Shown in pieces: positions 1-64,000 of a stretch of DNA of 64,000 nucleotides. The number at the start of each line of letters is the position of its first letter. The first letter of the stretch is position 1. The stretch covers positions 12,423 through 76,422 of the forward strand of contig NZ_JACYVH010000009.1 of NCBI RefSeq assembly GCF_014842255.1, written 5' to 3'. The translations under genes were made by a program, and so were the position numbers. The notes below the pieces were generated by a model. The model ran no database searches, had not been told where the DNA came from, and saw only the letters and a program-made list of their open reading frames with translations. This stretch comes from Frigoribacterium sp. CFBP 13712 (GTDB lineage: Bacteria > Actinomycetota > Actinomycetes > Actinomycetales > Microbacteriaceae).

Positions 1-6
1 GCCACC

Positions 7-12
7 TAGAAT
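7..12 (+). promoter_or_regulatory. Leaderless -10 box of mntR-type gene
   Basis: TAGAAT lies six bases before the ATG at 19, so transcription would begin at or next to the start codon. The same arrangement (TAnnnT, 6-7 bases, start codon) precedes several other housekeeping genes in the window. It supports the start at 19. The -35 region lies outside the window. Confidence 0.5.
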
Positions 13-18
13 CGGGGC

Positions 19-741
19 ATGCCAACGGAAGCCGGTTCGGCGCCCTCCACGATGACCGAGAACTACCTCAAGGTCATCTGGAAGGCAGACGAGTGGGCCG
101 TCGACGGCGACGCCCCCGGCATCACGACGAACGAGATCGCGGCCACGCTCGGGGTCGGCGCCTCGACGGTGTCGGGCAACCTGCGCAAGCTCGAACGCGA
201 CGGCTTCATCGACTACGAGCCGTACCGCCGCATCGCCCTGACCGACACCGGTCGAGCCGTCGCGATCGCCGTCGTGCGCCGTCACCGGCTGATCGAGACG
301 TACCTCGTCGAACGCCTCGGCTACGGGTGGGACGAGGTGCACGACGAGGCCGAGATCCTCGAGCACGCCGTCAGCGACCGTCTGCTCGAGGCCTTCGACG
401 TCGAGCTCGGCCGACCGACCGCGGACCCGCACGGCGACCCGATCCCCGCGAGCGACGGCACCACCGTGCGCCCCGTCGCCCACCGGCTGGGCGAGTTCGC
501 CGAGGGCGAGTGCGGCTACGTGGTGCGCGTCTCGGACGACGAGCCCGAGCTGCTGCGCTACCTCAGCTCGCTCGACCTGCGGGTCGGCGCCCACGTGCGG
601 ATCGGCGAGCGCCGCGACTACGCGGGGTCGATGCAGGTCGTCGTCACCGACGCCCACGACCTGCCCGTCGAGACGGTCGAGCTGGCCGGGCCGGCCGCCG
701 CCTCGGTCTGGGCGAACTCCGAGCCGCACACGCACGTCTGA
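19..741 (+). CDS. mntR: MntR-type manganese-dependent transcriptional regulator (DtxR family)
   Basis: A 240-residue DtxR-family metalloregulator that should repress manganese/metal uptake genes when metal-bound. It has the N-terminal winged helix (about residues 10-75), the dimerisation helices containing HDEAEILEHAVSD, and a C-terminal SH3/FeoA-like domain (about 155-225). Where DtxR/IdeR carries a cysteine metal ligand this protein has glutamate (EILEH), as in MntR, so manganese is more likely than iron. From memory it closely resembles mycobacterial MntR. The position matching the first N-terminal ligand is Asn in TENYL, where MntR proteins usually have Asp, so metal affinity may differ. 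It is followed by a poly-G tract and lies tail-to-tail with the ROK gene. An internal ATG at 52 is the other possible start. Confidence 0.82.
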   Translation: MPTEAGSAPSTMTENYLKVIWKADEWAVDGDAPGITTNEIAATLGVGASTVSGNLRKLERDGFIDYEPYRRIALTDTGRAVAIAVVRRHRLIETYLVERLGYGWDEVHDEAEILEHAVSDRLLEAFDVELGRPTADPHGDPIPASDGTTVRPVAHRLGEFAEGECGYVVRVSDDEPELLRYLSSLDLRVGAHVRIGERRDYAGSMQVVVTDAHDLPVETVELAGPAAASVWANSEPHTHV

Positions 742-802
742 CCCCGGGGCGGGTGCGACGGGCGGCTCGCGCACCCGGTCACGGGCCGGACCCGACCGAC
801 AC

Positions 803-815
803 GGGGGGGGGGGGG
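803..815. repeat. 13-base poly-G homopolymer tract
   Basis: An uninterrupted run of 13 G lies in the 86-base gap between the convergent mntR and ROK genes. Such a tract is prone to slippage and to sequencing error. It is outside any reading frame and downstream of both genes, so phase variation of either protein is unlikely. Confidence 0.9.
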
Positions 816-827
816 CCGGCGGGGCGG

Positions 828-2006
828 TCAGGGCAGACGGGTGCCGGCCGGGTCGGCGAGGAGGCGCGCGAAGGCGAGCTCGGCGGCCCCGATGGTGAGA
901 CGATCGGCTCCGAGCTCGGCCGGGACGATGCGCAGATCGTCGGCCGAGCCGGGCAGCGCCTGAGCGGTGACCCCGGCGAGCAGACGCTCCGGCTCGGCCG
1001 CGAGCAGCGACGCGAGGAACCCGCCCAGCACGATGAGGCTCGGATCGAAGACGTTGACGACGTTGCGGAGGGCGATCGCCAGGAAGTCGACCTGGCGCTG
1101 CACCTCGACCCGCGCCTCCGACCCCGGGGTCGACGCGACGAGCGCCGCGGCGAGCTCGTCGACCTGCGACCGGTCGAGACCGGTCACGGCCAGCAGCTCG
1201 GCCTGACCGACCTCGGTCTCGAGGCAGCCGGTCGCCCCGCAGTGGCAGAGTCGCCCGACCGAGTTCACGAGCGTGTGACCGAGTTCGCCCGCGTAGCCGC
1301 CGGCTCCGACGAGCGGGGCGCCGCCGACGAGGACTCCCCCGCCGACACCGCTCGCCCCGCCGTTGAGGAACACCAGGTCGTCGACCCCGCGCCCGGCCCC
1401 GAAGCGCCCCTCGGCGAGGGCCGCGGCCGACGCGTCGTTCGCCGCGCGAGCCGGCAGACCGGCGGCGTCGGCGACGAGCTCGGCGAACGGCTCGTCGACC
1501 CAGCCGAGGTGCGGAGCCAGCCGGACGAGACCTCCGTCGGCGCGGACGAGACCGGGCACGGCGAGGCCGACCCCGACCTCCACCACGCCGGGCGACGCGG
1601 CGCGCAGCTCGTCGATGACCGAGGCGGCGACAGCCGCCGCGCCCCGTGCCGTCGGGATGCCGTCGGTCTCGTGGCGGATCCGCGAGCGCACGACGCCGTC
1701 GAGCCCGACGACCCCGACGGTCACGGCGTCGATCTCGGGGTTGACGGCGTACGCGACGACGTCGCGGCTCGCGGCGACCACGGGGCTCGGTCGGCCGACC
1801 CGGGCGATGCCCACGGGGTCGGTCTCGATGACGAGTCCGCGCTCGGCGAGCTCGCCGACGAGAGCCGCGATGGTCGATCGGTTCAAACCGGTCGCCTGCG
1901 TCAGCGCCGAGCGCGAGCGCGGGCCTGCCGCATGCACGAGCCCGAGCACCGCCGACAGGTTCGTCTGGCGCACACCGTCGGCGCGCGCCCCGGGTTCGAT
2001 CGTCAC
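828..2006 (-). CDS. ROK-family transcriptional repressor (XylR-like)
   Basis: A 392-residue ROK repressor, last gene of the minus-strand xyloside cluster. It has an N-terminal MarR-like winged helix (about residues 10-60, with LNRSTIAALVGELAERGLV) and a sugar-kinase-like ROK domain. The zinc motif HxnCxCGxxGCxE is seen as LCHCGATGCLE after the ROK signature GAGGYAGELGH. Neighbouring alpha-xylosidase and xylose isomerase suggest xylose or a xyloside as inducer, as in other XylR proteins. The GTG start at 2006 has AGGAGG at 2011-2016, four bases upstream, so I prefer it to the upstream ATG at 2042. The gap to yicI is only 55 bases, so it may be read from the same transcript. The ligand is inferred from context. 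Confidence 0.82.
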   Translation of the reverse strand: MTIEPGARADGVRQTNLSAVLGLVHAAGPRSRSALTQATGLNRSTIAALVGELAERGLVIETDPVGIARVGRPSPVVAASRDVVAYAVNPEIDAVTVGVVGLDGVVRSRIRHETDGIPTARGAAAVAASVIDELRAASPGVVEVGVGLAVPGLVRADGGLVRLAPHLGWVDEPFAELVADAAGLPARAANDASAAALAEGRFGAGRGVDDLVFLNGGASGVGGGVLVGGAPLVGAGGYAGELGHTLVNSVGRLCHCGATGCLETEVGQAELLAVTGLDRSQVDELAAALVASTPGSEARVEVQRQVDFLAIALRNVVNVFDPSLIVLGGFLASLLAAEPERLLAGVTAQALPGSADDLRIVPAELGADRLTIGAAELAFARLLADPAGTRLP

Positions 2007-2061
2007 GTGGCCTCCTCGGCCGAGCGTACCGGCTCGCGGCACGGGGGCTGGAGGCGCCGTG

Positions 2062-4395
2062 TCAGTCCCAGCCGTTGCCGAAGCGCTCGAGCTGCGGAGC
2101 CACGCGCGTCGACCCGGACGAGGAGGCGGTGGTCTCGACCGACACCGCGCCTCCTCGTCTCGTCACGACGAAGTCGGCGGACTCGCCGTCGGGCGTCGTC
2201 ACGGTCACCGTGCGCGCGCCGTCGCCGCCGGGGAGCACCCGCAGCACGAGGCCGTCGAGGTAGTCGTGGTCGGGGCGGTCGTCACGCCCGCCCATCGGGA
2301 TGACGGCACCCTCACGGACGTACAGCGGCAGGGTCAGCACCCCGTGGGTCTCGGTGCGCCAGACACCCGCCCCCGCGTCGACGACCTCGCCCGTGAACCA
2401 GTTCGTCCAGCGCCCGGCCGGCAGGTAGACCTCGACGGTGCCGTCGGCGGAGAACACCGGCGCCACGAGCAGGTCGTCGCCGAGCAGGTACTGCGTGTCG
2501 ATGTGCGCCGCACCCCGGTCGCCCGGGAACGCCAGCGCCATCGGCCGCATGACCGGCAGCCCGGTGCGGGTGGACTCGAGCCCCGCGGCGTAGAGGTAGG
2601 GCATCAGCCGCAGCTTGAGCTTCGTGAAGACCCGGGTCACCTCGACGGCCTCGTCGTCGAACGCCCACGGCACCCGCACCGAGCTGCTGCCGTGGAACCG
2701 GCTGTGGCTCGAGAGGAGACCGAACGCCGTCCAGCGCTTGTAGACGTCGGGATCGGGCATGCCCTCGAAGCCGCCGATGTCGTGACTCCAGAACGAGAAG
2801 CCGCTCATCGCGAGCGACAGACCGCCACGCAGCGTCTCCGCCATCGATTCGAAGGTCGAGGTGGAGTCGCCGCCCCAGTGAACGGGCAGCGCCTGGCCGC
2901 CGGTCGTCGCCGAGCGCGCGAAGACCACGGCGTCGCCCTCGCCGCGGACCTCCTCGAGGACGTCGAAGACGGCGCGGTTGTAGAGCTGCGTGTACCAGTT
3001 GTGCATCCGCTCGGGGTCGGAGCCGTCGTGCCAGACCACGTCGGTGGGGATGCGCTCGCCGAAGTCGGTCTTGAACGCGTCGACGCCCTGGGCCTGCAGC
3101 CGACGCAGATGGCCCTGGAACCAGGCCGTCGCGTCGGGGTTCGTGAAGTCGACCAACCCCATGCCCGCCTGCCAGAGGTCCCACTGCCAGACGCTGCCGT
3201 CGGGGTTCCTCACGAGGTAGCCGGCGTCGGCCGCCTCGCGGAACAGCGTCGAGCGCTGCCCGATGTACGGGTTGATCCAGACGCAGACCCGGAGGTCGCG
3301 CTCGTGCAGACGCGCCAGCATGCCCTCGGGGTCGGGGAAGACCCGAGGGTCCCATTCGAAGTCGCACCACTGGAACTCGCGCATCCAGAAGCAGTCGAAG
3401 TGGAAGACGCTGATCGGCATGTCGCGCGCGGCCATCTCGTCGACGAAGGCGGTGACCGTCTCCTCGTCGTAGTCGGTCGTGAACGAGGTCGAGAGCCACA
3501 GGCCGTACGACCAGGCCGGCACGTGCGCCGGGCGACCGGTGAGCCGCGTGTACCGGTCGAGCACATCGGCCGGGGTCGGGCCGGCGATCACCAGATAGCG
3601 CAGGGTCTCGCCCGCGACCGAGAACTGCACGCGTTCGACCGCCTCGGAGCCGATCTCGTACGAGACGTGCCCCGGGTGGTCGACGAGGACGCCGTACCCG
3701 CGGTTCGTCAGGTAGAACGGCACGTTCTTGTAGGCCTGTTCGCTCGAGGTGCCGCCGTCGGCGTTCCAGACGTCGACGGTCTGCCCGTTCTTCACGAGCG
3801 GACCGAAGCGCTCGCCCAGCCCGTAGACCAGCTCGCCGACGCCGAGCGACAACTGCTGCGAGACGTACGACGGGGCGTGGTCCGTCGCCGTGCCCGGACG
3901 CCCCGCGCCCTTCAGCACGGCGCCGACCATGGCGCCGTCGATCCGCGCGTCGGGGGCCACCTGGTGGTACCCGACCGACTTCGCACCCGAGCGCGTGAGC
4001 ACGGTGTCGCCGTCGCGGAAGACGAGGTCGAAGGGACCGCCGCGACCCAGGGAGGCGGTGAGCCGCCCCGAGGACAGCGTCGCGCCTCCTTCGGTCACCT
4101 CGGCGACGCCGACCCCGGCCGGGCCGCCCTCGGCGCCGACCAGGTCGAAGCCGATCTCGTCGCGACCGCCGGCGAAGTGCGTGACCTCGACGGCGATCAC
4201 GCCCTCCATCGGCGAGCTGAGGCCCACGGTGAGCACCGGCCGGTTGAGCGTGTCGCCGCGGTGCGCGATGACCTTGGTGGGGGCCGTGACGGCGAGCGAG
4301 CGCCCGTCGTCACCGGTCTCGACGTCGTGGACCTCCTGGCCGAAGAGGGAGGAGACGCCGGGACGCGTCTGCCAGAAGCCGTCGGTGAACTTCAT
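2062..4395 (-). CDS. yicI: GH31 alpha-xylosidase (YicI type)
   Basis: A 777-residue glycoside hydrolase family 31 enzyme that should remove alpha-linked xylose from the non-reducing end of xyloglucan oligosaccharides such as isoprimeverose. The nucleophile motif KTDFGE places the catalytic Asp at residue 444. The acid/base Asp is residue 510 in HWGGD. An N-terminal beta-sandwich, the (beta/alpha)8 barrel (about 260-610) and C-terminal beta domains match YicI in order and length. No signal peptide is present, so it acts in the cytoplasm after uptake by the ABC transporter encoded just upstream. The KTDFGERIP context is that of alpha-xylosidases rather than alpha-glucosidases of the family, but substrate specificity is still inferred. 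Confidence 0.9.
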   Translation of the reverse strand: MKFTDGFWQTRPGVSSLFGQEVHDVETGDDGRSLAVTAPTKVIAHRGDTLNRPVLTVGLSSPMEGVIAVEVTHFAGGRDEIGFDLVGAEGGPAGVGVAEVTEGGATLSSGRLTASLGRGGPFDLVFRDGDTVLTRSGAKSVGYHQVAPDARIDGAMVGAVLKGAGRPGTATDHAPSYVSQQLSLGVGELVYGLGERFGPLVKNGQTVDVWNADGGTSSEQAYKNVPFYLTNRGYGVLVDHPGHVSYEIGSEAVERVQFSVAGETLRYLVIAGPTPADVLDRYTRLTGRPAHVPAWSYGLWLSTSFTTDYDEETVTAFVDEMAARDMPISVFHFDCFWMREFQWCDFEWDPRVFPDPEGMLARLHERDLRVCVWINPYIGQRSTLFREAADAGYLVRNPDGSVWQWDLWQAGMGLVDFTNPDATAWFQGHLRRLQAQGVDAFKTDFGERIPTDVVWHDGSDPERMHNWYTQLYNRAVFDVLEEVRGEGDAVVFARSATTGGQALPVHWGGDSTSTFESMAETLRGGLSLAMSGFSFWSHDIGGFEGMPDPDVYKRWTAFGLLSSHSRFHGSSSVRVPWAFDDEAVEVTRVFTKLKLRLMPYLYAAGLESTRTGLPVMRPMALAFPGDRGAAHIDTQYLLGDDLLVAPVFSADGTVEVYLPAGRWTNWFTGEVVDAGAGVWRTETHGVLTLPLYVREGAVIPMGGRDDRPDHDYLDGLVLRVLPGGDGARTVTVTTPDGESADFVVTRRGGAVSVETTASSSGSTRVAPQLERFGNGWD

Positions 4396-4419
4396 GGGGT
4401 GCCTTTCGAGCGGTGCGCG

Positions 4420-5334
4420 CTACTTGACCGCACCGGCGGTGATGCCGCGGGTGAGGGTGCGCTGGAAGAGGAGGAAGAACACGAGGGTCGGGATCAGGCC
4501 GAGCAGCGCCGAGGCGCTGGTCGTCGTGACGTCCATCAGGCGGTCGCCCTGCAGCGCCGTGATGGCCACCGGCACCGTCTGGTTCGCGTTCGAGACGAGG
4601 AAGGTGAGCGGGATGAGGAACTCGTTCCAGGTCCAGATGAAGAAGAAGATCGCGAGCACCGACAGGGTCGGGCGGCTGATCGGCACGATCACGCGCCAGA
4701 GGATCTGCCACCGGCTGGCACCGTCGAGCGATGCGGCCTCGAGGACCTCCTTCGGGAAGGTCCCGTAGACGCTCGACAGGAGGTACGTGCCGAACGCGCT
4801 CTGGATCACCGTGAAGATGATGATGACCGCCCAGATGTTGTCGTAGAGCCCCACCTGCTTGAACAGGAAGTACAGCGGGTAGAGCAGGGCCTCCTGAGGC
4901 AGCATGTTCGCCAGCAGGAAGAGCACGATGATCCAGGTGCGGCCGCGCACCCGCCCGATGCCGAGCGCGTAGGCGTTGAACACCGAGATGACGACGGCGA
5001 ACACCGCGACGAGGCCGGCGATCACGAAGCTGTTCCAGAGCTTCTGCGGGAACTCGACGCGGTTCCAGAAGTTCACGAGCCCGTCGAAGTAGAGCGACGT
5101 CGGCAGGCTCAACGGCCCGCCGGCCGTGTAGTCGGCGGGCGACTTGAACGAGTTGACGAGGATCAGCAGGAACGGCAGCGCGATCAGCACGCCGAACAGC
5201 ACGGCCGCGGCGAGGATCGCCCAGTCGGCGGCCGTCTTCTTGCGCCCCCGCTGCTTGGCCTTCGGGAGGCGCGGGTCGGCCACCGCAGGACGGATGCGGT
5301 CGTCGTCGACCGGGGGTACGACGGTCGTGGCCAT
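4420..5334 (-). CDS. Sugar ABC transporter permease (MalG type)
   Basis: A 304-residue inner-membrane permease of the CUT1 carbohydrate ABC family. Six hydrophobic segments are visible, starting with one at about residues 37-58. The EAA loop that contacts the ATPase is EAASLDGASRWQILWRVIVP, in the usual cytoplasmic position before the last two segments. It pairs with the MalF-type permease whose stop codon overlaps its start (TGATG at 5332-5336) and with the binding protein encoded first. The likely cargo is an alpha-xyloside. No ATP-binding subunit is encoded in the window, so a shared MsmK/UgpC-type ATPase encoded elsewhere is expected. Confidence 0.9.
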   Translation of the reverse strand: MATTVVPPVDDDRIRPAVADPRLPKAKQRGRKKTAADWAILAAAVLFGVLIALPFLLILVNSFKSPADYTAGGPLSLPTSLYFDGLVNFWNRVEFPQKLWNSFVIAGLVAVFAVVISVFNAYALGIGRVRGRTWIIVLFLLANMLPQEALLYPLYFLFKQVGLYDNIWAVIIIFTVIQSAFGTYLLSSVYGTFPKEVLEAASLDGASRWQILWRVIVPISRPTLSVLAIFFFIWTWNEFLIPLTFLVSNANQTVPVAITALQGDRLMDVTTTSASALLGLIPTLVFFLLFQRTLTRGITAGAVK

Positions 5335-6383
5335 CAGCGGCCCCTCTCTGCTCGTTCGGCCCGGTTCTGGGCCTTGATGAAGAACACCGTGATGACGACG
5401 ATGACGAGGGTCAGCGCCGTCGCGATCGTGGCGCCGTAGCCGACCTGCTGACTCTGGAAGAACTCGCTGTAGGCGTAGTAGCTCGGCACGATCGTCGAGT
5501 CGCCGGGCCCGCCGCGGGTCAGGGCGTAGATCGGACCGAACACCTTGAGCGCCGCGATCGTGCAGGTGAGCACGACGACGAAGATCTCGGGTCGGATGAT
5601 GCTGACGGTGATGGCGCGGAACCGCTGGAACCAGCCGGCCCCGTCGAGCTCGGCGGCCTCGTACAGCTCGGGGTCCACCCGCTGCAGGGCCGCCATGAAG
5701 ATGACCACGGGGTAGCCGAGCTGCACCCAGACCATGACCACCATGATGCTGAGCAGCGCCGTGTCGGGGCTGCCGAGCCAGTTGTGCTGCAGCGCACCGA
5801 GCCCCACCGCCTCGAGGACGGTGTTCAACGCGCCGTTCTCGGGTCGGAGGATCCAGCCGATCACGATCGCGGCGATGGCCACGGGCAGGATCTGCGGCAG
5901 GTAGTAGGTGGCTCGGAGGAACGACGCGAGTCGGCCGCCGAACTTGCGGCCGATCAGGTCGAACAGCATCGCGGCGAGCAGCAGGCCGAGCAGGGTCGGG
6001 ACGACGACCATCGCGATGATCAGGAACACGCTGTTCTGGAACGACGTCCAGAAGCGCTCGTCCGACATCAGCTCGCGCCAGTTGTCGAGGCCGGCCCAGG
6101 TCGGCGGCCGGATGCCGCGGTAGTCGGTGAAGCTGAGGTAGACGTTCCAGACCAGCGGTACCAGCACGACCACCGTGAAGAGGACGAACCCCGGGATCAG
6201 ATAGAGCCAGAAGCCCCGGCGACCGGAGCCCGGCAGCAGGCTCTCCTCCGGGGGGAGGGCGGGGCGGGCCGCGCGACCGGAGTCGCCGGCACCGCGGCGG
6301 GGGCGCCCGGAGCCCGGGAGGGCCGGCGACGTGGGCCGACCCTCCTGGGCGCGCTGCGCCTCCTTCGTGTCGACGGAGGTCAT
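5334..6383 (-). CDS. Sugar ABC transporter permease (MalF type)
   Basis: A 349-residue CUT1-family permease with a long, Pro/Arg/Gly-rich cytoplasmic N-terminus of about 55 residues, then six hydrophobic segments. The EAA loop reads EAAELDGAGWFQRFRAITVS. It is the second gene of the xyloside transport operon: four bases separate it from the binding-protein stop, and its own stop overlaps the next permease start. The ATG at 6383 has a GGAG sequence nine bases upstream inside the end of the binding-protein gene. It should form the heterodimeric membrane channel with the MalG-type partner. Confidence 0.9.
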   Translation of the reverse strand: MTSVDTKEAQRAQEGRPTSPALPGSGRPRRGAGDSGRAARPALPPEESLLPGSGRRGFWLYLIPGFVLFTVVVLVPLVWNVYLSFTDYRGIRPPTWAGLDNWRELMSDERFWTSFQNSVFLIIAMVVVPTLLGLLLAAMLFDLIGRKFGGRLASFLRATYYLPQILPVAIAAIVIGWILRPENGALNTVLEAVGLGALQHNWLGSPDTALLSIMVVMVWVQLGYPVVIFMAALQRVDPELYEAAELDGAGWFQRFRAITVSIIRPEIFVVVLTCTIAALKVFGPIYALTRGGPGDSTIVPSYYAYSEFFQSQQVGYGATIATALTLVIVVITVFFIKAQNRAERAERGR

Positions 6384-6387
6384 CGCG

Positions 6388-7683
6388 TCACTCTCCGGTG
6401 ATGTCGTCGACGCCGCTCTGGTACTGGTCGCCGAGGGTGCTGAGCATGTCGTCGGGTGAGGTCGAACCGTTCACGAGCTCTTGTGTGCCGGCGACGAGCT
6501 GGTCGTAGAACGTGGGCGTGGGCCAGTCGGGGTAGAAGGCGAGCCCGTCGCGCTCGAGGAGCGTGTTGAAGTTCGCGATGAGCTCCTGGCTCTTCGGGTC
6601 GGTGATGTCGGCCGGGTCGGCCTTGACGGGCACGCCGCCGTTGTTGCCGATGAGGTTCTGGATCTCGGGGCGCATCGTGATGTCGATGAACTTCGTCGCG
6701 AGGTCCTTGTTGGCGGCGTTCTCGGGGACGACCCAGAGGTTGCCGCCCGAGCCCGGAGCCATCTCGCTGCCCGGGAACAGGAACGTGCCCCAGTCGAAGG
6801 TCGCCTCATCGGCGACACGGCCGGCCCACCAGCTGCCGGAGACCATGATCGGCGCGCCGCCGCTCATGAACGTGGTGCCCATGTCTTCCGCCTTGATGCC
6901 CGTGACGTCCTTCGAGATCCAGCCGTTGTCGACGTACTCCTGCAGCTTCTCGGCCGCGTAGGTCAGCTCGGGGCCCTGCCAGTCGACGTCGCCCTCGTAG
7001 AGCTGGTAGTCATCGACGAACGAGCGGTCGGCCTGCGAGAGGGCGAGCTGGTAGAAGAGCTGCCCCAGCGGGTACTCGGCACCGGCCTCGGCGAGCGGGG
7101 TGATGCCGGCGTCGGCGAAGGTCTGCAGCGCGGCCTCGAACTCGTCGTACGTGGTCGGCACCTCGATGCCCTGCTCGGCGAAGGCGTCCTTGTTGTAGAA
7201 GACCTCGACGTACTCGCCGTAGTTGGGGATGCCGTACCAGCTGCCCGAGCCCATGATGCCGCGCTCGTCGTACTTCGACGTCGTGGCGATCGACGGGGCG
7301 AGGTCGTCGTCCCAGCCGTACTCCTCGACGGCGTCGTCGAGGTTCGACAGCAGCCCCTGGCTGGCGAGCAGACCGGCGGTGGCGTTGCCCTTGTTGTACT
7401 CGAGGATGTCGGGGGCCTCGTCGGAGTTCAGCACCTGGCTGGCGGTCGAACGGATCTGCTCGAAGCTCTTCGCCTCGAACTCCACGGTCGCGCCGGTCTC
7501 CTCCTCGAAGGTCTCGATGGCCTGGTCCCAGGCGATGCCCATCGCGCTGGTCTCGCTCTCGAAGTGCCAGAGCTTCAGCGTGTTCGGGTCGGATGACCCT
7601 CCGCCGCCGGCGGAGCAGCCGGCGAGCAGTGCGGCGGTGGCTACGAAGGCCGTGCCGGAAGCGGCGATGCGTCGTTTGTTCAA
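6388..7683 (-). CDS. Sugar ABC transporter substrate-binding lipoprotein
   Basis: A 431-residue extracellular solute-binding protein (family 1). The signal peptide ends in the lipobox LLAGC, so the mature protein starts at that Cys, followed by a Gly/Ser linker, and is lipid-anchored outside the membrane. Motifs such as LKLWHFESE near the N-terminus and the alternating alpha/beta lobes fit CUT1 binding proteins. The start is TTG at 7683 with a strong AGGAGG at 7691-7696, seven bases upstream. Upstream ATGs at 7710 and 7719 lack such a site, and the latter lies inside a LacI-type operator. Alpha-xyloside binding is inferred from the operon. Confidence 0.9.
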   Translation of the reverse strand: MNKRRIAASGTAFVATAALLAGCSAGGGGSSDPNTLKLWHFESETSAMGIAWDQAIETFEEETGATVEFEAKSFEQIRSTASQVLNSDEAPDILEYNKGNATAGLLASQGLLSNLDDAVEEYGWDDDLAPSIATTSKYDERGIMGSGSWYGIPNYGEYVEVFYNKDAFAEQGIEVPTTYDEFEAALQTFADAGITPLAEAGAEYPLGQLFYQLALSQADRSFVDDYQLYEGDVDWQGPELTYAAEKLQEYVDNGWISKDVTGIKAEDMGTTFMSGGAPIMVSGSWWAGRVADEATFDWGTFLFPGSEMAPGSGGNLWVVPENAANKDLATKFIDITMRPEIQNLIGNNGGVPVKADPADITDPKSQELIANFNTLLERDGLAFYPDWPTPTFYDQLVAGTQELVNGSTSPDDMLSTLGDQYQSGVDDITGE

Positions 7684-7690
7684 GGTTCTA

Positions 7691-7696
7691 CCTCCT
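7691..7696 (-). promoter_or_regulatory. Shine-Dalgarno site deciding a TTG start
   Basis: AGGAGG on the minus strand stands seven bases before TTG 7683. Starting there leaves a normal lipoprotein signal peptide. The upstream in-frame ATGs would add nine or more residues and have no comparable site. Confidence 0.75.
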
Positions 7697-7715
7697 CGTA
7701 GAGTGCCCATCGCCT

Positions 7716-7741
7716 TCATCGTCGAAGCGTTTCGACGATGA
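7716..7741. promoter_or_regulatory. LacI-type operator of the xyloside operon
   Basis: Two perfect 11-base arms, TCATCGTCGAA (7716-7726) and TTCGACGATGA (7731-7741), are separated by GCGT. The centre GAAGCGTTTC fits the usual LacI-family operator core. It sits 33 bases before the binding-protein start and just downstream of the lacI stop. The adjacent LacI-family protein is the probable ligand. Confidence 0.75.
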
Positions 7742-7820
7742 ACAGGGGGCGACGGAGCGGGTGGTGATTCGGTGGTGGTGCTGTTGTGCTGCGGTGGTGC
7801 GGTGGTGCGGTCGGGTGGGT

Positions 7821-8837
7821 TCAGGAGGCGCGGGTCGGCTCGATGACCGACCCCTTCGCCAGATAGGTGGGCGCGATCAGCTCGACACCCGTGTCGACGC
7901 GGCCGTCGATGCGGTCGAAGGCGGCCTCGACCGCTCGCGAGCACATCTCGTCGATCGGCAGCGGGATGGTGTCGAGCGGCGGGTCGAGCTCGTCGGCGGG
8001 GTAGCTGGCGCAGGCGGCCAGCACCGAGAGGTCTCGAGGGATGTCGACGCCGAGCCTGCGCAGATGCTGCATCGCGGCCTCGGCGGTGGGCTCGCTGCAG
8101 TGGAGCACCAGTGCGGTCATGTCGGGCAGTCGACCGCGGAGCTCGTCGACGGCGCGGATCGCGGAGGCGCGACCGAGGTCGGTCGCGACGGTCAGGCTCT
8201 CCACGCCCCGATCGGCGGCGCGGGCCGCGAAGGCGTCGTCGAAGCGTCGGATGAAGCCGGTGTCGCGCTCGAGGTACGAGGCGGGGTGGCCGATGACCCC
8301 GATCGACCCGTGACCGTGGTCGGCGAGGCGGTCGACGACGAGACGCGCGGCCGACTCGAAGTCGAGATCGATGCAGGCGAGGTCGTCGACGTCGCGCGGG
8401 ATCCCGATGAAGCCGGCCGGGAGGTCGAGCTCTCGCACGAGGTCGACGCGCTCGTCGACCGTCGCCACGCCGAGGGCCACGACCCCGTCGACCAGCGAAC
8501 TCGAGGCGACCCGGCGGATACCCGAGACCTCGTCGTCCGTGGCGAGCAGCAGGACGTCGTAGTCGCGACGGCGCGCGGCCTCGACGACCGCGGTGACGAA
8601 CCGCATCTGCGTGGGCTGGTGGTTGTCGGCGCGGATCGGCGCGCTGAGGGCGAGGATGTTGGTGCGCGCGCCGGCCAGCATGCGGGCCCCGGCGTGCGGG
8701 CGGTAGCCGAGACGCTCGACGACGTCGGTGACCCGCTGCCGCGTGCTCGAGGCGATCGAACGCTTGCCGGAGAGGGCGTACGACACGGTCGAGATGGAGA
8801 CGCCGGCGGCCTGCGCCACATCGTGGATCGTCGCCAT
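7821..8837 (-). CDS. LacI-family transcriptional repressor of xyloside genes
   Basis: A 338-residue LacI/GalR repressor. The N-terminal helix-turn-helix is TIHDVAQAAGVSISTVSYAL, with the hinge helix around GYRPHAGARMLA, and a periplasmic-binding-protein-like effector domain follows from about residue 60. The start ATG 8837 gives the canonical MATIHDVA beginning and has a GTGAGGT site upstream; longer in-frame starts add a basic tail with no family match. It is divergent from xylA and upstream of the transporter operon. Palindromes with a GAAGCG(C/T)TTC core lie on both sides of the gene, implying autoregulation and control of transport genes. The effector is probably a xyloside or xylose. Confidence 0.88.
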   Translation of the reverse strand: MATIHDVAQAAGVSISTVSYALSGKRSIASSTRQRVTDVVERLGYRPHAGARMLAGARTNILALSAPIRADNHQPTQMRFVTAVVEAARRRDYDVLLLATDDEVSGIRRVASSSLVDGVVALGVATVDERVDLVRELDLPAGFIGIPRDVDDLACIDLDFESAARLVVDRLADHGHGSIGVIGHPASYLERDTGFIRRFDDAFAARAADRGVESLTVATDLGRASAIRAVDELRGRLPDMTALVLHCSEPTAEAAMQHLRRLGVDIPRDLSVLAACASYPADELDPPLDTIPLPIDEMCSRAVEAAFDRIDGRVDTGVELIAPTYLAKGSVIEPTRAS

Positions 8838-8881
8838 CGTGACCTCACCGTCTCGTCGTCGTGTCGTCCGACCCGTCGAGG

Positions 8882-8893
8882 CGAAGCGCTTCG
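8882..8893. promoter_or_regulatory. LacI-type operator, lacI-xylA divergent region
   Basis: CGAAGCGCTTCG is a perfect 12-base palindrome 45 bases upstream of the lacI start. It shares its core with the operator at 7716-7741. Both sites flank the LacI-family gene. Confidence 0.7.
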
Positions 8894-8943
8894 ACGAGGT
8901 TCGAGAGGAGACGATACGACAGCTCCGATCGATGCGCAAGATG

Positions 8944-8964
8944 TTTGTCGCCCCCGTCAACAAA
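8944..8964. promoter_or_regulatory. Candidate ROK/XylR operator upstream of xylA
   Basis: TTTGTCG (8944-8950) and CAACAAA (8958-8964) form an imperfect inverted repeat with a seven-base spacer. TTTGT...ACAAA half-sites resemble XylR/ROK operators in other bacteria. The adjacent cluster encodes one ROK protein, so this is its best candidate site. Confidence 0.45.
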
Positions 8965-8998
8965 TGGCCGCAGCCCCTCGACCGAGCCGCCTCGGACG

Positions 8999-9018
8999 TA
9001 TAAGTTGTAAGCGACAAC
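8999..9018 (+). promoter_or_regulatory. xylA -10 box overlapped by GTTGT/ACAAC palindrome
   Basis: TATAAG at 8999-9004 can serve as the xylA -10 box. GTTGT (9004-9008) and ACAAC (9014-9018) around a five-base centre lie directly on the expected transcription start. A repressor bound there would block xylA. Half-sites resemble those at 8944-8964. Confidence 0.5.
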
Positions 9019-9072
9019 AATCGCGACCAGCGCCTCCGGCGACTCGCGCCATCGACCATGAAAGGGACACCG

Positions 9073-10266
9073 ATGTCCGTCACCCCCACCCGCGAAGACA
9101 AGTTCTCGTTCGGCCTCTGGACGATCGGCTACACCGGAGCCGACCCGTTCGGCGGCCCCACCCGCCCCGACCTCGACGTGGTCGAGGCCGTCGAGAACCT
9201 CGACCGCCTCGGCGCCTACGGCCTGACCTTCCACGACGACGACCTCTTCGCCTTCGGGTCGACCGAGGCCGAGCGCCAGAAGCAGATCGACCGCCTGAAG
9301 GGCGCGCTCGACGCGACCGGCATCGTCGTGCCGATGGTCACCACCAACCTGTTCAGCGCACCGGTCTTCAAAGACGGCGGGTTCACGTCCAACGACCGCG
9401 GCGTGCGCCGCTTCGCGCTCCGCAAGGTGTTGCGCAACATCGACCTCGCCGCCGAGCTCGGCGCCGAGACCTTCGTCATGTGGGGCGGCCGCGAGGGCGC
9501 CGAGTACGACAGCGCCAAAGACGTGCAGGCCGCCCTGTCGCGCTACAAGGAGGGCGTCGACATGCTCGCCCAGTACGTGACCGACAAGGGCTACGGTCTG
9601 CGCTTCGCCATCGAGCCGAAGCCCAACGAGCCCCGCGGCGACATCCTGCTGCCGACGCTCGGCCACGCGATCGCGTTCATCGACACGCTCGAGCGCCCCG
9701 AGCTGTTCGGCGTCAACCCCGAGGTCGGCCACGAGCAGATGGCGGGCTTGAACTTCACGGCCGGCATCGCTCAGGCGCTCTACCAGGGCAAGCTGTTCCA
9801 CATCGACCTGAACGGTCAGCGCGGCATCAAGTACGACCAGGACCTCGTCTTCGGTCACGGCGACCTGCAGAACGCGTTCTCCCTCGTCGACCTGCTCGAG
9901 CACGGCGCCCCTCAGGGCGGCCCGTCGTACACCGGCCCCCGCCACTTCGACTACAAGCCGTCGCGCACCGAGACCATCGACGGCGTCTGGGAGTCGGCCG
10001 CGGCCAACATGCGCATGTACCTGCTGCTGAAGGAGCGCGCGCAGGCGTTCCGCGCCGACCCCGAGGTGCAGGAGGCGCTGGTCGCCAGCCAGGTCGCCGA
10101 GCTGTCGACCCCCACCCTCGCCGAGGGCGAAGGCTACGACGCCCTGCTCGCCGACCGCGCCTCGTACGAGGACTTCGACGCCGACGCGCACTTCGGCGGC
10201 CACGGCTACGGCTTCGTCCGCCTGCAGCAGCTCGCGGTCGAGCACCTGATGGGCGCTCGCGGCTAG
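9073..10266 (+). CDS. xylA: Xylose isomerase
   Basis: A 397-residue class I xylose isomerase converting D-xylose to D-xylulose. Counting from ATG 9073, the key residues fall where the Streptomyces enzymes have them: His54 (FHDDD), Glu181 (EPKPNEP), Glu217 and His220 (EVGHE), Asp245 (HIDLN), Asp255 and Asp257 (YDQD), and a C-terminal metal-binding Asp in HFDYK at 293. This numbering supports ATG 9073, which has an AAAGGGA site upstream, over ATG 9058. It is divergent from lacI. Xylose released by the alpha-xylosidase would be its substrate. No xylulokinase gene is in the window. Confidence 0.96.
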
Positions 10267-10269
10267 ATG

Positions 10270-10320
10270 CGAACGCGCCAGCGTTCGCGCCGCGAGCGCT
10301 GACGCGCTCCAGCGCGTCAG
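10270..10320 (+). terminator. Two stem-loops after xylA
   Basis: CGAACGC (10270-10276) pairs with GCGTTCG (10281-10287). CTGACGCGCT (10299-10308) pairs exactly with AGCGCGTCAG (10311-10320). They begin four bases after the xylA stop. There is no U-tract, which is common for actinobacterial terminators. Confidence 0.6.
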
Positions 10321-10347
10321 ACGGAGCTAGATGCGGCTGAGGCCCAT

Positions 10348-10381
10348 GACGGGTCGTCCACTCACCGGTGGGCGACCCGTC
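10348..10381. terminator. Bidirectional hairpin between xylA and the SGNH gene
   Basis: GACGGGTCG (10348-10356) pairs with CGACCCGTC (10373-10381), with an inner CCAC/GTGG stem. It spans the 3' end of the minus-strand SGNH gene and lies between two convergent genes. Confidence 0.65.
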
Positions 10382-11147
10382 GTCGTGCGTCGACCCCGAT
10401 CAGTGCCGCATGGACGCGCGGTGCGACGATCTCGGCCCACCGGCGGTGCAGGGTCGACCACGAGAACAGGTCGCGGACGGTCATGTCCGCGAGGGCCGCG
10501 AGCGGGAAGTCGACGTGGTCGACGCCGATCAGCTCGCGCGAGAGGCGCTCGGTGACCGCGTTGAGCCGGTCGACCTGCCCCGTGATCAGGCGGGAGGCGA
10601 GCGGCGGGATCGGTCGGAACTGGGCCATCGGCGGGATGGCGGCGAAGACCACGGCGCACTCCTCGCCGGCCTCCTGCCGGATGCGGCCGACTAGCAGCCG
10701 CAGATCGCGCTCCCACGCGCTGGGGCTCGTGGCCGACAGCACGTCCGCGATCCCGAGGAACACGACGGCCGCGCTGGCCCCCTCGGCCGAGAGCGACGAC
10801 ATGGTGACGGCGGTGCGCGCCGTGAGGACGGGCGAGGTGAGCTCCGACCAGGTGAGGCCTCGACCCCGGGAGTGAGCCACGCGCGAGGCGACCTGACTCG
10901 ATGTCGTCATGCCGTGGCTCAGCACGCCCATGCCCGCGACGGCGATGCTGCCGATGAAGGCGATCCGCTCGGGGGACGGCCCGGTGATCGCCGGGCTGCG
11001 CTCGTCGCGGGGGAAGACGGCGGACGCGAGGTCGCGTCGGTACATCTCCAGGTGGAAGGCGAGCAACGGCCGCCCGAGGGTGACGAGGACGGCCATCGGC
11101 CCCGAGAAGCGGGTGGCGACGGTGCGGTCGGGGTGGGGCTGGGGCAT
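10362..11147 (-). CDS. SGNH-hydrolase-like protein with degenerate active site
   Basis: A 261-residue protein with the layout of a small actinobacterial SGNH/GDSL esterase. Block I (around 56-68) reads IGSIAVAGMG where family members have GDS(T)AAGVG, so the serine nucleophile position is Ile. Block III reads GIAD instead of GxND. The C-terminal DxxH block is STLH, keeping His but losing Asp. The intervening VVFAAIPPMAQF and LNAVTERLS segments still match the fold. I therefore read it as a non-catalytic paralogue, or one with relocated chemistry. There is no clear signal peptide. It stands alone, convergent with xylA. Start ATG 11147 has an AGGACC site. Confidence 0.65.
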   Translation of the reverse strand: MPQPHPDRTVATRFSGPMAVLVTLGRPLLAFHLEMYRRDLASAVFPRDERSPAITGPSPERIAFIGSIAVAGMGVLSHGMTTSSQVASRVAHSRGRGLTWSELTSPVLTARTAVTMSSLSAEGASAAVVFLGIADVLSATSPSAWERDLRLLVGRIRQEAGEECAVVFAAIPPMAQFRPIPPLASRLITGQVDRLNAVTERLSRELIGVDHVDFPLAALADMTVRDLFSWSTLHRRWAEIVAPRVHAALIGVDARRRVAHR

Positions 11148-11453
11148 GCGGTCCTGGTGACGTCATCGCCGCGGGCGGCGAGGGGATCTCCGAGCGAGAC
11201 CGCTCACGAGTCTCTGGGGGGAGCGCCCGTCGATCCAGACGCATTCGCAATGGGGACAATGCCTGCGTTCCGCTCATCGTCCCCTCAAATGCGGACACGG
11301 CCGGACGAAGCGCTGATGAGAAGGTCTTTCCATCGAGGGGAGGCACTCGAGAGGTACGAGTGGACGCGGGAACGGCCCCACGAATTGGGGCCACGTCGTG
11401 ACGACCCAGGGAGCCATGTTGCACACGACTGTGCAAGATCGTAAGATCGCACC
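11148..11453. other. Intergenic region between the SGNH gene and the TetR operon
   Basis: This 306-base divergent gap holds no convincing coding frame. I see GGCCCCA (11374-11380) with TGGGGCC (11386-11392) as a seven-base inverted repeat of unknown role, and the TetR promoter/operator at 11419-11447. The rest shows no structure I can support. Confidence 0.6.
11419..11447 (+). promoter_or_regulatory. TetR operon promoter with overlapping operator
   Basis: TTGCAC (11419-11424), 17 bases, then TAAGAT (11442-11447) is a near-consensus promoter. The -10 box ends six bases before GTG 11454, so the mRNA should be leaderless. TTGCACA (11419-11425) and TGTGCAA (11430-11436) form a perfect palindrome over the -35 region, the expected binding site of the TetR product. 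Confidence 0.75.
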
Positions 11454-12164
11454 GTGACCACGACTCCTTCGACCCGGCGAGCGCCCCGGCGCGACGCCAC
11501 CGCCAACCGCGAGGCGCTGATGGCGGCCGCCGTGCGCCTCCTGAACACCGACCCGGGGGTGCCCCTCGAGGCCATCGCGGCCGAGGCGGGCCTGTCGCGG
11601 CGCAGCGTCTACGGGCACTTCGCGACCCGCGACGACCTCGTGCGCGAGGTGACGCTGCGCGGCGCGGCGCGCATCGGGGCCGCGGCCGTCGTGCAGCCGA
11701 GCTCGAGCGATCCGGTCGTGCAGCTCGCCGCCCTCGGCGCGCGCCTGTGGTCGGAGGTCGAGCACGTGCGGGTCATGGCCCAGTTGACCGTCCGCGGCCC
11801 GTTGATGCACGTGGTCGGCGAGGCGCTGGCGCCCCTGCGGGCCTTCGTCCGCGAGACCGTCCGGCGCGGCGTCGTCGAGGGGCGGATGCGCTCCGACATC
11901 GACGTCGACACGCTCGCTCACCTGGTCGAGGGTGCCGCGTTGTCGGTGCTGGACGAGGCCACCGCGCGCGATCTCGGTCGCGCCGAGGGGCACCGGCTCG
12001 TCATGCTGGCCGTGCTCGCCGTCGTCGGCCTCGGCTGGCGCGAGGCCCAGGAGCTCATCGCGGGCAGCCCCGAACTCGAGCTGGGCGCCCCGGCGGCCGG
12101 CGGCGCCCCCGCCGACGCCTCCGCACCCCTCGGCGACCCCGCCGACGCGGCGGTGTCCGCATGA
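11454..12164 (+). CDS. TetR-family transcriptional regulator
   Basis: A 236-residue TetR-type repressor with the N-terminal helix-turn-helix (about residues 16-62, IAAEAGLSRRSVYGHFATRD) and an all-helical ligand domain. The C-terminus is Ala/Pro-rich and probably disordered. GTG 11454 lies seven bases after a -10 box, so translation should start on a leaderless mRNA. A palindrome over the -35 region suggests autorepression. Its stop overlaps the next start (ATGA), tying it to the ABC-like protein and the YhgE/Pip protein, so it should control their synthesis. The inducer is unknown. Confidence 0.88.
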   Translation: MTTTPSTRRAPRRDATANREALMAAAVRLLNTDPGVPLEAIAAEAGLSRRSVYGHFATRDDLVREVTLRGAARIGAAAVVQPSSSDPVVQLAALGARLWSEVEHVRVMAQLTVRGPLMHVVGEALAPLRAFVRETVRRGVVEGRMRSDIDVDTLAHLVEGAALSVLDEATARDLGRAEGHRLVMLAVLAVVGLGWREAQELIAGSPELELGAPAAGGAPADASAPLGDPADAAVSA

Positions 12165-12808
12165 GACTCGAGCTGCTCGACGCGGCCGTCGGCGACGGCC
12201 CCGGCGCCCCTCTCGCCCCGCTCACCGTCACCGCCGACCGGGGCCTCCCCGGCTTCGTCGCCGTCGAGACCGAGAACGGCCCGACCGTCGCGAGCCTCGT
12301 CGCCGGCGGGCGGATGGCACCCGAACGCGGCCGCGTCCTGCTCGACGGGAGCGACGACGCCGACGCGATCCGCGCCTCCTTCGCCCTCGTCGACACCCCC
12401 GGCGTGGCCGAGCCGTTCGCCTCGCTCACCGTCTCGCAGGTCGCCCGCGAGGAGCTCGCCCTGGCGGGTCTCCGCAGCGACCGCGCCTCCGTCTCCCTCC
12501 TCGTCGAGTCGCTCGGTCTCGACGAGCACCGGCGCACCCGCCTGCACGCGCTCCCCACCGAGCGCCGCGTGCGACTGCTCACCGAACTGGCCGTGCTGCG
12601 CCCCGACGTGCGCGGAGTCGTGCTCACGACGCCCGAGCGGCACGGCGGCGACGTGCACGCCTGGCTCGGCGTCGTCGACGACCTGGTCGCCCGCGACTAC
12701 ACGGTGCTCACCGTGACGAGCTACGCGGCCCTCGCCCAGGCCTCGATCCCCTCGCCCGACGTCGACGACGACGCCCCGTCTCCGACACCCGAAAGCGACC
12801 CCTCGTGA
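12161..12808 (+). CDS. ABC-ATPase-like protein lacking nucleotide-binding motifs
   Basis: A 215-residue protein that follows the outline of an ABC transporter ATPase: the LVAGGRMAPERGRVLLDG stretch matches the strand after a P-loop. The Walker A lysine is absent, since FVAVETENGPTVASL stands where GxxGxGKST belongs. LPTER replaces LSGGQ, and RGVVLTTPE replaces the Walker B aspartate/glutamate block. It is therefore probably unable to hydrolyse ATP and may be a structural partner of the membrane protein encoded next. It overlaps TetR by ATGA and the YhgE gene by GTGA, implying translational coupling. The family assignment rests on pattern and context. Confidence 0.6.
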   Translation: MRLELLDAAVGDGPGAPLAPLTVTADRGLPGFVAVETENGPTVASLVAGGRMAPERGRVLLDGSDDADAIRASFALVDTPGVAEPFASLTVSQVAREELALAGLRSDRASVSLLVESLGLDEHRRTRLHALPTERRVRLLTELAVLRPDVRGVVLTTPERHGGDVHAWLGVVDDLVARDYTVLTVTSYAALAQASIPSPDVDDDAPSPTPESDPS

Positions 12809-14976
12809 AGATCGTCACCCTCGTCCGTTCCGAGTTCCAGCGGCTGACCTCGACGGGGCTCGCCCGCCTCGCCCTCGTCGCGCTGATGACGGTGCCGCTG
12901 CTCTACGGCGGCCTGTACCTCTGGGCCAATCAGGACCCGTACGCGAAGCTCGACAAGGTCCCCGCCGCGCTGGTGGACGCCGACTCGGGCGCCGTGTCCG
13001 ACGGCGAGACCGTCGACTACGGCGCCGACGTGACGAAGGAGGTGCTCGACGGCGGCGACTTCGACTGGCACGAGACGACCGCCGAGGAGGCGCGGGCCGG
13101 CCTCGAAGACGGGACGTACGACTTCACGTTCACGATCCCGACGGACTTCAGCGCCGACCTCGTGTCGGCGTCGAGCGACGACCCGCAGCGCGCGCAGATC
13201 GTGCTCGCGACCAACGACTCCAACAGCTATCTGTCGACCACCATCGCCGAGCAGGCCGCCAAGACGATCCGGGCGTCGGTCACCGAGCGGGTCGGCAAGG
13301 AGGCCGCGACGCAGCTGCTCGTCGGGTTGTCCGACATCCGCACCAGCCTGGGCGACGCGGCCGACGGCGCCGCGCAGCTGAACGACGGCCTCGGGACGAG
13401 CGTCGGGGGCGCGGATCGACTCGCCGCGGGTGCGGCCGACGCCCGTGACGGCGCCGACCGGCTCGCTGCCGGCGCCTCCGACGCCCACGACGGCGCCGAC
13501 CGGCTCGCGACGGGGGCCGCCTCGGCCGACACCGGCGCTCGCACACTCGCCGACGGCGTCGGAGCGCTGAGCACCGGCGCGACGACGCTCGACGCCGGGT
13601 TGCAGCAGCTGCGCTCGAGCACCGCTGAGCTGCCCGCGCAGACGCAGGCGCTCGCCGACGGCGCCGCCCAGGTGGCGGCCGGCAATGATCAACTGGCGAC
13701 GACCGTCGCCGGGGCCGCCGCCGACAGTCAGACCGCGGTCGACGCGCTGCCCGAGGCGCAGGCAGCCGCGCAGTCCGACATCGCCGCCGCTCTGGCGGCG
13801 CAGGGCTACGACGCCGATCAGATCGCGGCCATCGCGGCCACGTTCGCCCCCGTCACCGACGACCTCACGACACGACTGACCGGCGCGAACACGCAGCTGC
13901 AGGCGCTGAACGGCTCGGTCGCGCAGCTCTCCGCCGGTGCCGACCAGGTGGCCGCGGGCACGAGCACCCTCGCCGAGCAGACCCCGGCGCTGACCTCGGG
14001 CATCTCGTCGGCCGCCGACGGCTCGGCGCAGCTGTCGACCGGCGCCGCGACGGCGGCCTCGGGGGCGACCGACCTCGCGACCGGACTCGGCACGCTCGAC
14101 TCGGGCGCCGCCTCCCTCGCCGACGGCCTCGGCACCCTCGACACCGGCGCGACCACACTCGCGTCGGGGCTCGACACGCTCGCCACCGGCACCGTCGATC
14201 TGCACGACGGCCTCGTGCAGCTGCGCGACGGCAGCACGACCCTCTCCGACGGGCTGCAGAACGGGCTCGCGCAGATCCCGGCGAGCACCGACTCGAGCCG
14301 TGACGACCAGGCGTCGGCGATCTCCGACCCGGTGTCCGTCACCGATCGCGCCCTGACCAGCGCCGGCACGTACGGCGCCGGGCTCGCCCCGTTCTTCATC
14401 AGCCTGGCGGCGTGGATCGGCATCTACGCGCTGTTCCTGATCGTCAAGCCGCTGTCGAAGCGGGCGATCACGGCCGTCAAGGCGCCGGGTCGCGTCGTGG
14501 CCGCCGGCTGGCTGGCGCCCGCGCTGCTCGGCCTGGTGCAGATGGTGGCGCTGTTCGGCATCGTGACCGGCCCGCTCGGCTTCGACGTCGTGCACCCCTG
14601 GGCCATGGTGGGGCTGATGGTGCTGGCCTCGGCCACGTTCGCGGCGATCATCATGATGCTGAACGTGCTGCTCGGCAGCGTCGGGCAGTTCCTCGGGCTC
14701 GTGCTGATGGTCGTGCAGCTCGTCACCGCCGGCGGCACGTTCCCGTGGCAGACCCTGCCCGCTCCGCTGGCGGCCCTGCACTTCGCCCTGCCGATGAGCT
14801 ACGCCACCGACGGACTGCGCCAGGTGATGTACGGCGGCAGCCTCCCGACCGCTGCCGGAGACGCCGGCGTGCTCGCCTGCTGGCTGCTGGGAGCCCTGCT
14901 CGTCTCGTACCTGGCCGCCGCCCGGATGACCCGCCGACGGACCCTCCGCGACCTCCGACCGTCGCTGATCGGCTGA
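12805..14976 (+). CDS. YhgE/Pip-family membrane protein
   Basis: A 723-residue membrane protein. One transmembrane segment near the N-terminus (about residues 18-36, LALVALMTVPLLYGGLYLWA) is followed by a large extracytoplasmic region, then five or more hydrophobic segments in the last 200 residues. This is the YhgE/Pip (EsaA-like) arrangement. The outside region holds many repeats of the type DGA-RLAAGA-DA between about 195 and 500, typical of these long helical stalks. Start GTG 12805 overlaps the upstream stop (GTGA). Relatives serve as phage receptors or in type VII secretion in Firmicutes; here no ESX genes are seen, so the substrate is unknown. Confidence 0.85.
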   Translation: MKIVTLVRSEFQRLTSTGLARLALVALMTVPLLYGGLYLWANQDPYAKLDKVPAALVDADSGAVSDGETVDYGADVTKEVLDGGDFDWHETTAEEARAGLEDGTYDFTFTIPTDFSADLVSASSDDPQRAQIVLATNDSNSYLSTTIAEQAAKTIRASVTERVGKEAATQLLVGLSDIRTSLGDAADGAAQLNDGLGTSVGGADRLAAGAADARDGADRLAAGASDAHDGADRLATGAASADTGARTLADGVGALSTGATTLDAGLQQLRSSTAELPAQTQALADGAAQVAAGNDQLATTVAGAAADSQTAVDALPEAQAAAQSDIAAALAAQGYDADQIAAIAATFAPVTDDLTTRLTGANTQLQALNGSVAQLSAGADQVAAGTSTLAEQTPALTSGISSAADGSAQLSTGAATAASGATDLATGLGTLDSGAASLADGLGTLDTGATTLASGLDTLATGTVDLHDGLVQLRDGSTTLSDGLQNGLAQIPASTDSSRDDQASAISDPVSVTDRALTSAGTYGAGLAPFFISLAAWIGIYALFLIVKPLSKRAITAVKAPGRVVAAGWLAPALLGLVQMVALFGIVTGPLGFDVVHPWAMVGLMVLASATFAAIIMMLNVLLGSVGQFLGLVLMVVQLVTAGGTFPWQTLPAPLAALHFALPMSYATDGLRQVMYGGSLPTAAGDAGVLACWLLGALLVSYLAAARMTRRRTLRDLRPSLIG

Positions 14977-14982
14977 CACCCG

Positions 14983-15056
14983 GCCGCCCTGGGCGGCACC
15001 GCCCGAGGCGGGGAACCGAGGAGGCGCGGGTCGAGACCATCCCGACCCGCGCCTCC
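14983..15056 (+). terminator. Hairpins after the YhgE operon, including the GAGGAGGCGCG element
   Basis: A small stem GCCGCC/GGCGGC lies at 14983-14997. A strong stem follows: GGAGGCGCGGGTCG (15020-15033) pairs perfectly with CGACCCGCGCCTCC (15043-15056), with a nine-base loop and a C run after it. The left arm is one copy of the dispersed element described under findings. Confidence 0.75.
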
Positions 15057-15109
15057 CCCCGTGGCATGTCGCCTTGACGTGCCACATGCCGGTGAACAAA
15101 ACTGTCGTG

Positions 15110-16345
15110 ATGCACACGCACCGCGCGACACCCACGCCCGCCGTCCTGGCCTACCCGATGCACGGGCAGACCAAATTCACGACCGAGGGGTACCGGACGC
15201 GCGACGCCCACCTCGTCGAGTGGCTCGGGCGGCTGACGGGAGACCGCGGGGGCGTCGCCGTGGTCTCGCGACCGGAGCCTGCGGTGCTCGCGGTCGGGGC
15301 GTCGTGGCGGGGCGGGCGGCCGGGGCGGCGACGACCGGGCGGGCCCCCCGGTGTCGCGGCAGGGACGCGGCCGATCGAGACGACCACCTGGCGGCTGCCC
15401 GACCCGCGCGACCGACGGCGGTGGTGGGTCCGCTCCGCCGACGCCTACCCGGGGCTGACCCATGCCTGGTGCGATGTCCCCGCCGTGGTGTGGAACCCCT
15501 TCACGGCACTCGCCCTCCCGCACGCGAACCCGTTCGTGACCGGACGCACGACCGTGCTCGACCTGCTCGACGACTGGACCGTGCACCACGCGTTCGCGGG
15601 CATCCGATCCGACGTCGAGCGCGCCTACGCCGCCGCCTTCGCCTCGGCCTGCCAGGTGACGGCCAATGCCGAGGGCACGGTCGAGCTCGCCCGCCGCTTC
15701 GGCCGCGACGACGTCGTGCTGCTGCCGAACGGCTGCGACCCCGAGCGGTTCGACAGCACGTCGGCCGCGACGGGTCCGCTCACCGTCGGCTACGTCGGCA
15801 AGATCGGACGGCGTCTCGACCTGGGCGGCATCGTCGCCTGCGCCGAGGCCGAGCCCGACGTGCGCTTCGTCTTCGCCGGCCCCGTGCTCGACCGCGAGTA
15901 CCACCGGCCCCTCGCGTCGCTGCCCAACGTGACGCTGCTCGGCGACGTGCACTACGACGACGTGCCCGCCCTGCTGCGGACCTTCGACGTCGGCTGGGTG
16001 CCGCACCGGGTGGGGAGCGGGGAGCGGGCCGGAGGCCGGGGCGGCGGGGTCGGGGCCGAGGCGGGGGGCGAGGTGGGGGGCGACATCATCAAGACCTACG
16101 AGTACCGGGCGGCCGGGCTGCCCGTGCTGACGACCCCGGTCGACGGCTGCGATCGCCGCGGCCTCGACGAGGTCGCCGTCCTCCCCCTCGATCGGCACGC
16201 CGACCGGATCGGCGCCTGGAGCCGGTCGGGCCCCCGCGTCGCCCGCCGCCCGGCCGCCATCCCCCGCGAGGCGACCTGGCGACTCAAGGCCGAGACCGTC
16301 CTCGGCGCCCTCGCCCCGGCGTCGGTCGCGCGGAACCCCCGATGA
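15110..16345 (+). CDS. Glycosyltransferase (GT-B, polysaccharide block 1)
   Basis: A roughly 411-residue glycosyltransferase of GT-B fold. The C-terminal half keeps the sugar-nucleotide-binding pattern LTVGYVGKIGRRLDL and TYEYRAAGLPVLTTP near its end. The first half has HGQTKFTTEGYRTRD and several WNPF/DLLDDW motifs. It probably adds one sugar of the exopolysaccharide repeat at the inner membrane face. A Gly/Glu-rich insertion of about 25 residues (encoded 16011-16081) interrupts the domain just before the donor site. It leads a plus-strand operon with ATGA overlaps to two further genes. I use ATG 15110; GTG 15107 and ATG 15074 are possible and no ribosome-binding site decides. Confidence 0.78.
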   Translation: MHTHRATPTPAVLAYPMHGQTKFTTEGYRTRDAHLVEWLGRLTGDRGGVAVVSRPEPAVLAVGASWRGGRPGRRRPGGPPGVAAGTRPIETTTWRLPDPRDRRRWWVRSADAYPGLTHAWCDVPAVVWNPFTALALPHANPFVTGRTTVLDLLDDWTVHHAFAGIRSDVERAYAAAFASACQVTANAEGTVELARRFGRDDVVLLPNGCDPERFDSTSAATGPLTVGYVGKIGRRLDLGGIVACAEAEPDVRFVFAGPVLDREYHRPLASLPNVTLLGDVHYDDVPALLRTFDVGWVPHRVGSGERAGGRGGGVGAEAGGEVGGDIIKTYEYRAAGLPVLTTPVDGCDRRGLDEVAVLPLDRHADRIGAWSRSGPRVARRPAAIPREATWRLKAETVLGALAPASVARNPR

Positions 16346-17427
16346 GGGTCGCTCTCGTCGCCGCCCCGCTGATGGCCCGGAGCGGCGTGCACCGCTCGGC
16401 CCACGACCTCGTCGCAGCCGCCCGGGCGCGGGGTCTCCCCTGGACCGCCCTCCTCGGCATGCGGCCCGACGCGGCCGGGGCGCCGATCGACGCCCCGGGG
16501 GTCACCGAGACCATGCTCGTGCGCCACGGCGTCGACGTGCTCCGCGAGGTGCATCGCGCCGTGCACGCCGACCCCGACGTCCGACGGGCCGACGTCGTGG
16601 TGTCGCTGGTGCCGCAGAGCGACATGGTGGTCGCGGCGTCGCGCGCCCTGCGCCACGCACCGCGGGTCGCCTGGGTGCGGGGTCTGCCCTGGCCCGCGGC
16701 GGGCGAGCAGCGTGGTCTCCGTCGACGGCTGCTCACCGCCCTCGAGTCCAGGGCGCTCCGCACCCTCGACGACGTCTGGGCGACCTCCCCGCTGCTCGCC
16801 GGCCAGGTGTCGAGGGCGCGGGTGCCCGCGATCGTGCCCGCCGGCGTACCCGGTCTCCCCCGCACGAGCCACGGCGATCAGGAGGGGCCGCTCGTCTGGG
16901 CGGGTCGGCTCTCGGTCGAGAAAGGGCCCGGCGAGTACCTCGATCTCGTGCGTCGCGTCGGGGGTCCGGCGCGCCTCCACGGCTCCGGTCCGCTGGAAGA
17001 CGGACTCCGCCGTCGACGGATCCCCGGTCTCGACTGGGTCGGCTGGCTGCCGGCCGAACGACTCTGGCGCGACGCCGGCATCGCCGTGACGACCTCGTAC
17101 CGCGACGCCTTCGGCCGCAGTCCGGTCGAGGCCGCGTCGGCCGGCGTGCCCGTGCTGCTCAGCGACGGGACGGGCGCGGCACCGGCCCTGTACGTCGATC
17201 CCGAGCTCCGGCGGCGATTCGTGCTGCCCCTCGGCGACCACGACGCGTGGGACTCCGCCGTCCGCGACCTCCGCGGCGACGCCGATCTGCGGCGCCGAGT
17301 CTCGGACCACGTGCACGCGAACGCCTCCGAGCTGACCATCGAGCGATCCCTCGACCACGCGCTGCAGCGGCTGCGCGCACTGGCACCGCACCTCCACCCC
17401 ACCACCGAACGGACGACAGGCTCATGA
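16342..17427 (+). CDS. Glycosyltransferase family 4-like protein
   Basis: A 361-residue GT-B glycosyltransferase. The N-terminus MRVALVAAPLMARSGVHRS is a Rossmann strand and turn, and the C-terminal domain has VWAGRLSVEKGPGEYLDLV and the EX7E-like region RSPVEAASAGVPVLLSD used by GT4 enzymes for donor binding. It is translationally coupled at both ends: ATG 16342 overlaps the previous stop and its own stop overlaps the Wzz-kinase start. It should transfer a sugar onto the growing lipid-linked repeat unit. Donor and acceptor cannot be told from sequence. Confidence 0.85.
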   Translation: MRVALVAAPLMARSGVHRSAHDLVAAARARGLPWTALLGMRPDAAGAPIDAPGVTETMLVRHGVDVLREVHRAVHADPDVRRADVVVSLVPQSDMVVAASRALRHAPRVAWVRGLPWPAAGEQRGLRRRLLTALESRALRTLDDVWATSPLLAGQVSRARVPAIVPAGVPGLPRTSHGDQEGPLVWAGRLSVEKGPGEYLDLVRRVGGPARLHGSGPLEDGLRRRRIPGLDWVGWLPAERLWRDAGIAVTTSYRDAFGRSPVEAASAGVPVLLSDGTGAAPALYVDPELRRRFVLPLGDHDAWDSAVRDLRGDADLRRRVSDHVHANASELTIERSLDHALQRLRALAPHLHPTTERTTGS

Positions 17428-18872
17428 CGCTTCTCGACCTCGTCGGCGCCCTGCGCCGGTCCGCCCTGCTCGTCGTCGCGATCACACTGGTCGGCGTCGC
17501 CGCCGGCGCGGCCGTCGTCGCGCTGACGACCCCGCTCTACACGTCGTCGACCCTCCTCTTCGTGTCGGTCCGTTCTGCGGCGGCCACGACGGCGGGCGAA
17601 CTCGTCCAGGGCAACGCCGCCGCCCAGCAGAGGGTGCAGTCGTACGTCGGCGTCGCGACGAGCCCGCGGGTGCTGCAGCCCGTCGTCGACGAGCTCGACG
17701 ACGGGACGACCCTCTCGTCGCTCGCCCCGCAGGTGTCCGCCGAGACCCCGGTGAACACCGTGAACATCCGCATCACGGTCGTCGACGCGGACCCGGCACG
17801 GGCCGCGAGTCTGGCCGGGGCGATCGCCGAGAGCTTCCGCACGGTCGTCGTCGACGAGCTCGAGACCCCCGCGCCCGGCGGCACGAGTCTCGTCGGGGTC
17901 GAGACGCTCGCTCCCCCGGTGGTCGCGACGGCGCCGTCCAGCCCCGACCTCGCCGTCGACGTGCTGCTGGGCGGCCTCGCCGGCCTGGCCGTCGGCGTCG
18001 CGGCCGCGGCGCTCCGAGCCCGTCTCGACACGCGGATCCGCAGTCGCGCCGACATCGAGGCGGTCACCGGCGGCACCCTCCTCGGGGCGCTCGGCTTCGA
18101 CCGCGACGCCGAGCAGAGACCTCTGGTCGTCGCCGCCGACCCGCGCAGCCCGCATGCCGAGTCGTTCCGCTCGCTGCGGACGAGCGTGCAGTTCATCGGC
18201 CTCGACCGGACGGCGCGCTGCCTGGTCGTCACGTCCGCACTGCCCGCCGAGGGCAAGACGACGACCGTGGCGAACCTCGCGATCGCCCTCAGCGAGACCG
18301 GGTCGCGGGTGATCGTCGTCGACACCGACCTGCGCCTGCCTCGGCTCGCCGACGTGCTGGGCCTCGAGGGGGTCGTCGGGGTCTCCGACGTGCTGCTCGG
18401 CAAGGCGAGTCTCGCCGACGCCGTCCAGCCGTGGGGGCGGGGCGGACTCGACGTGCTGCCGGCCGGGACGCTGCCGCCGAACCCGAGCGAGCTGCTGGGG
18501 AGCAACCGCATGGCCGATCTGCTCACCGAGCTCGCGCGGCACTACGACCACGTGCTGCTCGACGCCCCGCCGCTGCTGCCGGTCACCGATGCAGCCGTGT
18601 TGAGCCGCCTCGCCGACGGTGCGATCGTCGTGGCCGCGGCGGGCCGATCGACCCGAGGGCAGCTGACCGCCGCCCTCGAGATGCTGACGGCCCTCGACGC
18701 GACGTCGTTCGGCGTCGTCGCGACGATGCTTCCCGCGACCGGGCCGCAGGCGTACGGGTACGGGTACGGGTACGGGTACGGGTCCGCCGGGCCGCAGGGG
18801 CGGAAGCGTGCCGCGGTCTCGGAGCCGCGCCCACCCCGCGCGACCGAGGAGCCCAGCCCCGCGCCGTCCTGA
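17424..18872 (+). CDS. Wzz-type chain-length regulator fused to BY tyrosine kinase (block 1)
   Basis: A 482-residue polysaccharide co-polymerase with a C-terminal tyrosine autokinase. An N-terminal Wzz domain is bounded by transmembrane segments (about 10-32 and 175-198). The kinase has Walker A SALPAEGKTT (Lys278), Walker A' VIVVDTDLRLP and Walker B HVLLDAPP. The C-terminus carries five Tyr residues alternating with Gly, encoded by a perfect TACGGG repeat, the expected autophosphorylation cluster. It should control chain length and export of the block 1 polymer. No cognate low-molecular-weight phosphatase is in the window. Confidence 0.93.
   Translation: MTLLDLVGALRRSALLVVAITLVGVAAGAAVVALTTPLYTSSTLLFVSVRSAAATTAGELVQGNAAAQQRVQSYVGVATSPRVLQPVVDELDDGTTLSSLAPQVSAETPVNTVNIRITVVDADPARAASLAGAIAESFRTVVVDELETPAPGGTSLVGVETLAPPVVATAPSSPDLAVDVLLGGLAGLAVGVAAAALRARLDTRIRSRADIEAVTGGTLLGALGFDRDAEQRPLVVAADPRSPHAESFRSLRTSVQFIGLDRTARCLVVTSALPAEGKTTTVANLAIALSETGSRVIVVDTDLRLPRLADVLGLEGVVGVSDVLLGKASLADAVQPWGRGGLDVLPAGTLPPNPSELLGSNRMADLLTELARHYDHVLLDAPPLLPVTDAAVLSRLADGAIVVAAAGRSTRGQLTAALEMLTALDATSFGVVATMLPATGPQAYGYGYGYGYGSAGPQGRKRAAVSEPRPPRATEEPSPAPS
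18753..18782 (+). repeat. TACGGG x5 microsatellite in the kinase tail
   Basis: Five perfect hexanucleotide copies encode alternating Tyr-Gly in the C-terminal tail of the Wzz-kinase. Copy-number change would alter the number of phosphorylatable tyrosines without a frameshift. Confidence 0.95.
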
Positions 18873-19080
18873 GCCCGGCCGCACGCCCCGCCGCCTCCTC
18901 CACCTCGCCCCGTCTCCTCCGCCTCGTGCGTGCAAATCGCGACCAAGTCGGCGTCTGAAGGCGGTTTCGGGGGCGATGAGGAGCGTTTCGGCACCGTTTT
19001 GTCGGGTTCGGCACGCCCAAGCCCACCGGCGCGGTCGGGTTCGGCCCGCCAGACGCCAGCGACACAGCCGTCCCCGCCCA

Positions 19081-19116
19081 CTCAGCCGACGCAGCCGACT
19101 CAGCCGACTCAGCCGA
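19081..19116. repeat. Nine-base tandem repeat across the stop of a glycosyltransferase gene
   Basis: Four copies of a CTCAGCCGA-like unit, one with CG instead of CT at its start, lie at the convergent junction of two polysaccharide operons. The minus-strand stop codon (19109-19111) is inside the array, so slippage there could change the last residues of the glycosyltransferase. Confidence 0.8.
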
Positions 19117-20287
19117 GGAGGGCGCGCAGCTCGGTCTCGTAGGCGGCGCAGACGTCGCTCCACGCGTAGTGCCTCCGGGCCCGCCGCCGCCCCGCCTCGC
19201 CCAGCTCGGCCCGTCGCCCGGCGTCGTCGAGCAGATCCGTGACGGCGAGGGCGATCGCGCCGGGCTCGGGGGCGACGAAGACGCCGGCCGCGCCGAGCAC
19301 CTCGCGGTTGTACACGGTGTCGCGGGCCACGACCGGGGCGCCGCAGATCATCGCCTGCACGAGTGCCGGGTTCGTGCCGCCGACGCTGTGCCCGTGGAAG
19401 TACACGCCCGCGTTCCGCCAGAGGGCGAAGAGACGGCGGTCGTCGCGGAGGTGCCCGAGGTGCACGATCTTCGGCGAGCGCGCCGCCAGCTCGGCCACGC
19501 GGTCGTCGAGCTCGCCGCCGTAGCCGCTCGACCCGACGATCACCACGGTGTGCCGGCGAGCGACGACCTCGGCCGCCGCGACGAACTCCGCCACCGTGTT
19601 CTCGGGGACGAAGCGAGCGACGAACAGCGCATAGCCGCCCGGCTCGAGGTGTGCGTCGGCGATCGACAGCTCGGCGGTGGTCGGGTCGGGCTCGTCGGCT
19701 CCGTACGGCACGAAGACCCCCTCGACCCCGAACTCGTCGAGCCAGCGACGCTCGATCTCGCGGGCGTCGCAGACGATGCGGTCCGCCCAGCGCGCCGTCG
19801 CCATCGCCCCGCCACGGAAGACCGCGCGGGCGACGCGACCCCACTTGGCGCGCTCCCACTCGATGCCGTCGACGTTGACGAGCGTCGGCACGCCGCGCCA
19901 GCGCAGCAGCGGCAGCCAGAAGCCGTTCGCGCAGTTCATCACCAATGCGACGTCGGGGCGCCTCCGCACGGCGTCGACGATCGCGGTCAACCCGTAGGTC
20001 AATGTGCTGAGCGACCGGGTCTCGAGCCCTCGGGTCTCGCGGCGCAGGATGCGCGGGTCGGCGCCGTCGGCGCTCGTCGCCCCGGGTCGACCGTAGACGG
20101 TGACGTCCCACCCGGCGTCGGCGAGCGCGGGGGCGAGTCGGCGGACGGCCGTCTCGAACCCGCCGTAGTGGCTGGGGTAGCCGCGAGTCCCGATCACCGC
20201 GACTCGCGGGCGCCGCCCGGACGGGCCGAGGGGGCCGTCCGGGATCGCGGCGGCAGGACGACGGGACGGGTAGCGAGTGGGTGTCAT
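19109..20287 (-). CDS. DUF1972-type glycosyltransferase (rhamnosyltransferase-like)
   Basis: A 392-residue glycosyltransferase with the N-terminal DUF1972 signature VIGTRGYPSHYGGFETAVRR and a GT4 C-terminal domain (YALFVARFVPENTVAEFV; GGTNPALVQAMICGAPVVARD). Characterised relatives add rhamnose or similar sugars early in capsule repeat assembly, so this may be the second transferase of the pathway. The N-terminal 25 residues are Arg/Pro-rich and lie before the fold. Start ATG 20287 overlaps the Wzy stop (ATGA). It is the last gene of a minus-strand operon beginning with the glycosyltransferase at 22790-23929. Confidence 0.88.
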   Translation of the reverse strand: MTPTRYPSRRPAAAIPDGPLGPSGRRPRVAVIGTRGYPSHYGGFETAVRRLAPALADAGWDVTVYGRPGATSADGADPRILRRETRGLETRSLSTLTYGLTAIVDAVRRRPDVALVMNCANGFWLPLLRWRGVPTLVNVDGIEWERAKWGRVARAVFRGGAMATARWADRIVCDAREIERRWLDEFGVEGVFVPYGADEPDPTTAELSIADAHLEPGGYALFVARFVPENTVAEFVAAAEVVARRHTVVIVGSSGYGGELDDRVAELAARSPKIVHLGHLRDDRRLFALWRNAGVYFHGHSVGGTNPALVQAMICGAPVVARDTVYNREVLGAAGVFVAPEPGAIALAVTDLLDDAGRRAELGEAGRRRARRHYAWSDVCAAYETELRALLG

Positions 20288-21564
20288 GCGAGGCTCTCCG
20301 GTCGGCGGGGGTCGGGCACGGTCGGTCGGCCCGCGAGCGCCGTCGCCCCGGCGGCGAGGACGGTCATAGAAGGCCAGAAGACGTAGTCGAAGGTCACGAG
20401 CATCCCGACGAAGACGGCGCAGAGGGCCCGGGCGAAGGGATCGCGCGTCGCGAGGGCGACGACGAGCACGGCGATCATCAGGGCGACGCCGACCACCCCC
20501 TGCGTGGCGAGGGTGGTGACGAGCTGGTTGTCGAGCACCCAGAACCCGTCTTGGGGGAACAGCCCCTCGTCGTAGAGCCGCTCGACCGTGCCCACACCGC
20601 TGCCGAACAGGACCTCGGCGAACGGGCGACCGAGGAGGCGCGGCACCGATCGCAGCGTCCCGGCCCGGTTCTCGTACGAACCGGACGACAGGAACCGGTC
20701 GGACGCCACACCGAGCTCGTCGACGAACACGACGACGACGACCACGACCCCGAGGAGCGCCGCCGCGGCACGGACGACCCCGCGCCCCTCGGTGGCCGAC
20801 ACGATCAGCACCGCGACGGCGAGCACGGCGGCGAGCACGATGCTGCGACTGCCCGAGAGGAGCATCCCGGCGACCAGGGCCGAGCCGACGAGCACCCTGA
20901 CCGGGCCGGGGACGCGGCGCCGCGCGGTGATCGTCACCACGAAGGCCACGCAGAGCACGACCCCGTAGGGGATGGGGTGCCCGAGCGTGCCCTGGACCCG
21001 CTCGAGCCCGCCGGGGAGGAGCGTGTTCACCAGCACGTACGCGTTCACGTCGCGGTGGCGCAGCCCCCAGGGCACCGGGTCGCCCGTGACGAACTCGACG
21101 AGACCGAGCGCGACCTCGAGCAGGCCGATCACGACGACGCCGACCCCGAGCACTCGGAGGTCGGTCTCCGTCACGCGCAGCAGGCACCAGGCGGCGCCCA
21201 CGGCGAGCACTCCCACCCGCAGCGTCAGACCGATTGCCTCGGGGTAGCCGATGGCGGTGGTCACGAGGGCGAGGCCGAACGACAGCCCCGTCAGTCCGAC
21301 GACGACGCCGCCTCGCCGCCTGACGGGCGCCCCCGGCAGCACCGCGGCGACGGCCAGCAGCACGATCGCGCCGTGGACGGCCCCGGTGCGGATGCTCTCA
21401 GGCGCCGCCGACGACGCGGTGCCGACGAGCAGCCCGAGCGCGACCACGAGGAGGGCGCCCCGGCGTGCGGCGGAGGGCACGAGCAGAGCCCCCACCACCA
21501 TGACGGCCAGGACGATCAGCCCCGCCGCGATGGCGCCCGGACCGGTCGTCGACATGCCGCTCAC
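20284..21564 (-). CDS. O-antigen polymerase/ligase-like membrane protein (Wzy, block 1)
   Basis: A roughly 426-residue polytopic membrane protein with about ten hydrophobic segments. Between them lies the Wzy_C/WaaL-type stretch: HPIPYGVVLC, then MLLSGSRSIVLAAVLA, a large outside loop with ENRAGTLRSVPRLLGRPFAEVLFGSG, and WVLDNQLVTTLATQGVVG. This pattern fits polymerases that join lipid-linked repeats outside the membrane. It lies between Wzx and a glycosyltransferase with overlapping codons at both ends. GTG 21564 overlaps the Wzx stop; ATG 21555 is an alternative. Confidence 0.85.
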   Translation of the reverse strand: MSGMSTTGPGAIAAGLIVLAVMVVGALLVPSAARRGALLVVALGLLVGTASSAAPESIRTGAVHGAIVLLAVAAVLPGAPVRRRGGVVVGLTGLSFGLALVTTAIGYPEAIGLTLRVGVLAVGAAWCLLRVTETDLRVLGVGVVVIGLLEVALGLVEFVTGDPVPWGLRHRDVNAYVLVNTLLPGGLERVQGTLGHPIPYGVVLCVAFVVTITARRRVPGPVRVLVGSALVAGMLLSGSRSIVLAAVLAVAVLIVSATEGRGVVRAAAALLGVVVVVVVFVDELGVASDRFLSSGSYENRAGTLRSVPRLLGRPFAEVLFGSGVGTVERLYDEGLFPQDGFWVLDNQLVTTLATQGVVGVALMIAVLVVALATRDPFARALCAVFVGMLVTFDYVFWPSMTVLAAGATALAGRPTVPDPRRPESLA

Positions 21565-22793
21565 GCGACAGCCCCCGAGGAGGCGCGGTGCGCGTGGACG
21601 AGGAGGGGCACCACCACCGCCGCCTGCACCACGATCGCCACGGCCTCGGCCGCGGCGAGACCCGCGAGGGCGCCGGTCGCGCCGCCGACCGCCCCGCCCC
21701 ACAGCACGCCCGTCACGCCGACCACGGCGGCGGCCGTCGCCGCGGTCGTCGTCGTGCGGACCGCGTCGAGCGTCACGAGGGCGAGCCCGAACGCCCTCGA
21801 CTGGCAGGTCAGGGCGACGAGCAGCGCCGTCGCGACGACCGCCGACCCCTCGACCGTGACGGCACCCGTGAAGACGACCGCCACGACGGGCGGCATGGCC
21901 GTCAGCACCGCGACGGCCGACGCCACGGCCAGGCCGGCGTTGAGGACGAGCGACGCGACCGTGCGGCGCGCGGCCACCGTCTCGTCGGGCGAGCCGACCC
22001 AGACCTGGAGTCGCTGGGGCACGACCGCGACGATGCCGAGCCCGGCGCGGGCCAGCCGGTCGACGGCGGCGAAGGCGGCCACGGAGCCGGGCGCGACTGC
22101 CTGCAGCAGCGCGGCCGGCAGGGTCTTGTACAGCGCGGTGACACCCCGCCCGGCGGTCACCACGAGCTGCCCGCGGACGATCGACGGCACGGCCAGCAGA
22201 CGCTCGCGGGCCGGTGCGACCCGGACGCCCGCCGCCCGCGCGGTGGCGACCAGCGTGACCATCACGGCGAGCAGCGAGGCGAGGCCGTACGCCTCGAGCG
22301 GTCCGCCGAGGGCGATGACCCCGGCGGCCGCCAGGGCGAGGACGACCCGCGGCAGGGCCTCGCAGAGCAGCGTCAGCCCCGGTCGGCCGAGACCCACGAA
22401 GAGCCAGGTCGGGCTGAGCGCACCACCGGCGACGCCGAGGGTCAGCAGCACCGCCGCCCCGTGGTGCTCGTCGACGAGCAGCGTCACGGTGACGACCGCG
22501 ACGGGGGCGAGGACGGCGAGCGCGACGAGGCGAGAGGCGAGGGCGTCGTGGTGGATCTCGGCGTGCCTCTGCGGATCGCGCGCGACGCGCTGCGGGCCGA
22601 CGACCACCCAGCCGAGCTCGGCGACCACGGCGACAGCGGCCCCGACGGACAGGGCGACGGCGCAGACCGCCCAGCCTTCGGCCCCGAAACGCGTCGTCAC
22701 GGCCGGCACGACGGCGAACGGGGCGAGTGCGACGACGACGGGCGAGGCGCCGTAGAGCAGCAGGGTCGTCAGGTGCCCGACGAGGCGCCTCAC
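21561..22793 (-). CDS. Polysaccharide flippase (Wzx-like, block 1)
   Basis: A 410-residue membrane protein with about twelve hydrophobic segments and the look of the MATE-like polysaccharide exporter group: the N-terminus LLLYGASPVVVALAPFAVVP and a central GRGVTALYKTLPAALLQAVAPGSVAAFAAVDR, which matches the segment in Wzx proteins following the sixth helix. It should flip undecaprenyl-linked repeats to the outer leaflet for the polymerase encoded next. ATGA/GTGA overlaps link it to genes on both sides. Confidence 0.85.
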   Translation of the reverse strand: MRRLVGHLTTLLLYGASPVVVALAPFAVVPAVTTRFGAEGWAVCAVALSVGAAVAVVAELGWVVVGPQRVARDPQRHAEIHHDALASRLVALAVLAPVAVVTVTLLVDEHHGAAVLLTLGVAGGALSPTWLFVGLGRPGLTLLCEALPRVVLALAAAGVIALGGPLEAYGLASLLAVMVTLVATARAAGVRVAPARERLLAVPSIVRGQLVVTAGRGVTALYKTLPAALLQAVAPGSVAAFAAVDRLARAGLGIVAVVPQRLQVWVGSPDETVAARRTVASLVLNAGLAVASAVAVLTAMPPVVAVVFTGAVTVEGSAVVATALLVALTCQSRAFGLALVTLDAVRTTTTAATAAAVVGVTGVLWGGAVGGATGALAGLAAAEAVAIVVQAAVVVPLLVHAHRASSGAVA

Positions 22794-23929
22794 CGTCCGA
22801 CGCCCGGGACGCCCCGGTGCGCCCGCTCGCCGAGGTGCGCGCCGAAGTGGGCGTCGAGTCGAGCGAACCCGCGTGCGACGAGGGCCTCGAGCGCCGGTGC
22901 GATCGGTGCGGCTCGCTCGTCCGAAGCGATCGCCGAGGCTGCGACGGCGCCGGTGCCGCTCGGGCGCCCGCGCCTCTCGGCCACGTCGATCAACGCGGCG
23001 GCCAGGGAGGCGGCGTCGCCCGGCTCGGTCTGGACGAGCAGCGGCCCCACCACCGCCTGCAGCTCGTCGAGCGCCGCGCTGCGCTGCGTGACGACCGTCC
23101 GCCCGCAGGCGAGGCCCTGCCAGACCTTGTTGGCGACGACCGAGAGCGCCTTGGGCGAATCGCCGAAGACGCCGAGCACCACGTCGCTCCGCCCGATCAG
23201 GGCGGGGAGCTCGCTCTCGGCGACGGGGTCGACGAACCGGCAGGAGGCGCGGAGACCGTTCCGCTCGACGAGCCGGCGGATGCCGTCGCGGCGGGGTCCT
23301 CCCCCGACGAGCATCAGCTCGACCGGGCGTCGCCGCCGCACGAGGGCGAGCGCCTCGACGACCCTCTCGGTGCCGTGCAGGGGGATGTAGTTGCCGTAGT
23401 AGAGCACCCGGAGGACATCCGAGGGCGGGGGCGGCGGCAGATCACGGGCCCAGGCGGGGGCCCCGACGGGGAGGGCGACGACGGGGGTCGACCCGGCCGC
23501 GGGGCGGAGCGCCTCGGCGCGGGGCTCCGTGTCGATGAGGACCACGTCGGCGAGCCGGACGGCGAGCCGATCGAGCAGCCGCAGCCGCAGCGCCCGTGCC
23601 GATCTCGGCGGGACGACCCCCCAGTCGAGCACCGCCGTCTCGTGCAGCCCGATGAAGCGGTCGACCACGAGGCGGGCGCCCCGTGCTCTCGCCACCAGCC
23701 AGGCCCACGGCGCATGAGTCGTCCGCATCTCGGCCAGCACCACGACGTCGGCGTCACGGGAGCCCTGCCAGAGACCCCGGGCGTCGGCGAGCGCCCGGGT
23801 GAGGCGCGAGCCGTGCCGCCGGCGGGCGACGACGGTGATCTGCGCACCGAATCGATCGGCCAGGTAGGCGCGGATGCGCGCGTTGCGGGGGTACGCGACG
23901 TCGTGGACGCCGTAGTAGAGGACTCTCAC
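22790..23929 (-). CDS. Glycosyltransferase family 4-like protein
   Basis: A 379-residue GT-B glycosyltransferase. It begins VRVLYYGVHDVAYPRNARIR, typical of a subset of capsule GT4 enzymes. The donor domain has LRVLYYGNYIPLHGTERVVE and VANKVWQGLACGRTVVTQRS. GTG 23929 is chosen because it starts the first Rossmann strand; it follows the dehydrogenase stop by eight bases. Its stop overlaps the Wzx start. Probably adds a sugar of the block 1 repeat unit. Confidence 0.85.
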   Translation of the reverse strand: MRVLYYGVHDVAYPRNARIRAYLADRFGAQITVVARRRHGSRLTRALADARGLWQGSRDADVVVLAEMRTTHAPWAWLVARARGARLVVDRFIGLHETAVLDWGVVPPRSARALRLRLLDRLAVRLADVVLIDTEPRAEALRPAAGSTPVVALPVGAPAWARDLPPPPPSDVLRVLYYGNYIPLHGTERVVEALALVRRRRPVELMLVGGGPRRDGIRRLVERNGLRASCRFVDPVAESELPALIGRSDVVLGVFGDSPKALSVVANKVWQGLACGRTVVTQRSAALDELQAVVGPLLVQTEPGDAASLAAALIDVAERRGRPSGTGAVAASAIASDERAAPIAPALEALVARGFARLDAHFGAHLGERAHRGVPGVGR

Positions 23930-23937
23930 GGCCCGCC

Positions 23938-25194
23938 TCAGAGGGCGACGACGTGGTCGCCCGTCAGCACGTGGCGGGTGTCGAAGGTGGGCACGCCGTG
24001 CAGGAGCGACAGGTCGACGCCGTCGTGATCGGTGACGACGACGGCGGCGTCGACCTCGGCCACCACGTCGCGGACGAGATCGACCCGGCGGATGCCCGCG
24101 GGCCAGTAGCGCTCGTGCACGTGCGGGTCGACGGCGACGACCTCGGCGCCCTGCTGCAGCAGGGACTGGGCGATCTTCAGCGCCGGCGCCTCGCGCACGT
24201 CGCCGGAGTTCTTCTTGTAGGCCAGACCCACGAGCAGCACGCGCGACCCGCGGACCGATCGAGAGCAGTCGTTGAGCATCGATTGGACCCGCTCGACGAC
24301 GTGGTCGGGCATGTGCTCGTTGACGTCGTTCGCCAGATCGACGAACCGGAACGGCTGACCCAGCTGGCGACGCACCTGCCACGACAGGTAGCTCGGGTCG
24401 ATCGGCAGGCAGTGCCCGCCGACGCCCGGGCCGGGGGTGAAGCGCATGAAGCCGAACGGCTTCGTGGAGGCCGCGTCGATGGCCTCCCACACGTCGACGC
24501 CGAGGCGGTGGGCGAACACGGCGAGCTCGTTGACCAGCGCGACGTTGACGTGGCGGAAGGTGTTCTCGAGGAGCTTCGTCAGCTCGGCTTCGCGGGTGCC
24601 CGAGACCGGGACCGTGCGGAGGACGAGGTCGTCGTAGAACCGCGTGACGGCCGCCAGCGAGGCGGCGTCGATGCCCGAGACCACCTTGGGGGTCTCGACG
24701 AAGCCCCACTTGCGATTGCCCGGGTCGATGCGCTCGGGGCTGTACCCGACGTGGAAGTCCCGCCCGGCGCGGAGCCCGGAGCCGTGCTCGAGGAGGGGCA
24801 CCACGAGCTCCTCCGTCGTGCCCGGGTACGTCGTCGACTCGAGGATGACGGTGGCGCCGTGCCGCAGTCGCCCCGACAACGACCTCGAGGCGCTCTCGAC
24901 GAACGAGAGATCGGGCAGCCCGTCTCGGAGCGGCGTCGGGACGGTGATGACCGCGACGTCGAAGGCCTCGCCGATCTCGTCGTAGTCGGCGGTGACCCGG
25001 TAGCGACCCGAGTCGGAGGCCGCCCGCAGGGCCTCGTCGGTGACGTCGTCGACGTACGACGAACCCGCCAGGAGACCGCCGATGCGATCCAGGTCGAGAT
25101 CGACGCCGACCACCCGGTACCCGACCTCGACCGCCCGCATGGCCAAGGGCAACCCGACGTACCCCTGCCCGACGACCACGACTGTGCTGCTCAT
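23938..25194 (-). CDS. Nucleotide-sugar dehydrogenase (WbpA/WecC-like)
   Basis: A 418-residue UDP-sugar dehydrogenase making a uronic acid donor with two NAD+. The N-terminal dinucleotide site is VVVGQGYVGLPLA. The catalytic cysteine is Cys262 in GVGGHCLPIDP. ILESTTYPGTTEE and GFVETPKVVSGI place it nearer the N-acetylhexosamine dehydrogenases (WbpA/WecC) than UDP-glucose dehydrogenase, so the polymer may contain an aminouronic acid. It is the promoter-proximal gene of the minus-strand block 1 operon, 65-75 bases after the AT-rich promoter at 25266-25278. Confidence 0.88.
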   Translation of the reverse strand: MSSTVVVVGQGYVGLPLAMRAVEVGYRVVGVDLDLDRIGGLLAGSSYVDDVTDEALRAASDSGRYRVTADYDEIGEAFDVAVITVPTPLRDGLPDLSFVESASRSLSGRLRHGATVILESTTYPGTTEELVVPLLEHGSGLRAGRDFHVGYSPERIDPGNRKWGFVETPKVVSGIDAASLAAVTRFYDDLVLRTVPVSGTREAELTKLLENTFRHVNVALVNELAVFAHRLGVDVWEAIDAASTKPFGFMRFTPGPGVGGHCLPIDPSYLSWQVRRQLGQPFRFVDLANDVNEHMPDHVVERVQSMLNDCSRSVRGSRVLLVGLAYKKNSGDVREAPALKIAQSLLQQGAEVVAVDPHVHERYWPAGIRRVDLVRDVVAEVDAAVVVTDHDGVDLSLLHGVPTFDTRHVLTGDHVVAL

Positions 25195-25265
25195 GTCAAC
25201 GCCCCTCTCGACGCCCCCTCGTGGGGAGTCTGGGACGATCTAAGCACAGACGATATAGCAACCGA

Positions 25266-25278
25266 AGAATATTACATG
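25266..25278 (-). promoter_or_regulatory. Shared AT-rich promoter element, dehydrogenase operon
   Basis: Read on the minus strand this is CATGTAATATTCT. TATTCT could be the -10 box, giving a leader of about 65 bases before ATG 25194. It matches the elements at 42435, 48087 and 50991. A nearby GATATAG at 25252 adds to a 35-base AT-rich island in otherwise about 70 percent GC DNA. Confidence 0.55.
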
Positions 25279-25285
25279 GGGCTGT

Positions 25286-25693
25286 TCATGACTCGATGCC
25301 GTCGACGGCCGCCGGGTCGGCGTCGTGCAGGAAGGTCGCGAGGCGCTCGACCTCGGAGGTCTCGCCGATGGCCGCCGCGCCCCGACGCAGCGCGTAGAGG
25401 GAGCGGAGCACCCCGCGGTTGGGCTCGTGACTCCACGGGACGGGCCCCTGACCGCGCCAGCCGGCGCCGCGGAGGGCGTCGAGTCCGCGGTGGTAGCCGA
25501 CCCGTGCGTAGGCGTAGGCCTCGAGATGGGCCCCTCGCGCCTCCGTCTCGTCCGACAGGAGAGCCCAGGCCAGTGACGACCGAGGATGCGCGGCCGCCAC
25601 CTCGGCGCGGCTCATGGTCTCGAGGGCGGCCAGCACCTCGGGCTCGGCGGGCAGGAGCGTCTCGGGCACACCGAGGAGGTTCTGAGAGGGCAT
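25286..25693 (-). CDS. DUF3151 family protein
   Basis: A 135-residue protein of the actinobacterial DUF3151 family. Characteristic blocks are HPRSSLAWALLSDETEARG, AYAYARVGYHRGLDALR and GWRGQGPVPWSHEPNRGVLR. It looks helical and soluble, and its function is unknown. It is normally a housekeeping-neighbourhood gene in Microbacteriaceae; here it lies between two polysaccharide operons. A TAACCT box (minus strand, 25706-25701) seven bases before ATG 25693 suggests a leaderless mRNA, unlike the flanking polysaccharide genes. Confidence 0.9.
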   Translation of the reverse strand: MPSQNLLGVPETLLPAEPEVLAALETMSRAEVAAAHPRSSLAWALLSDETEARGAHLEAYAYARVGYHRGLDALRGAGWRGQGPVPWSHEPNRGVLRSLYALRRGAAAIGETSEVERLATFLHDADPAAVDGIES

Positions 25694-25761
25694 GCGGATC
25701 AGGTTATCCGGCGACGGGGCTGATCGCCTGACCCTTCCGATCAGCAGTATTTCATGTAAAG

Positions 25762-25767
25762 TATCTC
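25762..25767 (+). promoter_or_regulatory. AT-rich promoter of the GT2-GT4 gene
   Basis: An AT-rich island (25746-25775) carries TATTTCATGT and then TGTAAAGTATCT. TATCTC at 25762-25767 could be the -10 box with a leader of about 20 bases to ATG 25794. It is a divergent member of the shared element group. Confidence 0.4.
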
Positions 25768-25793
25768 ATGTTTGCCGATCCGACTGGAGAATG

Positions 25794-27851
25794 ATGTCCG
25801 AGCCCCACGAGCCCCTCGTATCCGTCGTCATCCCCGCCATCGCCGTCGACGACCATCTGCTCCAAGCGGTCTCGTCGGCGCTCGGCCAGACGTGGTCGCG
25901 GCTCGAGGTCGTCGTGGTGCTCGACGGGGCGACGGGGGACGAGAGCGACCTGCCGGTCGACCCGCGCCTCCTCGTGGTCCGCCTCGAGCGACGGAGCGGG
26001 ACGCCCGTCGCCCTGAACACGGGGATCGCCGCATCGCACGGCGAGTTCGTCGCCCGCCTCGACGCGGACGACCTGGCCGAGCCCCAGCGCATCGCGCGGC
26101 AGATGTCGGTCTTCGCGTCGCGACCCGAGCTCGTGGCCCTCGGGTCGTCCGTCACGGTCGTCGACGCCGACGGGGCACCCCTCCGGCACCTCGTCGCCCC
26201 CACCGGGCCCGATCTCCGACGCTTGCTGCTCACGCGGAACGCCCTGACGCACTCGGCCACGACCTACCGCCGCTCGGCGTTCGACCTCGTCGGCGGCTAC
26301 GACACGCGCTGCACGCGCATGCAGGACTACGACCTGTGGCTCCGCCTTGCGACCGTCGGCCCGATCGACAACGTGCCCGAGGCGCTCATCTCCTACCGCG
26401 TGCACGACGGGCAGCACAGTCGGCGGACTCCGCCGTGGGGCCCGGCGACCCGCAGCGTGCTCGCCGGCCGACGCCGACTGGCGGCCGCGCTCGGCTCGCC
26501 GCCGGCGGCCCAGCGGGCCCGCGACGCGGTGTGGATCGCCGCCCAGTTCGTGCGTCACGTGGGCCTCCGCCGCCCCCGGTACCTCCCCTCCCGGCTGACG
26601 CGGGGTCCGCGCCGGGGCGTGCTGCTCGTCACGACCGCCGACGGCAGCCTCGACGTGCTCTACGCGGGTCAGCTGCGGCGCTGGATCGCGCGAGGTGTCG
26701 GCCCGCTCGCGGTCGCCTCCGCCGACACGGGCCGTCTGGCGGCGGTCGGGCGCCGGGAGCGCGTGGCGACGCACGCGCTCCCCCTCGTCCGCGAGCCGGC
26801 TCCCGTCGACGACGTGAAGGCGCTCGGGGCGGCGACGAGGCTGCTGCTGCGTCTTCGCCCTGCCGTCGTGGTCTACGGGACTCCCAAGGCCTCGCTGGTC
26901 ACGGCCCTGGCGGCGACGATCGCTCGGGTGCCCCGACGGGTCCACGTGCTGCACGGGCTGCGGCTCGAGACCCAGACGGGTCTCCCCCGTCGCATCAGCC
27001 TTCTCGCGGAGCGCCTCGTGGCCGTGCTGTCGACCGAGACGGTGGCGGTGAGCCGCCCCCTCGTCGACGTCTGCCGCGAGCTCGGCATCCCGACCGGCCG
27101 CACGACCGTGCTGGGCCACGGCTCGGTGGGCGGCGTCGACGTCGAGCGCTTCGAGGCGGCGGGTCGCGACCCCGAGCGGCGGCGCACCGTCCGGTCGGCG
27201 CACGGCCTGGACGACGACGACCTCGTCGTGGGCTTCGTCGGGCGGGCCTCCGTCGACAAGGGACTCGTCGAGCTCGTCTCGGCGGTCGACCGGCTCCGCC
27301 GGGAGGGCCTCGCCGCGCACCTCGTGATCGTGGGCCCCGACGAGGGCCTGGCCGACCTCCCGCCCGAGACCCGTCGGCTGCTCGGCCAGGAGGGGTTCGC
27401 CCTGCACGGTCCCGTCGACCACGCGTCCGAGGTGCTGGCCGCGTTCGACGCGTTCTGCCTCCCCTCGCACCGCGAGGGGCTGGGCTCGGTCGTGCTCGAG
27501 GCGAGCTGCGCCGGGGTGCCCGTCGTCGTGAGCGACGCCCCGGCCCTCGCCGAGGTCGTGAGAGACGGCGTCACCGGGCTCGTCGTCCCCCGACGGGACG
27601 ACGTCGCGCTCGCGGACGCCCTCCGCACCGTCCTGACCGATCGTCGAGTCGCCTCGGCCCTCGCCACGGCCGCCGCAGCCTCGGTGGCCGAGCGCTTCGA
27701 TCACCGTGACGTCTGGGATCGGGCCGCCGAGCACCTCCTCGGGCACCTCAGTGCGGCGGGCGCCGCGGGCGCTGCGGACCCAGCGAGCGCCGCGGACCCA
27801 GCGAGCGCAGCGGGCGTCAGAACCGGTGCCGACGCACCCACGCGTGCATGA
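25794..27851 (+). CDS. Two-domain GT2-GT4 glycosyltransferase
   Basis: A 685-residue fusion. Residues about 8-235 are a GT2 (GT-A) domain with VSVVIPAIAVDDHLLQAVSS, the RLDADD metal site and a MQDYDLWLRL motif. Residues about 270-655 are a GT4 (GT-B) domain with VVGFVGRASVDKGLVELVSA and HREGLGSVVLEASCAGVPVV. It should add two sugars in succession. ATG 25794 has GGAG four bases upstream. The tail is Ala/Pro/Ser-rich and partly encoded by a duplicated 17-base sequence; it overlaps the convergent methyltransferase gene by 35 bases. It is monocistronic, apart from both main polysaccharide blocks. Confidence 0.87.
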   Translation: MSEPHEPLVSVVIPAIAVDDHLLQAVSSALGQTWSRLEVVVVLDGATGDESDLPVDPRLLVVRLERRSGTPVALNTGIAASHGEFVARLDADDLAEPQRIARQMSVFASRPELVALGSSVTVVDADGAPLRHLVAPTGPDLRRLLLTRNALTHSATTYRRSAFDLVGGYDTRCTRMQDYDLWLRLATVGPIDNVPEALISYRVHDGQHSRRTPPWGPATRSVLAGRRRLAAALGSPPAAQRARDAVWIAAQFVRHVGLRRPRYLPSRLTRGPRRGVLLVTTADGSLDVLYAGQLRRWIARGVGPLAVASADTGRLAAVGRRERVATHALPLVREPAPVDDVKALGAATRLLLRLRPAVVVYGTPKASLVTALAATIARVPRRVHVLHGLRLETQTGLPRRISLLAERLVAVLSTETVAVSRPLVDVCRELGIPTGRTTVLGHGSVGGVDVERFEAAGRDPERRRTVRSAHGLDDDDLVVGFVGRASVDKGLVELVSAVDRLRREGLAAHLVIVGPDEGLADLPPETRRLLGQEGFALHGPVDHASEVLAAFDAFCLPSHREGLGSVVLEASCAGVPVVVSDAPALAEVVRDGVTGLVVPRRDDVALADALRTVLTDRRVASALATAAAASVAERFDHRDVWDRAAEHLLGHLSAAGAAGAADPASAADPASAAGVRTGADAPTRA
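27774..27808. repeat. 18-base tandem duplication at a 3' gene end
   Basis: GCGGACCCAGCGAGCGC occurs at 27774-27790 and 27792-27808. It encodes ADPASA twice in the tail of the GT2-GT4 protein. Confidence 0.9.
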
Positions 27852-28470
27852 CCACGGCGGCCGCCGCCGACGCGTTGATGCTGCGGGTCGAGCCGAACTG
27901 CGAGATCTCGAGCACGGCGTCGGAGGCCGCGATGGCCTCGTCGCTGAGACCCGGGCCCTCCTGACCGAAGAGCAGCACGCAGCGCTCGGGCAGGTCGAAC
28001 GTCTCGATGGGCACCGATCCCTCGACGTTGTCGACCGCCAGGACGGGCAGCCCGGCCTCCCGCGACCACGCCAGGAAGGACGCGACGTCGGGGTGGTGCA
28101 GCACGTGCTGGTAGCGGTCGGTGACCATCGCCCCGCGCTTGTTCCACCGCCGCCGACCGACGATGTGGACGGTGTCGGCGGCGAAGGCGTTCGCGCTCCG
28201 CACGATCGACCCGATGTTCATGTCGTGCTGCCAGTTCTCGATGGCCACGTGGAAGGGATGGCGGTGCTCGTCGAGATCGGCGACGATCGCCTCCATCGTC
28301 CAGTACCGGTACCGGTCGATCACGTTGCGGGAGTCGCCGTCGCGGAGCAGCTCGACGTCGTAGCGTTCGTCGACGGGCCAGTCGGACTCGCCGCCCGGCC
28401 AGGGCCCCACGCCGTGCAGGGGCTGCAGGGCATCGGCCGGCGTCGGGTCGGAGGCGTCGTCCTGGGGCAT
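27817..28470 (-). CDS. TrmH/SpoU-family RNA 2'-O-methyltransferase
   Basis: A 217-residue SPOUT methyltransferase with the three family motifs in order: NIGSIVRSANAF (motif 1, about 100), VLLFGQEGPGLS (motif 2) and SQFGSTRSINASAAAAVVMHAW (motif 3, forming the SAM-binding knot). It should methylate a ribose 2'-OH in tRNA or rRNA. The start ATG 28470 lies six bases after TACCCT (28482-28477 on the minus strand), so the mRNA is probably leaderless. Its last 35 bases overlap the convergent GT2-GT4 gene. It is a housekeeping gene enclosed by polysaccharide genes. Confidence 0.9.
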   Translation of the reverse strand: MPQDDASDPTPADALQPLHGVGPWPGGESDWPVDERYDVELLRDGDSRNVIDRYRYWTMEAIVADLDEHRHPFHVAIENWQHDMNIGSIVRSANAFAADTVHIVGRRRWNKRGAMVTDRYQHVLHHPDVASFLAWSREAGLPVLAVDNVEGSVPIETFDLPERCVLLFGQEGPGLSDEAIAASDAVLEISQFGSTRSINASAAAAVVMHAWVRRHRF

Positions 28471-28497
28471 CAGGCCAGGGTACGGGTGTCCGCGTCG

Positions 28498-28513
28498 AGG
28501 AGGCGCGCCTCCT
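28498..28513. repeat. 16-base perfect palindrome of the GAGGAGGCGCG element
   Basis: AGGAGGCGCGCCTCCT lies between the divergent trmH-like and nagD-like genes, so it is not a terminator there. It is the fully symmetric form of the dispersed element. Confidence 0.85.
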
Positions 28514-28574
28514 GAGCTCCGGGAACGTCGCGTCGTGAGGGCGAGGACGAGGGCGGGAGCCGGGGGCACCTCAG

Positions 28575-28580
28575 TAAGGT
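28575..28580 (+). promoter_or_regulatory. Leaderless -10 box of the HAD hydrolase gene
   Basis: TAAGGT ends six bases before ATG 28587, matching the TAnnnT-N6/7-start layout of mntR, the trmH-like gene, pyrE and xthA. Confidence 0.5.
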
Positions 28581-28586
28581 GGCCGC

Positions 28587-29399
28587 ATGGCTACCCGCGA
28601 CGAAGTCGAATGCTGGCTCACCGACATGGACGGCGTGCTCGTGCACGAGAACCATGCTCTGCCGGGGGCGGCCGCACTGATCCAGCAGTGGCAGGACGAG
28701 GGCACCCCGTACCTGGTGCTGACGAACAACTCGATCTTCACACCGCGCGACCTCGCGGCCCGGCTGCGGGCCTCGGGGCTCGACGTGCCCGAGGAGCGCA
28801 TCTGGACGTCCGCGCTCGCGACCGCCGACTTCTGCCGCTCGCAGATGCCGAACGGCTCGGCGTTCGTGATCGGCGAGGCCGGCATGACCACGGCGATGCA
28901 CGAGGCCGGGTTCATCATGACCGAGACCGCCCCCGACTACGTCGTCGTGGGCGAGACGCGCAACTACTCGTTCGACGCCATCACCAAGGCCGTGCGACTG
29001 ATCCGCAGCGGCTCGCGCTTCATCGTGACGAACCCCGACGCGACCGGACCGAGCGCCGAGGGGGTGCTGCCCGCCACAGGGGCCATCGCGGCGATGATCC
29101 AGGCGGCGACGGGCAAGTCGCCGTACGTGGTCGGCAAGCCTAACCCGATGATGTTCCGGTCGGCCATGAACCGCATCGGCGCGCACAGCGAGAACACGGC
29201 GATGATCGGCGACCGGATGGACACCGACATCATGGCGGGCATCGAGGCCGGCCTGCACACCATCCTCGTGATGACCGGCATCAGCGATCAGGCCGAGATC
29301 GAGCGGTACCCCTTCAGGCCGAACGAGATCCTGACCGGAGTGCACGAGCTCGTGCGGGCCGAGCCGGTCGAATCCGACGTCGTCCCGTCGGAGTTCTGA
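28587..29399 (+). CDS. HAD-IIA family phosphatase (NagD-like)
   Basis: A 270-residue HAD hydrolase of subclass IIA. Motif I is DMDGVLV (Asp13 nucleophile, Asp15 acid/base), motif II is VLTNNS, the motif III lysine is in GKPNPMMF, and motif IV is MIGDRMDTDI. The large C2 cap lies between motifs II and III. Such enzymes dephosphorylate small sugar or nucleoside phosphates; the substrate is not predictable. Its mRNA is probably leaderless. It is convergent with the KAS III operon and belongs to the housekeeping set interleaved with polysaccharide genes. Confidence 0.88.
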   Translation: MATRDEVECWLTDMDGVLVHENHALPGAAALIQQWQDEGTPYLVLTNNSIFTPRDLAARLRASGLDVPEERIWTSALATADFCRSQMPNGSAFVIGEAGMTTAMHEAGFIMTETAPDYVVVGETRNYSFDAITKAVRLIRSGSRFIVTNPDATGPSAEGVLPATGAIAAMIQAATGKSPYVVGKPNPMMFRSAMNRIGAHSENTAMIGDRMDTDIMAGIEAGLHTILVMTGISDQAEIERYPFRPNEILTGVHELVRAEPVESDVVPSEF

Positions 29400-29427
29400 C
29401 CCTCTGCTCGGCCCGCTCGACGGCGGA

Positions 29428-30465
29428 TCAGAGGTCGACGACCACCGCCGCCCAGGACAGGCCGACGCCGAACCCGACGAACACGGCCTTCTGCCCGCGG
29501 GACACCTGCCCGCTCGCCAGCCCGGCTTCGAGCGCCAGGGGGATGGACGACGACGTCGTGTTGCCCACGTCGTGCATCGCGACGACGAACCGGGTCGGAT
29601 CGATGCCGAGCTTCTTGCGCAGGGTCTCGAGCATGAAGGCGTTCGCCTGATGCAGGACGAACACGTCGATGTCGTCCATCGTGACGCCGGCCAGCTCGAG
29701 TGAGCGGTCGACGACCTCCGGGACCACCCGCAGCGAGAACGTGAACACCTCGGCGCCGTTCATGTACAGATCGCGACCCGACGGCACCAGGCCGCGGGCC
29801 TCGGGCAGCGACTTCGGAGCGAGCACCGACGGGTCGGCGAACCCGCCACCGGGGACGATCAGGTGCTCCACCCCCGACCCGTCGGTGCCGTAGGCGAAAC
29901 CGGTGAGGGCCGGCGCCTCCGCCGACGCCGTCACGAGGGAGGCGCTGGCGCCGTCGCCGAAGAGCGACCGCAGCTGCCGATCGGCCGGGTTGATGAAGCG
30001 CGAGATCGTGTCGACGGTCACGAGCAGGATCGTCCGGGCCTGCCCCGACTCGATCAGGCCCTTCGCGACCCCGAGGGCGTAGACGTAGCCCGAGCAGCCC
30101 ACGGTGAGGTCGAGCGCGCCCACATGGTTCCGGAGACCGAGCCGGTGCTGCACGAGGGAGGAGGTCGACGGCATGGTGAAATCGGGGCTCTGCGTGCAGA
30201 GGAGCAGGAAGTCGACGTCGTCGCGATCGACGCCGTGCTCGCGGAAGAGACGCTCGGCCGCGCCGACGGCCAGGTCGGACGAGGTCTCGCCGTCGACCAC
30301 GTGGCGGCTGACGATGCCCGTCTTCGCCGCGAGGCGGTCGATGTTCTCGGGGGCGAATTCGCGGTTCAGCTCGTCGTTGTCGACGACCCGCGGGGGGACG
30401 AACGACGCGACCGGCCCGAGGGCGGCGTAGCGGAAGGGAGCCGAGGAGGCGCGGGTCGTGCTCAT
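29428..30465 (-). CDS. 3-oxoacyl-ACP synthase III-like enzyme
   Basis: A 345-residue thiolase-fold condensing enzyme of the FabH type. The catalytic triad is complete: Cys124 in TVGCSGY, His in VLHQANAF (about 255) and Asn in VGNTTSSS (about 285). It is the last gene of a compact three-gene operon with an acyl carrier protein and a PglD-like acyltransferase, joined by ATGA and GTGA overlaps, not with fatty-acid genes. It may make or transfer a short acyl group for a sugar substituent, as FabH-like proteins do in some glycan loci. Its start codons carry a copy of the dispersed GAGGAGGCGCGGGTCG sequence (30442-30458). Confidence 0.88.
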   Translation of the reverse strand: MSTTRASSAPFRYAALGPVASFVPPRVVDNDELNREFAPENIDRLAAKTGIVSRHVVDGETSSDLAVGAAERLFREHGVDRDDVDFLLLCTQSPDFTMPSTSSLVQHRLGLRNHVGALDLTVGCSGYVYALGVAKGLIESGQARTILLVTVDTISRFINPADRQLRSLFGDGASASLVTASAEAPALTGFAYGTDGSGVEHLIVPGGGFADPSVLAPKSLPEARGLVPSGRDLYMNGAEVFTFSLRVVPEVVDRSLELAGVTMDDIDVFVLHQANAFMLETLRKKLGIDPTRFVVAMHDVGNTTSSSIPLALEAGLASGQVSRGQKAVFVGFGVGLSWAAVVVDL

Positions 30466-31133
30466 CGCGCCGCCCCCGGGAGCATCACGGCCGGCACCCC
30501 GAAGACCGTCGACCCGGGGCGGACCCGGCGGAGGACGACGCTGCCGGCGCCGACGCGGGCCGAGGCGCCGACCTCGACGCCCGGGCGCAGGATGGCGCCC
30601 GTGGCGACGAACGCCCGGTCGCCGACCGTCACCCCGCCGAGCAGGGCGGCCCCGCCGCTGACGGTGGCGACGTCGCCGACGACGACGTCGTGACCCAGGG
30701 CGGCGGACGTCTGGAGCCAGACGTGCGCCCCGACCGTCACATCGGTCGAGACCACGACGAACGGATAGACGACCGACCCCTCGCCGATGCTCGACCCCGG
30801 GAGGAGGACGGCGGTGTCGTGGACGAAGGTCGCGTAGACGACCCCGGCGGCGTCGAGCCGCTCGACCACGGACGCCCGCGACCGCGGCTCGCCGATCGCG
30901 CACAGCACGAGGTCGGAGGAGTCGGGGACGTACGCGTCGATCGTGGAGACGACGGGTGCCGGAGACCCGGGTCGTTCGCCGGAGTCGTCGATGAAGACGA
31001 CCTCGTCGATGCGCTGGTCGGCGAGGAACCTCGGCGACGACCGCACCATGGCGAGCAGCTCGCGACCGGCCCCGCCGGCGCCGACGAGGACGAGGCGACG
31101 ACGCGTCTCGACGGGATCGAGACCCCCGGTCAC
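30462..31133 (-). CDS. PglD-like sugar O/N-acyltransferase (left-handed beta helix)
   Basis: A 223-residue protein with an N-terminal Rossmann-like domain (LVLVGAGGAGRELLAMV) and a C-terminal left-handed parallel beta helix of hexapeptides (about residues 95-205, for example VGAHVWLQTSAALGHDVVVG). This is the NeuD/PglD arrangement, which acylates amino-sugar nucleotides. Two histidines of the catalytic region are visible (FVHDTA, LGHDV). Start GTG 31133 overlaps the ACP stop. The neighbouring ACP and KAS III suggest the donor could be acyl-ACP rather than acetyl-CoA. The acceptor may be the product of the aminotransferase at 36726. Confidence 0.82.
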   Translation of the reverse strand: MTGGLDPVETRRRLVLVGAGGAGRELLAMVRSSPRFLADQRIDEVVFIDDSGERPGSPAPVVSTIDAYVPDSSDLVLCAIGEPRSRASVVERLDAAGVVYATFVHDTAVLLPGSSIGEGSVVYPFVVVSTDVTVGAHVWLQTSAALGHDVVVGDVATVSGGAALLGGVTVGDRAFVATGAILRPGVEVGASARVGAGSVVLRRVRPGSTVFGVPAVMLPGAAR

Positions 31134-31357
31134 GCGAGAACGGGTGCGGTCAGGGCCTGGACGTCGGCCAGTGTGACGCAACGAGCCAGCGCCTCGGCGT
31201 CGACGACGACACCGCACGCGGAGTCGGCCTCGGCGATGAACATCGCGTTGGAGAGGGAGTCCCAGCCGATGTCGGAGAGGCGGTCGGTCAGTGCCACGGA
31301 GCCGGGCTCGGCGTCGACGAGATCGGCGGCGAGGGTGAGCAGGTCGGTGTCGTTCAT
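31130..31357 (-). CDS. Acyl carrier protein-like protein
   Basis: A 75-residue acyl carrier protein. Ser34 in IGWDSLSN is the expected 4'-phosphopantetheine site; four-helix spacing and the acidic character fit. It differs from a fatty-acid AcpP (the motif is WDSLS rather than DSLDT), consistent with a dedicated role. It is the first gene of the ACP/acyltransferase/KAS III operon, starting about 65 bases after an AT-rich promoter. It probably carries the acyl group that modifies a sugar of the polysaccharide. Confidence 0.82.
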   Translation of the reverse strand: MNDTDLLTLAADLVDAEPGSVALTDRLSDIGWDSLSNAMFIAEADSACGVVVDAEALARCVTLADVQALTAPVLA

Positions 31358-31422
31358 GTGTCCTCACGGGGTCGAGGAGCACGGCTGTGCCCCGACCATC
31401 ATGCTACCCGTGGTACATGTAT

Positions 31423-31435
31423 TTCACAATATCAA
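31423..31435 (-). promoter_or_regulatory. Shared AT-rich promoter element, ACP operon
   Basis: On the minus strand TTGATATTGTGAA, inside an AT-rich island 31413-31440. It is a looser match to TGTRATATTCTA. TATTGT as -10 box would give a leader of about 60 bases to ATG 31357. Confidence 0.4.
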
Positions 31436-31482
31436 TCCTCACTTTCCGTGAGGCGCACCGGTCGGCCCGGAGGGCGGCCGGT

Positions 31483-33498
31483 TCAGAGCAGGGCCGAGAC
31501 CACCGCCTCGGGTCGCATCATCGCGTCCGACGCGACGGCGGCCAGCACCGCCGGGCCGCCGGTGGAGGCCGCCTCGGGTGCGGCGAAGGCCGATCCGACG
31601 AGGAGGAACAGGACCAGCAGGGCGAGCACGACGACGACACCGGCCGCCACCCCCAGCAGGATCTTGCGTTCGCGAGGCCACGTCTCGATGCCGCCACCCG
31701 AGGAGGTGCGGCGCGGCCGGGTCTCGTCACCGCGCCTCCTCGGACCGGGCTCGTCGATCGGAGCCGACGACCCGGATGGGGCGGAGAAGCCGGCGAAGGG
31801 GTCGGACTCGGGCTCCGGCGCCGCCGAACCGCGACGTCTCGGCCCGGGCTCGTCGTCGTCGCCGAACAACGGGACGAAGGGCGCGTCGGACGGCGTCGAC
31901 CGTGCCCGGCGAGGCAGGACCGAGGTCGCGGCGTCGTCGGCGGGCTCGTCGTCGACGACGTCGTGCTGCCCACGCTCGGAGGGGTCGTGGGCGCCTCGCC
32001 TCGCAGCGGACTCCGAGTCGTCGGAATCGACGGGGTCGACTTCGTCGGAGAGCGACCACGAACCGGCAGGCAGGGTCTCGGCGGAGTCCGGTTCGGCGAC
32101 GGGCTGGCGGACGATGCCGAGGATCTCGGTGAACGTCGGTTCGTACTCGTCGTCGCGGTCGGAGGGCGACGGATCGCCTGCGGCGTCGCGCGGAGCCGGT
32201 TCGGGCGCAGTCGCCGCGGGCGCCACGGCCGGCGGGGGCAGCTGACCCGCCGCCTCGGCGAGACGTCGCTCGCGGCGCGTCATCTCGTGGTGCTCCTCCA
32301 CCCACCAGGGGTCGGCCGACGAGGCGGCGGCCGGCGTCGTCGCGCCGACGGGGGCCGCGTCGGAGTCGCGGCCGGGGGTCTGGACGGACTCGGGACGGGA
32401 TGCGGGCTCGGGCTCGGGCTCGGGCTCGGGTGTGGGATCGCGTGCGGGCTCGGGCTCGGGCTCGGGTGTGGGATCGCGTGCGGGCTCGGGCTCGGGTGCA
32501 GGTTCGGCCTCGGCCTCGGCCTCGGGTGCAGGCTCGGCCGCGGGCTCAGGCTCAGGTGCCGCCTCGGCCTCAGGCTCCGGCGGAGTGCCGGAGGGGGCCT
32601 CGGACACCGGCAGCGCCCGGGTCTCGTTCAGAGGTGCGGGCTCGGGTGGATCGACGACGGGAGGGGCGTGGTCGACGACCCGCTCCTCCTCGGGGCGGTC
32701 GTCGGCGGGGAGGGTGAAGGCCCGGGTCTCGACGTCGGAGGTCACGATGTCGTGCGCCTGCGTCGGCGGCAGGTCGTCTTCGAGGTGCGGCTCGGGCACC
32801 GGCTCAGGCTCAGGCCCCGGCTCGGGCTCGGGCTCGGGCTCGGAGGGCAGCGCGCTCCAGTCGAAGGTGCGCGGCTCGGCGGCGAGGTCGGAAGCAGTCG
32901 GAGTCGTGAGGATCGCGGTGAACGGGCCCGGCTCGTCCGTGGACGGAGAGCGCGGAGGATCGGCAGGAGCCGAGGGGGCCGGCGACGATGCGGGCGCGGG
33001 GGTCTCGTGCGGGGGCTGCTGCTCGCGAGACGGAACCGCGGGGGCCTCGCGCTCGTCGGCCGCAGCCTCAGAGGCGTCGGACGGAGGTTCGGTCGGGGTC
33101 GGCTCGGCCGAGGCGGCCCGGCGCAGCGCCGCGAGATCGAGCGCCATGGGGTGCCCGGAGCTGCGCGAGACGGTCGACTCGTCGGTCGGCGCCGGGGGGA
33201 CGGGCAGGGACGGTGCGCGGCGCGGCACGACGGGGACCACCGGGACGGACGCGGCGACGGCGCTGGGCGACGAGGGCTCGGGGTCAGTCGCAGGGGTGGG
33301 GGACATCGCAGGCCGGATCTGCAGCTCGGGCTCTGACGGCTCCGTCACCGGCGCTGCCGCCGCCTCCGGAACGGGTTCGGGCTGCTCGGTGTCGTCGGGC
33401 TCGGGCTCGGGCTCGGGGCCACCGAACTGCGCGGCGAGCCAGTCGGCGGAGTCGCGCTCGGCGTCGTCGGCGTCGCGACCGGTGGCCTCGTCGGTCAC
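31483..33498 (-). CDS. Pro/Glu-rich protein with C-terminal membrane anchor
   Basis: A 671-residue protein I cannot assign to a named family. Residues 1-600 are highly acidic and Pro/Glu/Ala-rich, with runs of Glu-Pro and a tandem 12-residue repeat [12 protein letters not shown], so the region is mostly disordered. The sequence DEPGPRRRG occurs twice near 545-580. A single transmembrane segment (about residues 612-640, [21 protein letters not shown]) is followed by a 30-residue tail. No signal peptide is seen, so the long region should be cytoplasmic with the tail outside. GTG 33498 overlaps the pyrE stop, so the two are co-translated. Confidence 0.75.
32431..32496. repeat. 36-base-period repeat in the Pro/Glu-rich gene
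   Basis: A 30-base sequence starting TGTGGGATCGCGTGCGGG is present identically at 32431-32460 and 32467-32496, flanked by further CTCGGG hexamers from 32406. It encodes alternating Glu-Pro and ARDPTP units on the minus strand. Confidence 0.9.
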
Positions 33499-34046
33499 GG
33501 CCGCAACCCGAGATCGTCGAGATCGATGGCGGCGAGATACGGGTAGCCGGCGGCCTCGATGACCTCGCGAGCGCCGGTGCTGCGGTCGACGACGACGGCC
33601 ACGGCGGCGATCTCCGCGCCGACGGCCTCGAGCGCCTTCGCGGCCGCGAGCGGCGAGCCCCCGGTCGTCGACGTGTCTTCGAGCACGACGACCCGCTTCC
33701 CGGCGAGCTCGGGGCCCTCGACCTGCTTGCCCCGCCCGTGGTCTTTGGGCTCTTTGCGGACCACGAACGCGTCGTAGTCCTTGCCGAGGGCGACACCCTG
33801 GTGCAGCACGGCGGCGGCGATCGGGTCGGCGCCCATGGTCAGACCGCCGACGGCGAAGACGTCGGGGACCTCGTCGATGAGGTCGACCATGACCCGGCCG
33901 ATCAGCGGAGCGACCCGGTGGTCGAGGCTGACCTTGCGGAGGTCGATGTAGTAGGTCGCCTTCTTGCCGCTCGTCAGAGTGAAGTCGCCGTGGAAGACGG
34001 CTTCGGAGCCGATGAAGTCGATGAGCTGTGTGCGTGCGTCGGTCAC
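33495..34046 (-). CDS. pyrE: Orotate phosphoribosyltransferase
   Basis: A 183-residue PRTase of pyrimidine synthesis, joining orotate to PRPP. The flexible-loop motif [16 protein letters not shown] and the PRPP-binding motif [17 protein letters not shown] are complete; [18 protein letters not shown] at the N-terminus is the orotate-site segment. GTG 34046 follows TACCAT (34059-34054, minus strand) by seven bases, implying a leaderless message. It is divergent from xthA, and its stop overlaps the start of the Pro/Glu-rich membrane protein (GTGA). Confidence 0.95.
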
Positions 34047-34142
34047 GCGCCCAATGGTACGGCAGACCCCTCCACAGGCACCGGCTCGGCCTCCTGGCGA
34101 CCACGGGGGCGGCGGCACGGGACCGGCACCACGCCTCCCCGG

Positions 34143-34148
34143 TAGCGT
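34143..34148 (+). promoter_or_regulatory. Leaderless -10 box of xthA
   Basis: TAGCGT stands seven bases before ATG 34156, the same layout as for pyrE on the opposite strand at 34054-34059. Confidence 0.45.
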
Positions 34149-34155
34149 GGTCGGC

Positions 34156-34992
34156 ATGCGAGTCGCCACCTGGAACGTCAACTCCGTCCGCGCCCGAGTG
34201 GGCCGTGTCGTCGACTGGCTGGTGCGTGAGGACATCGACGTCGTCGGCCTGCAGGAGATCAAGTGCAAGCCCGAGCAGTTCCCGTTCGACGCGTTCCGCG
34301 AGGCGGGCTACGAGGTCGAGCTGCACGGCCTCAGCCAGTGGAACGGCGTGGCCTTCGCCAGCCGCCTGCCGATGGACGACGTCGAGATCACCTTCCCCTC
34401 GCAGCCCGGCTTCGCGAAGGGCCAGGAGGGCCCCGATCAGCCGAAGGAGGCCCGCGCCATCGGCGTCACCGTCGAGGGCGTCCGACTCTGGAGCCTCTAC
34501 GTGCCCAACGGCCGCGAGCTCGGCGACCCCCATTACGACTACAAGCTCGACTGGCTGGCGAAGCTCGCCGCCGAGACCCGGGCATGGCTCGCCGAGAAGC
34601 CCGATCTGCCCCTGGCCCTGATGGGCGACTGGAACGTCGCGCCTCTCGACGCCGACGTCTGGGACATGTCGGTCTTCGAGGGCAGCACGCACGTCAGCGC
34701 TCCGGAACGCGAGGCCTTCGCCCGGTTCGAGCAGGTCGGCCTCACCGACGTCGTCCGCCCGCGGATCCCCGAGGGCTACACCTACTGGGACTACAAGCAG
34801 CTCCGGTTCCCGAAGAACGAGGGCATGCGGATCGACTTCATCATGGGCTCGAGCGCGTTCGCCGACCTCGTGACCTCGGCCGCCATCCACCGCGACGAGC
34901 GGAAGGGCGACGCCCCGAGCGACCACGTGCCCGTCGTGGTCGACCTCGACCTCGACACCGAGCTGGACGACGATCGGCCGATGATCTTCTGA
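34156..34992 (+). CDS. xthA: Exodeoxyribonuclease III / AP endonuclease
   Basis: A 278-residue exonuclease III family protein acting in base-excision repair. The active site is complete: Asn in ATWNVNSVR, Glu in LQEIKC, Tyr in LYVPNG, the GDWNVAP motif (Asp/Asn), and the C-terminal RIDFIMGS and [11 protein letters not shown] motifs. ATG 34156 gives the canonical [10 protein letters not shown] beginning and follows a TAGCGT box, so it is probably leaderless. Divergent from pyrE and convergent with the AEC transporter. A housekeeping gene in the middle of the polysaccharide region. Confidence 0.95.
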
Positions 34993-35085
34993 TCGGGGGC
35001 GCAGCCCGACTCCGGGACGCGGGGCCGGGCTACGCGGGACGCGGGCCGGGCACCGCGGGGCCGGGCGACGCGGATCGGGCGCGTG

Positions 35086-36006
35086 TTACGCGAGCAGCGC
35101 CGCGATGACGACGAGCACCGGCACCGCGACGATGGTCGTGACGAGCACCGTGTCGCGGGCGACGACCACCCCCGTCCGATAGCGCTGCGCGTAGTTGAAG
35201 ACGTTCTGCGCCGACGGCAGCCCGGCCAGCACGACCGCCACGAACAGCTCGTGCCCCTCGAAGCCGAAGACGAACGCACCCAGCAGCCACGCGACGAGCG
35301 GCATCACGCCTAGCTTCAGCACGGTCGCGAGCACGACGTCGGCGCGACCCTCGCGGGCCTGCAGCGGTCGGGACCCGACGAGCGACATGCCGAACGAGAT
35401 CAGCACCACGGGCACCGCGGCGCCTCCGACGAGCACGAACGGCTGCATCACGGCCTCGGGGATCTCGAACCCGGTCACGGCGACGACGACGCCGAGGGCC
35501 GACCCGATCAGCAGCGGGTTCGTGAACGGCCGCGCGATCGTCCGGCCGAGGCTGCTGCCGCGATTGGTGGCGGTGTCCATGACGGCGAGCACGATCGGCG
35601 TGAGCACCAGCAGCTGGAACAGCAGGACGGGCGCGACGAACGTGGCGCTGCCCAGCACGTAGGTGGCGACGGGCAGGCCGATGTTGTTCGCGTTCACGTA
35701 CGCGCCTCCCATCGTCCCGATGGCGGTCTCGGCCGCCGACCTCTTCAGCACGAGCTTCAGCACCAGCACCGAGATCACGGCCGCGACGAGCGACGCGGCG
35801 GCGCTGACCACCAGGAGGCGCGAGAACAGCAGATGGACGTCGGCCTGCGAGATCGTGGTGAACAGCAGGCAGGGCGTCAGCACGAAGAAGACCATGCGCG
35901 ACAGCACGTGGTGCCCCTGCGGCCCGAGGAGGTCGATGCGGCCGACGACGTAGCCGACGGCGATCACCGCCCCGATGATCCCGAACCCGATCAGCACTCC
36001 GCCCAT
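35086..36006 (-). CDS. AEC-family transporter
   Basis: A 306-residue membrane protein with ten hydrophobic segments in the five-plus-five arrangement of auxin efflux carrier (AEC) transporters. Diagnostic stretches are GGAYVNANNIGLPVATYVLG in the first half and VVLAGLPSAQNVFNYAQRY in the second, both at the family's crossover sites. Bacterial members move dicarboxylates such as malate; the cargo here is unknown. Monocistronic, convergent with xthA and 34 bases downstream of the sugar transferase start side. Confidence 0.88.
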   Translation of the reverse strand: MGGVLIGFGIIGAVIAVGYVVGRIDLLGPQGHHVLSRMVFFVLTPCLLFTTISQADVHLLFSRLLVVSAAASLVAAVISVLVLKLVLKRSAAETAIGTMGGAYVNANNIGLPVATYVLGSATFVAPVLLFQLLVLTPIVLAVMDTATNRGSSLGRTIARPFTNPLLIGSALGVVVAVTGFEIPEAVMQPFVLVGGAAVPVVLISFGMSLVGSRPLQAREGRADVVLATVLKLGVMPLVAWLLGAFVFGFEGHELFVAVVLAGLPSAQNVFNYAQRYRTGVVVARDTVLVTTIVAVPVLVVIAALLA

Positions 36007-36040
36007 GCACCCATCTTGGTGCAGACGGCAGGCGACGCGG

Positions 36041-36748
36041 TCAGGCCGTGCGCTCGGCCGCCCCCCGGAACTCCGTCATCGTCGCGACGCCGTCGGCCGA
36101 GACCCCCTCGCGCGACAGGACCACGCGCACCGTCCGCAGGAGGATCCGCGCGTCGAGCAGCGGGGACGCCTCGTCGACGTAGCGGACGTCGAGGGCGAGG
36201 CGGTCCTCCCACGGGATCGCATTGCGGCCGGCCACCTGCGCCAGCCCGGTCAGCCCGGGGGCGACCTCGTGCCTCCTCGCCTGCTGCGGGGTGTAGCGGT
36301 CGAGGTAGATCGGCGGCAGGGGTCGTGGGCCGACGAGACCCATGTCGCCCCGGACGACGTTGACGAGACCCGGCAGCTCGTCGAGGCTCGTCGACCGCAG
36401 CAGAGCACCGAACCGCGTCAGACGGTCGGCGTCGGAGACGAGCCCCCGGCTCGGATCGACGGGCAGCATGCTGCGGAACTTCCAGAGTCGGAAGACCCGG
36501 CCGTCTCGACCCGCACGGTCTTGACGGAAGAGGATCGGGCGACCGAGCCGCAGGGCGACCGCCGCGGCCGTCACGAGCAGCACGGGCGACAGCACGACGA
36601 GGGCGAGGGAGGCGGTGGTCGCCTCGAACGCCCGCCGCGCGACCCGCGCAGGACGTGAGCGCCAGCCCGCACGCGAGACCCCGGTCGGCCGGGTGGTCGG
36701 GGCGGCGCGACGCGTCGGCGCCCCGTCACGCACGGACGCCCGCCGCAT
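36041..36748 (-). CDS. Initiating undecaprenyl-phosphate sugar transferase
   Basis: A roughly 235-residue bacterial sugar transferase (PglC/WcaJ C-terminal type) that places the first sugar phosphate on undecaprenyl phosphate. A membrane hairpin (about residues 41-63, ATTASLALVVLSPVLLVTAAA) precedes the catalytic motifs VFRLWKFRSM, TSLDELPGLVNVVRGDMGLVGPRP and GLTGLAQVAGRNAIPWEDRL. It lacks the long N-terminal membrane region of WcaJ, so it is of the short monotopic PglC type. It is the only initiating enzyme in the window, so both polymers may depend on it. ATG 36748 overlaps the aminotransferase by 23 bases; GTG 36733 is also possible. Confidence 0.9.
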   Translation of the reverse strand: MRRASVRDGAPTRRAAPTTRPTGVSRAGWRSRPARVARRAFEATTASLALVVLSPVLLVTAAAVALRLGRPILFRQDRAGRDGRVFRLWKFRSMLPVDPSRGLVSDADRLTRFGALLRSTSLDELPGLVNVVRGDMGLVGPRPLPPIYLDRYTPQQARRHEVAPGLTGLAQVAGRNAIPWEDRLALDVRYVDEASPLLDARILLRTVRVVLSREGVSADGVATMTEFRGAAERTA

Positions 36749-37904
36749 CGAGAGCGACCGACAGGCGTGAGCAGACCCGGTCGAGATCGTCGTCGTCGAG
36801 CACGGAGCCGCTCGGCAGACTGAGGCCCCGGTCGAACAGCGACTCCGCAGCACCCGTCACCAGGTGCCCGTTCGACGCGAACACCGGCTGCAGATGCAGG
36901 GGCTTCCAGAGGCGGCGGGTCTCGATCGCATCCGCCGCGAGGGCGGTTCCGACGATCGCGACGGCGGCGGGGTCGTCGAAGACGAGCGACGTCAGCCAGG
37001 CGTTGTCGGCGTGACCGGCGTGGCCGGCGGTGAGGCCGGCGTCGGACCCGGCGTCGAGCCCGCCGTCGTGCAGCAGTCGCACACCGGGTCGACCGGCGAT
37101 CAGCGATCGGTATCGCTCGCGGATCGCGTGCCGCCGGGCGATCATCTCGCCCAGTCTGGAGAGCTGCGCCCGACCGAGAGCCGCCAGGACGTTGCTGAGC
37201 CGGTAGTTGTAGCCGATCTCGTCGTGCTCGTAGTGCGCCACCGGGAGGCGCGCCTGACTCGCGACGCGCCGCGCATCGGCCGCGAGCTCGGCGTCGTCGG
37301 TCAGCAGCATGCCGCCGCCCGAGGTGGTCATGATCTTGTTCCCGTTGAACGACACGGCCGAGGCGCGGCCGAACGAGCCCGCCGCCCGCCCGTGGCGGCT
37401 CGCCCCGAACGACTCGGCGCTGTCGCAGAGCACCGGCACGCCGTGGGCCTCGGCGACCGCGCCGATGCGCTCGAGATCGGCCACCCGCCCGTAGATGTCG
37501 ACCGGCAGCACGGCCGAGACGGCCTTCCCCGAGGCGGCGAGCGCCGTCAGGGCCTCGTCGAGCAGATCGGGGCACAGGTTGCCGGTCTCGGGGCTGCAGT
37601 CGACGAAGTAGGGCACGGCGCCGGCGTGGACGGCGGCGTTGGCCGTGGCGGCGAACGTGAACGAGGTCGTCACGACGAGCGAGCCCGGGAAGACGCCGAG
37701 ACCGCGGAGGCCGAGATGGAGGGCCGCCGTGCCGGAGGACAGGGCGACGCCGTGACCCGCCCCGACCCGGTCGGCCACCTCGCGCTCGAAGGCGTCGACC
37801 TCGGGGCCGAGCGGTGCGACCCAGCCCGAGCGGAGCGCGCGGTCGACGGCGTCGCGCTCGGCCTCGCCGATGTCGGGTGCGGACAGATGGATTCGCGACG
37901 CCAT
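36726..37904 (-). CDS. DegT/DnrJ/EryC1/StrS aminotransferase
   Basis: A 392-residue PLP-dependent nucleotide-sugar aminotransferase. The PLP lysine is Lys190 in FNGNKIMTTSGGG. PYFVDCSPETGN and DSAESFGASRHG are the family's active-site loops. The NGNK motif and the neighbouring PglC-type transferase resemble PglE systems that aminate UDP-4-keto sugars, but no 4,6-dehydratase (PglF) is in the window. ATG 37904 has GAGGAG upstream and starts 20-26 bases after the AT-rich promoter element. It forms an operon with the sugar transferase. Confidence 0.88.
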   Translation of the reverse strand: MASRIHLSAPDIGEAERDAVDRALRSGWVAPLGPEVDAFEREVADRVGAGHGVALSSGTAALHLGLRGLGVFPGSLVVTTSFTFAATANAAVHAGAVPYFVDCSPETGNLCPDLLDEALTALAASGKAVSAVLPVDIYGRVADLERIGAVAEAHGVPVLCDSAESFGASRHGRAAGSFGRASAVSFNGNKIMTTSGGGMLLTDDAELAADARRVASQARLPVAHYEHDEIGYNYRLSNVLAALGRAQLSRLGEMIARRHAIRERYRSLIAGRPGVRLLHDGGLDAGSDAGLTAGHAGHADNAWLTSLVFDDPAAVAIVGTALAADAIETRRLWKPLHLQPVFASNGHLVTGAAESLFDRGLSLPSGSVLDDDDLDRVCSRLSVALDAAGVRA

Positions 37905-37929
37905 GGGTCTCCTCGGTGTATGTGACATA

Positions 37930-37942
37930 CGGATATTACACG
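37930..37942 (-). promoter_or_regulatory. Shared AT-rich promoter element, aminotransferase operon
   Basis: On the minus strand CGTGTAATATCCG, with TATCCG as possible -10 box and a leader of about 20 bases to ATG 37904. It matches the other elements in the first nine positions. Confidence 0.5.
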
Positions 37943-38007
37943 TGACGGAGGCTCACGTCGAGGGCCGACCCGCGCCTCCTCGGCTCGCGGTGGTCGATGA
38001 TGGAGGG

Positions 38008-39057
38008 GTGACGCGACTCCACGACCCCTCGGCCCACTCGTTCGCCTCCGACAACTACGCGGGGGCTCACCCCGAGGTGCTGCAGGCCCTGATCGACGCG
38101 AACGGCGGCCATGTCGGCTCGTACGGCGCCGACCCCTACACGCGGAGGCTCGCCGAGGTCGTCGTCGAGCAGTTCGGCGAGGGTGCCTCGATCGACCCGG
38201 TGCTGACCGGCACGGGCGCCAACGTGGCCGCGCTGCAGGCGCTGACGCCGCGCTGGGGCGCCGTGATCTGCGCGACGACGGCCCACGTCTACACCGACGA
38301 GGGCGGTGCGCCCGAGCGCCTCGGCGGCATCAAGCTGCTGACCGTGCCGACGCCCGACGGCAAGCTCACCCCCGAGCTGATCGACCGCCAGGCGCACGGC
38401 CGCGGCGACCAGCAGCGCCCCCAGCCGCTCGCGGTGACCATCACGCAGAGCACCGAGCTCGGCACCGTCTACACGCCCGACGAGCTGCGGGCGATCACCG
38501 ACCACGCGCACTCGCTCGACATGCGGGTGCATCTCGACGGCGCCCGCCTCGCCAACGCGGCGGCCTCGCTCGGCGTGCCCCTGCGGGCGATCACCCGCGA
38601 CGTCGGCGTCGACTCCGTCTCGTTCGGCGGCACCAAGAACGGCCTCGTGCTCGGCGAATCGATCGTGACCTTCACCGAGGAGGCGCGGGCCGGCCTGGTC
38701 TTCCTCCGCAAGATGGACGCGCAGCTGCTCTCGAAGATGCGGTTCGTCTCGGCGCAGTTCCTGGCGATGCTCGACGACGACCTGTGGCTGCGGTCGGCCA
38801 CTCAGGCGAACGCCATGGCCACCCGGCTCGCATCCGGCCTGGCCGACCTGCCCGGAGTCACGATCACACAGGCGGTCGACGCGAACGCCGTGTTCGTGGT
38901 GCTGCCCCGGCACACGGTCGAGCCCCTGCGCGAGCTGCACCGCTTCTACGACTGGAACCGCGCCTCCGGCGAGGTCCGACTGATGTGCTCGTTCGACACG
39001 ACGCCCGAGCAGGTGGATCGACTCGTGGCCGATGCGGCCGCGCTGCTGCGCCCATGA
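38008..39057 (+). CDS. ltaE: Low-specificity L-threonine aldolase
   Basis: A 349-residue PLP-dependent fold-type I aldolase splitting threonine/allo-threonine to glycine and acetaldehyde. The PLP lysine is Lys210 in FGGTKNGLVLGE. HLDGARLANAAASLGV and SFASDNYAGAHPEVLQAL match the family. GTG 38008 sits close after GGAGGG; upstream GTG/ATG codons extend into a region without homology. It is divergent from the aminotransferase and followed by the first M60 gene with 84 bases between. It has no clear tie to the polysaccharide genes. Confidence 0.88.
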   Translation: MTRLHDPSAHSFASDNYAGAHPEVLQALIDANGGHVGSYGADPYTRRLAEVVVEQFGEGASIDPVLTGTGANVAALQALTPRWGAVICATTAHVYTDEGGAPERLGGIKLLTVPTPDGKLTPELIDRQAHGRGDQQRPQPLAVTITQSTELGTVYTPDELRAITDHAHSLDMRVHLDGARLANAAASLGVPLRAITRDVGVDSVSFGGTKNGLVLGESIVTFTEEARAGLVFLRKMDAQLLSKMRFVSAQFLAMLDDDLWLRSATQANAMATRLASGLADLPGVTITQAVDANAVFVVLPRHTVEPLRELHRFYDWNRASGEVRLMCSFDTTPEQVDRLVADAAALLRP

Positions 39058-39070
39058 TGACATTTCTGCA

Positions 39071-39086
39071 TATGTAATATGTGATG
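39071..39086 (+). promoter_or_regulatory. Shared AT-rich promoter element, first M60 gene
   Basis: TATGTAATATGTGATG matches the TGTAATAT half of the shared element. TAATAT as -10 would give a leader of about 55 bases before ATG 39142. It lies directly after the ltaE stop. Confidence 0.45.
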
Positions 39087-39141
39087 TAACATGAGGTCTT
39101 GTTCAGATCCGGCGTCCCGACGCCCCGAACCGAGGACCCTC

Positions 39142-41655
39142 ATGACATCGCTCCGCCTGCGCAACGCTCTGACCGCAGGGCTCGTGCTCGCCCTCGCCGC
39201 CCCACTGGTCGTGGCGTCGAGCCCGCATCCGGCCGCGGCCTCTGCCTCTGCCTCTGCCTCTGCGGCGGCGGCGGCGCTCTCGTCCGACGCCGTGCCCGGC
39301 GGCCCCCGCCCGACCTCGATCCGCCTCAGCGACGACGACGCGTCGACCACCGTGCTCGTCCACGGGCTGGGCTCCGCGAGCCAGGCGCAAGGCCGCGAGA
39401 ACCGGTCGATGCGCCACAGCGACCGCCAGCCGACCGGGCGCTTCGCGTCGAACGGCGACACCCTGACCGTGACCGTCCCCGACGACGCCCCCGCCATGTC
39501 GATCGCCATCGGCCTGTTCGGGCCGCACGCGGCGTACAACGACGGAGCCGACCGCGGCCAGTGGTCGAGCGCGCTCACCCCGGGCGTGAACACGATCACC
39601 GCACCCCTCGACGGCATGGTGCACCTGACCAGCACCGTCGAGGGCGGTTCCGCCGACGTGATCGTCGAGGGCGGACGACCCGTCCCGGTGTTCATCGCCG
39701 GTCAGACCACGAACGAGGCGCTGCGAGCCGAGATGACGCGCCTCGCCGACGCCCCGTTCGTCCAGGTGATCGGCGACCGCTTCTTCGGGGACTTCCAGAC
39801 CGATGCGACGGGCACGGTGATCGTCCGGGTCGACATGGAGACCCGGGTCGCCGAACTCGACCACGCCATCGAGGTCACGAACCGCACCTACGGTCTGCGC
39901 GACGACGGAACCGGACTCGCCCGCAAGTCCGGTCACCGCATCTACGTCGCGGCGCCGGACACCGGCGGCGGCTACGCGAGCGCGACGCACGAACGCGTGA
40001 ACTTCCCCGTCCGGACGGGGGCCGCAGGCGACCTCTTCCGCGCCTCCGCAGACGACCAGTGGGGCTGGTGGCACGAGGTCGGTCACACCTATCAGACCCC
40101 GACCTTCAACTGGGCCGGTCAGGGCGAGGTGCTCGTCAACCTCTCGCCCCTCCACATCCAATCGAGCAACGGGTGGCCGAACCGACTCGACCGCATGGTG
40201 GGCGGCTTCGACTCGTTCTTCGCGCAGCCGGTCGAGGAGCGGGTGTACATGTCGGAGGGCAACGTCTGGACTCGGCTCTTCCTCTACGACCAGCTGCGCC
40301 GGGCGTTCGGCGACGACTTCTACCCCCGGGTGAACCAGGAGTACCGCGTCATGCGCGCCCTGGGCGAGCAGCAGCCCTCGGGCGCCGAGGCCCAGCGGCA
40401 GCTGTTCGCGGTGACGACGTCGCGCGTCGCCGACCGGGACCTCTCCGAGTACTTCCGACAGTGGGGCTTCGCTCTGGACGACGAGACGAAGGCCGCCCTC
40501 GCCGAGCTGCCGCCCCTGCAGAACCCGATCTGGGAGAACCGGCTGTCGACCGAGCCCGTCGTCGAGCGCGCGGTGCCCGCGTACACCGTCCCGGTGGGCG
40601 CGCTCGACGCCGTCGACGAGTCGGTCACCCTCGGTCAGCGCGCCCTCGTGACACCGCCGACGACGCGCGACCTCCGCGACTCCGACGGCGCCGGCGAGGT
40701 CGAGGTGCTCGGCACGAGCCTCGACGCGGCGGGTGTCGGCACGGGCGCGGGCGCGGCACGTCTCACCGCCGTGAACGACACCGGCGTCCGCGAGGTCCTC
40801 TCGACGCCAGTGACCGTCACCCCCGGCTCTTCCTTCCAGTTCAGGGGCCGGCAGGACCGCGTCGTCGCGACCCTCGCCCTCGAGCCGACGACCGACGAGC
40901 TCCGGATGACGGCGGGGACGACCTACACGGCGCACTCGGACTTCGGCGCCGACGAGTACGTCGGAGCGACCGTGTACGACGCCCGGGGTCGCGAGCAGGG
41001 GTCCTTCTCCGTCGCCGGGCGCGACACCGCCCATGCCGCCGCCGCGGCGTTCGACGGGACCTCCGTCGGCGAGGACTGGTACATCACGATCCGCCACCGG
41101 GAGGCGGGCAGCCGGCTGTCGCGCTGGGACGCCGACAGCCCCGTCGGGCGGAACGACGCGAGGACGCAGCACTACCGGGTGGTCGACGACCGCCTGACCG
41201 CCGTCGACTCCGTCCCGACCGCGCCCGACGGCTCGATCTCCGCCGTGCCGGCGAACGGCACGGTGCTGCTGAGCCGCGGTTCGTCGACCGCCGTCCCCGT
41301 CACGATCGAGGCGGTGGACCGGGTCACGTCGCTCGAGACCGAGCTCGTGCTCACGGCCCCTGCGGGCACCGTGTTCTCCGGATCGCAGGAGGCGCTGGTC
41401 ACCGAACTGCGCCTCCCCGGCCGGTCGTGGGCCGCCACCGGCAGCGTCACCGCCACGGACGGCGTGCCGAGCGACGACGGTCGGACGCTGACGCTCACGG
41501 TCCGCGGGGCGAGCGGGCTCGATCTGCCCGACGGCGCGCGTCTGCGCTGGGCACCCGTGGTCGCCGTCCCCGACGAGGGGGCGCCGATCGGCGGCGGCCT
41601 CGACTGGACCCTGACGGGCACCGCCGGGGGTGCGGCGGTCGCGACCGGGAGCTGA
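39142..41655 (+). CDS. Secreted M60-like (enhancin-type) metallopeptidase 1
   Basis: An 837-residue secreted zinc peptidase. A Sec signal peptide (residues 1 to about 37) is followed by a low-complexity Ala-Ser stretch. The gluzincin motif is His311-Glu-Val-Gly-His315 (HEVGHTYQ), and the third ligand Glu is likely in GQGEVLVNL. The N-terminal beta domain (RHSDRQPTGRFASNGD) is typical for M60-like proteins, which cleave mucin-type glycoproteins in characterised cases. The last 130 residues (about 706-837) are an accessory module shared with three other secreted proteins in the window. ATG 39142 has a GAGGACC site. No sorting signal or anchor is seen, so it is probably released. Confidence 0.88.
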   Translation: MTSLRLRNALTAGLVLALAAPLVVASSPHPAAASASASASAAAAALSSDAVPGGPRPTSIRLSDDDASTTVLVHGLGSASQAQGRENRSMRHSDRQPTGRFASNGDTLTVTVPDDAPAMSIAIGLFGPHAAYNDGADRGQWSSALTPGVNTITAPLDGMVHLTSTVEGGSADVIVEGGRPVPVFIAGQTTNEALRAEMTRLADAPFVQVIGDRFFGDFQTDATGTVIVRVDMETRVAELDHAIEVTNRTYGLRDDGTGLARKSGHRIYVAAPDTGGGYASATHERVNFPVRTGAAGDLFRASADDQWGWWHEVGHTYQTPTFNWAGQGEVLVNLSPLHIQSSNGWPNRLDRMVGGFDSFFAQPVEERVYMSEGNVWTRLFLYDQLRRAFGDDFYPRVNQEYRVMRALGEQQPSGAEAQRQLFAVTTSRVADRDLSEYFRQWGFALDDETKAALAELPPLQNPIWENRLSTEPVVERAVPAYTVPVGALDAVDESVTLGQRALVTPPTTRDLRDSDGAGEVEVLGTSLDAAGVGTGAGAARLTAVNDTGVREVLSTPVTVTPGSSFQFRGRQDRVVATLALEPTTDELRMTAGTTYTAHSDFGADEYVGATVYDARGREQGSFSVAGRDTAHAAAAAFDGTSVGEDWYITIRHREAGSRLSRWDADSPVGRNDARTQHYRVVDDRLTAVDSVPTAPDGSISAVPANGTVLLSRGSSTAVPVTIEAVDRVTSLETELVLTAPAGTVFSGSQEALVTELRLPGRSWAATGSVTATDGVPSDDGRTLTLTVRGASGLDLPDGARLRWAPVVAVPDEGAPIGGGLDWTLTGTAGGAAVATGS

Positions 41656-41681
41656 CGACCGGCCGTGGGCGGGACGGCGGG

Positions 41682-41753
41682 CGAGGAGGCGCGGGAATGA
41701 CGGGTGCGCCCTGATGCGTTACAGGATCGGCGGCCCGATGACGCGCCTCCTCG
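41682..41753. repeat. Inverted pair of GAGGAGGCGCG elements
   Basis: CGAGGAGGCGCG (41682-41693) and its exact complement CGCGCCTCCTCG (41742-41753) enclose 48 bases between the first M60 gene and the nitroreductase gene. They could form a cruciform or a terminator for the upstream gene. Confidence 0.75.
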
Positions 41754-41780
41754 CCCCGTCCCCCAGCAGAAAGACGCGCC

Positions 41781-42383
41781 ATGTCGATCACCGAGACCAC
41801 CTCGTCCACCGCCGCCCGCACCGCCGTCACCAGCGTCCCGATCGTCAGCGAGCTCGCCGAGCGCTGGAGCCCGCGCTCGTTCGACGCCGCCGCCACGGTC
41901 AGCGACCAGCAGCTCGACGCCCTGCTCGAGGCCGCCCGCTGGGCGCCGTCGGCCAACAACAGCCAGCCGGCGCGCTTCGTCGTCGCCCGACGTGGCACGC
42001 ACCACTTCGACACGATCGTCGACGCCCTCGTCGGGTTCAACGCCGGCTGGGCCGTGAACGCGTCCGCCCTGATCGTCGCGATCGCCGAGACCTCGTCGGT
42101 CGAGGGCGACCTGCGCCCCACCGCCGAGTACGACCTCGGCCAGGCCGTCGCCCACCTCTCGGTCCAGGCGCAGGCCGAGGGTCTGCACACCCATCAGATG
42201 GCCGGCGTCGAGTTCGAGCGCATCGTCGCGGCGTTCGACCTCGCCGAGAACCTCAAGCCGATGACGGTCACGGCGGTCGGCGTCGTCGACAGCGCCGACA
42301 AGCTGGCCGACGCCCTCGCCGAGCGCGAGACGGCGCCCCGCACGCGCCTGCCCCTCGGCGAGCTCGTCGTCGCCCGCAGCTAG
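41781..42383 (+). CDS. Nitroreductase-family flavoprotein
   Basis: A 200-residue FMN-dependent oxidoreductase of the nitroreductase family. RWSPRSFD at the N-terminus and EAARWAPSANNSQPARFVVA are the FMN-phosphate and isoalloxazine contacts. YDLGQAVAHLSVQAQAEGLHTHQMAGV is the dimer helix. It probably reduces quinones or nitro compounds using NAD(P)H in the cytoplasm. It lies between the two M60-like genes but has no obvious functional link; a hairpin follows it (42395-42416). Confidence 0.88.
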   Translation: MSITETTSSTAARTAVTSVPIVSELAERWSPRSFDAAATVSDQQLDALLEAARWAPSANNSQPARFVVARRGTHHFDTIVDALVGFNAGWAVNASALIVAIAETSSVEGDLRPTAEYDLGQAVAHLSVQAQAEGLHTHQMAGVEFERIVAAFDLAENLKPMTVTAVGVVDSADKLADALAERETAPRTRLPLGELVVARS

Positions 42384-42394
42384 GGCCCCGGCGA

Positions 42395-42416
42395 GGCCGC
42401 CCGCCTGACGGCGGCC
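42395..42416 (+). terminator. Hairpin after the nitroreductase gene
   Basis: GGCCGCC (42395-42401) pairs with GGCGGCC (42410-42416) across an eight-base loop. It separates the nitroreductase gene from the promoter of the second M60 gene. Confidence 0.5.
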
Positions 42417-42434
42417 CTGACGCTTTCTCAGGTG

Positions 42435-42447
42435 TGTGATATTCTAT
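42435..42447 (+). promoter_or_regulatory. Shared AT-rich promoter element, second M60 gene
   Basis: TGTGATATTCTAT, the best match to the shared element. TATTCT at 42440-42445 as extended -10 box (TGA before it) gives a leader of about 24 bases to ATG 42476. The same TGTGATATTCTA string lies before galE on the other strand. Confidence 0.65.
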
Positions 42448-42475
42448 ATGAGATTTCACTGTCTCAGGGAGCCTC

Positions 42476-45400
42476 ATGCATACGCGTCTCGTCCGTTCCG
42501 CCCTCACGACCGTCGTCGTGGCGGTGTTGACCGCCCCGCTGCTCGTCGGGGCCGCGCCGCAGCAGGTGGCGGCGGCCGCGCCCGGCGACTCGAGCCCGTC
42601 CGCCGGGCCGTCGTCGAGCCACGGCGCGTCCGACGCCGTCGTCACGTCGTCGACCCCCGGCGGCCCCCGACCGACGTCGATCCGCCTCAGCGAGGACGAC
42701 GCGACGACCACGGTGCTCGTGCACGGGCTCGGCGACGCGCAGACGGAGAGACAGCGCGAGAACCGCCGGATGCGGCACAGCGACCTCCAACCGACGGCCC
42801 GCTACGTCCGCGCCGGTGAGGAGCTGACCGTGGCCGTACCCGAGGGCGCGCCCGCCCTCTCGCTCGTGATCGGTCTCTACGGAGCCCACTCCGAGCACAA
42901 CGGCGGCGGGGCGCGCAACCGGCAGAACGCGGCTCTCACCCCGGGGGTGAACGTCGTCACGGCGTCGCTCGACGGCATGGTCTTCCTGCGGAGCACCGTC
43001 GACGGCGGTTCCGCCGACGTCGAGCTCTCGGGCGGCGAGCCCGTCCCGTCGTTCGTGCTCGGCCAGACGACGAACGACGAGCTGCGCGCCGAGATGGGCC
43101 GCCTCCCCGACGCCCCGTTCGTCACCGTGATCGGCGAGCGCATCTTCGGCGACTTCCAGCGATCGCGCACCGGCGCGCAGATCCTCGCCGCGGACGTCCC
43201 CGCGCGGGTGGCCATGTGGGATCGCAGCGTCGAGATCACCAACGACACCTACGGCCTGCACGACGGCGCCACCGGTCTCGCCCGCAAGGCCCCGCACCGC
43301 ATCTACGTCGCGTCGCCCGACAACATCCCCGGGGCGTACGCGACGGCCGGCGACGAGAGCATCAACTTCCCGGCGAACGGGGCCGCCCGCGACCTGTTCG
43401 TGCGCGACGAGACCCGCCTCTGGGGCTTCTGGCACGAGATCGGTCACACCTATCAGGCCCCGAACTACCTCTGGGCGGGGTTGAGCGAGGTCACGGTGAA
43501 CATCTCGCCGCTGCACATCGAGTCGGCCCAGGGCTGGTCGAGCACCATCGACTCCCCCGGTCACCTCAGCACCCTCGACCGCTACTTCGCCCGCCCGGTG
43601 GAGGAGCGTTCGTACGCGTCGTCGGGCACGAACGAGATCGTCTTCGACCACCTGCGTCGGGGGTTCGGCGACGAGTTCTACCCTCGCCTCAACCAGGAGA
43701 TGCGAGTCATCGCCGCCCGGGGCGAGAGCGATTCGCTGACCGACGAGGCGAAACGCCAGCTGTTCGCGATCACGGCGGCCCGGGTGGCCGACCGAGACCT
43801 CCGCGAGTTCTTCCGCCAGTGGGGCATCGCCCTGTCGCCGGCCACGTCGACCGCGATGGCCGAGCTGCCGGCTCTCACGGAGCCCATCTGGCGGAACCGG
43901 CACAGTCGCGACCGGATCCGCGAGTACACGATGCCGGCCTTCACCTACCCGACGGGATCGATCGACCGGATCGACGAGCAGGTCGCCGTCGGACAGCGAC
44001 AGCTGGCCACCGCCCCCGAGGCGACGGGGCTCGCGAACTCCGACGGCGTCGGGTCGATCCGGGTTCAGGATCACACCGTCCGCGCGAACGCGGCGGGGGT
44101 CGGTGCCGGAACGGCGGGAGTGACGGTCGCGAACGAGTCGGGCATCCGCGAGATGTTCTCGACTCCGCTCACCGTGCGACCCGGCAGCATGTTCGAGTTC
44201 ATCGGCATCGCGTCCCGCTACATCGGCTGGATGGCGCTCGAGCCCGCCACGCACGAACTGCGGTTCTCCGCCTCGTCCGGCTACCCCAGCCATGACAGCT
44301 TCCGCGGGCGGGAGTACGTCGGCGTGACGGTATACGACGACCGCGGTCGCGAACGCTCGTCGCTCTCCATCGAGGGCCAGGACACCGCCCACTCCGTCGC
44401 GAAGGCCTTCGACGGCAGTCGCGCCGAGGACGGCTGGTACGTCGTCGTCCGACACCGTGAGGCGAACACGCGCCTGACCTGGTGGGACGACGACGTCCAG
44501 CAGCCGCGCGATGCGGCGACCGTGCGCCTCCTGAAGGTCGACGGCACCCGCCTCGTGCCCGTGACGGCGATCCCCGGTCGCGGGGCCGCGGCGACGGTCG
44601 CTCGAGGCCTGCCCGGCGAGACCACCGACACCGCGCGGGTGGACGTCCGATCGCGTCAATCGGGTGTGATGACGGTCGAGGCGCCCGCCGGTACGACGAT
44701 CGCCGATGTTCAGGTCCGTCGCACGAACGACGACCACGCGTGGCCGTCCATCGACTACGACTACGCCGACGACCGGCGTCGCGTGACGATCACGAGTCGG
44801 ACCGGTGACGGCTCCATCGCCTACGGCCCCGGCGGCGACAACCACGTCACCGTCTCGTTCGACGTCGCGGAGGACGCCCCCGCCGACACCCTGCTCGGCG
44901 GCGGGCTCGCCGAGGTGACCGCGGTCGGCGGGTCGATCGCCCTCGCCGGGGCTCACGTGTCCGTCTCCACGTCGTCCGTCGAGCACGGTGCGCTCTCGCC
45001 GAGGTCCGCTGAGCAGGTCACGCTGACCCGAGGCGGCACCACCCGCGTGCCGTTCGAGGTCGCCGTCTCGACCGCGGCCCTCACGCGACCCACGGGGACG
45101 ATCACCCTGACGGCGCCGACCGGCAGCACCTTCGCCGCCGGCCAGGACACGATCCGCGGCGCCTGGTACCGCGACGACCTCCCCGACGGAAGAGGCATGC
45201 GCCTGACCGGCACCCGCTCGGCCGACGGGACCCGGTACGAGTACTCGTGGGCGCCCATCGACGATGCGGCACCGAACTGGTCGTCGCCCCGGCACGAGGT
45301 GCTGCGCTGGTCGCTCGACGTCGTGACCGCCCGAGACGCCGACCCGGAGGCCGGCGCCCTCGGCTACGCCGTCACCGGCACCTCGGAGACCGGCGCCTTC

Positions 45401-45865
45401 GACGCCCGCGGTGGCACGCCCACCATCCCGGAGGGCGTCGCGAGCCTCGTCGCCGGCCAGGTCGACGAGACGGTGACCCTGCTGCGGGGAGGGTCGGCCC
45501 CCGTTCCGTTCGTCGTCCAGACCACGACCGCCCTCGACGGGCTCACCGGTCGCCTGGAGCTCATCGCTCCTGCCGGCACCGTGTTCACCGACGCCGAGGA
45601 GGCGCTGGTCACCCGGGTGCGCGCCCCCGGAGGCCGGTGGGTCGCCACCCCCGACCTGGTGGTCGACGACGCGACGCTCGGGCGCGAGGGGCGCTCGATG
45701 ACCCTGTCGGTGCGGACGACCGGCGATCTCGGGCTCGAACCCGGTTCGGAGATCCGCTGGGCCGCAGGCGTCGAGGTCACGACCAGCGCGGCCCTCGGCG
45801 ACGCCGACCTGCGCTGGGTCTTCAGCGGCGAGGCCGACGGACGAGAGGTCGCTGCGCGCGACTGA
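42476..45865 (+). CDS. Secreted M60-like (enhancin-type) metallopeptidase 2
   Basis: A 1129-residue paralogue of the peptidase at 39142, with signal peptide (1 to about 35), zinc motif His320-Glu-Ile-Gly-His324 and likely third ligand in GLSEVTVN. The first 700 residues align through most of their length with the first protein. After that it carries a module (about 720-840) also found in the repeat protein at 55546, then two copies of the accessory module (about 845-985 and 997-1129) where the first peptidase has one. No membrane anchor is visible. It ends at the strong hairpin 45947-45985. The target glycoprotein is unknown. Confidence 0.88.
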   Translation: MHTRLVRSALTTVVVAVLTAPLLVGAAPQQVAAAAPGDSSPSAGPSSSHGASDAVVTSSTPGGPRPTSIRLSEDDATTTVLVHGLGDAQTERQRENRRMRHSDLQPTARYVRAGEELTVAVPEGAPALSLVIGLYGAHSEHNGGGARNRQNAALTPGVNVVTASLDGMVFLRSTVDGGSADVELSGGEPVPSFVLGQTTNDELRAEMGRLPDAPFVTVIGERIFGDFQRSRTGAQILAADVPARVAMWDRSVEITNDTYGLHDGATGLARKAPHRIYVASPDNIPGAYATAGDESINFPANGAARDLFVRDETRLWGFWHEIGHTYQAPNYLWAGLSEVTVNISPLHIESAQGWSSTIDSPGHLSTLDRYFARPVEERSYASSGTNEIVFDHLRRGFGDEFYPRLNQEMRVIAARGESDSLTDEAKRQLFAITAARVADRDLREFFRQWGIALSPATSTAMAELPALTEPIWRNRHSRDRIREYTMPAFTYPTGSIDRIDEQVAVGQRQLATAPEATGLANSDGVGSIRVQDHTVRANAAGVGAGTAGVTVANESGIREMFSTPLTVRPGSMFEFIGIASRYIGWMALEPATHELRFSASSGYPSHDSFRGREYVGVTVYDDRGRERSSLSIEGQDTAHSVAKAFDGSRAEDGWYVVVRHREANTRLTWWDDDVQQPRDAATVRLLKVDGTRLVPVTAIPGRGAAATVARGLPGETTDTARVDVRSRQSGVMTVEAPAGTTIADVQVRRTNDDHAWPSIDYDYADDRRRVTITSRTGDGSIAYGPGGDNHVTVSFDVAEDAPADTLLGGGLAEVTAVGGSIALAGAHVSVSTSSVEHGALSPRSAEQVTLTRGGTTRVPFEVAVSTAALTRPTGTITLTAPTGSTFAAGQDTIRGAWYRDDLPDGRGMRLTGTRSADGTRYEYSWAPIDDAAPNWSSPRHEVLRWSLDVVTARDADPEAGALGYAVTGTSETGAFDARGGTPTIPEGVASLVAGQVDETVTLLRGGSAPVPFVVQTTTALDGLTGRLELIAPAGTVFTDAEEALVTRVRAPGGRWVATPDLVVDDATLGREGRSMTLSVRTTGDLGLEPGSEIRWAAGVEVTTSAALGDADLRWVFSGEADGREVAARD

Positions 45866-45946
45866 CTCCTCGGCGCGCCGGCGGCGTCGTCCGCCGCCGG
45901 CTGCACGTCGACGACAGCCCGGACCGATCGGGCGGCACCGCACAGA

Positions 45947-45985
45947 CGAGGAGGCGCGACCTGCCAGACAGGTCGCGCCTCCTCG
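45947..45985. terminator. 17-bp stem bidirectional terminator made of the GAGGAGGCGCG element
   Basis: CGAGGAGGCGCGACCTG (45947-45963) pairs exactly with CAGGTCGCGCCTCCTCG (45969-45985) around a five-base loop. It lies between the convergent second M60 gene and a glycosyltransferase gene. Confidence 0.88.
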
Positions 45986-46000
45986 GTCTCTCCGGTCGCG

Positions 46001-46999
46001 TCAGCCGGCCAGGCCGCGGTAGAGCTCGATGTGCGCCGCGACCATCCGCTCGATCGAGAAGCGCTCGCGCATCGGGGCCGCGTTGTCGGCGAAGCCCGCC
46101 GCGACGTCCTCGTAGTCGCGCATCAGGTCGAGCGTGAGCGGCAGCAGACTGCCGACATCGGCGACCTCGAGCACGGGGTGGGCGGCCGGCAGCTGCTCGA
46201 CGACACCGCCGACCCGGAACGAGATCACCGGCAGCCCCGAGAAGCCGCTCTCGGTGACGACCGTGGGCTGCGCCTCCGTCCGTGACGCCACGACCAGGAA
46301 GTGCGCGTCGAGCAGGCGCCGCCCGAGCTCGGCGCGGGACTGCGGGCCGACGAAGGTCACGGCGTCGGCCACCCCGAGCTCGGCCGCGAGCCGCTCGAGC
46401 TCGGGCCGGAGGGTCTCGCGCTGCGACACGATGTCGAGCACGGCGGGGACCCCTTCGCGGCGCAGGTCGGCGATCAGCCGCACCGTGAGGTCGACCCGCT
46501 TGAGCTCGATCAGCTGCCCGACCGAGACGAACCGCCAGGGCTCGCCTCCGGCCGGTCGCCGACGGAGGCGCGACGGGAAGTGCGAGGGCTCGACGCCGTT
46601 CGCGATGACATGCATCCGCGCGGGGTCGACCCCGTCGACGATGTCGAGCACGAGAGCGCGCTCGGTCTCGCTCATCACCACCAGGGCGTCGCTGTGCCGA
46701 TACGCGCCGGCGAGCACCCGCTGCTGCAGCCGCGAGGCGGGGGCCTCGGTCTTGTGCCGCGTGAAGACGACCTTCGACCGGGTCGGGGCGAGCAGACGCA
46801 CGCACGACCGGGTCAGGTGGTTCAGGTGCACGAGGTCGTAACCACGCCAGCTGGTGTGCAGGCCGGGGGCGACGGGGGTGACGTCGATGCCGGCCGCGAT
46901 GAGACCGTCGAGGAGGAGCGACTCGCCCGACTCCTGCAGGTTGCGAGCACGGAACTCGGGGGGTGCGCCGAAGATGGCGGCGTCGAGGAGGACGCGCAT
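46001..46999 (-). CDS. Glycosyltransferase family 4 protein (block 2)
   Basis: A 332-residue GT-B glycosyltransferase. WRFVSVGQLIELKRVDLTVR and VASRTEAQPTVVTESGFSGLPVISF form the donor-binding EX7E region; NGVEPSHF is the linker motif. ATG 46999 has AGGAG eight bases upstream. It is the second gene after galE in a two-gene minus-strand operon, so it may use the UDP-sugar made by that epimerase. Probably adds a residue of the block 2 repeat unit at the cytoplasmic membrane face. Confidence 0.88.
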   Translation of the reverse strand: MRVLLDAAIFGAPPEFRARNLQESGESLLLDGLIAAGIDVTPVAPGLHTSWRGYDLVHLNHLTRSCVRLLAPTRSKVVFTRHKTEAPASRLQQRVLAGAYRHSDALVVMSETERALVLDIVDGVDPARMHVIANGVEPSHFPSRLRRRPAGGEPWRFVSVGQLIELKRVDLTVRLIADLRREGVPAVLDIVSQRETLRPELERLAAELGVADAVTFVGPQSRAELGRRLLDAHFLVVASRTEAQPTVVTESGFSGLPVISFRVGGVVEQLPAAHPVLEVADVGSLLPLTLDLMRDYEDVAAGFADNAAPMRERFSIERMVAAHIELYRGLAG

Positions 47000-47031
47000 G
47001 ATGATGACTCCTGTCGAAGGGGGCGGGACGG

Positions 47032-48051
47032 TCAGACGGATGCGACCGCGGTGGTGTCGTGGAGGCCGGATGCCCGCGCGGCGTCGGCCCAGCGCAGGGC
47101 GTCGGCGATGCCGTCGTCGACGGTCAGGCGCGCCTCCCAGCCGAGCAGGTCGAGGGCGGCCGAGACGTCGGCGAAGGCACCGGCCGTGTCGCCGACCCGC
47201 CGCCCCGCGACCTCGACCCGGGGGGCGTCGCCGACGACGCGCGCGAAGGCCTCGACCAGCTCGAGGACGGTCGTGCCCCGACCGGTGCCGAGATTGAGGG
47301 CCCGGAACGGCCTGGACGCGTCGACGACCTCGTCGAACCGGTCGACGACGAGGGCGTGAGCCTCGGCGAGATCCCAGACGTGCACGTAGTCGCGCACCCC
47401 CGAACCGTCTCGGGTCGGCCAGTCGAGGCCGGTGACGGTGAAGGGCGACCCCGCCTGCCAGGCGGAGACCAGTCTGCCGAGCGCATGACTCGGCGTCGGC
47501 AGCTGAAGACCGGTGCGGAGCGCCGGATCGGCCCCGATGGGGTTGAAGTAGCGGAGGGCGACGGCCCGGAGGCCGCCGGCCGTCGCGCCGGCCTCGAGCA
47601 CGCGCTCGACGACGGCCTTGGTGTCGGCGTACGGACTGAGCGGCGCCAGCGGCGACCCCTCGTGCACGACGCCGTCGATCGGCGTCTCGTAGATCGCCGC
47701 CGACGAGCTGAAGACGACGCGATCGAGGCCGTTGCGCGTGAGGCTCGTCAGGAGGGAGACGGTGCGGGCGACGTTGCAGTCGAAGTAACCGAGCGGATCG
47801 GCGACCGAGTCGGGCACGACGATCTTGGCGGCGCAGTGCACGACGACGTCGATGTCGGGGTTCTCGCGGGCGATCCGATCGATCAGGGCCGCGTCGGCGA
47901 TGTCGCCCCGGTAGAAGCGGTGGCGTTCGGCGAAGGCCGCGACACCCGTCGACAGATCGTCGAGCACGATCACGTCGTGCCCTCGGTCGGCGCAGGCCGA
48001 GGCGATGGTGCTGCCGATGAACCCGGCGCCGCCGGTGATGAGAACCGTCAC
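47032..48051 (-). CDS. galE: UDP-glucose 4-epimerase
   Basis: A 339-residue extended SDR enzyme interconverting UDP-glucose and UDP-galactose (or the N-acetyl forms). GGAGFIGS is the NAD site, SSSAAIYE holds the catalytic Ser, and Tyr141-x3-Lys145 (YADTK) is the catalytic pair. ALRYFNPIGADP and DGSGVRDYVHVWDLAEAH are GalE-type motifs, which argue against a 4,6-dehydratase. GTG 48051 has GGGGAGG four bases upstream, and an AT-rich promoter lies 30-40 bases before it. It supplies donor sugar to the glycosyltransferase encoded next. Confidence 0.93.
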   Translation of the reverse strand: MTVLITGGAGFIGSTIASACADRGHDVIVLDDLSTGVAAFAERHRFYRGDIADAALIDRIARENPDIDVVVHCAAKIVVPDSVADPLGYFDCNVARTVSLLTSLTRNGLDRVVFSSSAAIYETPIDGVVHEGSPLAPLSPYADTKAVVERVLEAGATAGGLRAVALRYFNPIGADPALRTGLQLPTPSHALGRLVSAWQAGSPFTVTGLDWPTRDGSGVRDYVHVWDLAEAHALVVDRFDEVVDASRPFRALNLGTGRGTTVLELVEAFARVVGDAPRVEVAGRRVGDTAGAFADVSAALDLLGWEARLTVDDGIADALRWADAARASGLHDTTAVASV

Positions 48052-48086
48052 GGCCTCCCCTTCGTCTGTCTTCGTGGGCCGCTTTG

Positions 48087-48114
48087 TAGAATATCACATT
48101 GCTGACAGATATTC
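48087..48114 (-). promoter_or_regulatory. Shared AT-rich promoter element, galE operon, with inverted repeat
   Basis: On the minus strand ATGTGATATTCTA (48099-48087) is nearly identical to the element before the second M60 gene. TATTCT as -10 gives a leader of about 30 bases to GTG 48051. GAATATC (48089-48095) and GATATTC (48108-48114) are a perfect inverted repeat with a 12-base spacer, which may be a regulator site. Confidence 0.65.
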
Positions 48115-49465
48115 AGAGATGCGTGACGGGCCCTCGGTCCGATCTCGGACGTCGGACGAGTCGCGCCGCCCTGACGAGGGCGCAGACGACCGCGCCGATG
48201 AGCACCGAGGCCATCAGCCACAGCTGCGGGTCGCCCACCCCGGGGGCAGACACGGCCACGAGGCAGACGGCGACCGACGCGGCCGTCGCCACGAGGTCGC
48301 TCACCAGCCAGACGCGCAGGTGCCCCCGAGCGGCGCAGACCATCGAGAGGGCCGTCGCCACGCCGCGGACGACGGCGGCGGCCAGCAGGACGACGCCCGC
48401 CACGACGACGCCCGGGTACCGGTCGGTCAGCAGCCCGGCGGCGCCCCACTGCACGACCCCGGCGATCAGCGCGCAGGCGAGGCAGACCGCGCCGACGATC
48501 GCGACGAACCGGTCGGCACGGAGGGGCGATCGACCCGACCGCGGGTCGATCACCAGACGCCCGACCATGTTCTTGCCCAGATAGACGGGCACGAGCAGCA
48601 CCAGCGCGGCGAAGCGGTTGGCGACGGCGAAGGTCGCCACGGCCTCGAGTCCCCCGACCATCTGCAGCGCCCACAGCACGACCCACGGCCCGATCTGACC
48701 CGCCGAGGCCGCGGCGAGCCCGGTCAGCGTCACGCCTCGATCGCCGGTCGACGCCGCGGTCACTCCTGCGGTCACCCCTGCGGACGACGCCGGTCGCGAC
48801 CCGAGGAGCGCCTCGACACCCGGCCGACGGGAACACCGGGCGATGGCCGCCAGGACCCAGAGAGCGACGACGGCGTCGAGCAGCACGAGACCGACGGCCG
48901 CGCCGAGGGCCCCCGCCCACAGCCCGCCGGCGACGGCCAGAAGACCCGAGACGAGACCCCGGGACCCGTCGACGACCGCGGTCGACACGGTGCGCCCCGA
49001 CCCCGCCAGCACGCCGACGAAGGTCTCGGTCACCGTGATGCCGCCGGCGGCGAGACCCACCGCGAACGCGGCGAGCGCGAGCTCGGGATGCCCGTAGACG
49101 ACCGAGAGACCGACCGAGACGACGGCGCCGTCGGCGAGCGCCACGACGCCGAACCAGCGCTTGCGACCGCGGACGGCCTCGGCGAAGGCGACGAGAGGGG
49201 ATTCCCTCGCCGCGCCTCCTGCACCCTCCGTCGCGGTGCGACGACGGGCCGCCGAAGCCGCCGCCGACACGGCGAAGGCGGAGCTGCTCAGCGAGGCGAC
49301 GCCGAAGACCGTCGCCTGCACGAGCGAGAACAGCCCGAACTCCGTCGGCGAGACGACGAGCGCCAGGGTGGTCAGCGCGACGAACTGGACGCCCTTGCCC
49401 GCCAGCCCGGAGGCGGCGGCCACCGCCGGGCCCGACCAGGAGGCGCGCGAGGGTCGGGCGGTCAC
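48113..49465 (-). CDS. Polysaccharide flippase (Wzx-like, block 2)
   Basis: A 450-residue polytopic membrane protein with 12-14 hydrophobic segments, organised like MATE-superfamily polysaccharide exporters: GPAVAAASGLAGKGVQFVALTTLALVVSPTEFGLFS-like N-terminal pair of helices and a central AVATFAVANRFAALVLLVPVYLG. It should flip the block 2 lipid-linked repeat. GTG 49465 overlaps the Wzy stop (GTGA), so it follows Wzy in the operon. Little residue-level similarity to the block 1 flippase is visible, supporting a different repeat unit. Confidence 0.85.
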   Translation of the reverse strand: MTARPSRASWSGPAVAAASGLAGKGVQFVALTTLALVVSPTEFGLFSLVQATVFGVASLSSSAFAVSAAASAARRRTATEGAGGAARESPLVAFAEAVRGRKRWFGVVALADGAVVSVGLSVVYGHPELALAAFAVGLAAGGITVTETFVGVLAGSGRTVSTAVVDGSRGLVSGLLAVAGGLWAGALGAAVGLVLLDAVVALWVLAAIARCSRRPGVEALLGSRPASSAGVTAGVTAASTGDRGVTLTGLAAASAGQIGPWVVLWALQMVGGLEAVATFAVANRFAALVLLVPVYLGKNMVGRLVIDPRSGRSPLRADRFVAIVGAVCLACALIAGVVQWGAAGLLTDRYPGVVVAGVVLLAAAVVRGVATALSMVCAARGHLRVWLVSDLVATAASVAVCLVAVSAPGVGDPQLWLMASVLIGAVVCALVRAARLVRRPRSDRGPVTHL

Positions 49466-50979
49466 GGCGCCGCCACCGCAGGCACGGGCTCCGTGGCCGT
49501 GGCCGTGGCCGAGGCCGTGGCCGGGAGCCTCGCCGCACGGTCCGCCGCCTGCTGGACCGCCCGCTCGGCGGATCGATGGCGGATCGAACCGAGCCAGATG
49601 GAGAAGACCACGGCCGCGAGACCGAGCAGGATCGTGGTGACGGTCGTCGTGGAGGTCGACCGCACCGTGGCGAGCAGCGCGGAGAAGACGACGCCGTAGA
49701 CCGCCGCGTCGACGGGACGACCGAGGCCTCGGCGGTCCCATCGACCGAAGGTCATGCCGAAAGCGACGAACAGGAGGGCCGAACCTGTGGTGCCGAAGTT
49801 CAGGAACGACTCGGCCACGATCGAGTAGCCGATCGCGTAGTGCTCGACCCTGTCGCGCAGCAGCGTGCCCACGAGGCGCGGATCGACCGCCGAGTACTCA
49901 CGGTCGACCCCGGCGAGCAGCTCGACGAAGCGGATGGTGCCGACCGCGAAGGTCATGCCGTGACGATGGGCCTCACCCTGATCGACCCACGACACGGTCT
50001 CGACGACTGGTCTCAGGGTCGCGCCCATCTCGACGGTCGCCGCGAGCGGGGAGCCGAGCATCTCGCCGACGCTCGTGTCGGCGAGACCGTCGTCGCGGAT
50101 GCGTTCGACGCTGCTGACGACGACGAGTCCCGTCACGACCACCAGCACCGCGATCACCTGACGCGGCATGGGACGGAGGCGCGCGAGGACGACCACGAGG
50201 CCGACGAGGGCGTAGAGCGCCGACGACCGCGACCCCATCACCAGGGTGCTCGCGGCGAAGACGCCGAAGAACACCAGCCCGACCGTCCGGACGGACGACC
50301 TGCGGCCCGCGACGACGAGCGACATGCCCGAGAGCGTGAAGGTGATGCCGGCGGTGAGCGACGGGTTGGCCGCGACGGTCGCGTCGTACAGCCGCTTGCC
50401 CCCCTGCCCGAGCAGCAGCCCGGGCTCGACGAGGGCGATCGTGCCGAGGACGTAGGCGACCGTGACGACGACGATGACCGTGCCGGTGAGGGTCATGGCC
50501 GCCTCCGTCTGCGCGCGCGCCCGCCCCGCCTCGTCGTCGAGCGCCTGCACGGCGGGACCGGAGCCGGTCGGCCGCCGTCGTCGTCGTCCGAGCAGGACGT
50601 AGCCGAGCGTGAAGGCGAGCAGAGCCTGGGCCACGAGCCAGACGGCCCGGAGGACCTGGCCGTTCGGGGTGAACCACAGCGAGAAGTAGTCGACGTCGTC
50701 GCCCGGGATGTCGGCCCCGGCGAGGGAGAACGCCACGAGCGGCACATGGAAGAGGACGAGCACGACGAAGAACATCGGCCCTCCGCTCCAGAGCCCGAGG
50801 GGGGCAGATCGGACGAGCAGACCGGTGCAGACGACCGCCACGACCACGGTGAGGCCGAACACGCGCATCTCGGCACCCACCCCGGTCGGGACCCCGGAGA
50901 GGAGCGACCACACCAGGACGATGGCGACCGCGAGGGCGGCGATCGCACGTGAGAGGCCGAGACTTCCAGGAGAGGACAT
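49462..50979 (-). CDS. O-antigen polysaccharide polymerase (Wzy-like, block 2)
   Basis: A roughly 505-residue membrane protein with 12 or more hydrophobic segments and the Wzy signature near the middle, LVMGSRSSALYALVGLVVVL, preceded by NPSLTAGITFTLSGMSL and followed by a long outside loop ending HYAIGYSIVAESFLNFG. It should join block 2 repeats outside the membrane. I choose ATG 50979. The promoter box at 50992-50997 would start transcription near 50985, leaving a leader of only about six bases; ATG 50988 would lie upstream of that start. The C-terminal 40 residues are Ala/Thr-rich. Confidence 0.85.
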   Translation of the reverse strand: MSSPGSLGLSRAIAALAVAIVLVWSLLSGVPTGVGAEMRVFGLTVVVAVVCTGLLVRSAPLGLWSGGPMFFVVLVLFHVPLVAFSLAGADIPGDDVDYFSLWFTPNGQVLRAVWLVAQALLAFTLGYVLLGRRRRRPTGSGPAVQALDDEAGRARAQTEAAMTLTGTVIVVVTVAYVLGTIALVEPGLLLGQGGKRLYDATVAANPSLTAGITFTLSGMSLVVAGRRSSVRTVGLVFFGVFAASTLVMGSRSSALYALVGLVVVLARLRPMPRQVIAVLVVVTGLVVVSSVERIRDDGLADTSVGEMLGSPLAATVEMGATLRPVVETVSWVDQGEAHRHGMTFAVGTIRFVELLAGVDREYSAVDPRLVGTLLRDRVEHYAIGYSIVAESFLNFGTTGSALLFVAFGMTFGRWDRRGLGRPVDAAVYGVVFSALLATVRSTSTTTVTTILLGLAAVVFSIWLGSIRHRSAERAVQQAADRAARLPATASATATATEPVPAVAAP

Positions 50980-50990
50980 GAGTGACATAG

Positions 50991-51003
50991 TAGAATATCA
51001 TGT
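50991..51003 (-). promoter_or_regulatory. Shared AT-rich promoter element, wzy-wzx block 2
   Basis: On the minus strand ACATGATATTCTA. TATTCT (50997-50992) with a preceding TGA is an extended -10 box. The start codon follows by about 12 bases, so the message is nearly leaderless. A second GATAT lies at 51005-51009. Confidence 0.6.
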
Positions 51004-51059
51004 TGATATGGGCAACAGCAATCTGAGGGCCCATCACTCCCTTGTGATCGATCCTCAAA

Positions 51060-51072
51060 TGTGTATAGGATG
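51060..51072 (+). promoter_or_regulatory. AT-rich promoter of the block 2 Wzz-kinase
   Basis: TGTGTATAGGATG, with TATAGG or TAGGAT as -10 box and a leader of about 25-30 bases to GTG 51104. It belongs to the shared group by its TGTG start and AT-rich setting but diverges in the core. Confidence 0.45.
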
Positions 51073-51103
51073 CTACATATCAATACTCAGCCCAGGGAGA
51101 ACC

Positions 51104-52507
51104 GTGACCTCATCCACCGTCGGCGACGTGGCCAAGAAGAACTGGCTCCTCCTGATCGCGTCACTCGTGCTCGGCGCCTTCGGGGGTGTCGGCCTCGCCT
51201 CGATCCAGCCGCCGCTGTACACGTCGACCACGCAGGTCTACGTCTCGGTGGACCTCACCGTCACGCAGAGTGCGAACGATCTCCTCCAGGGCGGCAACGC
51301 CGCCGAGCAGCGCGTCCGGTCGTATCTCGACCTCGTGACGAAGTCGACGGTGCTCGAGCCCGTCGCCGAACACCTCGGCGTGACCCGCCAGTCCCTCGCG
51401 ACGCAGGTGTCGGCCTCATCACCCTCGCGCAGCGTGCTCATCGACATCACCGCGACGGACCCCGATCCGACCCGGGCCCGCGACATCGCGGACGCCGTCA
51501 GCGAGCGCTTCCGGGACGTCGTCGAGAACGAGATCGAGCGCCCCGCCGGCTCCGACGCATCGTCCGTCACCCTGCTGGTCACCGAGCCGGCCGAGATCCC
51601 CTCCACCCGGTCGTCGCCGTCGCTGCGGACCAACGCGGTGATCGGCGCACTCGTCGGCCTCCTCCTCGGCCTCGTGGCGGCCGCCGCTCGCATGGTGCTC
51701 GACACTCGCATCCACGGGGCGGCCGACGTCGAGGCGTCGTTCGCCCCGCCGGTCGTCGGCTCGGTCCCGTTCGTCCGCGACACCGCGGAGCGCCCCCTGA
51801 TCGTGCAGCACGCCAACCGCGGTCGGGCCGCCGAGGCCTTCCGCACGCTGCGCGCGAACCTCCGCTTCCTCGACAACGGCGCATCGAAGCGAGCGTTCGT
51901 CGTCAGCTCGGCCCAGCAGTCGGAGGGCAAGTCCACGACGGTGACCAACCTCGCCGTCGTCCTGGCCGAGACGGGAGCCCGGGTGGCGCTCGTCGACGGC
52001 GACCTCCGACGCCCGCGCGTGGCCGACATCATGGGGCTCGAGGGGGCCGTCGGCCTCACCGACGTCCTGATCGGCCGCTTCGAGCTCGACGACGTGCTGC
52101 AGCCGTGGGGCGCTCACGCGCTCAGCGTCCTGCCGGCCGGCAGCGTGCCGCCGAACCCCAGCGAGCTGCTCGGATCGGCGCAGATGCAGCTGCTGGTCGA
52201 GTCGCTGACCTCGCGCTTCGACTACGTGCTGATCGACGCGCCCCCGGTGCTGCCGGTCGCCGATGCGACCCTGCTGGGCGCCATCACGAACGGCGTGCTG
52301 ATGGTCGCCGCCGCCAAGAGGTCGAAGCGCGCCGAGCTCGCCGCCGCCCTCCGGGCCTTCGACATCGCCGACGTCCGCTGCCTCGGCGTCGTCGTCACCA
52401 TGACCCGCTCCAAGAAGGCGAGCGACGGCTACGGCTCGGGGTACTACGACCAGGGCGCGTCCGACGGTCGGCCCTCTTCGAGCCCGGCACCGCGCCTCCC
52501 GGTGTGA
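51104..52507 (+). CDS. Wzz-type chain-length regulator fused to BY tyrosine kinase (block 2)
   Basis: A 467-residue protein paralogous to the block 1 kinase at 17424. Wzz domain between transmembrane segments at about 13-35 and 182-204; Walker A SAQQSEGKST (Lys276), Walker A' VALVDGDLRRP, Walker B YVLIDAPP. The C-terminal tail has a shorter tyrosine cluster, YGSGYYDQG. GTG 51104 has an AGGGAGAA site. It is divergent from wzy-wzx of block 2 and should regulate that polymer's length and export. Confidence 0.93.
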   Translation: MTSSTVGDVAKKNWLLLIASLVLGAFGGVGLASIQPPLYTSTTQVYVSVDLTVTQSANDLLQGGNAAEQRVRSYLDLVTKSTVLEPVAEHLGVTRQSLATQVSASSPSRSVLIDITATDPDPTRARDIADAVSERFRDVVENEIERPAGSDASSVTLLVTEPAEIPSTRSSPSLRTNAVIGALVGLLLGLVAAAARMVLDTRIHGAADVEASFAPPVVGSVPFVRDTAERPLIVQHANRGRAAEAFRTLRANLRFLDNGASKRAFVVSSAQQSEGKSTTVTNLAVVLAETGARVALVDGDLRRPRVADIMGLEGAVGLTDVLIGRFELDDVLQPWGAHALSVLPAGSVPPNPSELLGSAQMQLLVESLTSRFDYVLIDAPPVLPVADATLLGAITNGVLMVAAAKRSKRAELAAALRAFDIADVRCLGVVVTMTRSKKASDGYGSGYYDQGASDGRPSSSPAPRLPV

Positions 52508-52541
52508 CCCTCGCGGTCGACCTCGGGGCAGACTGTCCGTC

Positions 52542-53159
52542 ATGCGCACCTGGGTGAAGATCTGCGGACTCACGACCGACGAAGCCGTCGACGCCTCCGT
52601 CGAGGCGGGCGCCGACGCGGTGGGGTTCGTGCTGGCCGCGGGCAGTCCGCGCACCCTGCAGCCGTCCGCCGCGCGACTGCTGGTCGGCCGGGTGCCGTCG
52701 TCGGTCGAGACGGTGGGCGTGTTCCGCGGTCAGGCCGTCGCGGAGGTCGTCGACCTGGCACGCGCCGCGGGGGTCGCGACCGTGCAGCTGCACGGAGACG
52801 AGTCGCCGGGCGACGTGGCCACGGTGCAGGCCGCGGGGTTCCGGGTCATCCGGGCCGTGAGCGTCGACGCGTACGCCGACGAGTCCGAGGAGGCGCGGCG
52901 CGGGTTCCGTGAAGACGCACTGCTCATCGACGCGGTCGCCCCCGGAGCCGGCGCCGCCTTCGACGGCGCCCCCCTGCTGGCCGCTCCGCCGCATCGCGAC
53001 TGGATCCTGGCCGGCGGTCTCTCCCCCGAGACCGTCGCCGCCCGCATCGACGAGCTGCGACCCGCAGGGGTCGACGTCAGCTCGGGTGTCGAGTCGTCTC
53101 GCGGGGTGAAGGACGTCGGGCTGATCCGCGCCTTCGTGGCCGCGGCCCGAGCCGACTAG
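52542..53159 (+). CDS. trpF: Phosphoribosylanthranilate isomerase
   Basis: A 205-residue (beta/alpha)8 enzyme of tryptophan synthesis. The N-terminal VKICGLT holds the catalytic Cys, VQLHGDES is the strand 4 motif, and the catalytic Asp and phosphate-binding loop are in GVDVSSGVESSRGVKD. Length fits the family. It lies 34 bases after the Wzz-kinase stop on the same strand and is not with other trp genes; readthrough from the polysaccharide operon is possible. A copy of the dispersed GAGGAGGCGCG sequence lies inside (52886-52898). Confidence 0.94.
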   Translation: MRTWVKICGLTTDEAVDASVEAGADAVGFVLAAGSPRTLQPSAARLLVGRVPSSVETVGVFRGQAVAEVVDLARAAGVATVQLHGDESPGDVATVQAAGFRVIRAVSVDAYADESEEARRGFREDALLIDAVAPGAGAAFDGAPLLAAPPHRDWILAGGLSPETVAARIDELRPAGVDVSSGVESSRGVKDVGLIRAFVAAARAD

Positions 53160-53202
53160 AACAGGTCGGGCCAGGTCGGGTCGGGTCTGCGGCCAGTCGG
53201 GT

Positions 53203-55392
53203 CTAGGGCAGGTCGTCGAGCACCTCGGCCTCGGGTTCGACCACGTCGAAGCGGGCGACCGTGAGCGAGTCGCCTCCCGGAGCGACCTCGACGCGGACGG
53301 TGTCGCCGTCGACGACGTCGCCGCCGAGCAGCGCCATCGCGAGCTTGTCGTCGATCTGCCGCTGCATCAGCCGGCGCAGCGGTCGTGCACCGTAGATCGG
53401 GTCGTGCCCGCGCTCCGCGAGCCAGGCGCGGGCGTCGGGGGTGACCGCCAGCGACAGGCGACGATCGGTCAGGCGGCGGCCGAGACGGTCGACGTAGAGC
53501 GACACGATCTGCCCGAGGTCGTCGGCGGTGAGCGTCGAGAACACCACGATGTCGTCGAGACGGTTCACGAACTCGGGCTTGAAGGCCTGCCGGACGAGCC
53601 CCTGCACGAGCTCCTCCTTCTCGGGGTCGCTCAGGGTCGGATCGGTGATGACCTGCGACCCGAGGTTCGAGGTCAGCACGAGGATCGTGTTCCGGAAGTC
53701 GACCGTGCGCCCCTGGCCGTCGGTCAGCCGGCCGTCGTCGAGCACCTGCAGCAGCACGTCGAAGACCTCGGGGTGCGCCTTCTCGACCTCGTCCATCAGC
53801 ACGATGCTGTACGGACGGCGGCGGACAGCCTCGGTCAGCTGACCGCCGGCCTCGTACCCGACGTACCCGGGAGGCGCGCCCACGAGACGGGACACGCTGT
53901 GCTTCTCGCCGTACTCGCTCATGTCGATGCGGACGAGGGCCTTCTCGTCGTCGAAGAGGAAGTCGGCGAGCGCCTTGGCGAGCTCGGTCTTGCCGACGCC
54001 GGTCGGCCCGAGGAACAGGAACGAGCCCGTGGGGCGGTCGGGGTCGCTGATGCCCGCGCGGGTGCGCCGGACGGCCTCGCTGACCGCCGAGACGGCCGCG
54101 CGTTGACCGATGATGCGCCTCCCGAGCTCGCTCTCGAGGTGCAGCAGCTTCTCGGTCTCGCCGCTGAGGAGGCGCCCCACCGGGATGCCCGTCCAGGCCG
54201 CGACGACCTCGGCGATGTCGGAGTCGGTGACCGAGTCGCTGACCAGGCGGTCGCCGGACTTCTCGAACGACTCGGCGTCGTGCAGTCTCTTCTCGATGTC
54301 GGGGATGCGTTCGTAGCTGATGCGGGCGGCGTCCTCGTAGCGCCCCTCGCGGAGCGCGCGGTCGGCGTCGATGCGCGCCTCGTTGAGGTCGCTGCGGAGG
54401 GTGCCGATGCCCTGCAGGGCCGCCTTCTCGGCCTGCCAGCGCGCGTTCAGATCGTCGTAGGCGGCCTGCTGCTGCTCGATCTGCTCCCGCAGGGCGGCGA
54501 GTCGGGCCTTCGCCGCGTCGTCGGTCTCCTTCTTGAGGGCTAGCTCTTCGATCTGGAGGCGCACCAGGCCCCGGTAGAGCTGGTCGAGCTCGACCGGCGA
54601 CGAGTCGATCTCCATCTTGAGTCGCGAGCCCGCCTCGTCGACGAGGTCGATGGCCTTGTCGGGCAGCTGGCGACTGGGGATGTAGCGGTTCGACAGGGAG
54701 GCGGCCGCCACGAGGGCGCCGTCGGTGATCGTGACACCGTGATGCGCCTCGTAGCGCTCTTTGAGGCCACGCAGGATGGCCACGGTGTCCTCCACGCTCG
54801 GCTCGCCGACGTAGACCTGCTGGAACCGGCGCTCGAGCGCGGCGTCCTTCTCGATGTACTGGCGGTACTCGTCGAGGGTGGTGGCGCCGATCAGACGGAG
54901 CTCGCCCCGGGCGAGCATCGGCTTGAGCATGTTCGAGGCGGCGACGGAGCCCTCACCGCCGCCGGCGCCCATCAGCGTGTGCAGCTCGTCGATGAACGTG
55001 ATCACCTGGCCGTCGCTCTTGGTGATCTCCTTGAGGACGTCCTTCAGGCGCTCCTCGAACTCGCCCCGGTACTTGGCGCCGGCCACGAGTGCGGCCAGGT
55101 CGAGGCTGATGAGCCGTTTGTCTTTGAGACTGTCGGCGACGTCGCCGGCGACGATGCGCTGGGCGAGACCCTCGACGACGGCGGTCTTGCCGACACCGGG
55201 CTCGCCGATCAGCACGGGGTTGTTCTTGGTACGGCGGGTCAGGACCTGGCTGATGCGGCGGATCTCGGAATCGCGACCGATGACGGGGTCGAGCTTGCCG
55301 CTGCGGGCGATCGCGGTGAGATCGACGCCGTACTTCTCGAGAGCCGACTTCTGCTTCTGGTCGGAGGCCGGGGCACCCTGCATGTTCGCCAT
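53203..55392 (-). CDS. clpB: ClpB-type disaggregase lacking the N-terminal domain
   Basis: A 729-residue Hsp100 AAA+ protein. NBD1 has Walker A GEPGVGKT (63-70) and Walker [12 protein letters not shown] coiled-coil middle domain (about 270-400, [20 protein letters not shown]) marks it as ClpB rather than ClpA/C. NBD2 has [14 protein letters not shown] and [12 protein letters not shown]. The roughly 145-residue N-terminal Clp_N domain of full-length ClpB (about 860 residues) is missing; the protein starts at the linker [16 protein letters not shown] 55392 has AAAGG upstream. A HAIR element 20-40 bases upstream indicates repression by HspR and heat induction. It should work with DnaK to rescue aggregates. 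Confidence 0.92.
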
Positions 55393-55411
55393 GGAACAGC
55401 CTTTCTCGAAA

Positions 55412-55432
55412 CTTGAGTGGGACGGACTCAAG
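55412..55432. promoter_or_regulatory. HAIR operator (HspR binding site) of clpB
   Basis: CTTGAGT (55412-55418), seven bases, ACTCAAG (55426-55432) is an exact match to the HspR-associated inverted repeat known from Streptomyces and mycobacteria. It lies 20 bases before the clpB start, placing the gene in the HspR heat-shock regulon. Confidence 0.93.
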
Positions 55433-55545
55433 TTTACGCGCGGGCGCTCGAAACACAAGCGGTCCTCTGTTTGGAATTACAGATGTTTTAAGTAAGCATG
55501 TCATCTGCTGCGCCGCGTCCGACGGCGCCTCACGAAAGCGATCAC

Positions 55546-58500
55546 ATGAGAAGAACCATCCGGAGACTGCTGACCGGCGGGGTCGTCGCAGCACTCCTCG
55601 CCGGGGGCATGACCCTCCCCGCGTCAGCAGCGCCTGCGCCCACCTCGTTCAGTTCACCATTGGTCTTCCAGAATCCCACGGGCGGTTACATCGCCTACTC
55701 CCCCGGGCCACCTGTCGGCGACATCGAAATGCGGAGCTTCCGCGCGACGACCCACGCGACCTACTCTCAAGCCGCTGGGTCGGCCGTCTCGGTCTCTCTG
55801 CCGGACCCCGGCGCCGGCGACGCCATCGTCAAACTCGCCGGCGGTGAATGCCTGACCACCCTCGATGGGGCGGGGCCGGGTCGCACCCTCGTCGCATCGA
55901 AGGCCTACTGCGGCGGGTACGGCTACACCTGGTCCGTCACGCGGGATGGCCGCGTCATCTCGTTCTTCGGCTCCACGGGCATGGGGCCGACCCAGCCAGC
56001 TCAGACGGGATACTGGCCGTTCACCGGTCTGCGCCCTCTCCTCTCCGCCGGAGGCTATCCGCTCGGAGGCAGCCGATTCGAGGCCGACCCGCTCGTCGTG
56101 CGCGTCGACCGCGTGAACGACATCGCCCGCACAGCCGTCCTGTCGGGTACGGCGACGAAGAACGCCCAGGTCCGAGCTCAGGGTCGGACGACGACCGCGG
56201 ACCCGACGACCGGCATCTGGTCGCTCGATGTCCGTGATCTCGCGGTAGGGGCCAACAACATCGATGTGATCCAGCGAGTCGGAGGCGTCGATCGGGACAC
56301 CCAGACGGCACGCATCGACATCGTCGACGGCGGGCGAGTCGTGCCGGCGCCGGTCTCTTCGGTCGAGCTGGCGCGGGGCGGCGAGACCGAGGTGCCCTTC
56401 ATCGTCTCGAACCGAGCAGCCCGAGCGAACATGACGGGCGTCGTCGAGCTGACGGCCCCCGAGGGGTCGACCTTCACACCGGGGCAGACACGCGTCACCG
56501 CAGGGGTCAACACCGCGGGCGAGGGCTCGGCCTGGACCCCGCTCCCCCGTCTCGACCTCACGAACGGCCGGGTCGGAGACGGCGGCCGGACGATGACCTT
56601 CGATCTGGCCAGCGGCTCGGGGACTCTGGCCGCGGGTCAGTACTACCGCTACGGGCTGTCCGTGACGACCCCCGCCTCCTCGGCTCCCCTCGAGTCGAGC
56701 ATGAGCTACGTGTACCGCGGCGACAGCTCGGCCGGCGACTACCGGGCCGCCGGCAGCACCGCGACCACCGTCGTGGGCTCGGCGGACATCGACACCCGCG
56801 TCGGGGCCAGCACGCCCGGCGGCACCACGGACTGGGGACGCAGCGACGTCCAGGCGACCGAGGTGCAGGGGGCGATGACGCTGACCGCCCCCGAGAGCAC
56901 CCGCTTCGCCGACGCCGAGGCCCGGCGCACCTCCGACGACACGGCCCGCGACGACCACCGCGTCGCCTACTCGAACGATCGACGCACGGTCACGATCGAC
57001 GGGCCGACCGACGGCTCCGCGGTCTGGGGCTCCGCGCACCAGTACGCCGCGTTCCGTCTGGCCCTCGACGCCGACTCCGAGCCCGGTGCCGTGCTGACGG
57101 GCGGCGAGGTCGCCGTCCGCGGCGCCGGCGGTGCCACGCTGGCCGAAGGGGCATTCCAGGTCGCGGTCGACGAGGCCGTGCCCACCCTGACCGCCGAGAT
57201 CACCCTGCTCGACGACGTCACACGACCCGCCACCATCGGCGGCGTCGGCGACGACGGAGGCACGGTGACCGTCCGTGAGGGCGACGCCGTGCTCGGTGAG
57301 GCGCGCGTCGTCGACGGTCGCTGGTCGCTCGACGTCCCCGTCTCGGTCGGACCCGGCCGCCACACCCTCACGGCCTCGCAGTCGGTCGACGGACGCCCGT
57401 TCGGCAGCGTCGAGGCCGCGCTCGACCTCGGCGCCGCCGTCGACGTCGTCGAACCGGCGAACGGCAAGATCGTCCCCGGCCGGACGACCGTGCGGGGCAC
57501 GGGCGCACCCCGAGCCGAGATCACCGTCACCGCGGCGGGCACCACGGTCGACACGACCGTCACAGCGGACGGAGCCTGGGAGGCGCGGGTCGAGATCCGC
57601 CCCGGCCACACCGCCGTCGCCGTGACCGCATCGCAGCACGCCCGCGGTGACATCGTCACCACCGACACGGCGCAGGTCGTGCCGGACTCCCCGCAGGAGC
57701 TCCGCGAGGTGGTCGTCACCGAGCCGTCGTCGCACTTCTACACGCCGCTCGAGGGCACCACCGTCGAGGGGACGGCCACGCCGTACGCGACCGTCGACAT
57801 CCGCGTCCAATGGGGCTTCACCATCGCCACGGTCGAGGCCGACGTCGACGGTCGATGGGCCTTCGACCGGGCGTTCGGGCCCTCGGCCCGGTACGAGCTG
57901 ACGGCCACGCAGACGCTGGTCGACGGCAGGACGTCGTCCTCCCCCGTCTTCGAGCTGTACGCCGACGGCTCGTTCGTGCCCGTCGTCGTGACCAGCCACG
58001 AAGACGGCGGCACCTACGTGCCCGGCAGCGTGACCTTCACCGGCCGGGCGACGCAGGGCGCCTACATCGAGGCGCGCAATCAGTACGATCGCCTGCTGTT
58101 CTCGACCCGCGCCTCGCAGGTGGCCGGCGTCTGGACGGCCTCGACCGGACTCGGACCCGTCGCGACGTACGAGATCACCGTCACCCAGAAGGCCCCGGAC
58201 GGCACGACGGGGCAGACCAGGCTGACCCTCTCGCCCGACCTGCCGTTCCGCGACCTGGCGGTGACCAGCCATGTCGACGGGGAGACGTACCGGCCGGGCC
58301 CCGTGCTGTTCACCGGCACGGGCACGCCGACCGGACGCGTCGTCGCGACGAACCAGTTCGGCGTCGTCGTCGGCGAGACCACGATCGCCACGGACGGCAG
58401 CTGGTCGTTCCGACGCGATCTCGGACCGGACGCCGATTACGACCTGACGTTCACCCAGCGGTTCCGTGACGAGGAGGACTCGGTGCGACTGCGCCTGCTC

Positions 58501-59343
58501 GCCCCCGTCTGGCAGCCGATCACGATGACCAGCCCGTCGATCGGCGACCGCTACACGCCGGGCGAACCGACCGAGTTCACCGGCCGGGCCACCCCCTTCT
58601 CGACCATCACGGCCACCACCGCGCTCGGCGGGACGCTCTTCTCGGTCGAGACGGGAGCCGACGGCGTCTGGCGGAGCACTCGGGTCTACGGCCCGGACAA
58701 CGTGTACCGGATCGACATCGCCCAGGTGGCGCGGAACGGCCGCACCGACTCCCTCGACACCTTCGTCTGGGCTCCGGACCTCCCGTGGGCACCGCTCGCC
58801 GTGACCAGTCACGTCTCCGGCGAGACCTACCGGCCCGGCGAGATCGAGCTGCGCGGGACGGGAGCCCCCGGTGCCGTGGTCGAGATCACGAACCAGTGGG
58901 GGACCCTGATGGGCCGCCCCGAGGTCGGCGGCGACGGGACCTGGTCGATGCACCGGACTCTCGGACCGACCGCGGACTACGTGCTGCGCCTGGTCATGAC
59001 GAAGGACGGACGACAGGACGAGATCGCGGGGTTCGAACTCCGCTCTCCCCGGTTCAGCGACATCGAGCTGACCGCCCCGAGCCCCGGCGAGGGATACATC
59101 GAGGGTCGCGACTACACGGTGACGGGGCGGGCGACGCCGTTCGCCACCATCCGCGCGACGACGTCCCTCGGCAATCCGCTCTTCGAGACCACGGCGGACC
59201 GCGACGGTCGGTGGGCCCACACCCGGCGCTTCGGCCCCACGCACGTCTATGTGATCGACCTCACGCAGGAGACGCGCGCTGGAGAGACCGGCGGGTACCC
59301 GCGATTCACGTTCGCACCGGCCGACGAGGCGGGCGCCTCCTGA
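55546..59343 (+). CDS. Secreted modular repeat protein 1
   Basis: A 1265-residue secreted protein of no named family. Signal peptide (1 to about 34). An N-terminal domain (about 38-185, SPLVFQNPTGGYIAYSPG, with two Cys) is shared with the paralogue at 59992. A beta module at about 265-405 is shared with both M60 peptidases, and a second at about 405-540 is shared with M60 peptidase 2. Two Ig-like domains (545-725) and six tandem repeats of about 88 residues follow (726-1265). Repeats read VTSHxxGxTYxPG...TNQWG...DGxWS...LGPxADY and alternate with an MTSPxxGDRY type. No LPXTG or transmembrane anchor. Adhesin or matrix function is a guess. Confidence 0.82.
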   Translation: MRRTIRRLLTGGVVAALLAGGMTLPASAAPAPTSFSSPLVFQNPTGGYIAYSPGPPVGDIEMRSFRATTHATYSQAAGSAVSVSLPDPGAGDAIVKLAGGECLTTLDGAGPGRTLVASKAYCGGYGYTWSVTRDGRVISFFGSTGMGPTQPAQTGYWPFTGLRPLLSAGGYPLGGSRFEADPLVVRVDRVNDIARTAVLSGTATKNAQVRAQGRTTTADPTTGIWSLDVRDLAVGANNIDVIQRVGGVDRDTQTARIDIVDGGRVVPAPVSSVELARGGETEVPFIVSNRAARANMTGVVELTAPEGSTFTPGQTRVTAGVNTAGEGSAWTPLPRLDLTNGRVGDGGRTMTFDLASGSGTLAAGQYYRYGLSVTTPASSAPLESSMSYVYRGDSSAGDYRAAGSTATTVVGSADIDTRVGASTPGGTTDWGRSDVQATEVQGAMTLTAPESTRFADAEARRTSDDTARDDHRVAYSNDRRTVTIDGPTDGSAVWGSAHQYAAFRLALDADSEPGAVLTGGEVAVRGAGGATLAEGAFQVAVDEAVPTLTAEITLLDDVTRPATIGGVGDDGGTVTVREGDAVLGEARVVDGRWSLDVPVSVGPGRHTLTASQSVDGRPFGSVEAALDLGAAVDVVEPANGKIVPGRTTVRGTGAPRAEITVTAAGTTVDTTVTADGAWEARVEIRPGHTAVAVTASQHARGDIVTTDTAQVVPDSPQELREVVVTEPSSHFYTPLEGTTVEGTATPYATVDIRVQWGFTIATVEADVDGRWAFDRAFGPSARYELTATQTLVDGRTSSSPVFELYADGSFVPVVVTSHEDGGTYVPGSVTFTGRATQGAYIEARNQYDRLLFSTRASQVAGVWTASTGLGPVATYEITVTQKAPDGTTGQTRLTLSPDLPFRDLAVTSHVDGETYRPGPVLFTGTGTPTGRVVATNQFGVVVGETTIATDGSWSFRRDLGPDADYDLTFTQRFRDEEDSVRLRLLAPVWQPITMTSPSIGDRYTPGEPTEFTGRATPFSTITATTALGGTLFSVETGADGVWRSTRVYGPDNVYRIDIAQVARNGRTDSLDTFVWAPDLPWAPLAVTSHVSGETYRPGEIELRGTGAPGAVVEITNQWGTLMGRPEVGGDGTWSMHRTLGPTADYVLRLVMTKDGRQDEIAGFELRSPRFSDIELTAPSPGEGYIEGRDYTVTGRATPFATIRATTSLGNPLFETTADRDGRWAHTRRFGPTHVYVIDLTQETRAGETGGYPRFTFAPADEAGAS
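57718..59343 (+). repeat. Six tandem about 88-residue Ig-like repeats, protein 1
   Basis: Six units, each about 265 bases, begin near VVTEPSSHFYTP, VTSHEDGGTYVPG, VTSHVDGETYRPG, MTSPSIGDRYTPG, VTSHVSGETYRPG and LTAPSPGEGYIEG. Each has a conserved DGxW and GPxxxY core. Confidence 0.85.
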
Positions 59344-59396
59344 TGCGGGCCACCCGGCGCGCCACGACAGACGAGACGATCGAGGAGAGGAACACC

Positions 59397-59831
59397 ATGA
59401 CCAGACGACCGACGCGATCCCTGCGACTCCTCGCGGCCCTCGGGGCGGCGGCGCTCCTGACCGGATGCACCACCGGCGACGACGATCCGGACGGGGGCCC
59501 GTCGTCACCGACGCCGGCCGTCGCGACGACGGAGGCGAGCCAGACCGTCTACGGAGAGTGCGTCGACGGGGTGGCCACCATCCTCGCCGACGACCTCGAC
59601 GGACGCTTCGAGCTCGGCGACTGCTCGACCGTGAGCGTCGTCGGGGTGGACGGCGACATCGTCCTCGGCCAGGTCGAGCGCCTCGTCCTCGAGGGCGACC
59701 GGAACACCGTCGTCGTCGCGGAGGTCGCACACGTCGCGTTCGGCGGGAACGGCAACGTCGTCGAGCACGGCGGCGCCGAACCCGAGGTCGTCGACGACGG
59801 CGACGAGAACCGGATCGCGCCGACCGACTGA
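59397..59831 (+). CDS. DUF3060-type lipoprotein
   Basis: A 144-residue lipoprotein. The signal peptide ends LGAAALLTGC, with the Cys lipidated, followed by an acidic linker. The C-terminal half (DCSTVSVVGVDGDIVLGQVERLVLEGDRNTV and GGNGNVVEHGG) has the short beta-strand repeats of DUF3060, predicted to form a small beta solenoid. ATG 59397 has a GAGGAGAGG site. It lies 54 bases after the first repeat protein, so it is probably in its operon, and a strong hairpin follows. Its function is unknown; between two secreted repeat proteins it may help hold them at the cell surface. Confidence 0.82.
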   Translation: MTRRPTRSLRLLAALGAAALLTGCTTGDDDPDGGPSSPTPAVATTEASQTVYGECVDGVATILADDLDGRFELGDCSTVSVVGVDGDIVLGQVERLVLEGDRNTVVVAEVAHVAFGGNGNVVEHGGAEPEVVDDGDENRIAPTD

Positions 59832-59859
59832 GTCCGCGGAGCGGCACGACGCGCACCAC

Positions 59860-59894
59860 CCAGAGGGGCATCGCCGCCGGCGGTGCCCCTCTGG
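59860..59894 (+). terminator. Terminator after the DUF3060 lipoprotein gene
   Basis: CCAGAGGGGCA (59860-59870) pairs exactly with TGCCCCTCTGG (59884-59894) around a 13-base GC-rich loop. It separates the repeat protein 1/lipoprotein operon from repeat protein 2. Confidence 0.85.
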
Positions 59895-59991
59895 CATGTC
59901 GTCCGTGTCGCTTATTCCGATGACATGTGTCATTAATGAGAGTCGTGATCCTCGACCGGGATCCTCCGACGACCAGAAAGACGACCAGCAC

Positions 59992-62900
59992 ATGAAACGA
60001 CTCCCTCAGGCGGCGGGCGCTCTCGCTCTCGCCGCCGTCCTGCTTGGCGGGGTCCTCACGCCGCCGGCGGTGGCGTCGACCGTCACCCCGAATCCGTTCA
60101 CGACCCCGCTGGCGTTCCGCTCGGCCGACGGCGGCTACGTGGCCTACCGGGAGAGCCCCGAACCCGACGACGACGGCCGGTACTCGTTCCGCGCCACCCG
60201 GCACGCGGAGCTGGCCGATGCGCTCACCACCGCCACGCGCGTGGCCCTGCCCGAGCCCGGCGCGGCGGCGGCTCCGGTCAGCCTGCCCACCGGCGACGCG
60301 TGCCTGACGTCCCTGCCGGTCGGATCCGACGCGCTCACGCTCGTCGCCGCGCCCGACGCCTGCGACGACCCCGCCGGGCTCTGGCTGGTGACGCGCGAGG
60401 GTCAGGTGCGGCCCTCGTCGGGCGACGTCGGACTCGGCGCGGTCCAGGCGGCCGACCCGTCGGTGTGGCCCAACACGGGCCTCCGACCCGCGCTGACGGC
60501 ACCGGCGGCGCCCCTCGCCGACCGACGGTTCGATCGCCGCCCGCTCGAGGCCGAGCTGGTCCAGGTGAACGACATCGCCCGCACGGCCGTCATCACGGGA
60601 ACGGCCACCTCGTTCGCCTCCGTGCGGGTCGGTGCCGTGCGGGCCGACGTCCGAGAGGACGGGACCTTCCGGATCACCGCGACGCGACTCGCCATCGGGC
60701 ACAACGAGCTCCGGATCGAGCAGGTCGTGGCCGGCGAGGTCGTCGACGCGGTCGCCCTCGACGCCGACGTCGTCGACGGCGGCCGCATCCTCCCCGCGGC
60801 AGGCCCCACCGTCGACCTCGAGCGCGGATCCGACACCGGCGTGCTCCTCGGAGTCACGACGATCGACGACTTCGCCCGCCTCGAGGGCGTGGCCGAGATC
60901 ACCGCGCCGAGCGGCACGACCCTCTCGGCGGGCCAGACGACGCTGTCCGCCGAACGTCGCGGCTCCGACGGGACGTGGGCGCCCGACACCAGGCTGGATC
61001 TCGTCGGCGGGACGACCGCGGCCGACGGTCGCCGCGCCTCCTACGATCTGCACTGGCGTGATGCGGCCGAGGCGCTGCCCTCCGGGAGCGAGGTCCGGTG
61101 GACGGTCGACATCGCCACGCCGGCATCGGCGTCCGCTGCGGCGGGTTCGCTCGGCTTCGGCTTCTCGGGGACGGGTGCCCCCAGCGACTTCCGCGCCGTC
61201 GGCTCGACGCCGACCACCATCACGGTGCCGCCCCGCGAGGTGACGGCCGAGGTGACGCTGCCCGACGCGCTCGACGAGCGTGCGGTGGTGTCCGGCGAAG
61301 GCCACGAGGGGGCTCGCATCGAGGTGAGCGTCGACGACGCCCCTCTCGGGACGACCGAGGTCGTCGACGAGGCCTGGGCGCTCGAGATCGACCCCGACCT
61401 CGGCCCGGGTCGGCACGTGCTCGACGTCGTGCAGAGCATCGACGGCGCACCCGCCGGACGCACGAGCGCCGAGGTCGACTTCGGACCGGCGGTCGACCTG
61501 GTCGCGCCCGTCTCGGGCCAGGTCGTCCCCGGCGTGACGACCGTGTCGGGCACCGGTGCGCCCGGGGCCGAGGTCACCGTGGAGGTCGACGGCCGCTCGG
61601 AGACCGCGGCAGTCGTGGACGGCGCGTGGTCCGTCGAGGTGGAGCTGCCGCCGTCGCACGACGAGGGCACCATCGAGGTCGCCCAGCGGGCGCGGGGAGA
61701 CGTCCGGTCGGCCGACCGGGTGCGGGTCGTCGCGGACGCTCGACAGGAGCTCTCGCCGGTCGTCGTCGACGGACCGGCCGACGGCTGGTACCGCAGCGGC
61801 GAAGCCACCACCCTCTCGGGGACGGCGACGCCGTACGCCCGCGTCGTGGTCCGCAACCAGTGGACGAACGAGGCCGGTCGCGCCGTGGCGGACGCCGACG
61901 GCGCCTGGTCGTTCGAACGCGCGTGGGGGCCGACGGCCGCCTACCGGCTGACCGCGACGCAGACCCTGGTCGACGGCCGCACCTCGTCGTCGGCCGAGTT
62001 CACCCTGCTCTCCCTGGGCTCGTTCCGAGCACTTGAGGTCACCAGCCACGCGGCGAACGACAGCTACGTGCCGGGCCTCACGACCTTCAGCGGCGTCGCG
62101 ACCCCCGGGGCGTGGGTGACGGCGACCAACCAGTGGGATCGACGCCTCTTCGCCACGCGGGCGTCGCAGACCACCGGCGAGTGGAGCGCGCCGGCCGAAC
62201 TCGGTCCGGTGGCCGACTACGACGTGCGGATCTCGCAGACGGCGCCCGACGGGCAGCCCGACCAGGTCCGACTGCGCCTGACGCCCATCATCGGGTGGGT
62301 GCCGGCGACCGTGACCAGCCACGTCGACGGCGGCGAGTACGTGCCGGGTCCCGTGACGCTGGCCGGCGCGGGCACTCCCCGGGCGACGATCGCCATCACC
62401 AACCAGTGGGGCGTCTCGATGGGCACCACGACCGTCGGCACCGACGGGCGCTGGTCGGTCCGTCGCGACATGGGGCCTCGAGCCTCGTACGCGCTGACCG
62501 TCGTCCAGACCCGCGGATCGGAGACGAACACCGTCGAGCTCGTGCTGAACCCGCCGGCCTGGCGGGCACTGCAGCTGCTCAGCCCGGAGGTCGGCGACCG
62601 CTACGAGCCGGGTGCGCGGACCGAGTTCCGCGGAGTCGCGACTCCGCACTCGACCGTGACGGTGACGACCGACCTCGGCTCGGTGCTCTTCCAGGCGCCG
62701 GTCGCCGCGGACGGCACCTGGTCGAACACCCGGGCGTACGGCCCCGTCCGGACGTACACGCTGACGATCGAGCAGGCGGCGACGACCGACCAGGGCGACG
62801 CGCTGCGGTTCGTCTGGGCGCCCGACATCGCCCTGCGGCCGGTCGCCGTGACCAGCCACGACGACGGCGAGACCTACCGCCCGGGTCCCGTCACGCTCGG

Positions 62901-63375
62901 CGGCACGGGCACGCCAGGCGCCACCGTGCGGGTGACGAACCAGTGGGGTGCGGCCATGGGCACGTCGGAGGTCGATCTCGACGGCCGCTGGAGCATCCAG
63001 CGCGAGCTCGGGCCGCGGAGCGACTACATCCTCACCGTGCAGCAGGACAGAGCGGGCGAGGCCGACGAGACGCGCCTCACCCTCCTCGCACCCGTCTGGC
63101 AGCGCATGACCATCGACTCCCCGGTGGTCGACGACGGTTACGACAGGGACGTCGACGTGAGGTTCGCCGGACGCGCGACGCCGTTCGCGACGATCGACGT
63201 CTCGACGGCCTCCGGGGTGCAGCTCGCGGCCCCCACGGCCGACCGGAACGGCGACTGGTCGTTCACCCGCCGGTTCGGCCCCGAGCACGTGTACACGCTC
63301 GTCTTCACGCAGCAGGCCGCGGGCCACGCCGACGACGCGCTCGACCCGATCCGGTTCGGGCCGGCCGGGGGCTGA
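59992..63375 (+). CDS. Secreted modular repeat protein 2
   Basis: A 1127-residue paralogue of the protein at 55546. Signal peptide (1 to about 27); N-terminal domain (about 28-190, TPLAFRSADGGYVAYRE) with two conserved Cys; a module beginning VNDIARTAVITGTATSF in both proteins; one copy of the module shared with the M60 peptidases (about 265-410); no copy of the second shared module; two Ig-like domains; then six tandem repeats (about 592-1127) in the same alternating order as the paralogue. ATG 59992 has an AGAAAGACG site. No anchor or sorting motif is visible. Probably a secreted surface or matrix protein. Confidence 0.82.
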   Translation: MKRLPQAAGALALAAVLLGGVLTPPAVASTVTPNPFTTPLAFRSADGGYVAYRESPEPDDDGRYSFRATRHAELADALTTATRVALPEPGAAAAPVSLPTGDACLTSLPVGSDALTLVAAPDACDDPAGLWLVTREGQVRPSSGDVGLGAVQAADPSVWPNTGLRPALTAPAAPLADRRFDRRPLEAELVQVNDIARTAVITGTATSFASVRVGAVRADVREDGTFRITATRLAIGHNELRIEQVVAGEVVDAVALDADVVDGGRILPAAGPTVDLERGSDTGVLLGVTTIDDFARLEGVAEITAPSGTTLSAGQTTLSAERRGSDGTWAPDTRLDLVGGTTAADGRRASYDLHWRDAAEALPSGSEVRWTVDIATPASASAAAGSLGFGFSGTGAPSDFRAVGSTPTTITVPPREVTAEVTLPDALDERAVVSGEGHEGARIEVSVDDAPLGTTEVVDEAWALEIDPDLGPGRHVLDVVQSIDGAPAGRTSAEVDFGPAVDLVAPVSGQVVPGVTTVSGTGAPGAEVTVEVDGRSETAAVVDGAWSVEVELPPSHDEGTIEVAQRARGDVRSADRVRVVADARQELSPVVVDGPADGWYRSGEATTLSGTATPYARVVVRNQWTNEAGRAVADADGAWSFERAWGPTAAYRLTATQTLVDGRTSSSAEFTLLSLGSFRALEVTSHAANDSYVPGLTTFSGVATPGAWVTATNQWDRRLFATRASQTTGEWSAPAELGPVADYDVRISQTAPDGQPDQVRLRLTPIIGWVPATVTSHVDGGEYVPGPVTLAGAGTPRATIAITNQWGVSMGTTTVGTDGRWSVRRDMGPRASYALTVVQTRGSETNTVELVLNPPAWRALQLLSPEVGDRYEPGARTEFRGVATPHSTVTVTTDLGSVLFQAPVAADGTWSNTRAYGPVRTYTLTIEQAATTDQGDALRFVWAPDIALRPVAVTSHDDGETYRPGPVTLGGTGTPGATVRVTNQWGAAMGTSEVDLDGRWSIQRELGPRSDYILTVQQDRAGEADETRLTLLAPVWQRMTIDSPVVDDGYDRDVDVRFAGRATPFATIDVSTASGVQLAAPTADRNGDWSFTRRFGPEHVYTLVFTQQAAGHADDALDPIRFGPAGG
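61764..63375 (+). repeat. Six tandem about 88-residue Ig-like repeats, protein 2
   Basis: Units begin near VVDGPADGWYRSG, VTSHAANDSYVPG, VTSHVDGGEYVPG, LLSPEVGDRYEPG, VTSHDDGETYRPG and IDSPVVDDGYDRD. Unit n here resembles unit n of the paralogue more than its own neighbours. Confidence 0.85.
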
Positions 63376-63380
63376 TCGAT

Positions 63381-63427
63381 CCGGCCGGCTCCGCGTCGCC
63401 CGCTCGGGGCGACGCGGGGCCGGCCGG
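63381..63427 (+). terminator. Long-stem terminator after repeat protein 2
   Basis: CCGGCCGG plus CCGCGTCGCC (63381-63400) pairs with GGCGACGCGG plus CCGGCCGG (63408-63427), with one two-base internal mismatch and a seven-base loop. It starts six bases after the stop codon. Confidence 0.85.
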
Positions 63428-63478
63428 CGCCCGAGGCGCGTCGGGCCGCATCGGCTCGGGCGAGCGCAGACTGGGACG

Positions 63479-63976
63479 ATGCTCGATGTGACTCTGGCCC
63501 GCCGCCTCCACGACGCCGGGCTGCGCTGGCATCCGACCACCGGCGACCGGTTCGTCATCGATCGAGGCGAGTTCGTCGGCGACGTCTTCACCATCAGCGA
63601 GATGACCATCGAGGCCCACGAGTACCCGACGGGCACCGTCCTCGGCTTCAACGGGACGACCGAGTGGGCGCTCGACTCCGTCGCCGCCGACCAGTCGCTC
63701 TGGCTGCCCCGGGAAGACCAGCTGAGGGCCCTGCTGGCGCGGTCGTTCCGCTCGTTGACCCGCGCCTCCTCGGCCGACGGCGACGGCGACGGCGACGGCT
63801 CCGGCGACACGGCCACGGCCACGGACGTCGACGAGGCGGACCCGACAGCCGAGCGGATCGTCTACGAGGTCCGGGTCGACTCGTCGGGCGGAGAGCGCGT
63901 CTTCCGGGCCGCCGACCCCGAGGACGCCTACGCCGCCGCCCTGCTGGCCTACATCGACGCGTCGCTGAGCCTCTAG
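63479..63976 (+). CDS. Conserved hypothetical protein
   Basis: A 165-residue soluble acidic protein. The N-terminal half (LARRLHDAGLRWHPTTGDRFVI, GFNGTTEWALDSV, SLWLPREDQLRALL) resembles small conserved proteins I recall from Microbacteriaceae genomes, sometimes loosely annotated as pilus-assembly related; I cannot support that function. A low-complexity Asp-Gly run encoded by GGCGAC repeats (63778-63800) links it to a C-terminal helix-rich segment. ATG 63479 follows CAGACT by six bases, possibly a leaderless start. It carries an inverted copy of the dispersed element (63761-63773). Confidence 0.72.
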   Translation: MLDVTLARRLHDAGLRWHPTTGDRFVIDRGEFVGDVFTISEMTIEAHEYPTGTVLGFNGTTEWALDSVAADQSLWLPREDQLRALLARSFRSLTRASSADGDGDGDGSGDTATATDVDEADPTAERIVYEVRVDSSGGERVFRAADPEDAYAAALLAYIDASLSL

Positions 63977-64000
63977 GCCGGCTCGAGCCGACCTCAGCGT

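What the first reader, a model, noticed from the sequence alone, without database searches (positions are those of the whole stretch)
39142..63375. Four giant secreted proteins share unassigned modules: two M60 peptidases and two Ig-repeat proteins
A beta module with the pattern RGG...VPF...LTAPxGTxF...GQ...DGRxMT...GSxxRW recurs at the C-terminus of M60 peptidase 1, twice in M60 peptidase 2, and inside both repeat proteins. A second module (MTxxAPxxTxxAD...RRTxDD...DRRxVTI...TDGS) is common to M60 peptidase 2 and repeat protein 1. Module sharing between peptidases and non-enzymatic repeat proteins implies a common ligand or surface, for example the exopolysaccharide made by the same locus. 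This looks like an undescribed secreted matrix or glycoprotein-processing system.
Basis: partly seen in the sequence, partly recalled or inferred. Interest (0 to 1): 0.85.

Follow-up and report, generated by a model that had tools for sequence, protein, structure and literature searches.

The report
Modular secreted glycopeptidases and lectin-headed adhesins
A bacterium of a plant- and air-associated genus carries two enzymes of the mucin-cutting M60 family and two long, probably sugar-binding fibre proteins built from the same uncatalogued spacer modules, and the tip of one fibre protein has been replaced between related strains.

Summary
The module sharing is real: each of five module A copies is found by a model of the other four (58-90 bits; best shuffle 10.5). 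Module B is a distant relative of A. Neither reaches a Pfam or NCBIfam cut-off in the window proteins. Module A weakly resembles the Ig-like NEW3 domain. In loci fetched from other genera, 1 of 10 carriers is an M60; the other nine show no enzyme domain. This favours a spacer over a receptor for one ligand. Both enzymes keep the zinc and sugar-site residues of M60 glycopeptidases. Both repeat proteins have a probable beta-trefoil head on a stalk passing NCBI's Ca2+-stabilised adhesin-repeat model. M60 genes plus a polysaccharide cassette fill one chromosomal slot in 3 of 16 Frigoribacterium genomes, one clade; the slot is closed in 9. A fourth genome (G010) has an M60 elsewhere, with B-like modules and without this cassette, which speaks against a tight enzyme-polysaccharide link. 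The Rep1 head (residues 37-277) was replaced between sister genomes, with borders at the signal peptide and the start of module A. Best reading: a variable surface-protein locus whose adhesins and glycopeptidases share an Ig-type scaffold. A shared polysaccharide ligand is untested.

The parts
39091..41655 (+). M60a, secreted M60 peptidase of 854 aa; likely start at 39142 (by eye)
39400..39642 (+). M60-like_N domain of M60a
   Evidence: PF17291 28.6 bits, cut-off 23
39673..40467 (+). M60 catalytic domain of M60a; WG..HEVGH...E...N motif from residue 324
   Evidence: PF13402 108 bits; motif
40837..41187 (+). Mucin_bdg domain of M60a
   Evidence: PF03272 42.3 bits, cut-off 27
41233..41652 (+). 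module A of M60a (C-terminal)
   Evidence: leave-one-out 90.1 bits
42476..45865 (+). M60b, secreted M60 peptidase of 1129 aa
43031..43825 (+). M60 catalytic domain of M60b; WG..HEIGH...E...N motif from residue 316
   Evidence: PF13402 96.8 bits; motif
44198..44479 (+). Mucin_bdg domain of M60b
   Evidence: PF03272 33.5 bits, cut-off 27
44567..44989 (+). module B of M60b
44990..45412 (+). module A copy 1 of M60b
   Evidence: leave-one-out 58.1 bits
45443..45862 (+). module A copy 2 of M60b (C-terminal)
   Evidence: leave-one-out 86.2 bits
46001..46996 (-). glycosyltransferase (GT4-like) of the polysaccharide cassette
47032..48051 (-). NAD-dependent epimerase/dehydratase of the cassette
48113..49741 (-). 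membrane protein, flippase-like by eye (no Pfam hit); true start probably downstream
49462..50988 (-). Wzy-type polysaccharide polymerase of the cassette
   Evidence: PF14296 56.4 bits
50708..52507 (+). Wzz / tyrosine-kinase-like chain-length protein of the cassette; true start probably downstream
52542..53159 (+). TrpF, conserved backbone gene flanking slot 1
53203..55458 (-). ClpC-type AAA protein, conserved backbone gene flanking slot 2
55498..59343 (+). Rep1, secreted lectin-headed Ig-repeat protein of 1281 aa
55645..56085 (+). probable beta-trefoil (lectin-like) head of Rep1
   Evidence: profile of 13 heads matches ricin-type trefoil chains in PDB, best E 2.7e-4
55606..56328 (+). replaced segment, Rep1 residues 37-277, relative to sister genome G002
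   Evidence: identity 100% before, 40% inside, 83% after; gain 96.2, best of 200 shuffles 12.3
56338..56775 (+). module A of Rep1
   Evidence: leave-one-out 86.1 bits
56779..57180 (+). module B of Rep1
57181..59340 (+). Big_6 / Ca_tandemer repeat stalk of Rep1
59896..63375 (+). Rep2, secreted lectin-headed Ig-repeat protein of 1159 aa; likely start about 59992 by eye
60088..60555 (+). probable beta-trefoil (lectin-like) head of Rep2
   Evidence: one of the 13 heads
60787..61215 (+). module A of Rep2
   Evidence: leave-one-out 83.7 bits
61228..63372 (+). Big_6 / Ca_tandemer repeat stalk of Rep2
63479..63976 (+). conserved 165-aa protein on the far side of slot 2
   Evidence: (no Pfam hit)

Best explanation
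This is a variable surface-protein locus of Frigoribacterium. Two secreted M60 metallopeptidases cut O-glycosylated proteins outside the cell (inferred from family, zinc motif and sugar-site residues). Two long secreted proteins carry a probable beta-trefoil sugar-binding head on a stalk of Ig-type, calcium-stabilised repeats and act as adhesins or matrix fibres (inferred). Modules A and B are two branches of one Ig-like domain family of Microbacteriaceae that serves as a spacer between heads or catalytic domains and the rest of the protein (inferred). They are shared because both protein types were assembled from the same domain repertoire, not because they must bind one ligand. The head of Rep1 is exchanged as a cassette whose downstream joint is the start of module A (shown by the mosaic). 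The M60 genes and a polysaccharide (Wzy/Wzz) cassette occupy one slot of a conserved backbone, the repeat proteins another (shown).
For: Module homology with controls. A related to B. Remote match of A to 16 NEW3 domains, 69-77% probability, against 0.15-26% in seven control pairings; 3 of 26 members hit PF10633 weakly. Of 10 module-A proteins in loci from other genera, 1 is an M60 and 9 have no enzyme domain at E 0.001. Zinc motif and W, G, N sugar-site residues in both M60s (site residues from passages of PMC9266454). Mucin_bdg in both. Heads match trefoil lectin chains, E 2.7e-4. Stalks pass NF033510 with 58.4 and 80.3 bits, cut-off 50. Slot comparison in 16 genomes. Head replacement, residues 37-277. 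M60s elsewhere carry module A (G142) or B-like modules (G291; G010 with 21.9, 26.3 and 15.3 bits).
Against: No fold was predicted, so the Ig-like fold of A and the trefoil fold of the head rest on weak sequence matches. A4 found nothing in the PDB. B against NEW3 gave 0.95%, and one control (A against M60 catalytic domains) has a raw score of 34.8, as high as A against NEW3 (33.4-35.0), though its probability is 26%. No LPXTG motif fit for an anchor and no C-terminal hydrophobic helix was found in any of the four, so surface retention is unexplained; that leaves room for a binding role of the modules. Enzyme activity and ligands are untested.
Confidence: 0.6

Rival explanations
1. Modules A and B are glycan-binding domains that tether both enzymes and repeat proteins to the polysaccharide made by the adjacent cassette, so that adhesin and glycopeptidase work together in one matrix.
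For: None of the four proteins shows an anchor. Slot-1 M60 genes and the specific Wzz relative (72-89% identity) occur in the same 3 of 16 genomes. In the 398-genome family sample A and M60 co-occur in 6, expected 0.47 (hypergeometric 1e-6 by genome; 4 of 85 genera, 0.001).
Against: The three genomes are one clade, so the counts are not independent; G291 and G318, two of the six, do not carry A on the M60 protein. The sample left out some genus members, among them G010 (M60 without A) and G014 (A without M60). G010 has an M60 and B-headed repeat proteins but no close relative of this Wzz. Module A proteins occur without the cassette in G006. Near-invariant residues look structural.
Confidence: 0.17
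2. A view of the target that can hold together with the best explanation: the M60 peptidases mainly attack foreign glycoproteins (plant cell-wall extensins, insect or fungal mucin-like proteins), and the repeat proteins hold the cell to the same surface.
For: Several M60 proteins with solved structures are named O-glycopeptidases in the PDB list. The plant-pathogen protein Svx, likened to M60 glycopeptidases, is proposed to act on extensins (passages of PMC9266454). Sister strains come from leaf and hay (strain names, sources recalled).
Against: Nothing in the window names a substrate; only 4 of 16 genomes of the genus have an M60.
Confidence: 0.4
3. The M60 peptidases process the strain's own glycosylated Rep proteins or other secreted glycoproteins (matrix maturation).
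For: Genes are neighbours and share modules.
Against: Repeat proteins stand beside ClpC in 12 of 16 genomes, M60 occurs in 4 of 16. Stalks hold 12-20% Ser+Thr and no domain exceeds 23%, so no mucin-like domain stands out at that resolution.
Confidence: 0.12
4. The similarity is an artefact of composition in a GC-rich genome or of low-complexity beta repeats.
For: The window is 68-76% GC by 4-kb stretch and the proteins look rich in T, G, V and A.
Against: Shuffled copies never exceeded 10.5 bits against 58-90 real; orthologous copies are conserved in other genomes.
Confidence: 0.01

Closest known systems
M60 / PF13402 O-glycopeptidases (enhancin-like; ZmpA/C, BcM60 in the PDB list)
   Same: PF13402 over cut-off, zinc motif, W/G/N sugar-site residues, Mucin_bdg and M60-like_N domains. 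Nakjang 2012 (PMC3267712, passages only) reports M60 proteins with CBMs, Ig-like and a few ricin-type lectin domains.
   Different: Module A/B tails are not among the domains in the passages I saw; the genus is not an animal-mucosa one (recalled); the enzymes stand beside a polysaccharide cassette.
Fibrillar adhesins with Ig-type or Ca2+-stabilised repeat stalks (Ca_tandemer NF033510, Big_6)
   Same: Secreted, N-terminal probable sugar-binding head, stalk repeats over the curated cut-offs.
   Different: No cell-wall anchor found; head is a divergent trefoil-like domain; module A/B placed between head and stalk.
NEW3 / NPCBM_assoc (PF10633) Ig-like domain
   Same: Collinear remote match over about 86 columns, 69-77%; 3 of 26 members hit weakly.
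   Different: Module A is about 65 positions longer (144 against 78), with a middle stretch that has no NEW3 counterpart in the alignment; the own genome has no PF10633 match.
Svx-type M60-like glycopeptidases of plant pathogens (Pectobacterium)
   Same: Zinc motif and W/G/N residues as given in passages of PMC9266454.
   Different: No sequence comparison was made here; whether this strain harms plants is not known from these calls.

Membership tests
M60 peptidase (PF13402) | Family profile over curated cut-off | tested here: met
   108 and 96.8 bits, cut-off 25.8
M60 peptidase (PF13402) | HEXXHX(8,28)E zinc motif | tested here: met
   P0001 HEVGH at 328, P0002 HEIGH at 320, second Glu in place
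M60 peptidase (PF13402) | GalNAc-site residues W, G before and N after the motif | tested here: met
   Present in both, in 9 of 10 other Microbacteriaceae M60 proteins scanned (L095 shows no match), and in the later found G010 protein
M60 peptidase (PF13402) | O-glycan dependent peptide cleavage | not testable with these tools
   needs enzyme assay
SslE/AcfD or ImpA subfamilies (NCBIfam) | Curated score cut-off | tested here: not met
   P0001 28.4 of 800 and 29.5 of 250 bits; P0002 lower
Ca2+-stabilised repeat adhesin (NF033510) | Repeat model over cut-off | tested here: met
   Rep1 58.4, Rep2 80.3, cut-off 50
Fibrillar adhesin | Adhesive head plus stalk plus surface anchor | tested here: inconclusive
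   Head probable, stalk met, no anchor found: the one LPXTG-like string lies in the Rep1 signal region and there is no C-terminal hydrophobic helix
Ricin-type beta-trefoil / CBM13 lectin | Sequence match to the family | tested here: inconclusive
   PDB profile search best E 2.7e-4; Pfam per member: no Ricin_B hit at E 1, CCL2-like lectin in 2 of 13, best 0.0024
Ricin-type beta-trefoil / CBM13 lectin | Three-fold trefoil structure and sugar binding | not testable with these tools
   structure prediction switched off
NEW3 / NPCBM_assoc (PF10633) | Curated cut-off reached by the window's copies | tested here: not met
   No PF10633 match in G000 at E 0.001; 3 of 26 members hit, best 5.6e-5
NEW3 / NPCBM_assoc (PF10633) | Same Ig-like fold | tested here: inconclusive
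   hhalign 69-77% against seven control pairings at 0.15-26%; one control has an equal raw score; B against NEW3 0.95%

The most novel reading that the evidence does not exclude
Modules A and B are a docking system: glycopeptidases and lectin-headed fibres are held in the strain's own polysaccharide coat through one shared domain family, and exchangeable heads retarget a common capture-and-cut apparatus. This would be an anchor-free, sortase-free display system for Microbacteriaceae surface proteins.
Probability: 0.13. Interest if true: 0.75.

Novelty: new variant of a known kind. Interest (0 to 1): 0.45.

Why it matters
It gives a domain family (modules A/B) that reaches no Pfam or NCBIfam cut-off in the window proteins, occurs in several Microbacteriaceae genera and sits on both enzymes and adhesin-like proteins. 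It shows a natural head replacement at a defined domain border, and places M60 glycopeptidases, which the passages of PMC3267712 link mainly to animal-host microbes, in a plant- and air-associated genus (recalled). If the modules bind polysaccharide, they would explain how proteins without anchors stay on these cells.

Tried and rejected
Chance or composition: rejected by shuffles. A and B as unrelated modules: rejected. Recent exchange of module A between M60 and Rep genes: not seen; orthologous copies cluster by parent protein and position (Rep1 1.00, Rep2 0.97, M60a 0.995, M60b copies 1.00 and 0.99), while most of the deeper nodes joining these groups are weaker, from 0.14 upwards. Module A as a pan-actinobacterial domain: 2 of 396 genomes of the phylum sample match, one being the own genome, the other weak at 4.7e-4. 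M60-Rep co-occurrence as independent evidence: set aside, the three genomes are one clade. PDB sequence search with A4: nothing. Literature: among the titles listed (capped lists) I saw none on these proteins; all 8 papers were listed and none holds the word Frigoribacterium. Only passages of PMC3267712 and PMC9266454 were read; other papers were seen as listings.

Limits. In the family and phylum samples only up to 10 candidates per genome were scored for module A, so weak copies may be missed. Of 28 matches, 27 copies were aligned (one G002 copy in a short frame was not taken), and 26 of these 27 entered A4 (one truncated G006 copy dropped). Loci were fetched from 7 of the 12 genomes outside the genus that matched. 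Slot 2 could not be read in G001, G008 and G014. The tree used a wrong stretch for the G010 protein and its placement there is not used.
Full report
What was checked. The window is G000 contig C9, 12423-76422, in a 3.16-Mb genome. It is placed in Frigoribacterium because same-genus genomes G002 and G005 have contigs of the same lengths as Frigoribacterium sp. Leaf263 (160045) and F. faeni NBRC 103066 (127954) (inference). The four ORFs are present as described. Pfam gives M60-like_N, Peptidase_M60 and Mucin_bdg in M60a and M60b, and Big_6 repeats in Rep1 and Rep2. NCBIfam gives the Ca2+-stabilised adhesin repeat NF033510 over its cut-off in Rep1 and Rep2.

Modules. Module A occurs five times in the window. 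Models without the tested copy score it at 90.1, 58.1, 86.2, 86.1 and 83.7 bits; the best of 500 shuffles each (496-499 scored) was 7.3-10.5. Module B is shared by M60b and Rep1 (BLASTP 4.9e-12). With relatives added, A and B align at 94.8% probability. Neither module reaches a Pfam or NCBIfam cut-off in the window proteins. Over 26 copies of A, 3 hit NPCBM_assoc/NEW3 weakly (best 5.6e-5). Profile comparison of A with 16 NEW3 domains gave 69-77%, against 0.15-26% for seven control pairings. Against this, B with NEW3 gave 0.95%, and one control (A with M60 catalytic domains) reached a raw score of 34.8, equal to that of A with NEW3 (33.4-35.0), at 26% probability. Invariant or nearly invariant residues in A4 are A, P, G, V and W.

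Distribution. In the own genome A occurs 8 times: five in the window and three in contig C13; M60 occurs only at the two window places. In a search of 60 genomes (the own one and 59 relatives), 6 match a model of the five window copies, all in the genus. With the wider model, 17 of 398 family genomes and 7 of 85 genera match, strongly in the own genus and in genus g53. In loci fetched from 7 of the 12 matching genomes outside the genus, 10 ORFs carry A-like modules. One is an M60. The other nine show no enzyme domain at E 0.001; seven have Big_6 repeats over the cut-off, one has fn3 domains and one no Pfam match. In the phylum sample 2 of 396 genomes match, including the own genome.

M60 enzymes. 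PF13402 matches 11 of 398 sampled family genomes, 10 over cut-off. A and M60 co-occur in six of these (G000, G002, G005, G142, G291, G318; hypergeometric 1e-6, by genus 0.001); the A match in G318 is weak (6.7e-6). The sample does not hold every genus member. A search of all 16 held Frigoribacterium genomes finds M60 in 4: G000 (two), G002 (two), G005 (one) and G010 (one). The M60 proteins of G000, G002, G005 and G142 carry A at the C-terminus. The G291 M60 carries two B-like modules before the catalytic domain and a weak adhesin-type repeat (20.7 bits, cut-off 50) after it. The G010 M60 lies outside the slots and carries B-like modules before the catalytic domain (21.9, 26.3 and, partial, 15.3 bits) and no A. 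M60 proteins of G034, G062, G318 and G390 carry no A. Both window enzymes keep HExxH...E and the W, G and N positions named for the sugar site in PMC9266454 (passages; motif scan).

Repeat proteins. A profile of 13 heads finds ricin-type trefoil chains and xylanase lectin domains in the PDB (best E 2.7e-4). Pfam finds CCL2-like lectin in 2 of 13 and no Ricin_B. I call the head a probable trefoil lectin. No anchor was found: the only LPXTG-like string is in the Rep1 signal region, and the last 100 residues of the four proteins have no hydrophobic helix (19-residue means at most 0.83).

Locus comparison. A backbone ExoEndoPhos - MemTrans - BetaElimLyase - slot 1 - TrpF - ClpC - slot 2 - ORF63479 recurs in the Frigoribacterium genomes, as far as the fetched stretches reach and with some rearrangement. 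Slot 1 measures 25-82 bp between tblastn ends in 9 of 16 genomes. It holds M60 genes plus glycosyltransferase, epimerase, membrane protein, Wzy and Wzz in G000, G002 and G005. In G003 it holds a remnant of an M60 C-terminus with module A and no catalytic domain. In G003, G006, G012 and G014 the interval is about 6-9 kb with other genes, not studied further, except that G006 has a module A repeat protein there. The Wzz relative at 72-89% identity is found only in G000, G002 and G005; the best in another genome is 54%. Repeat proteins stand beside ClpC in 12 of 16 genomes, with ORF63479 seen beyond them in 11; in G003 ClpC and ORF63479 are about 120 bp apart; G001, G008 and G014 were not readable there. 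Module A in that slot is seen in G000, G002, G005 and G006; module B heads the two G010 proteins and, more weakly, one of G009. A tree of five backbone genes puts G000, G002 and G005 in one clade with support 1.0. The joint presence of slot-1 M60, cassette and module A repeat proteins can thus be one event, and the within-genus count (p 0.007 for M60 in slot 1) is not independent evidence. Genome G142 of genus g53 has its M60 gene near ORF63479 (70%) and ClpC (76%) relatives, which suggests an older neighbourhood.

Head replacement. Rep1 of G000 and G002 is 100% identical before residue 37, 40% from 37 to 277, and 83% after (log-likelihood gain 96.2, best of 200 shuffles 12.3). In blocks of 40 codons the DNA is 93% identical at the start, 45-60% inside and 68-94% after. 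The borders lie at the end of the signal peptide and just before module A (residue 281). Rep1 of G005 shows a milder drop in the head (gain 22.6, shuffles 14.4). In Rep2 the blocks found are more conserved stalk stretches, one barely above shuffles (12.6 against 12.0) and one at 17.9 against 12.9. In the M60 pairs the catalytic domain is more conserved than the A and B tails. So the head of Rep1 is the exchanged part and module A the fixed joint.

Mechanism. Shown: homologous modules, intact catalytic motif, stalk-repeat family, slot structure, mosaic Rep1. Inferred: cleavage of O-glycoproteins by M60a/b, sugar binding by the heads, spacer role of A and B, display at the cell surface. Unknown: substrate, sugar, and how proteins without an anchor stay on the cell, if they do.

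Verdict. The step from shared module to shared ligand is not supported. The system is a new variant of known kinds (M60 glycopeptidases and repeat-stalk adhesins).

Noticed in passing
window 17247-18872, with 15074-16345, 23938-25194 and 25692-27851: A second Wzz/tyrosine-kinase gene with glycosyltransferases and a UDP-glucose dehydrogenase: probably a second polysaccharide locus in the same window.
   Followed up: partly
L036 (G000 contig C13) 1-4104: Further module A proteins side by side at a contig end: one repeat protein with a lectin-type head and one frame with two A modules, cut by the contig end.
   Followed up: partly
L044 10414-10908 (G003): Remnant of an M60 C-terminus (module A kept, catalytic domain gone) between the BetaElimLyase and nitroreductase genes: an M60 gene seems to have been lost there.
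   Followed up: partly
L150 5436-7964 (G010): An M60 protein outside the slots with B-like modules before the catalytic domain and, by eye, an N-terminal membrane helix instead of a cleaved signal peptide.
   Followed up: partly
L103 1189-3963 and 4124-7048 (G010): Two neighbouring repeat proteins with module B near the N-terminus, apparently in place of a lectin head.
   Followed up: partly
L082 (G092) 9577-12195: A secreted protein with four tandem repeats weakly like both modules A and B, in a genome without an M60 match: a possible intermediate between the two branches.
   Followed up: no
window 41781-42383: Nitroreductase gene lodged between the two M60 genes; also near BetaElimLyase in G006 and G014, which lack M60.
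   Followed up: partly
window 2062-9101: GH31 glycosidase, ABC sugar transporter parts and a LacI-type regulator: probably a sugar uptake operon.
   Followed up: no
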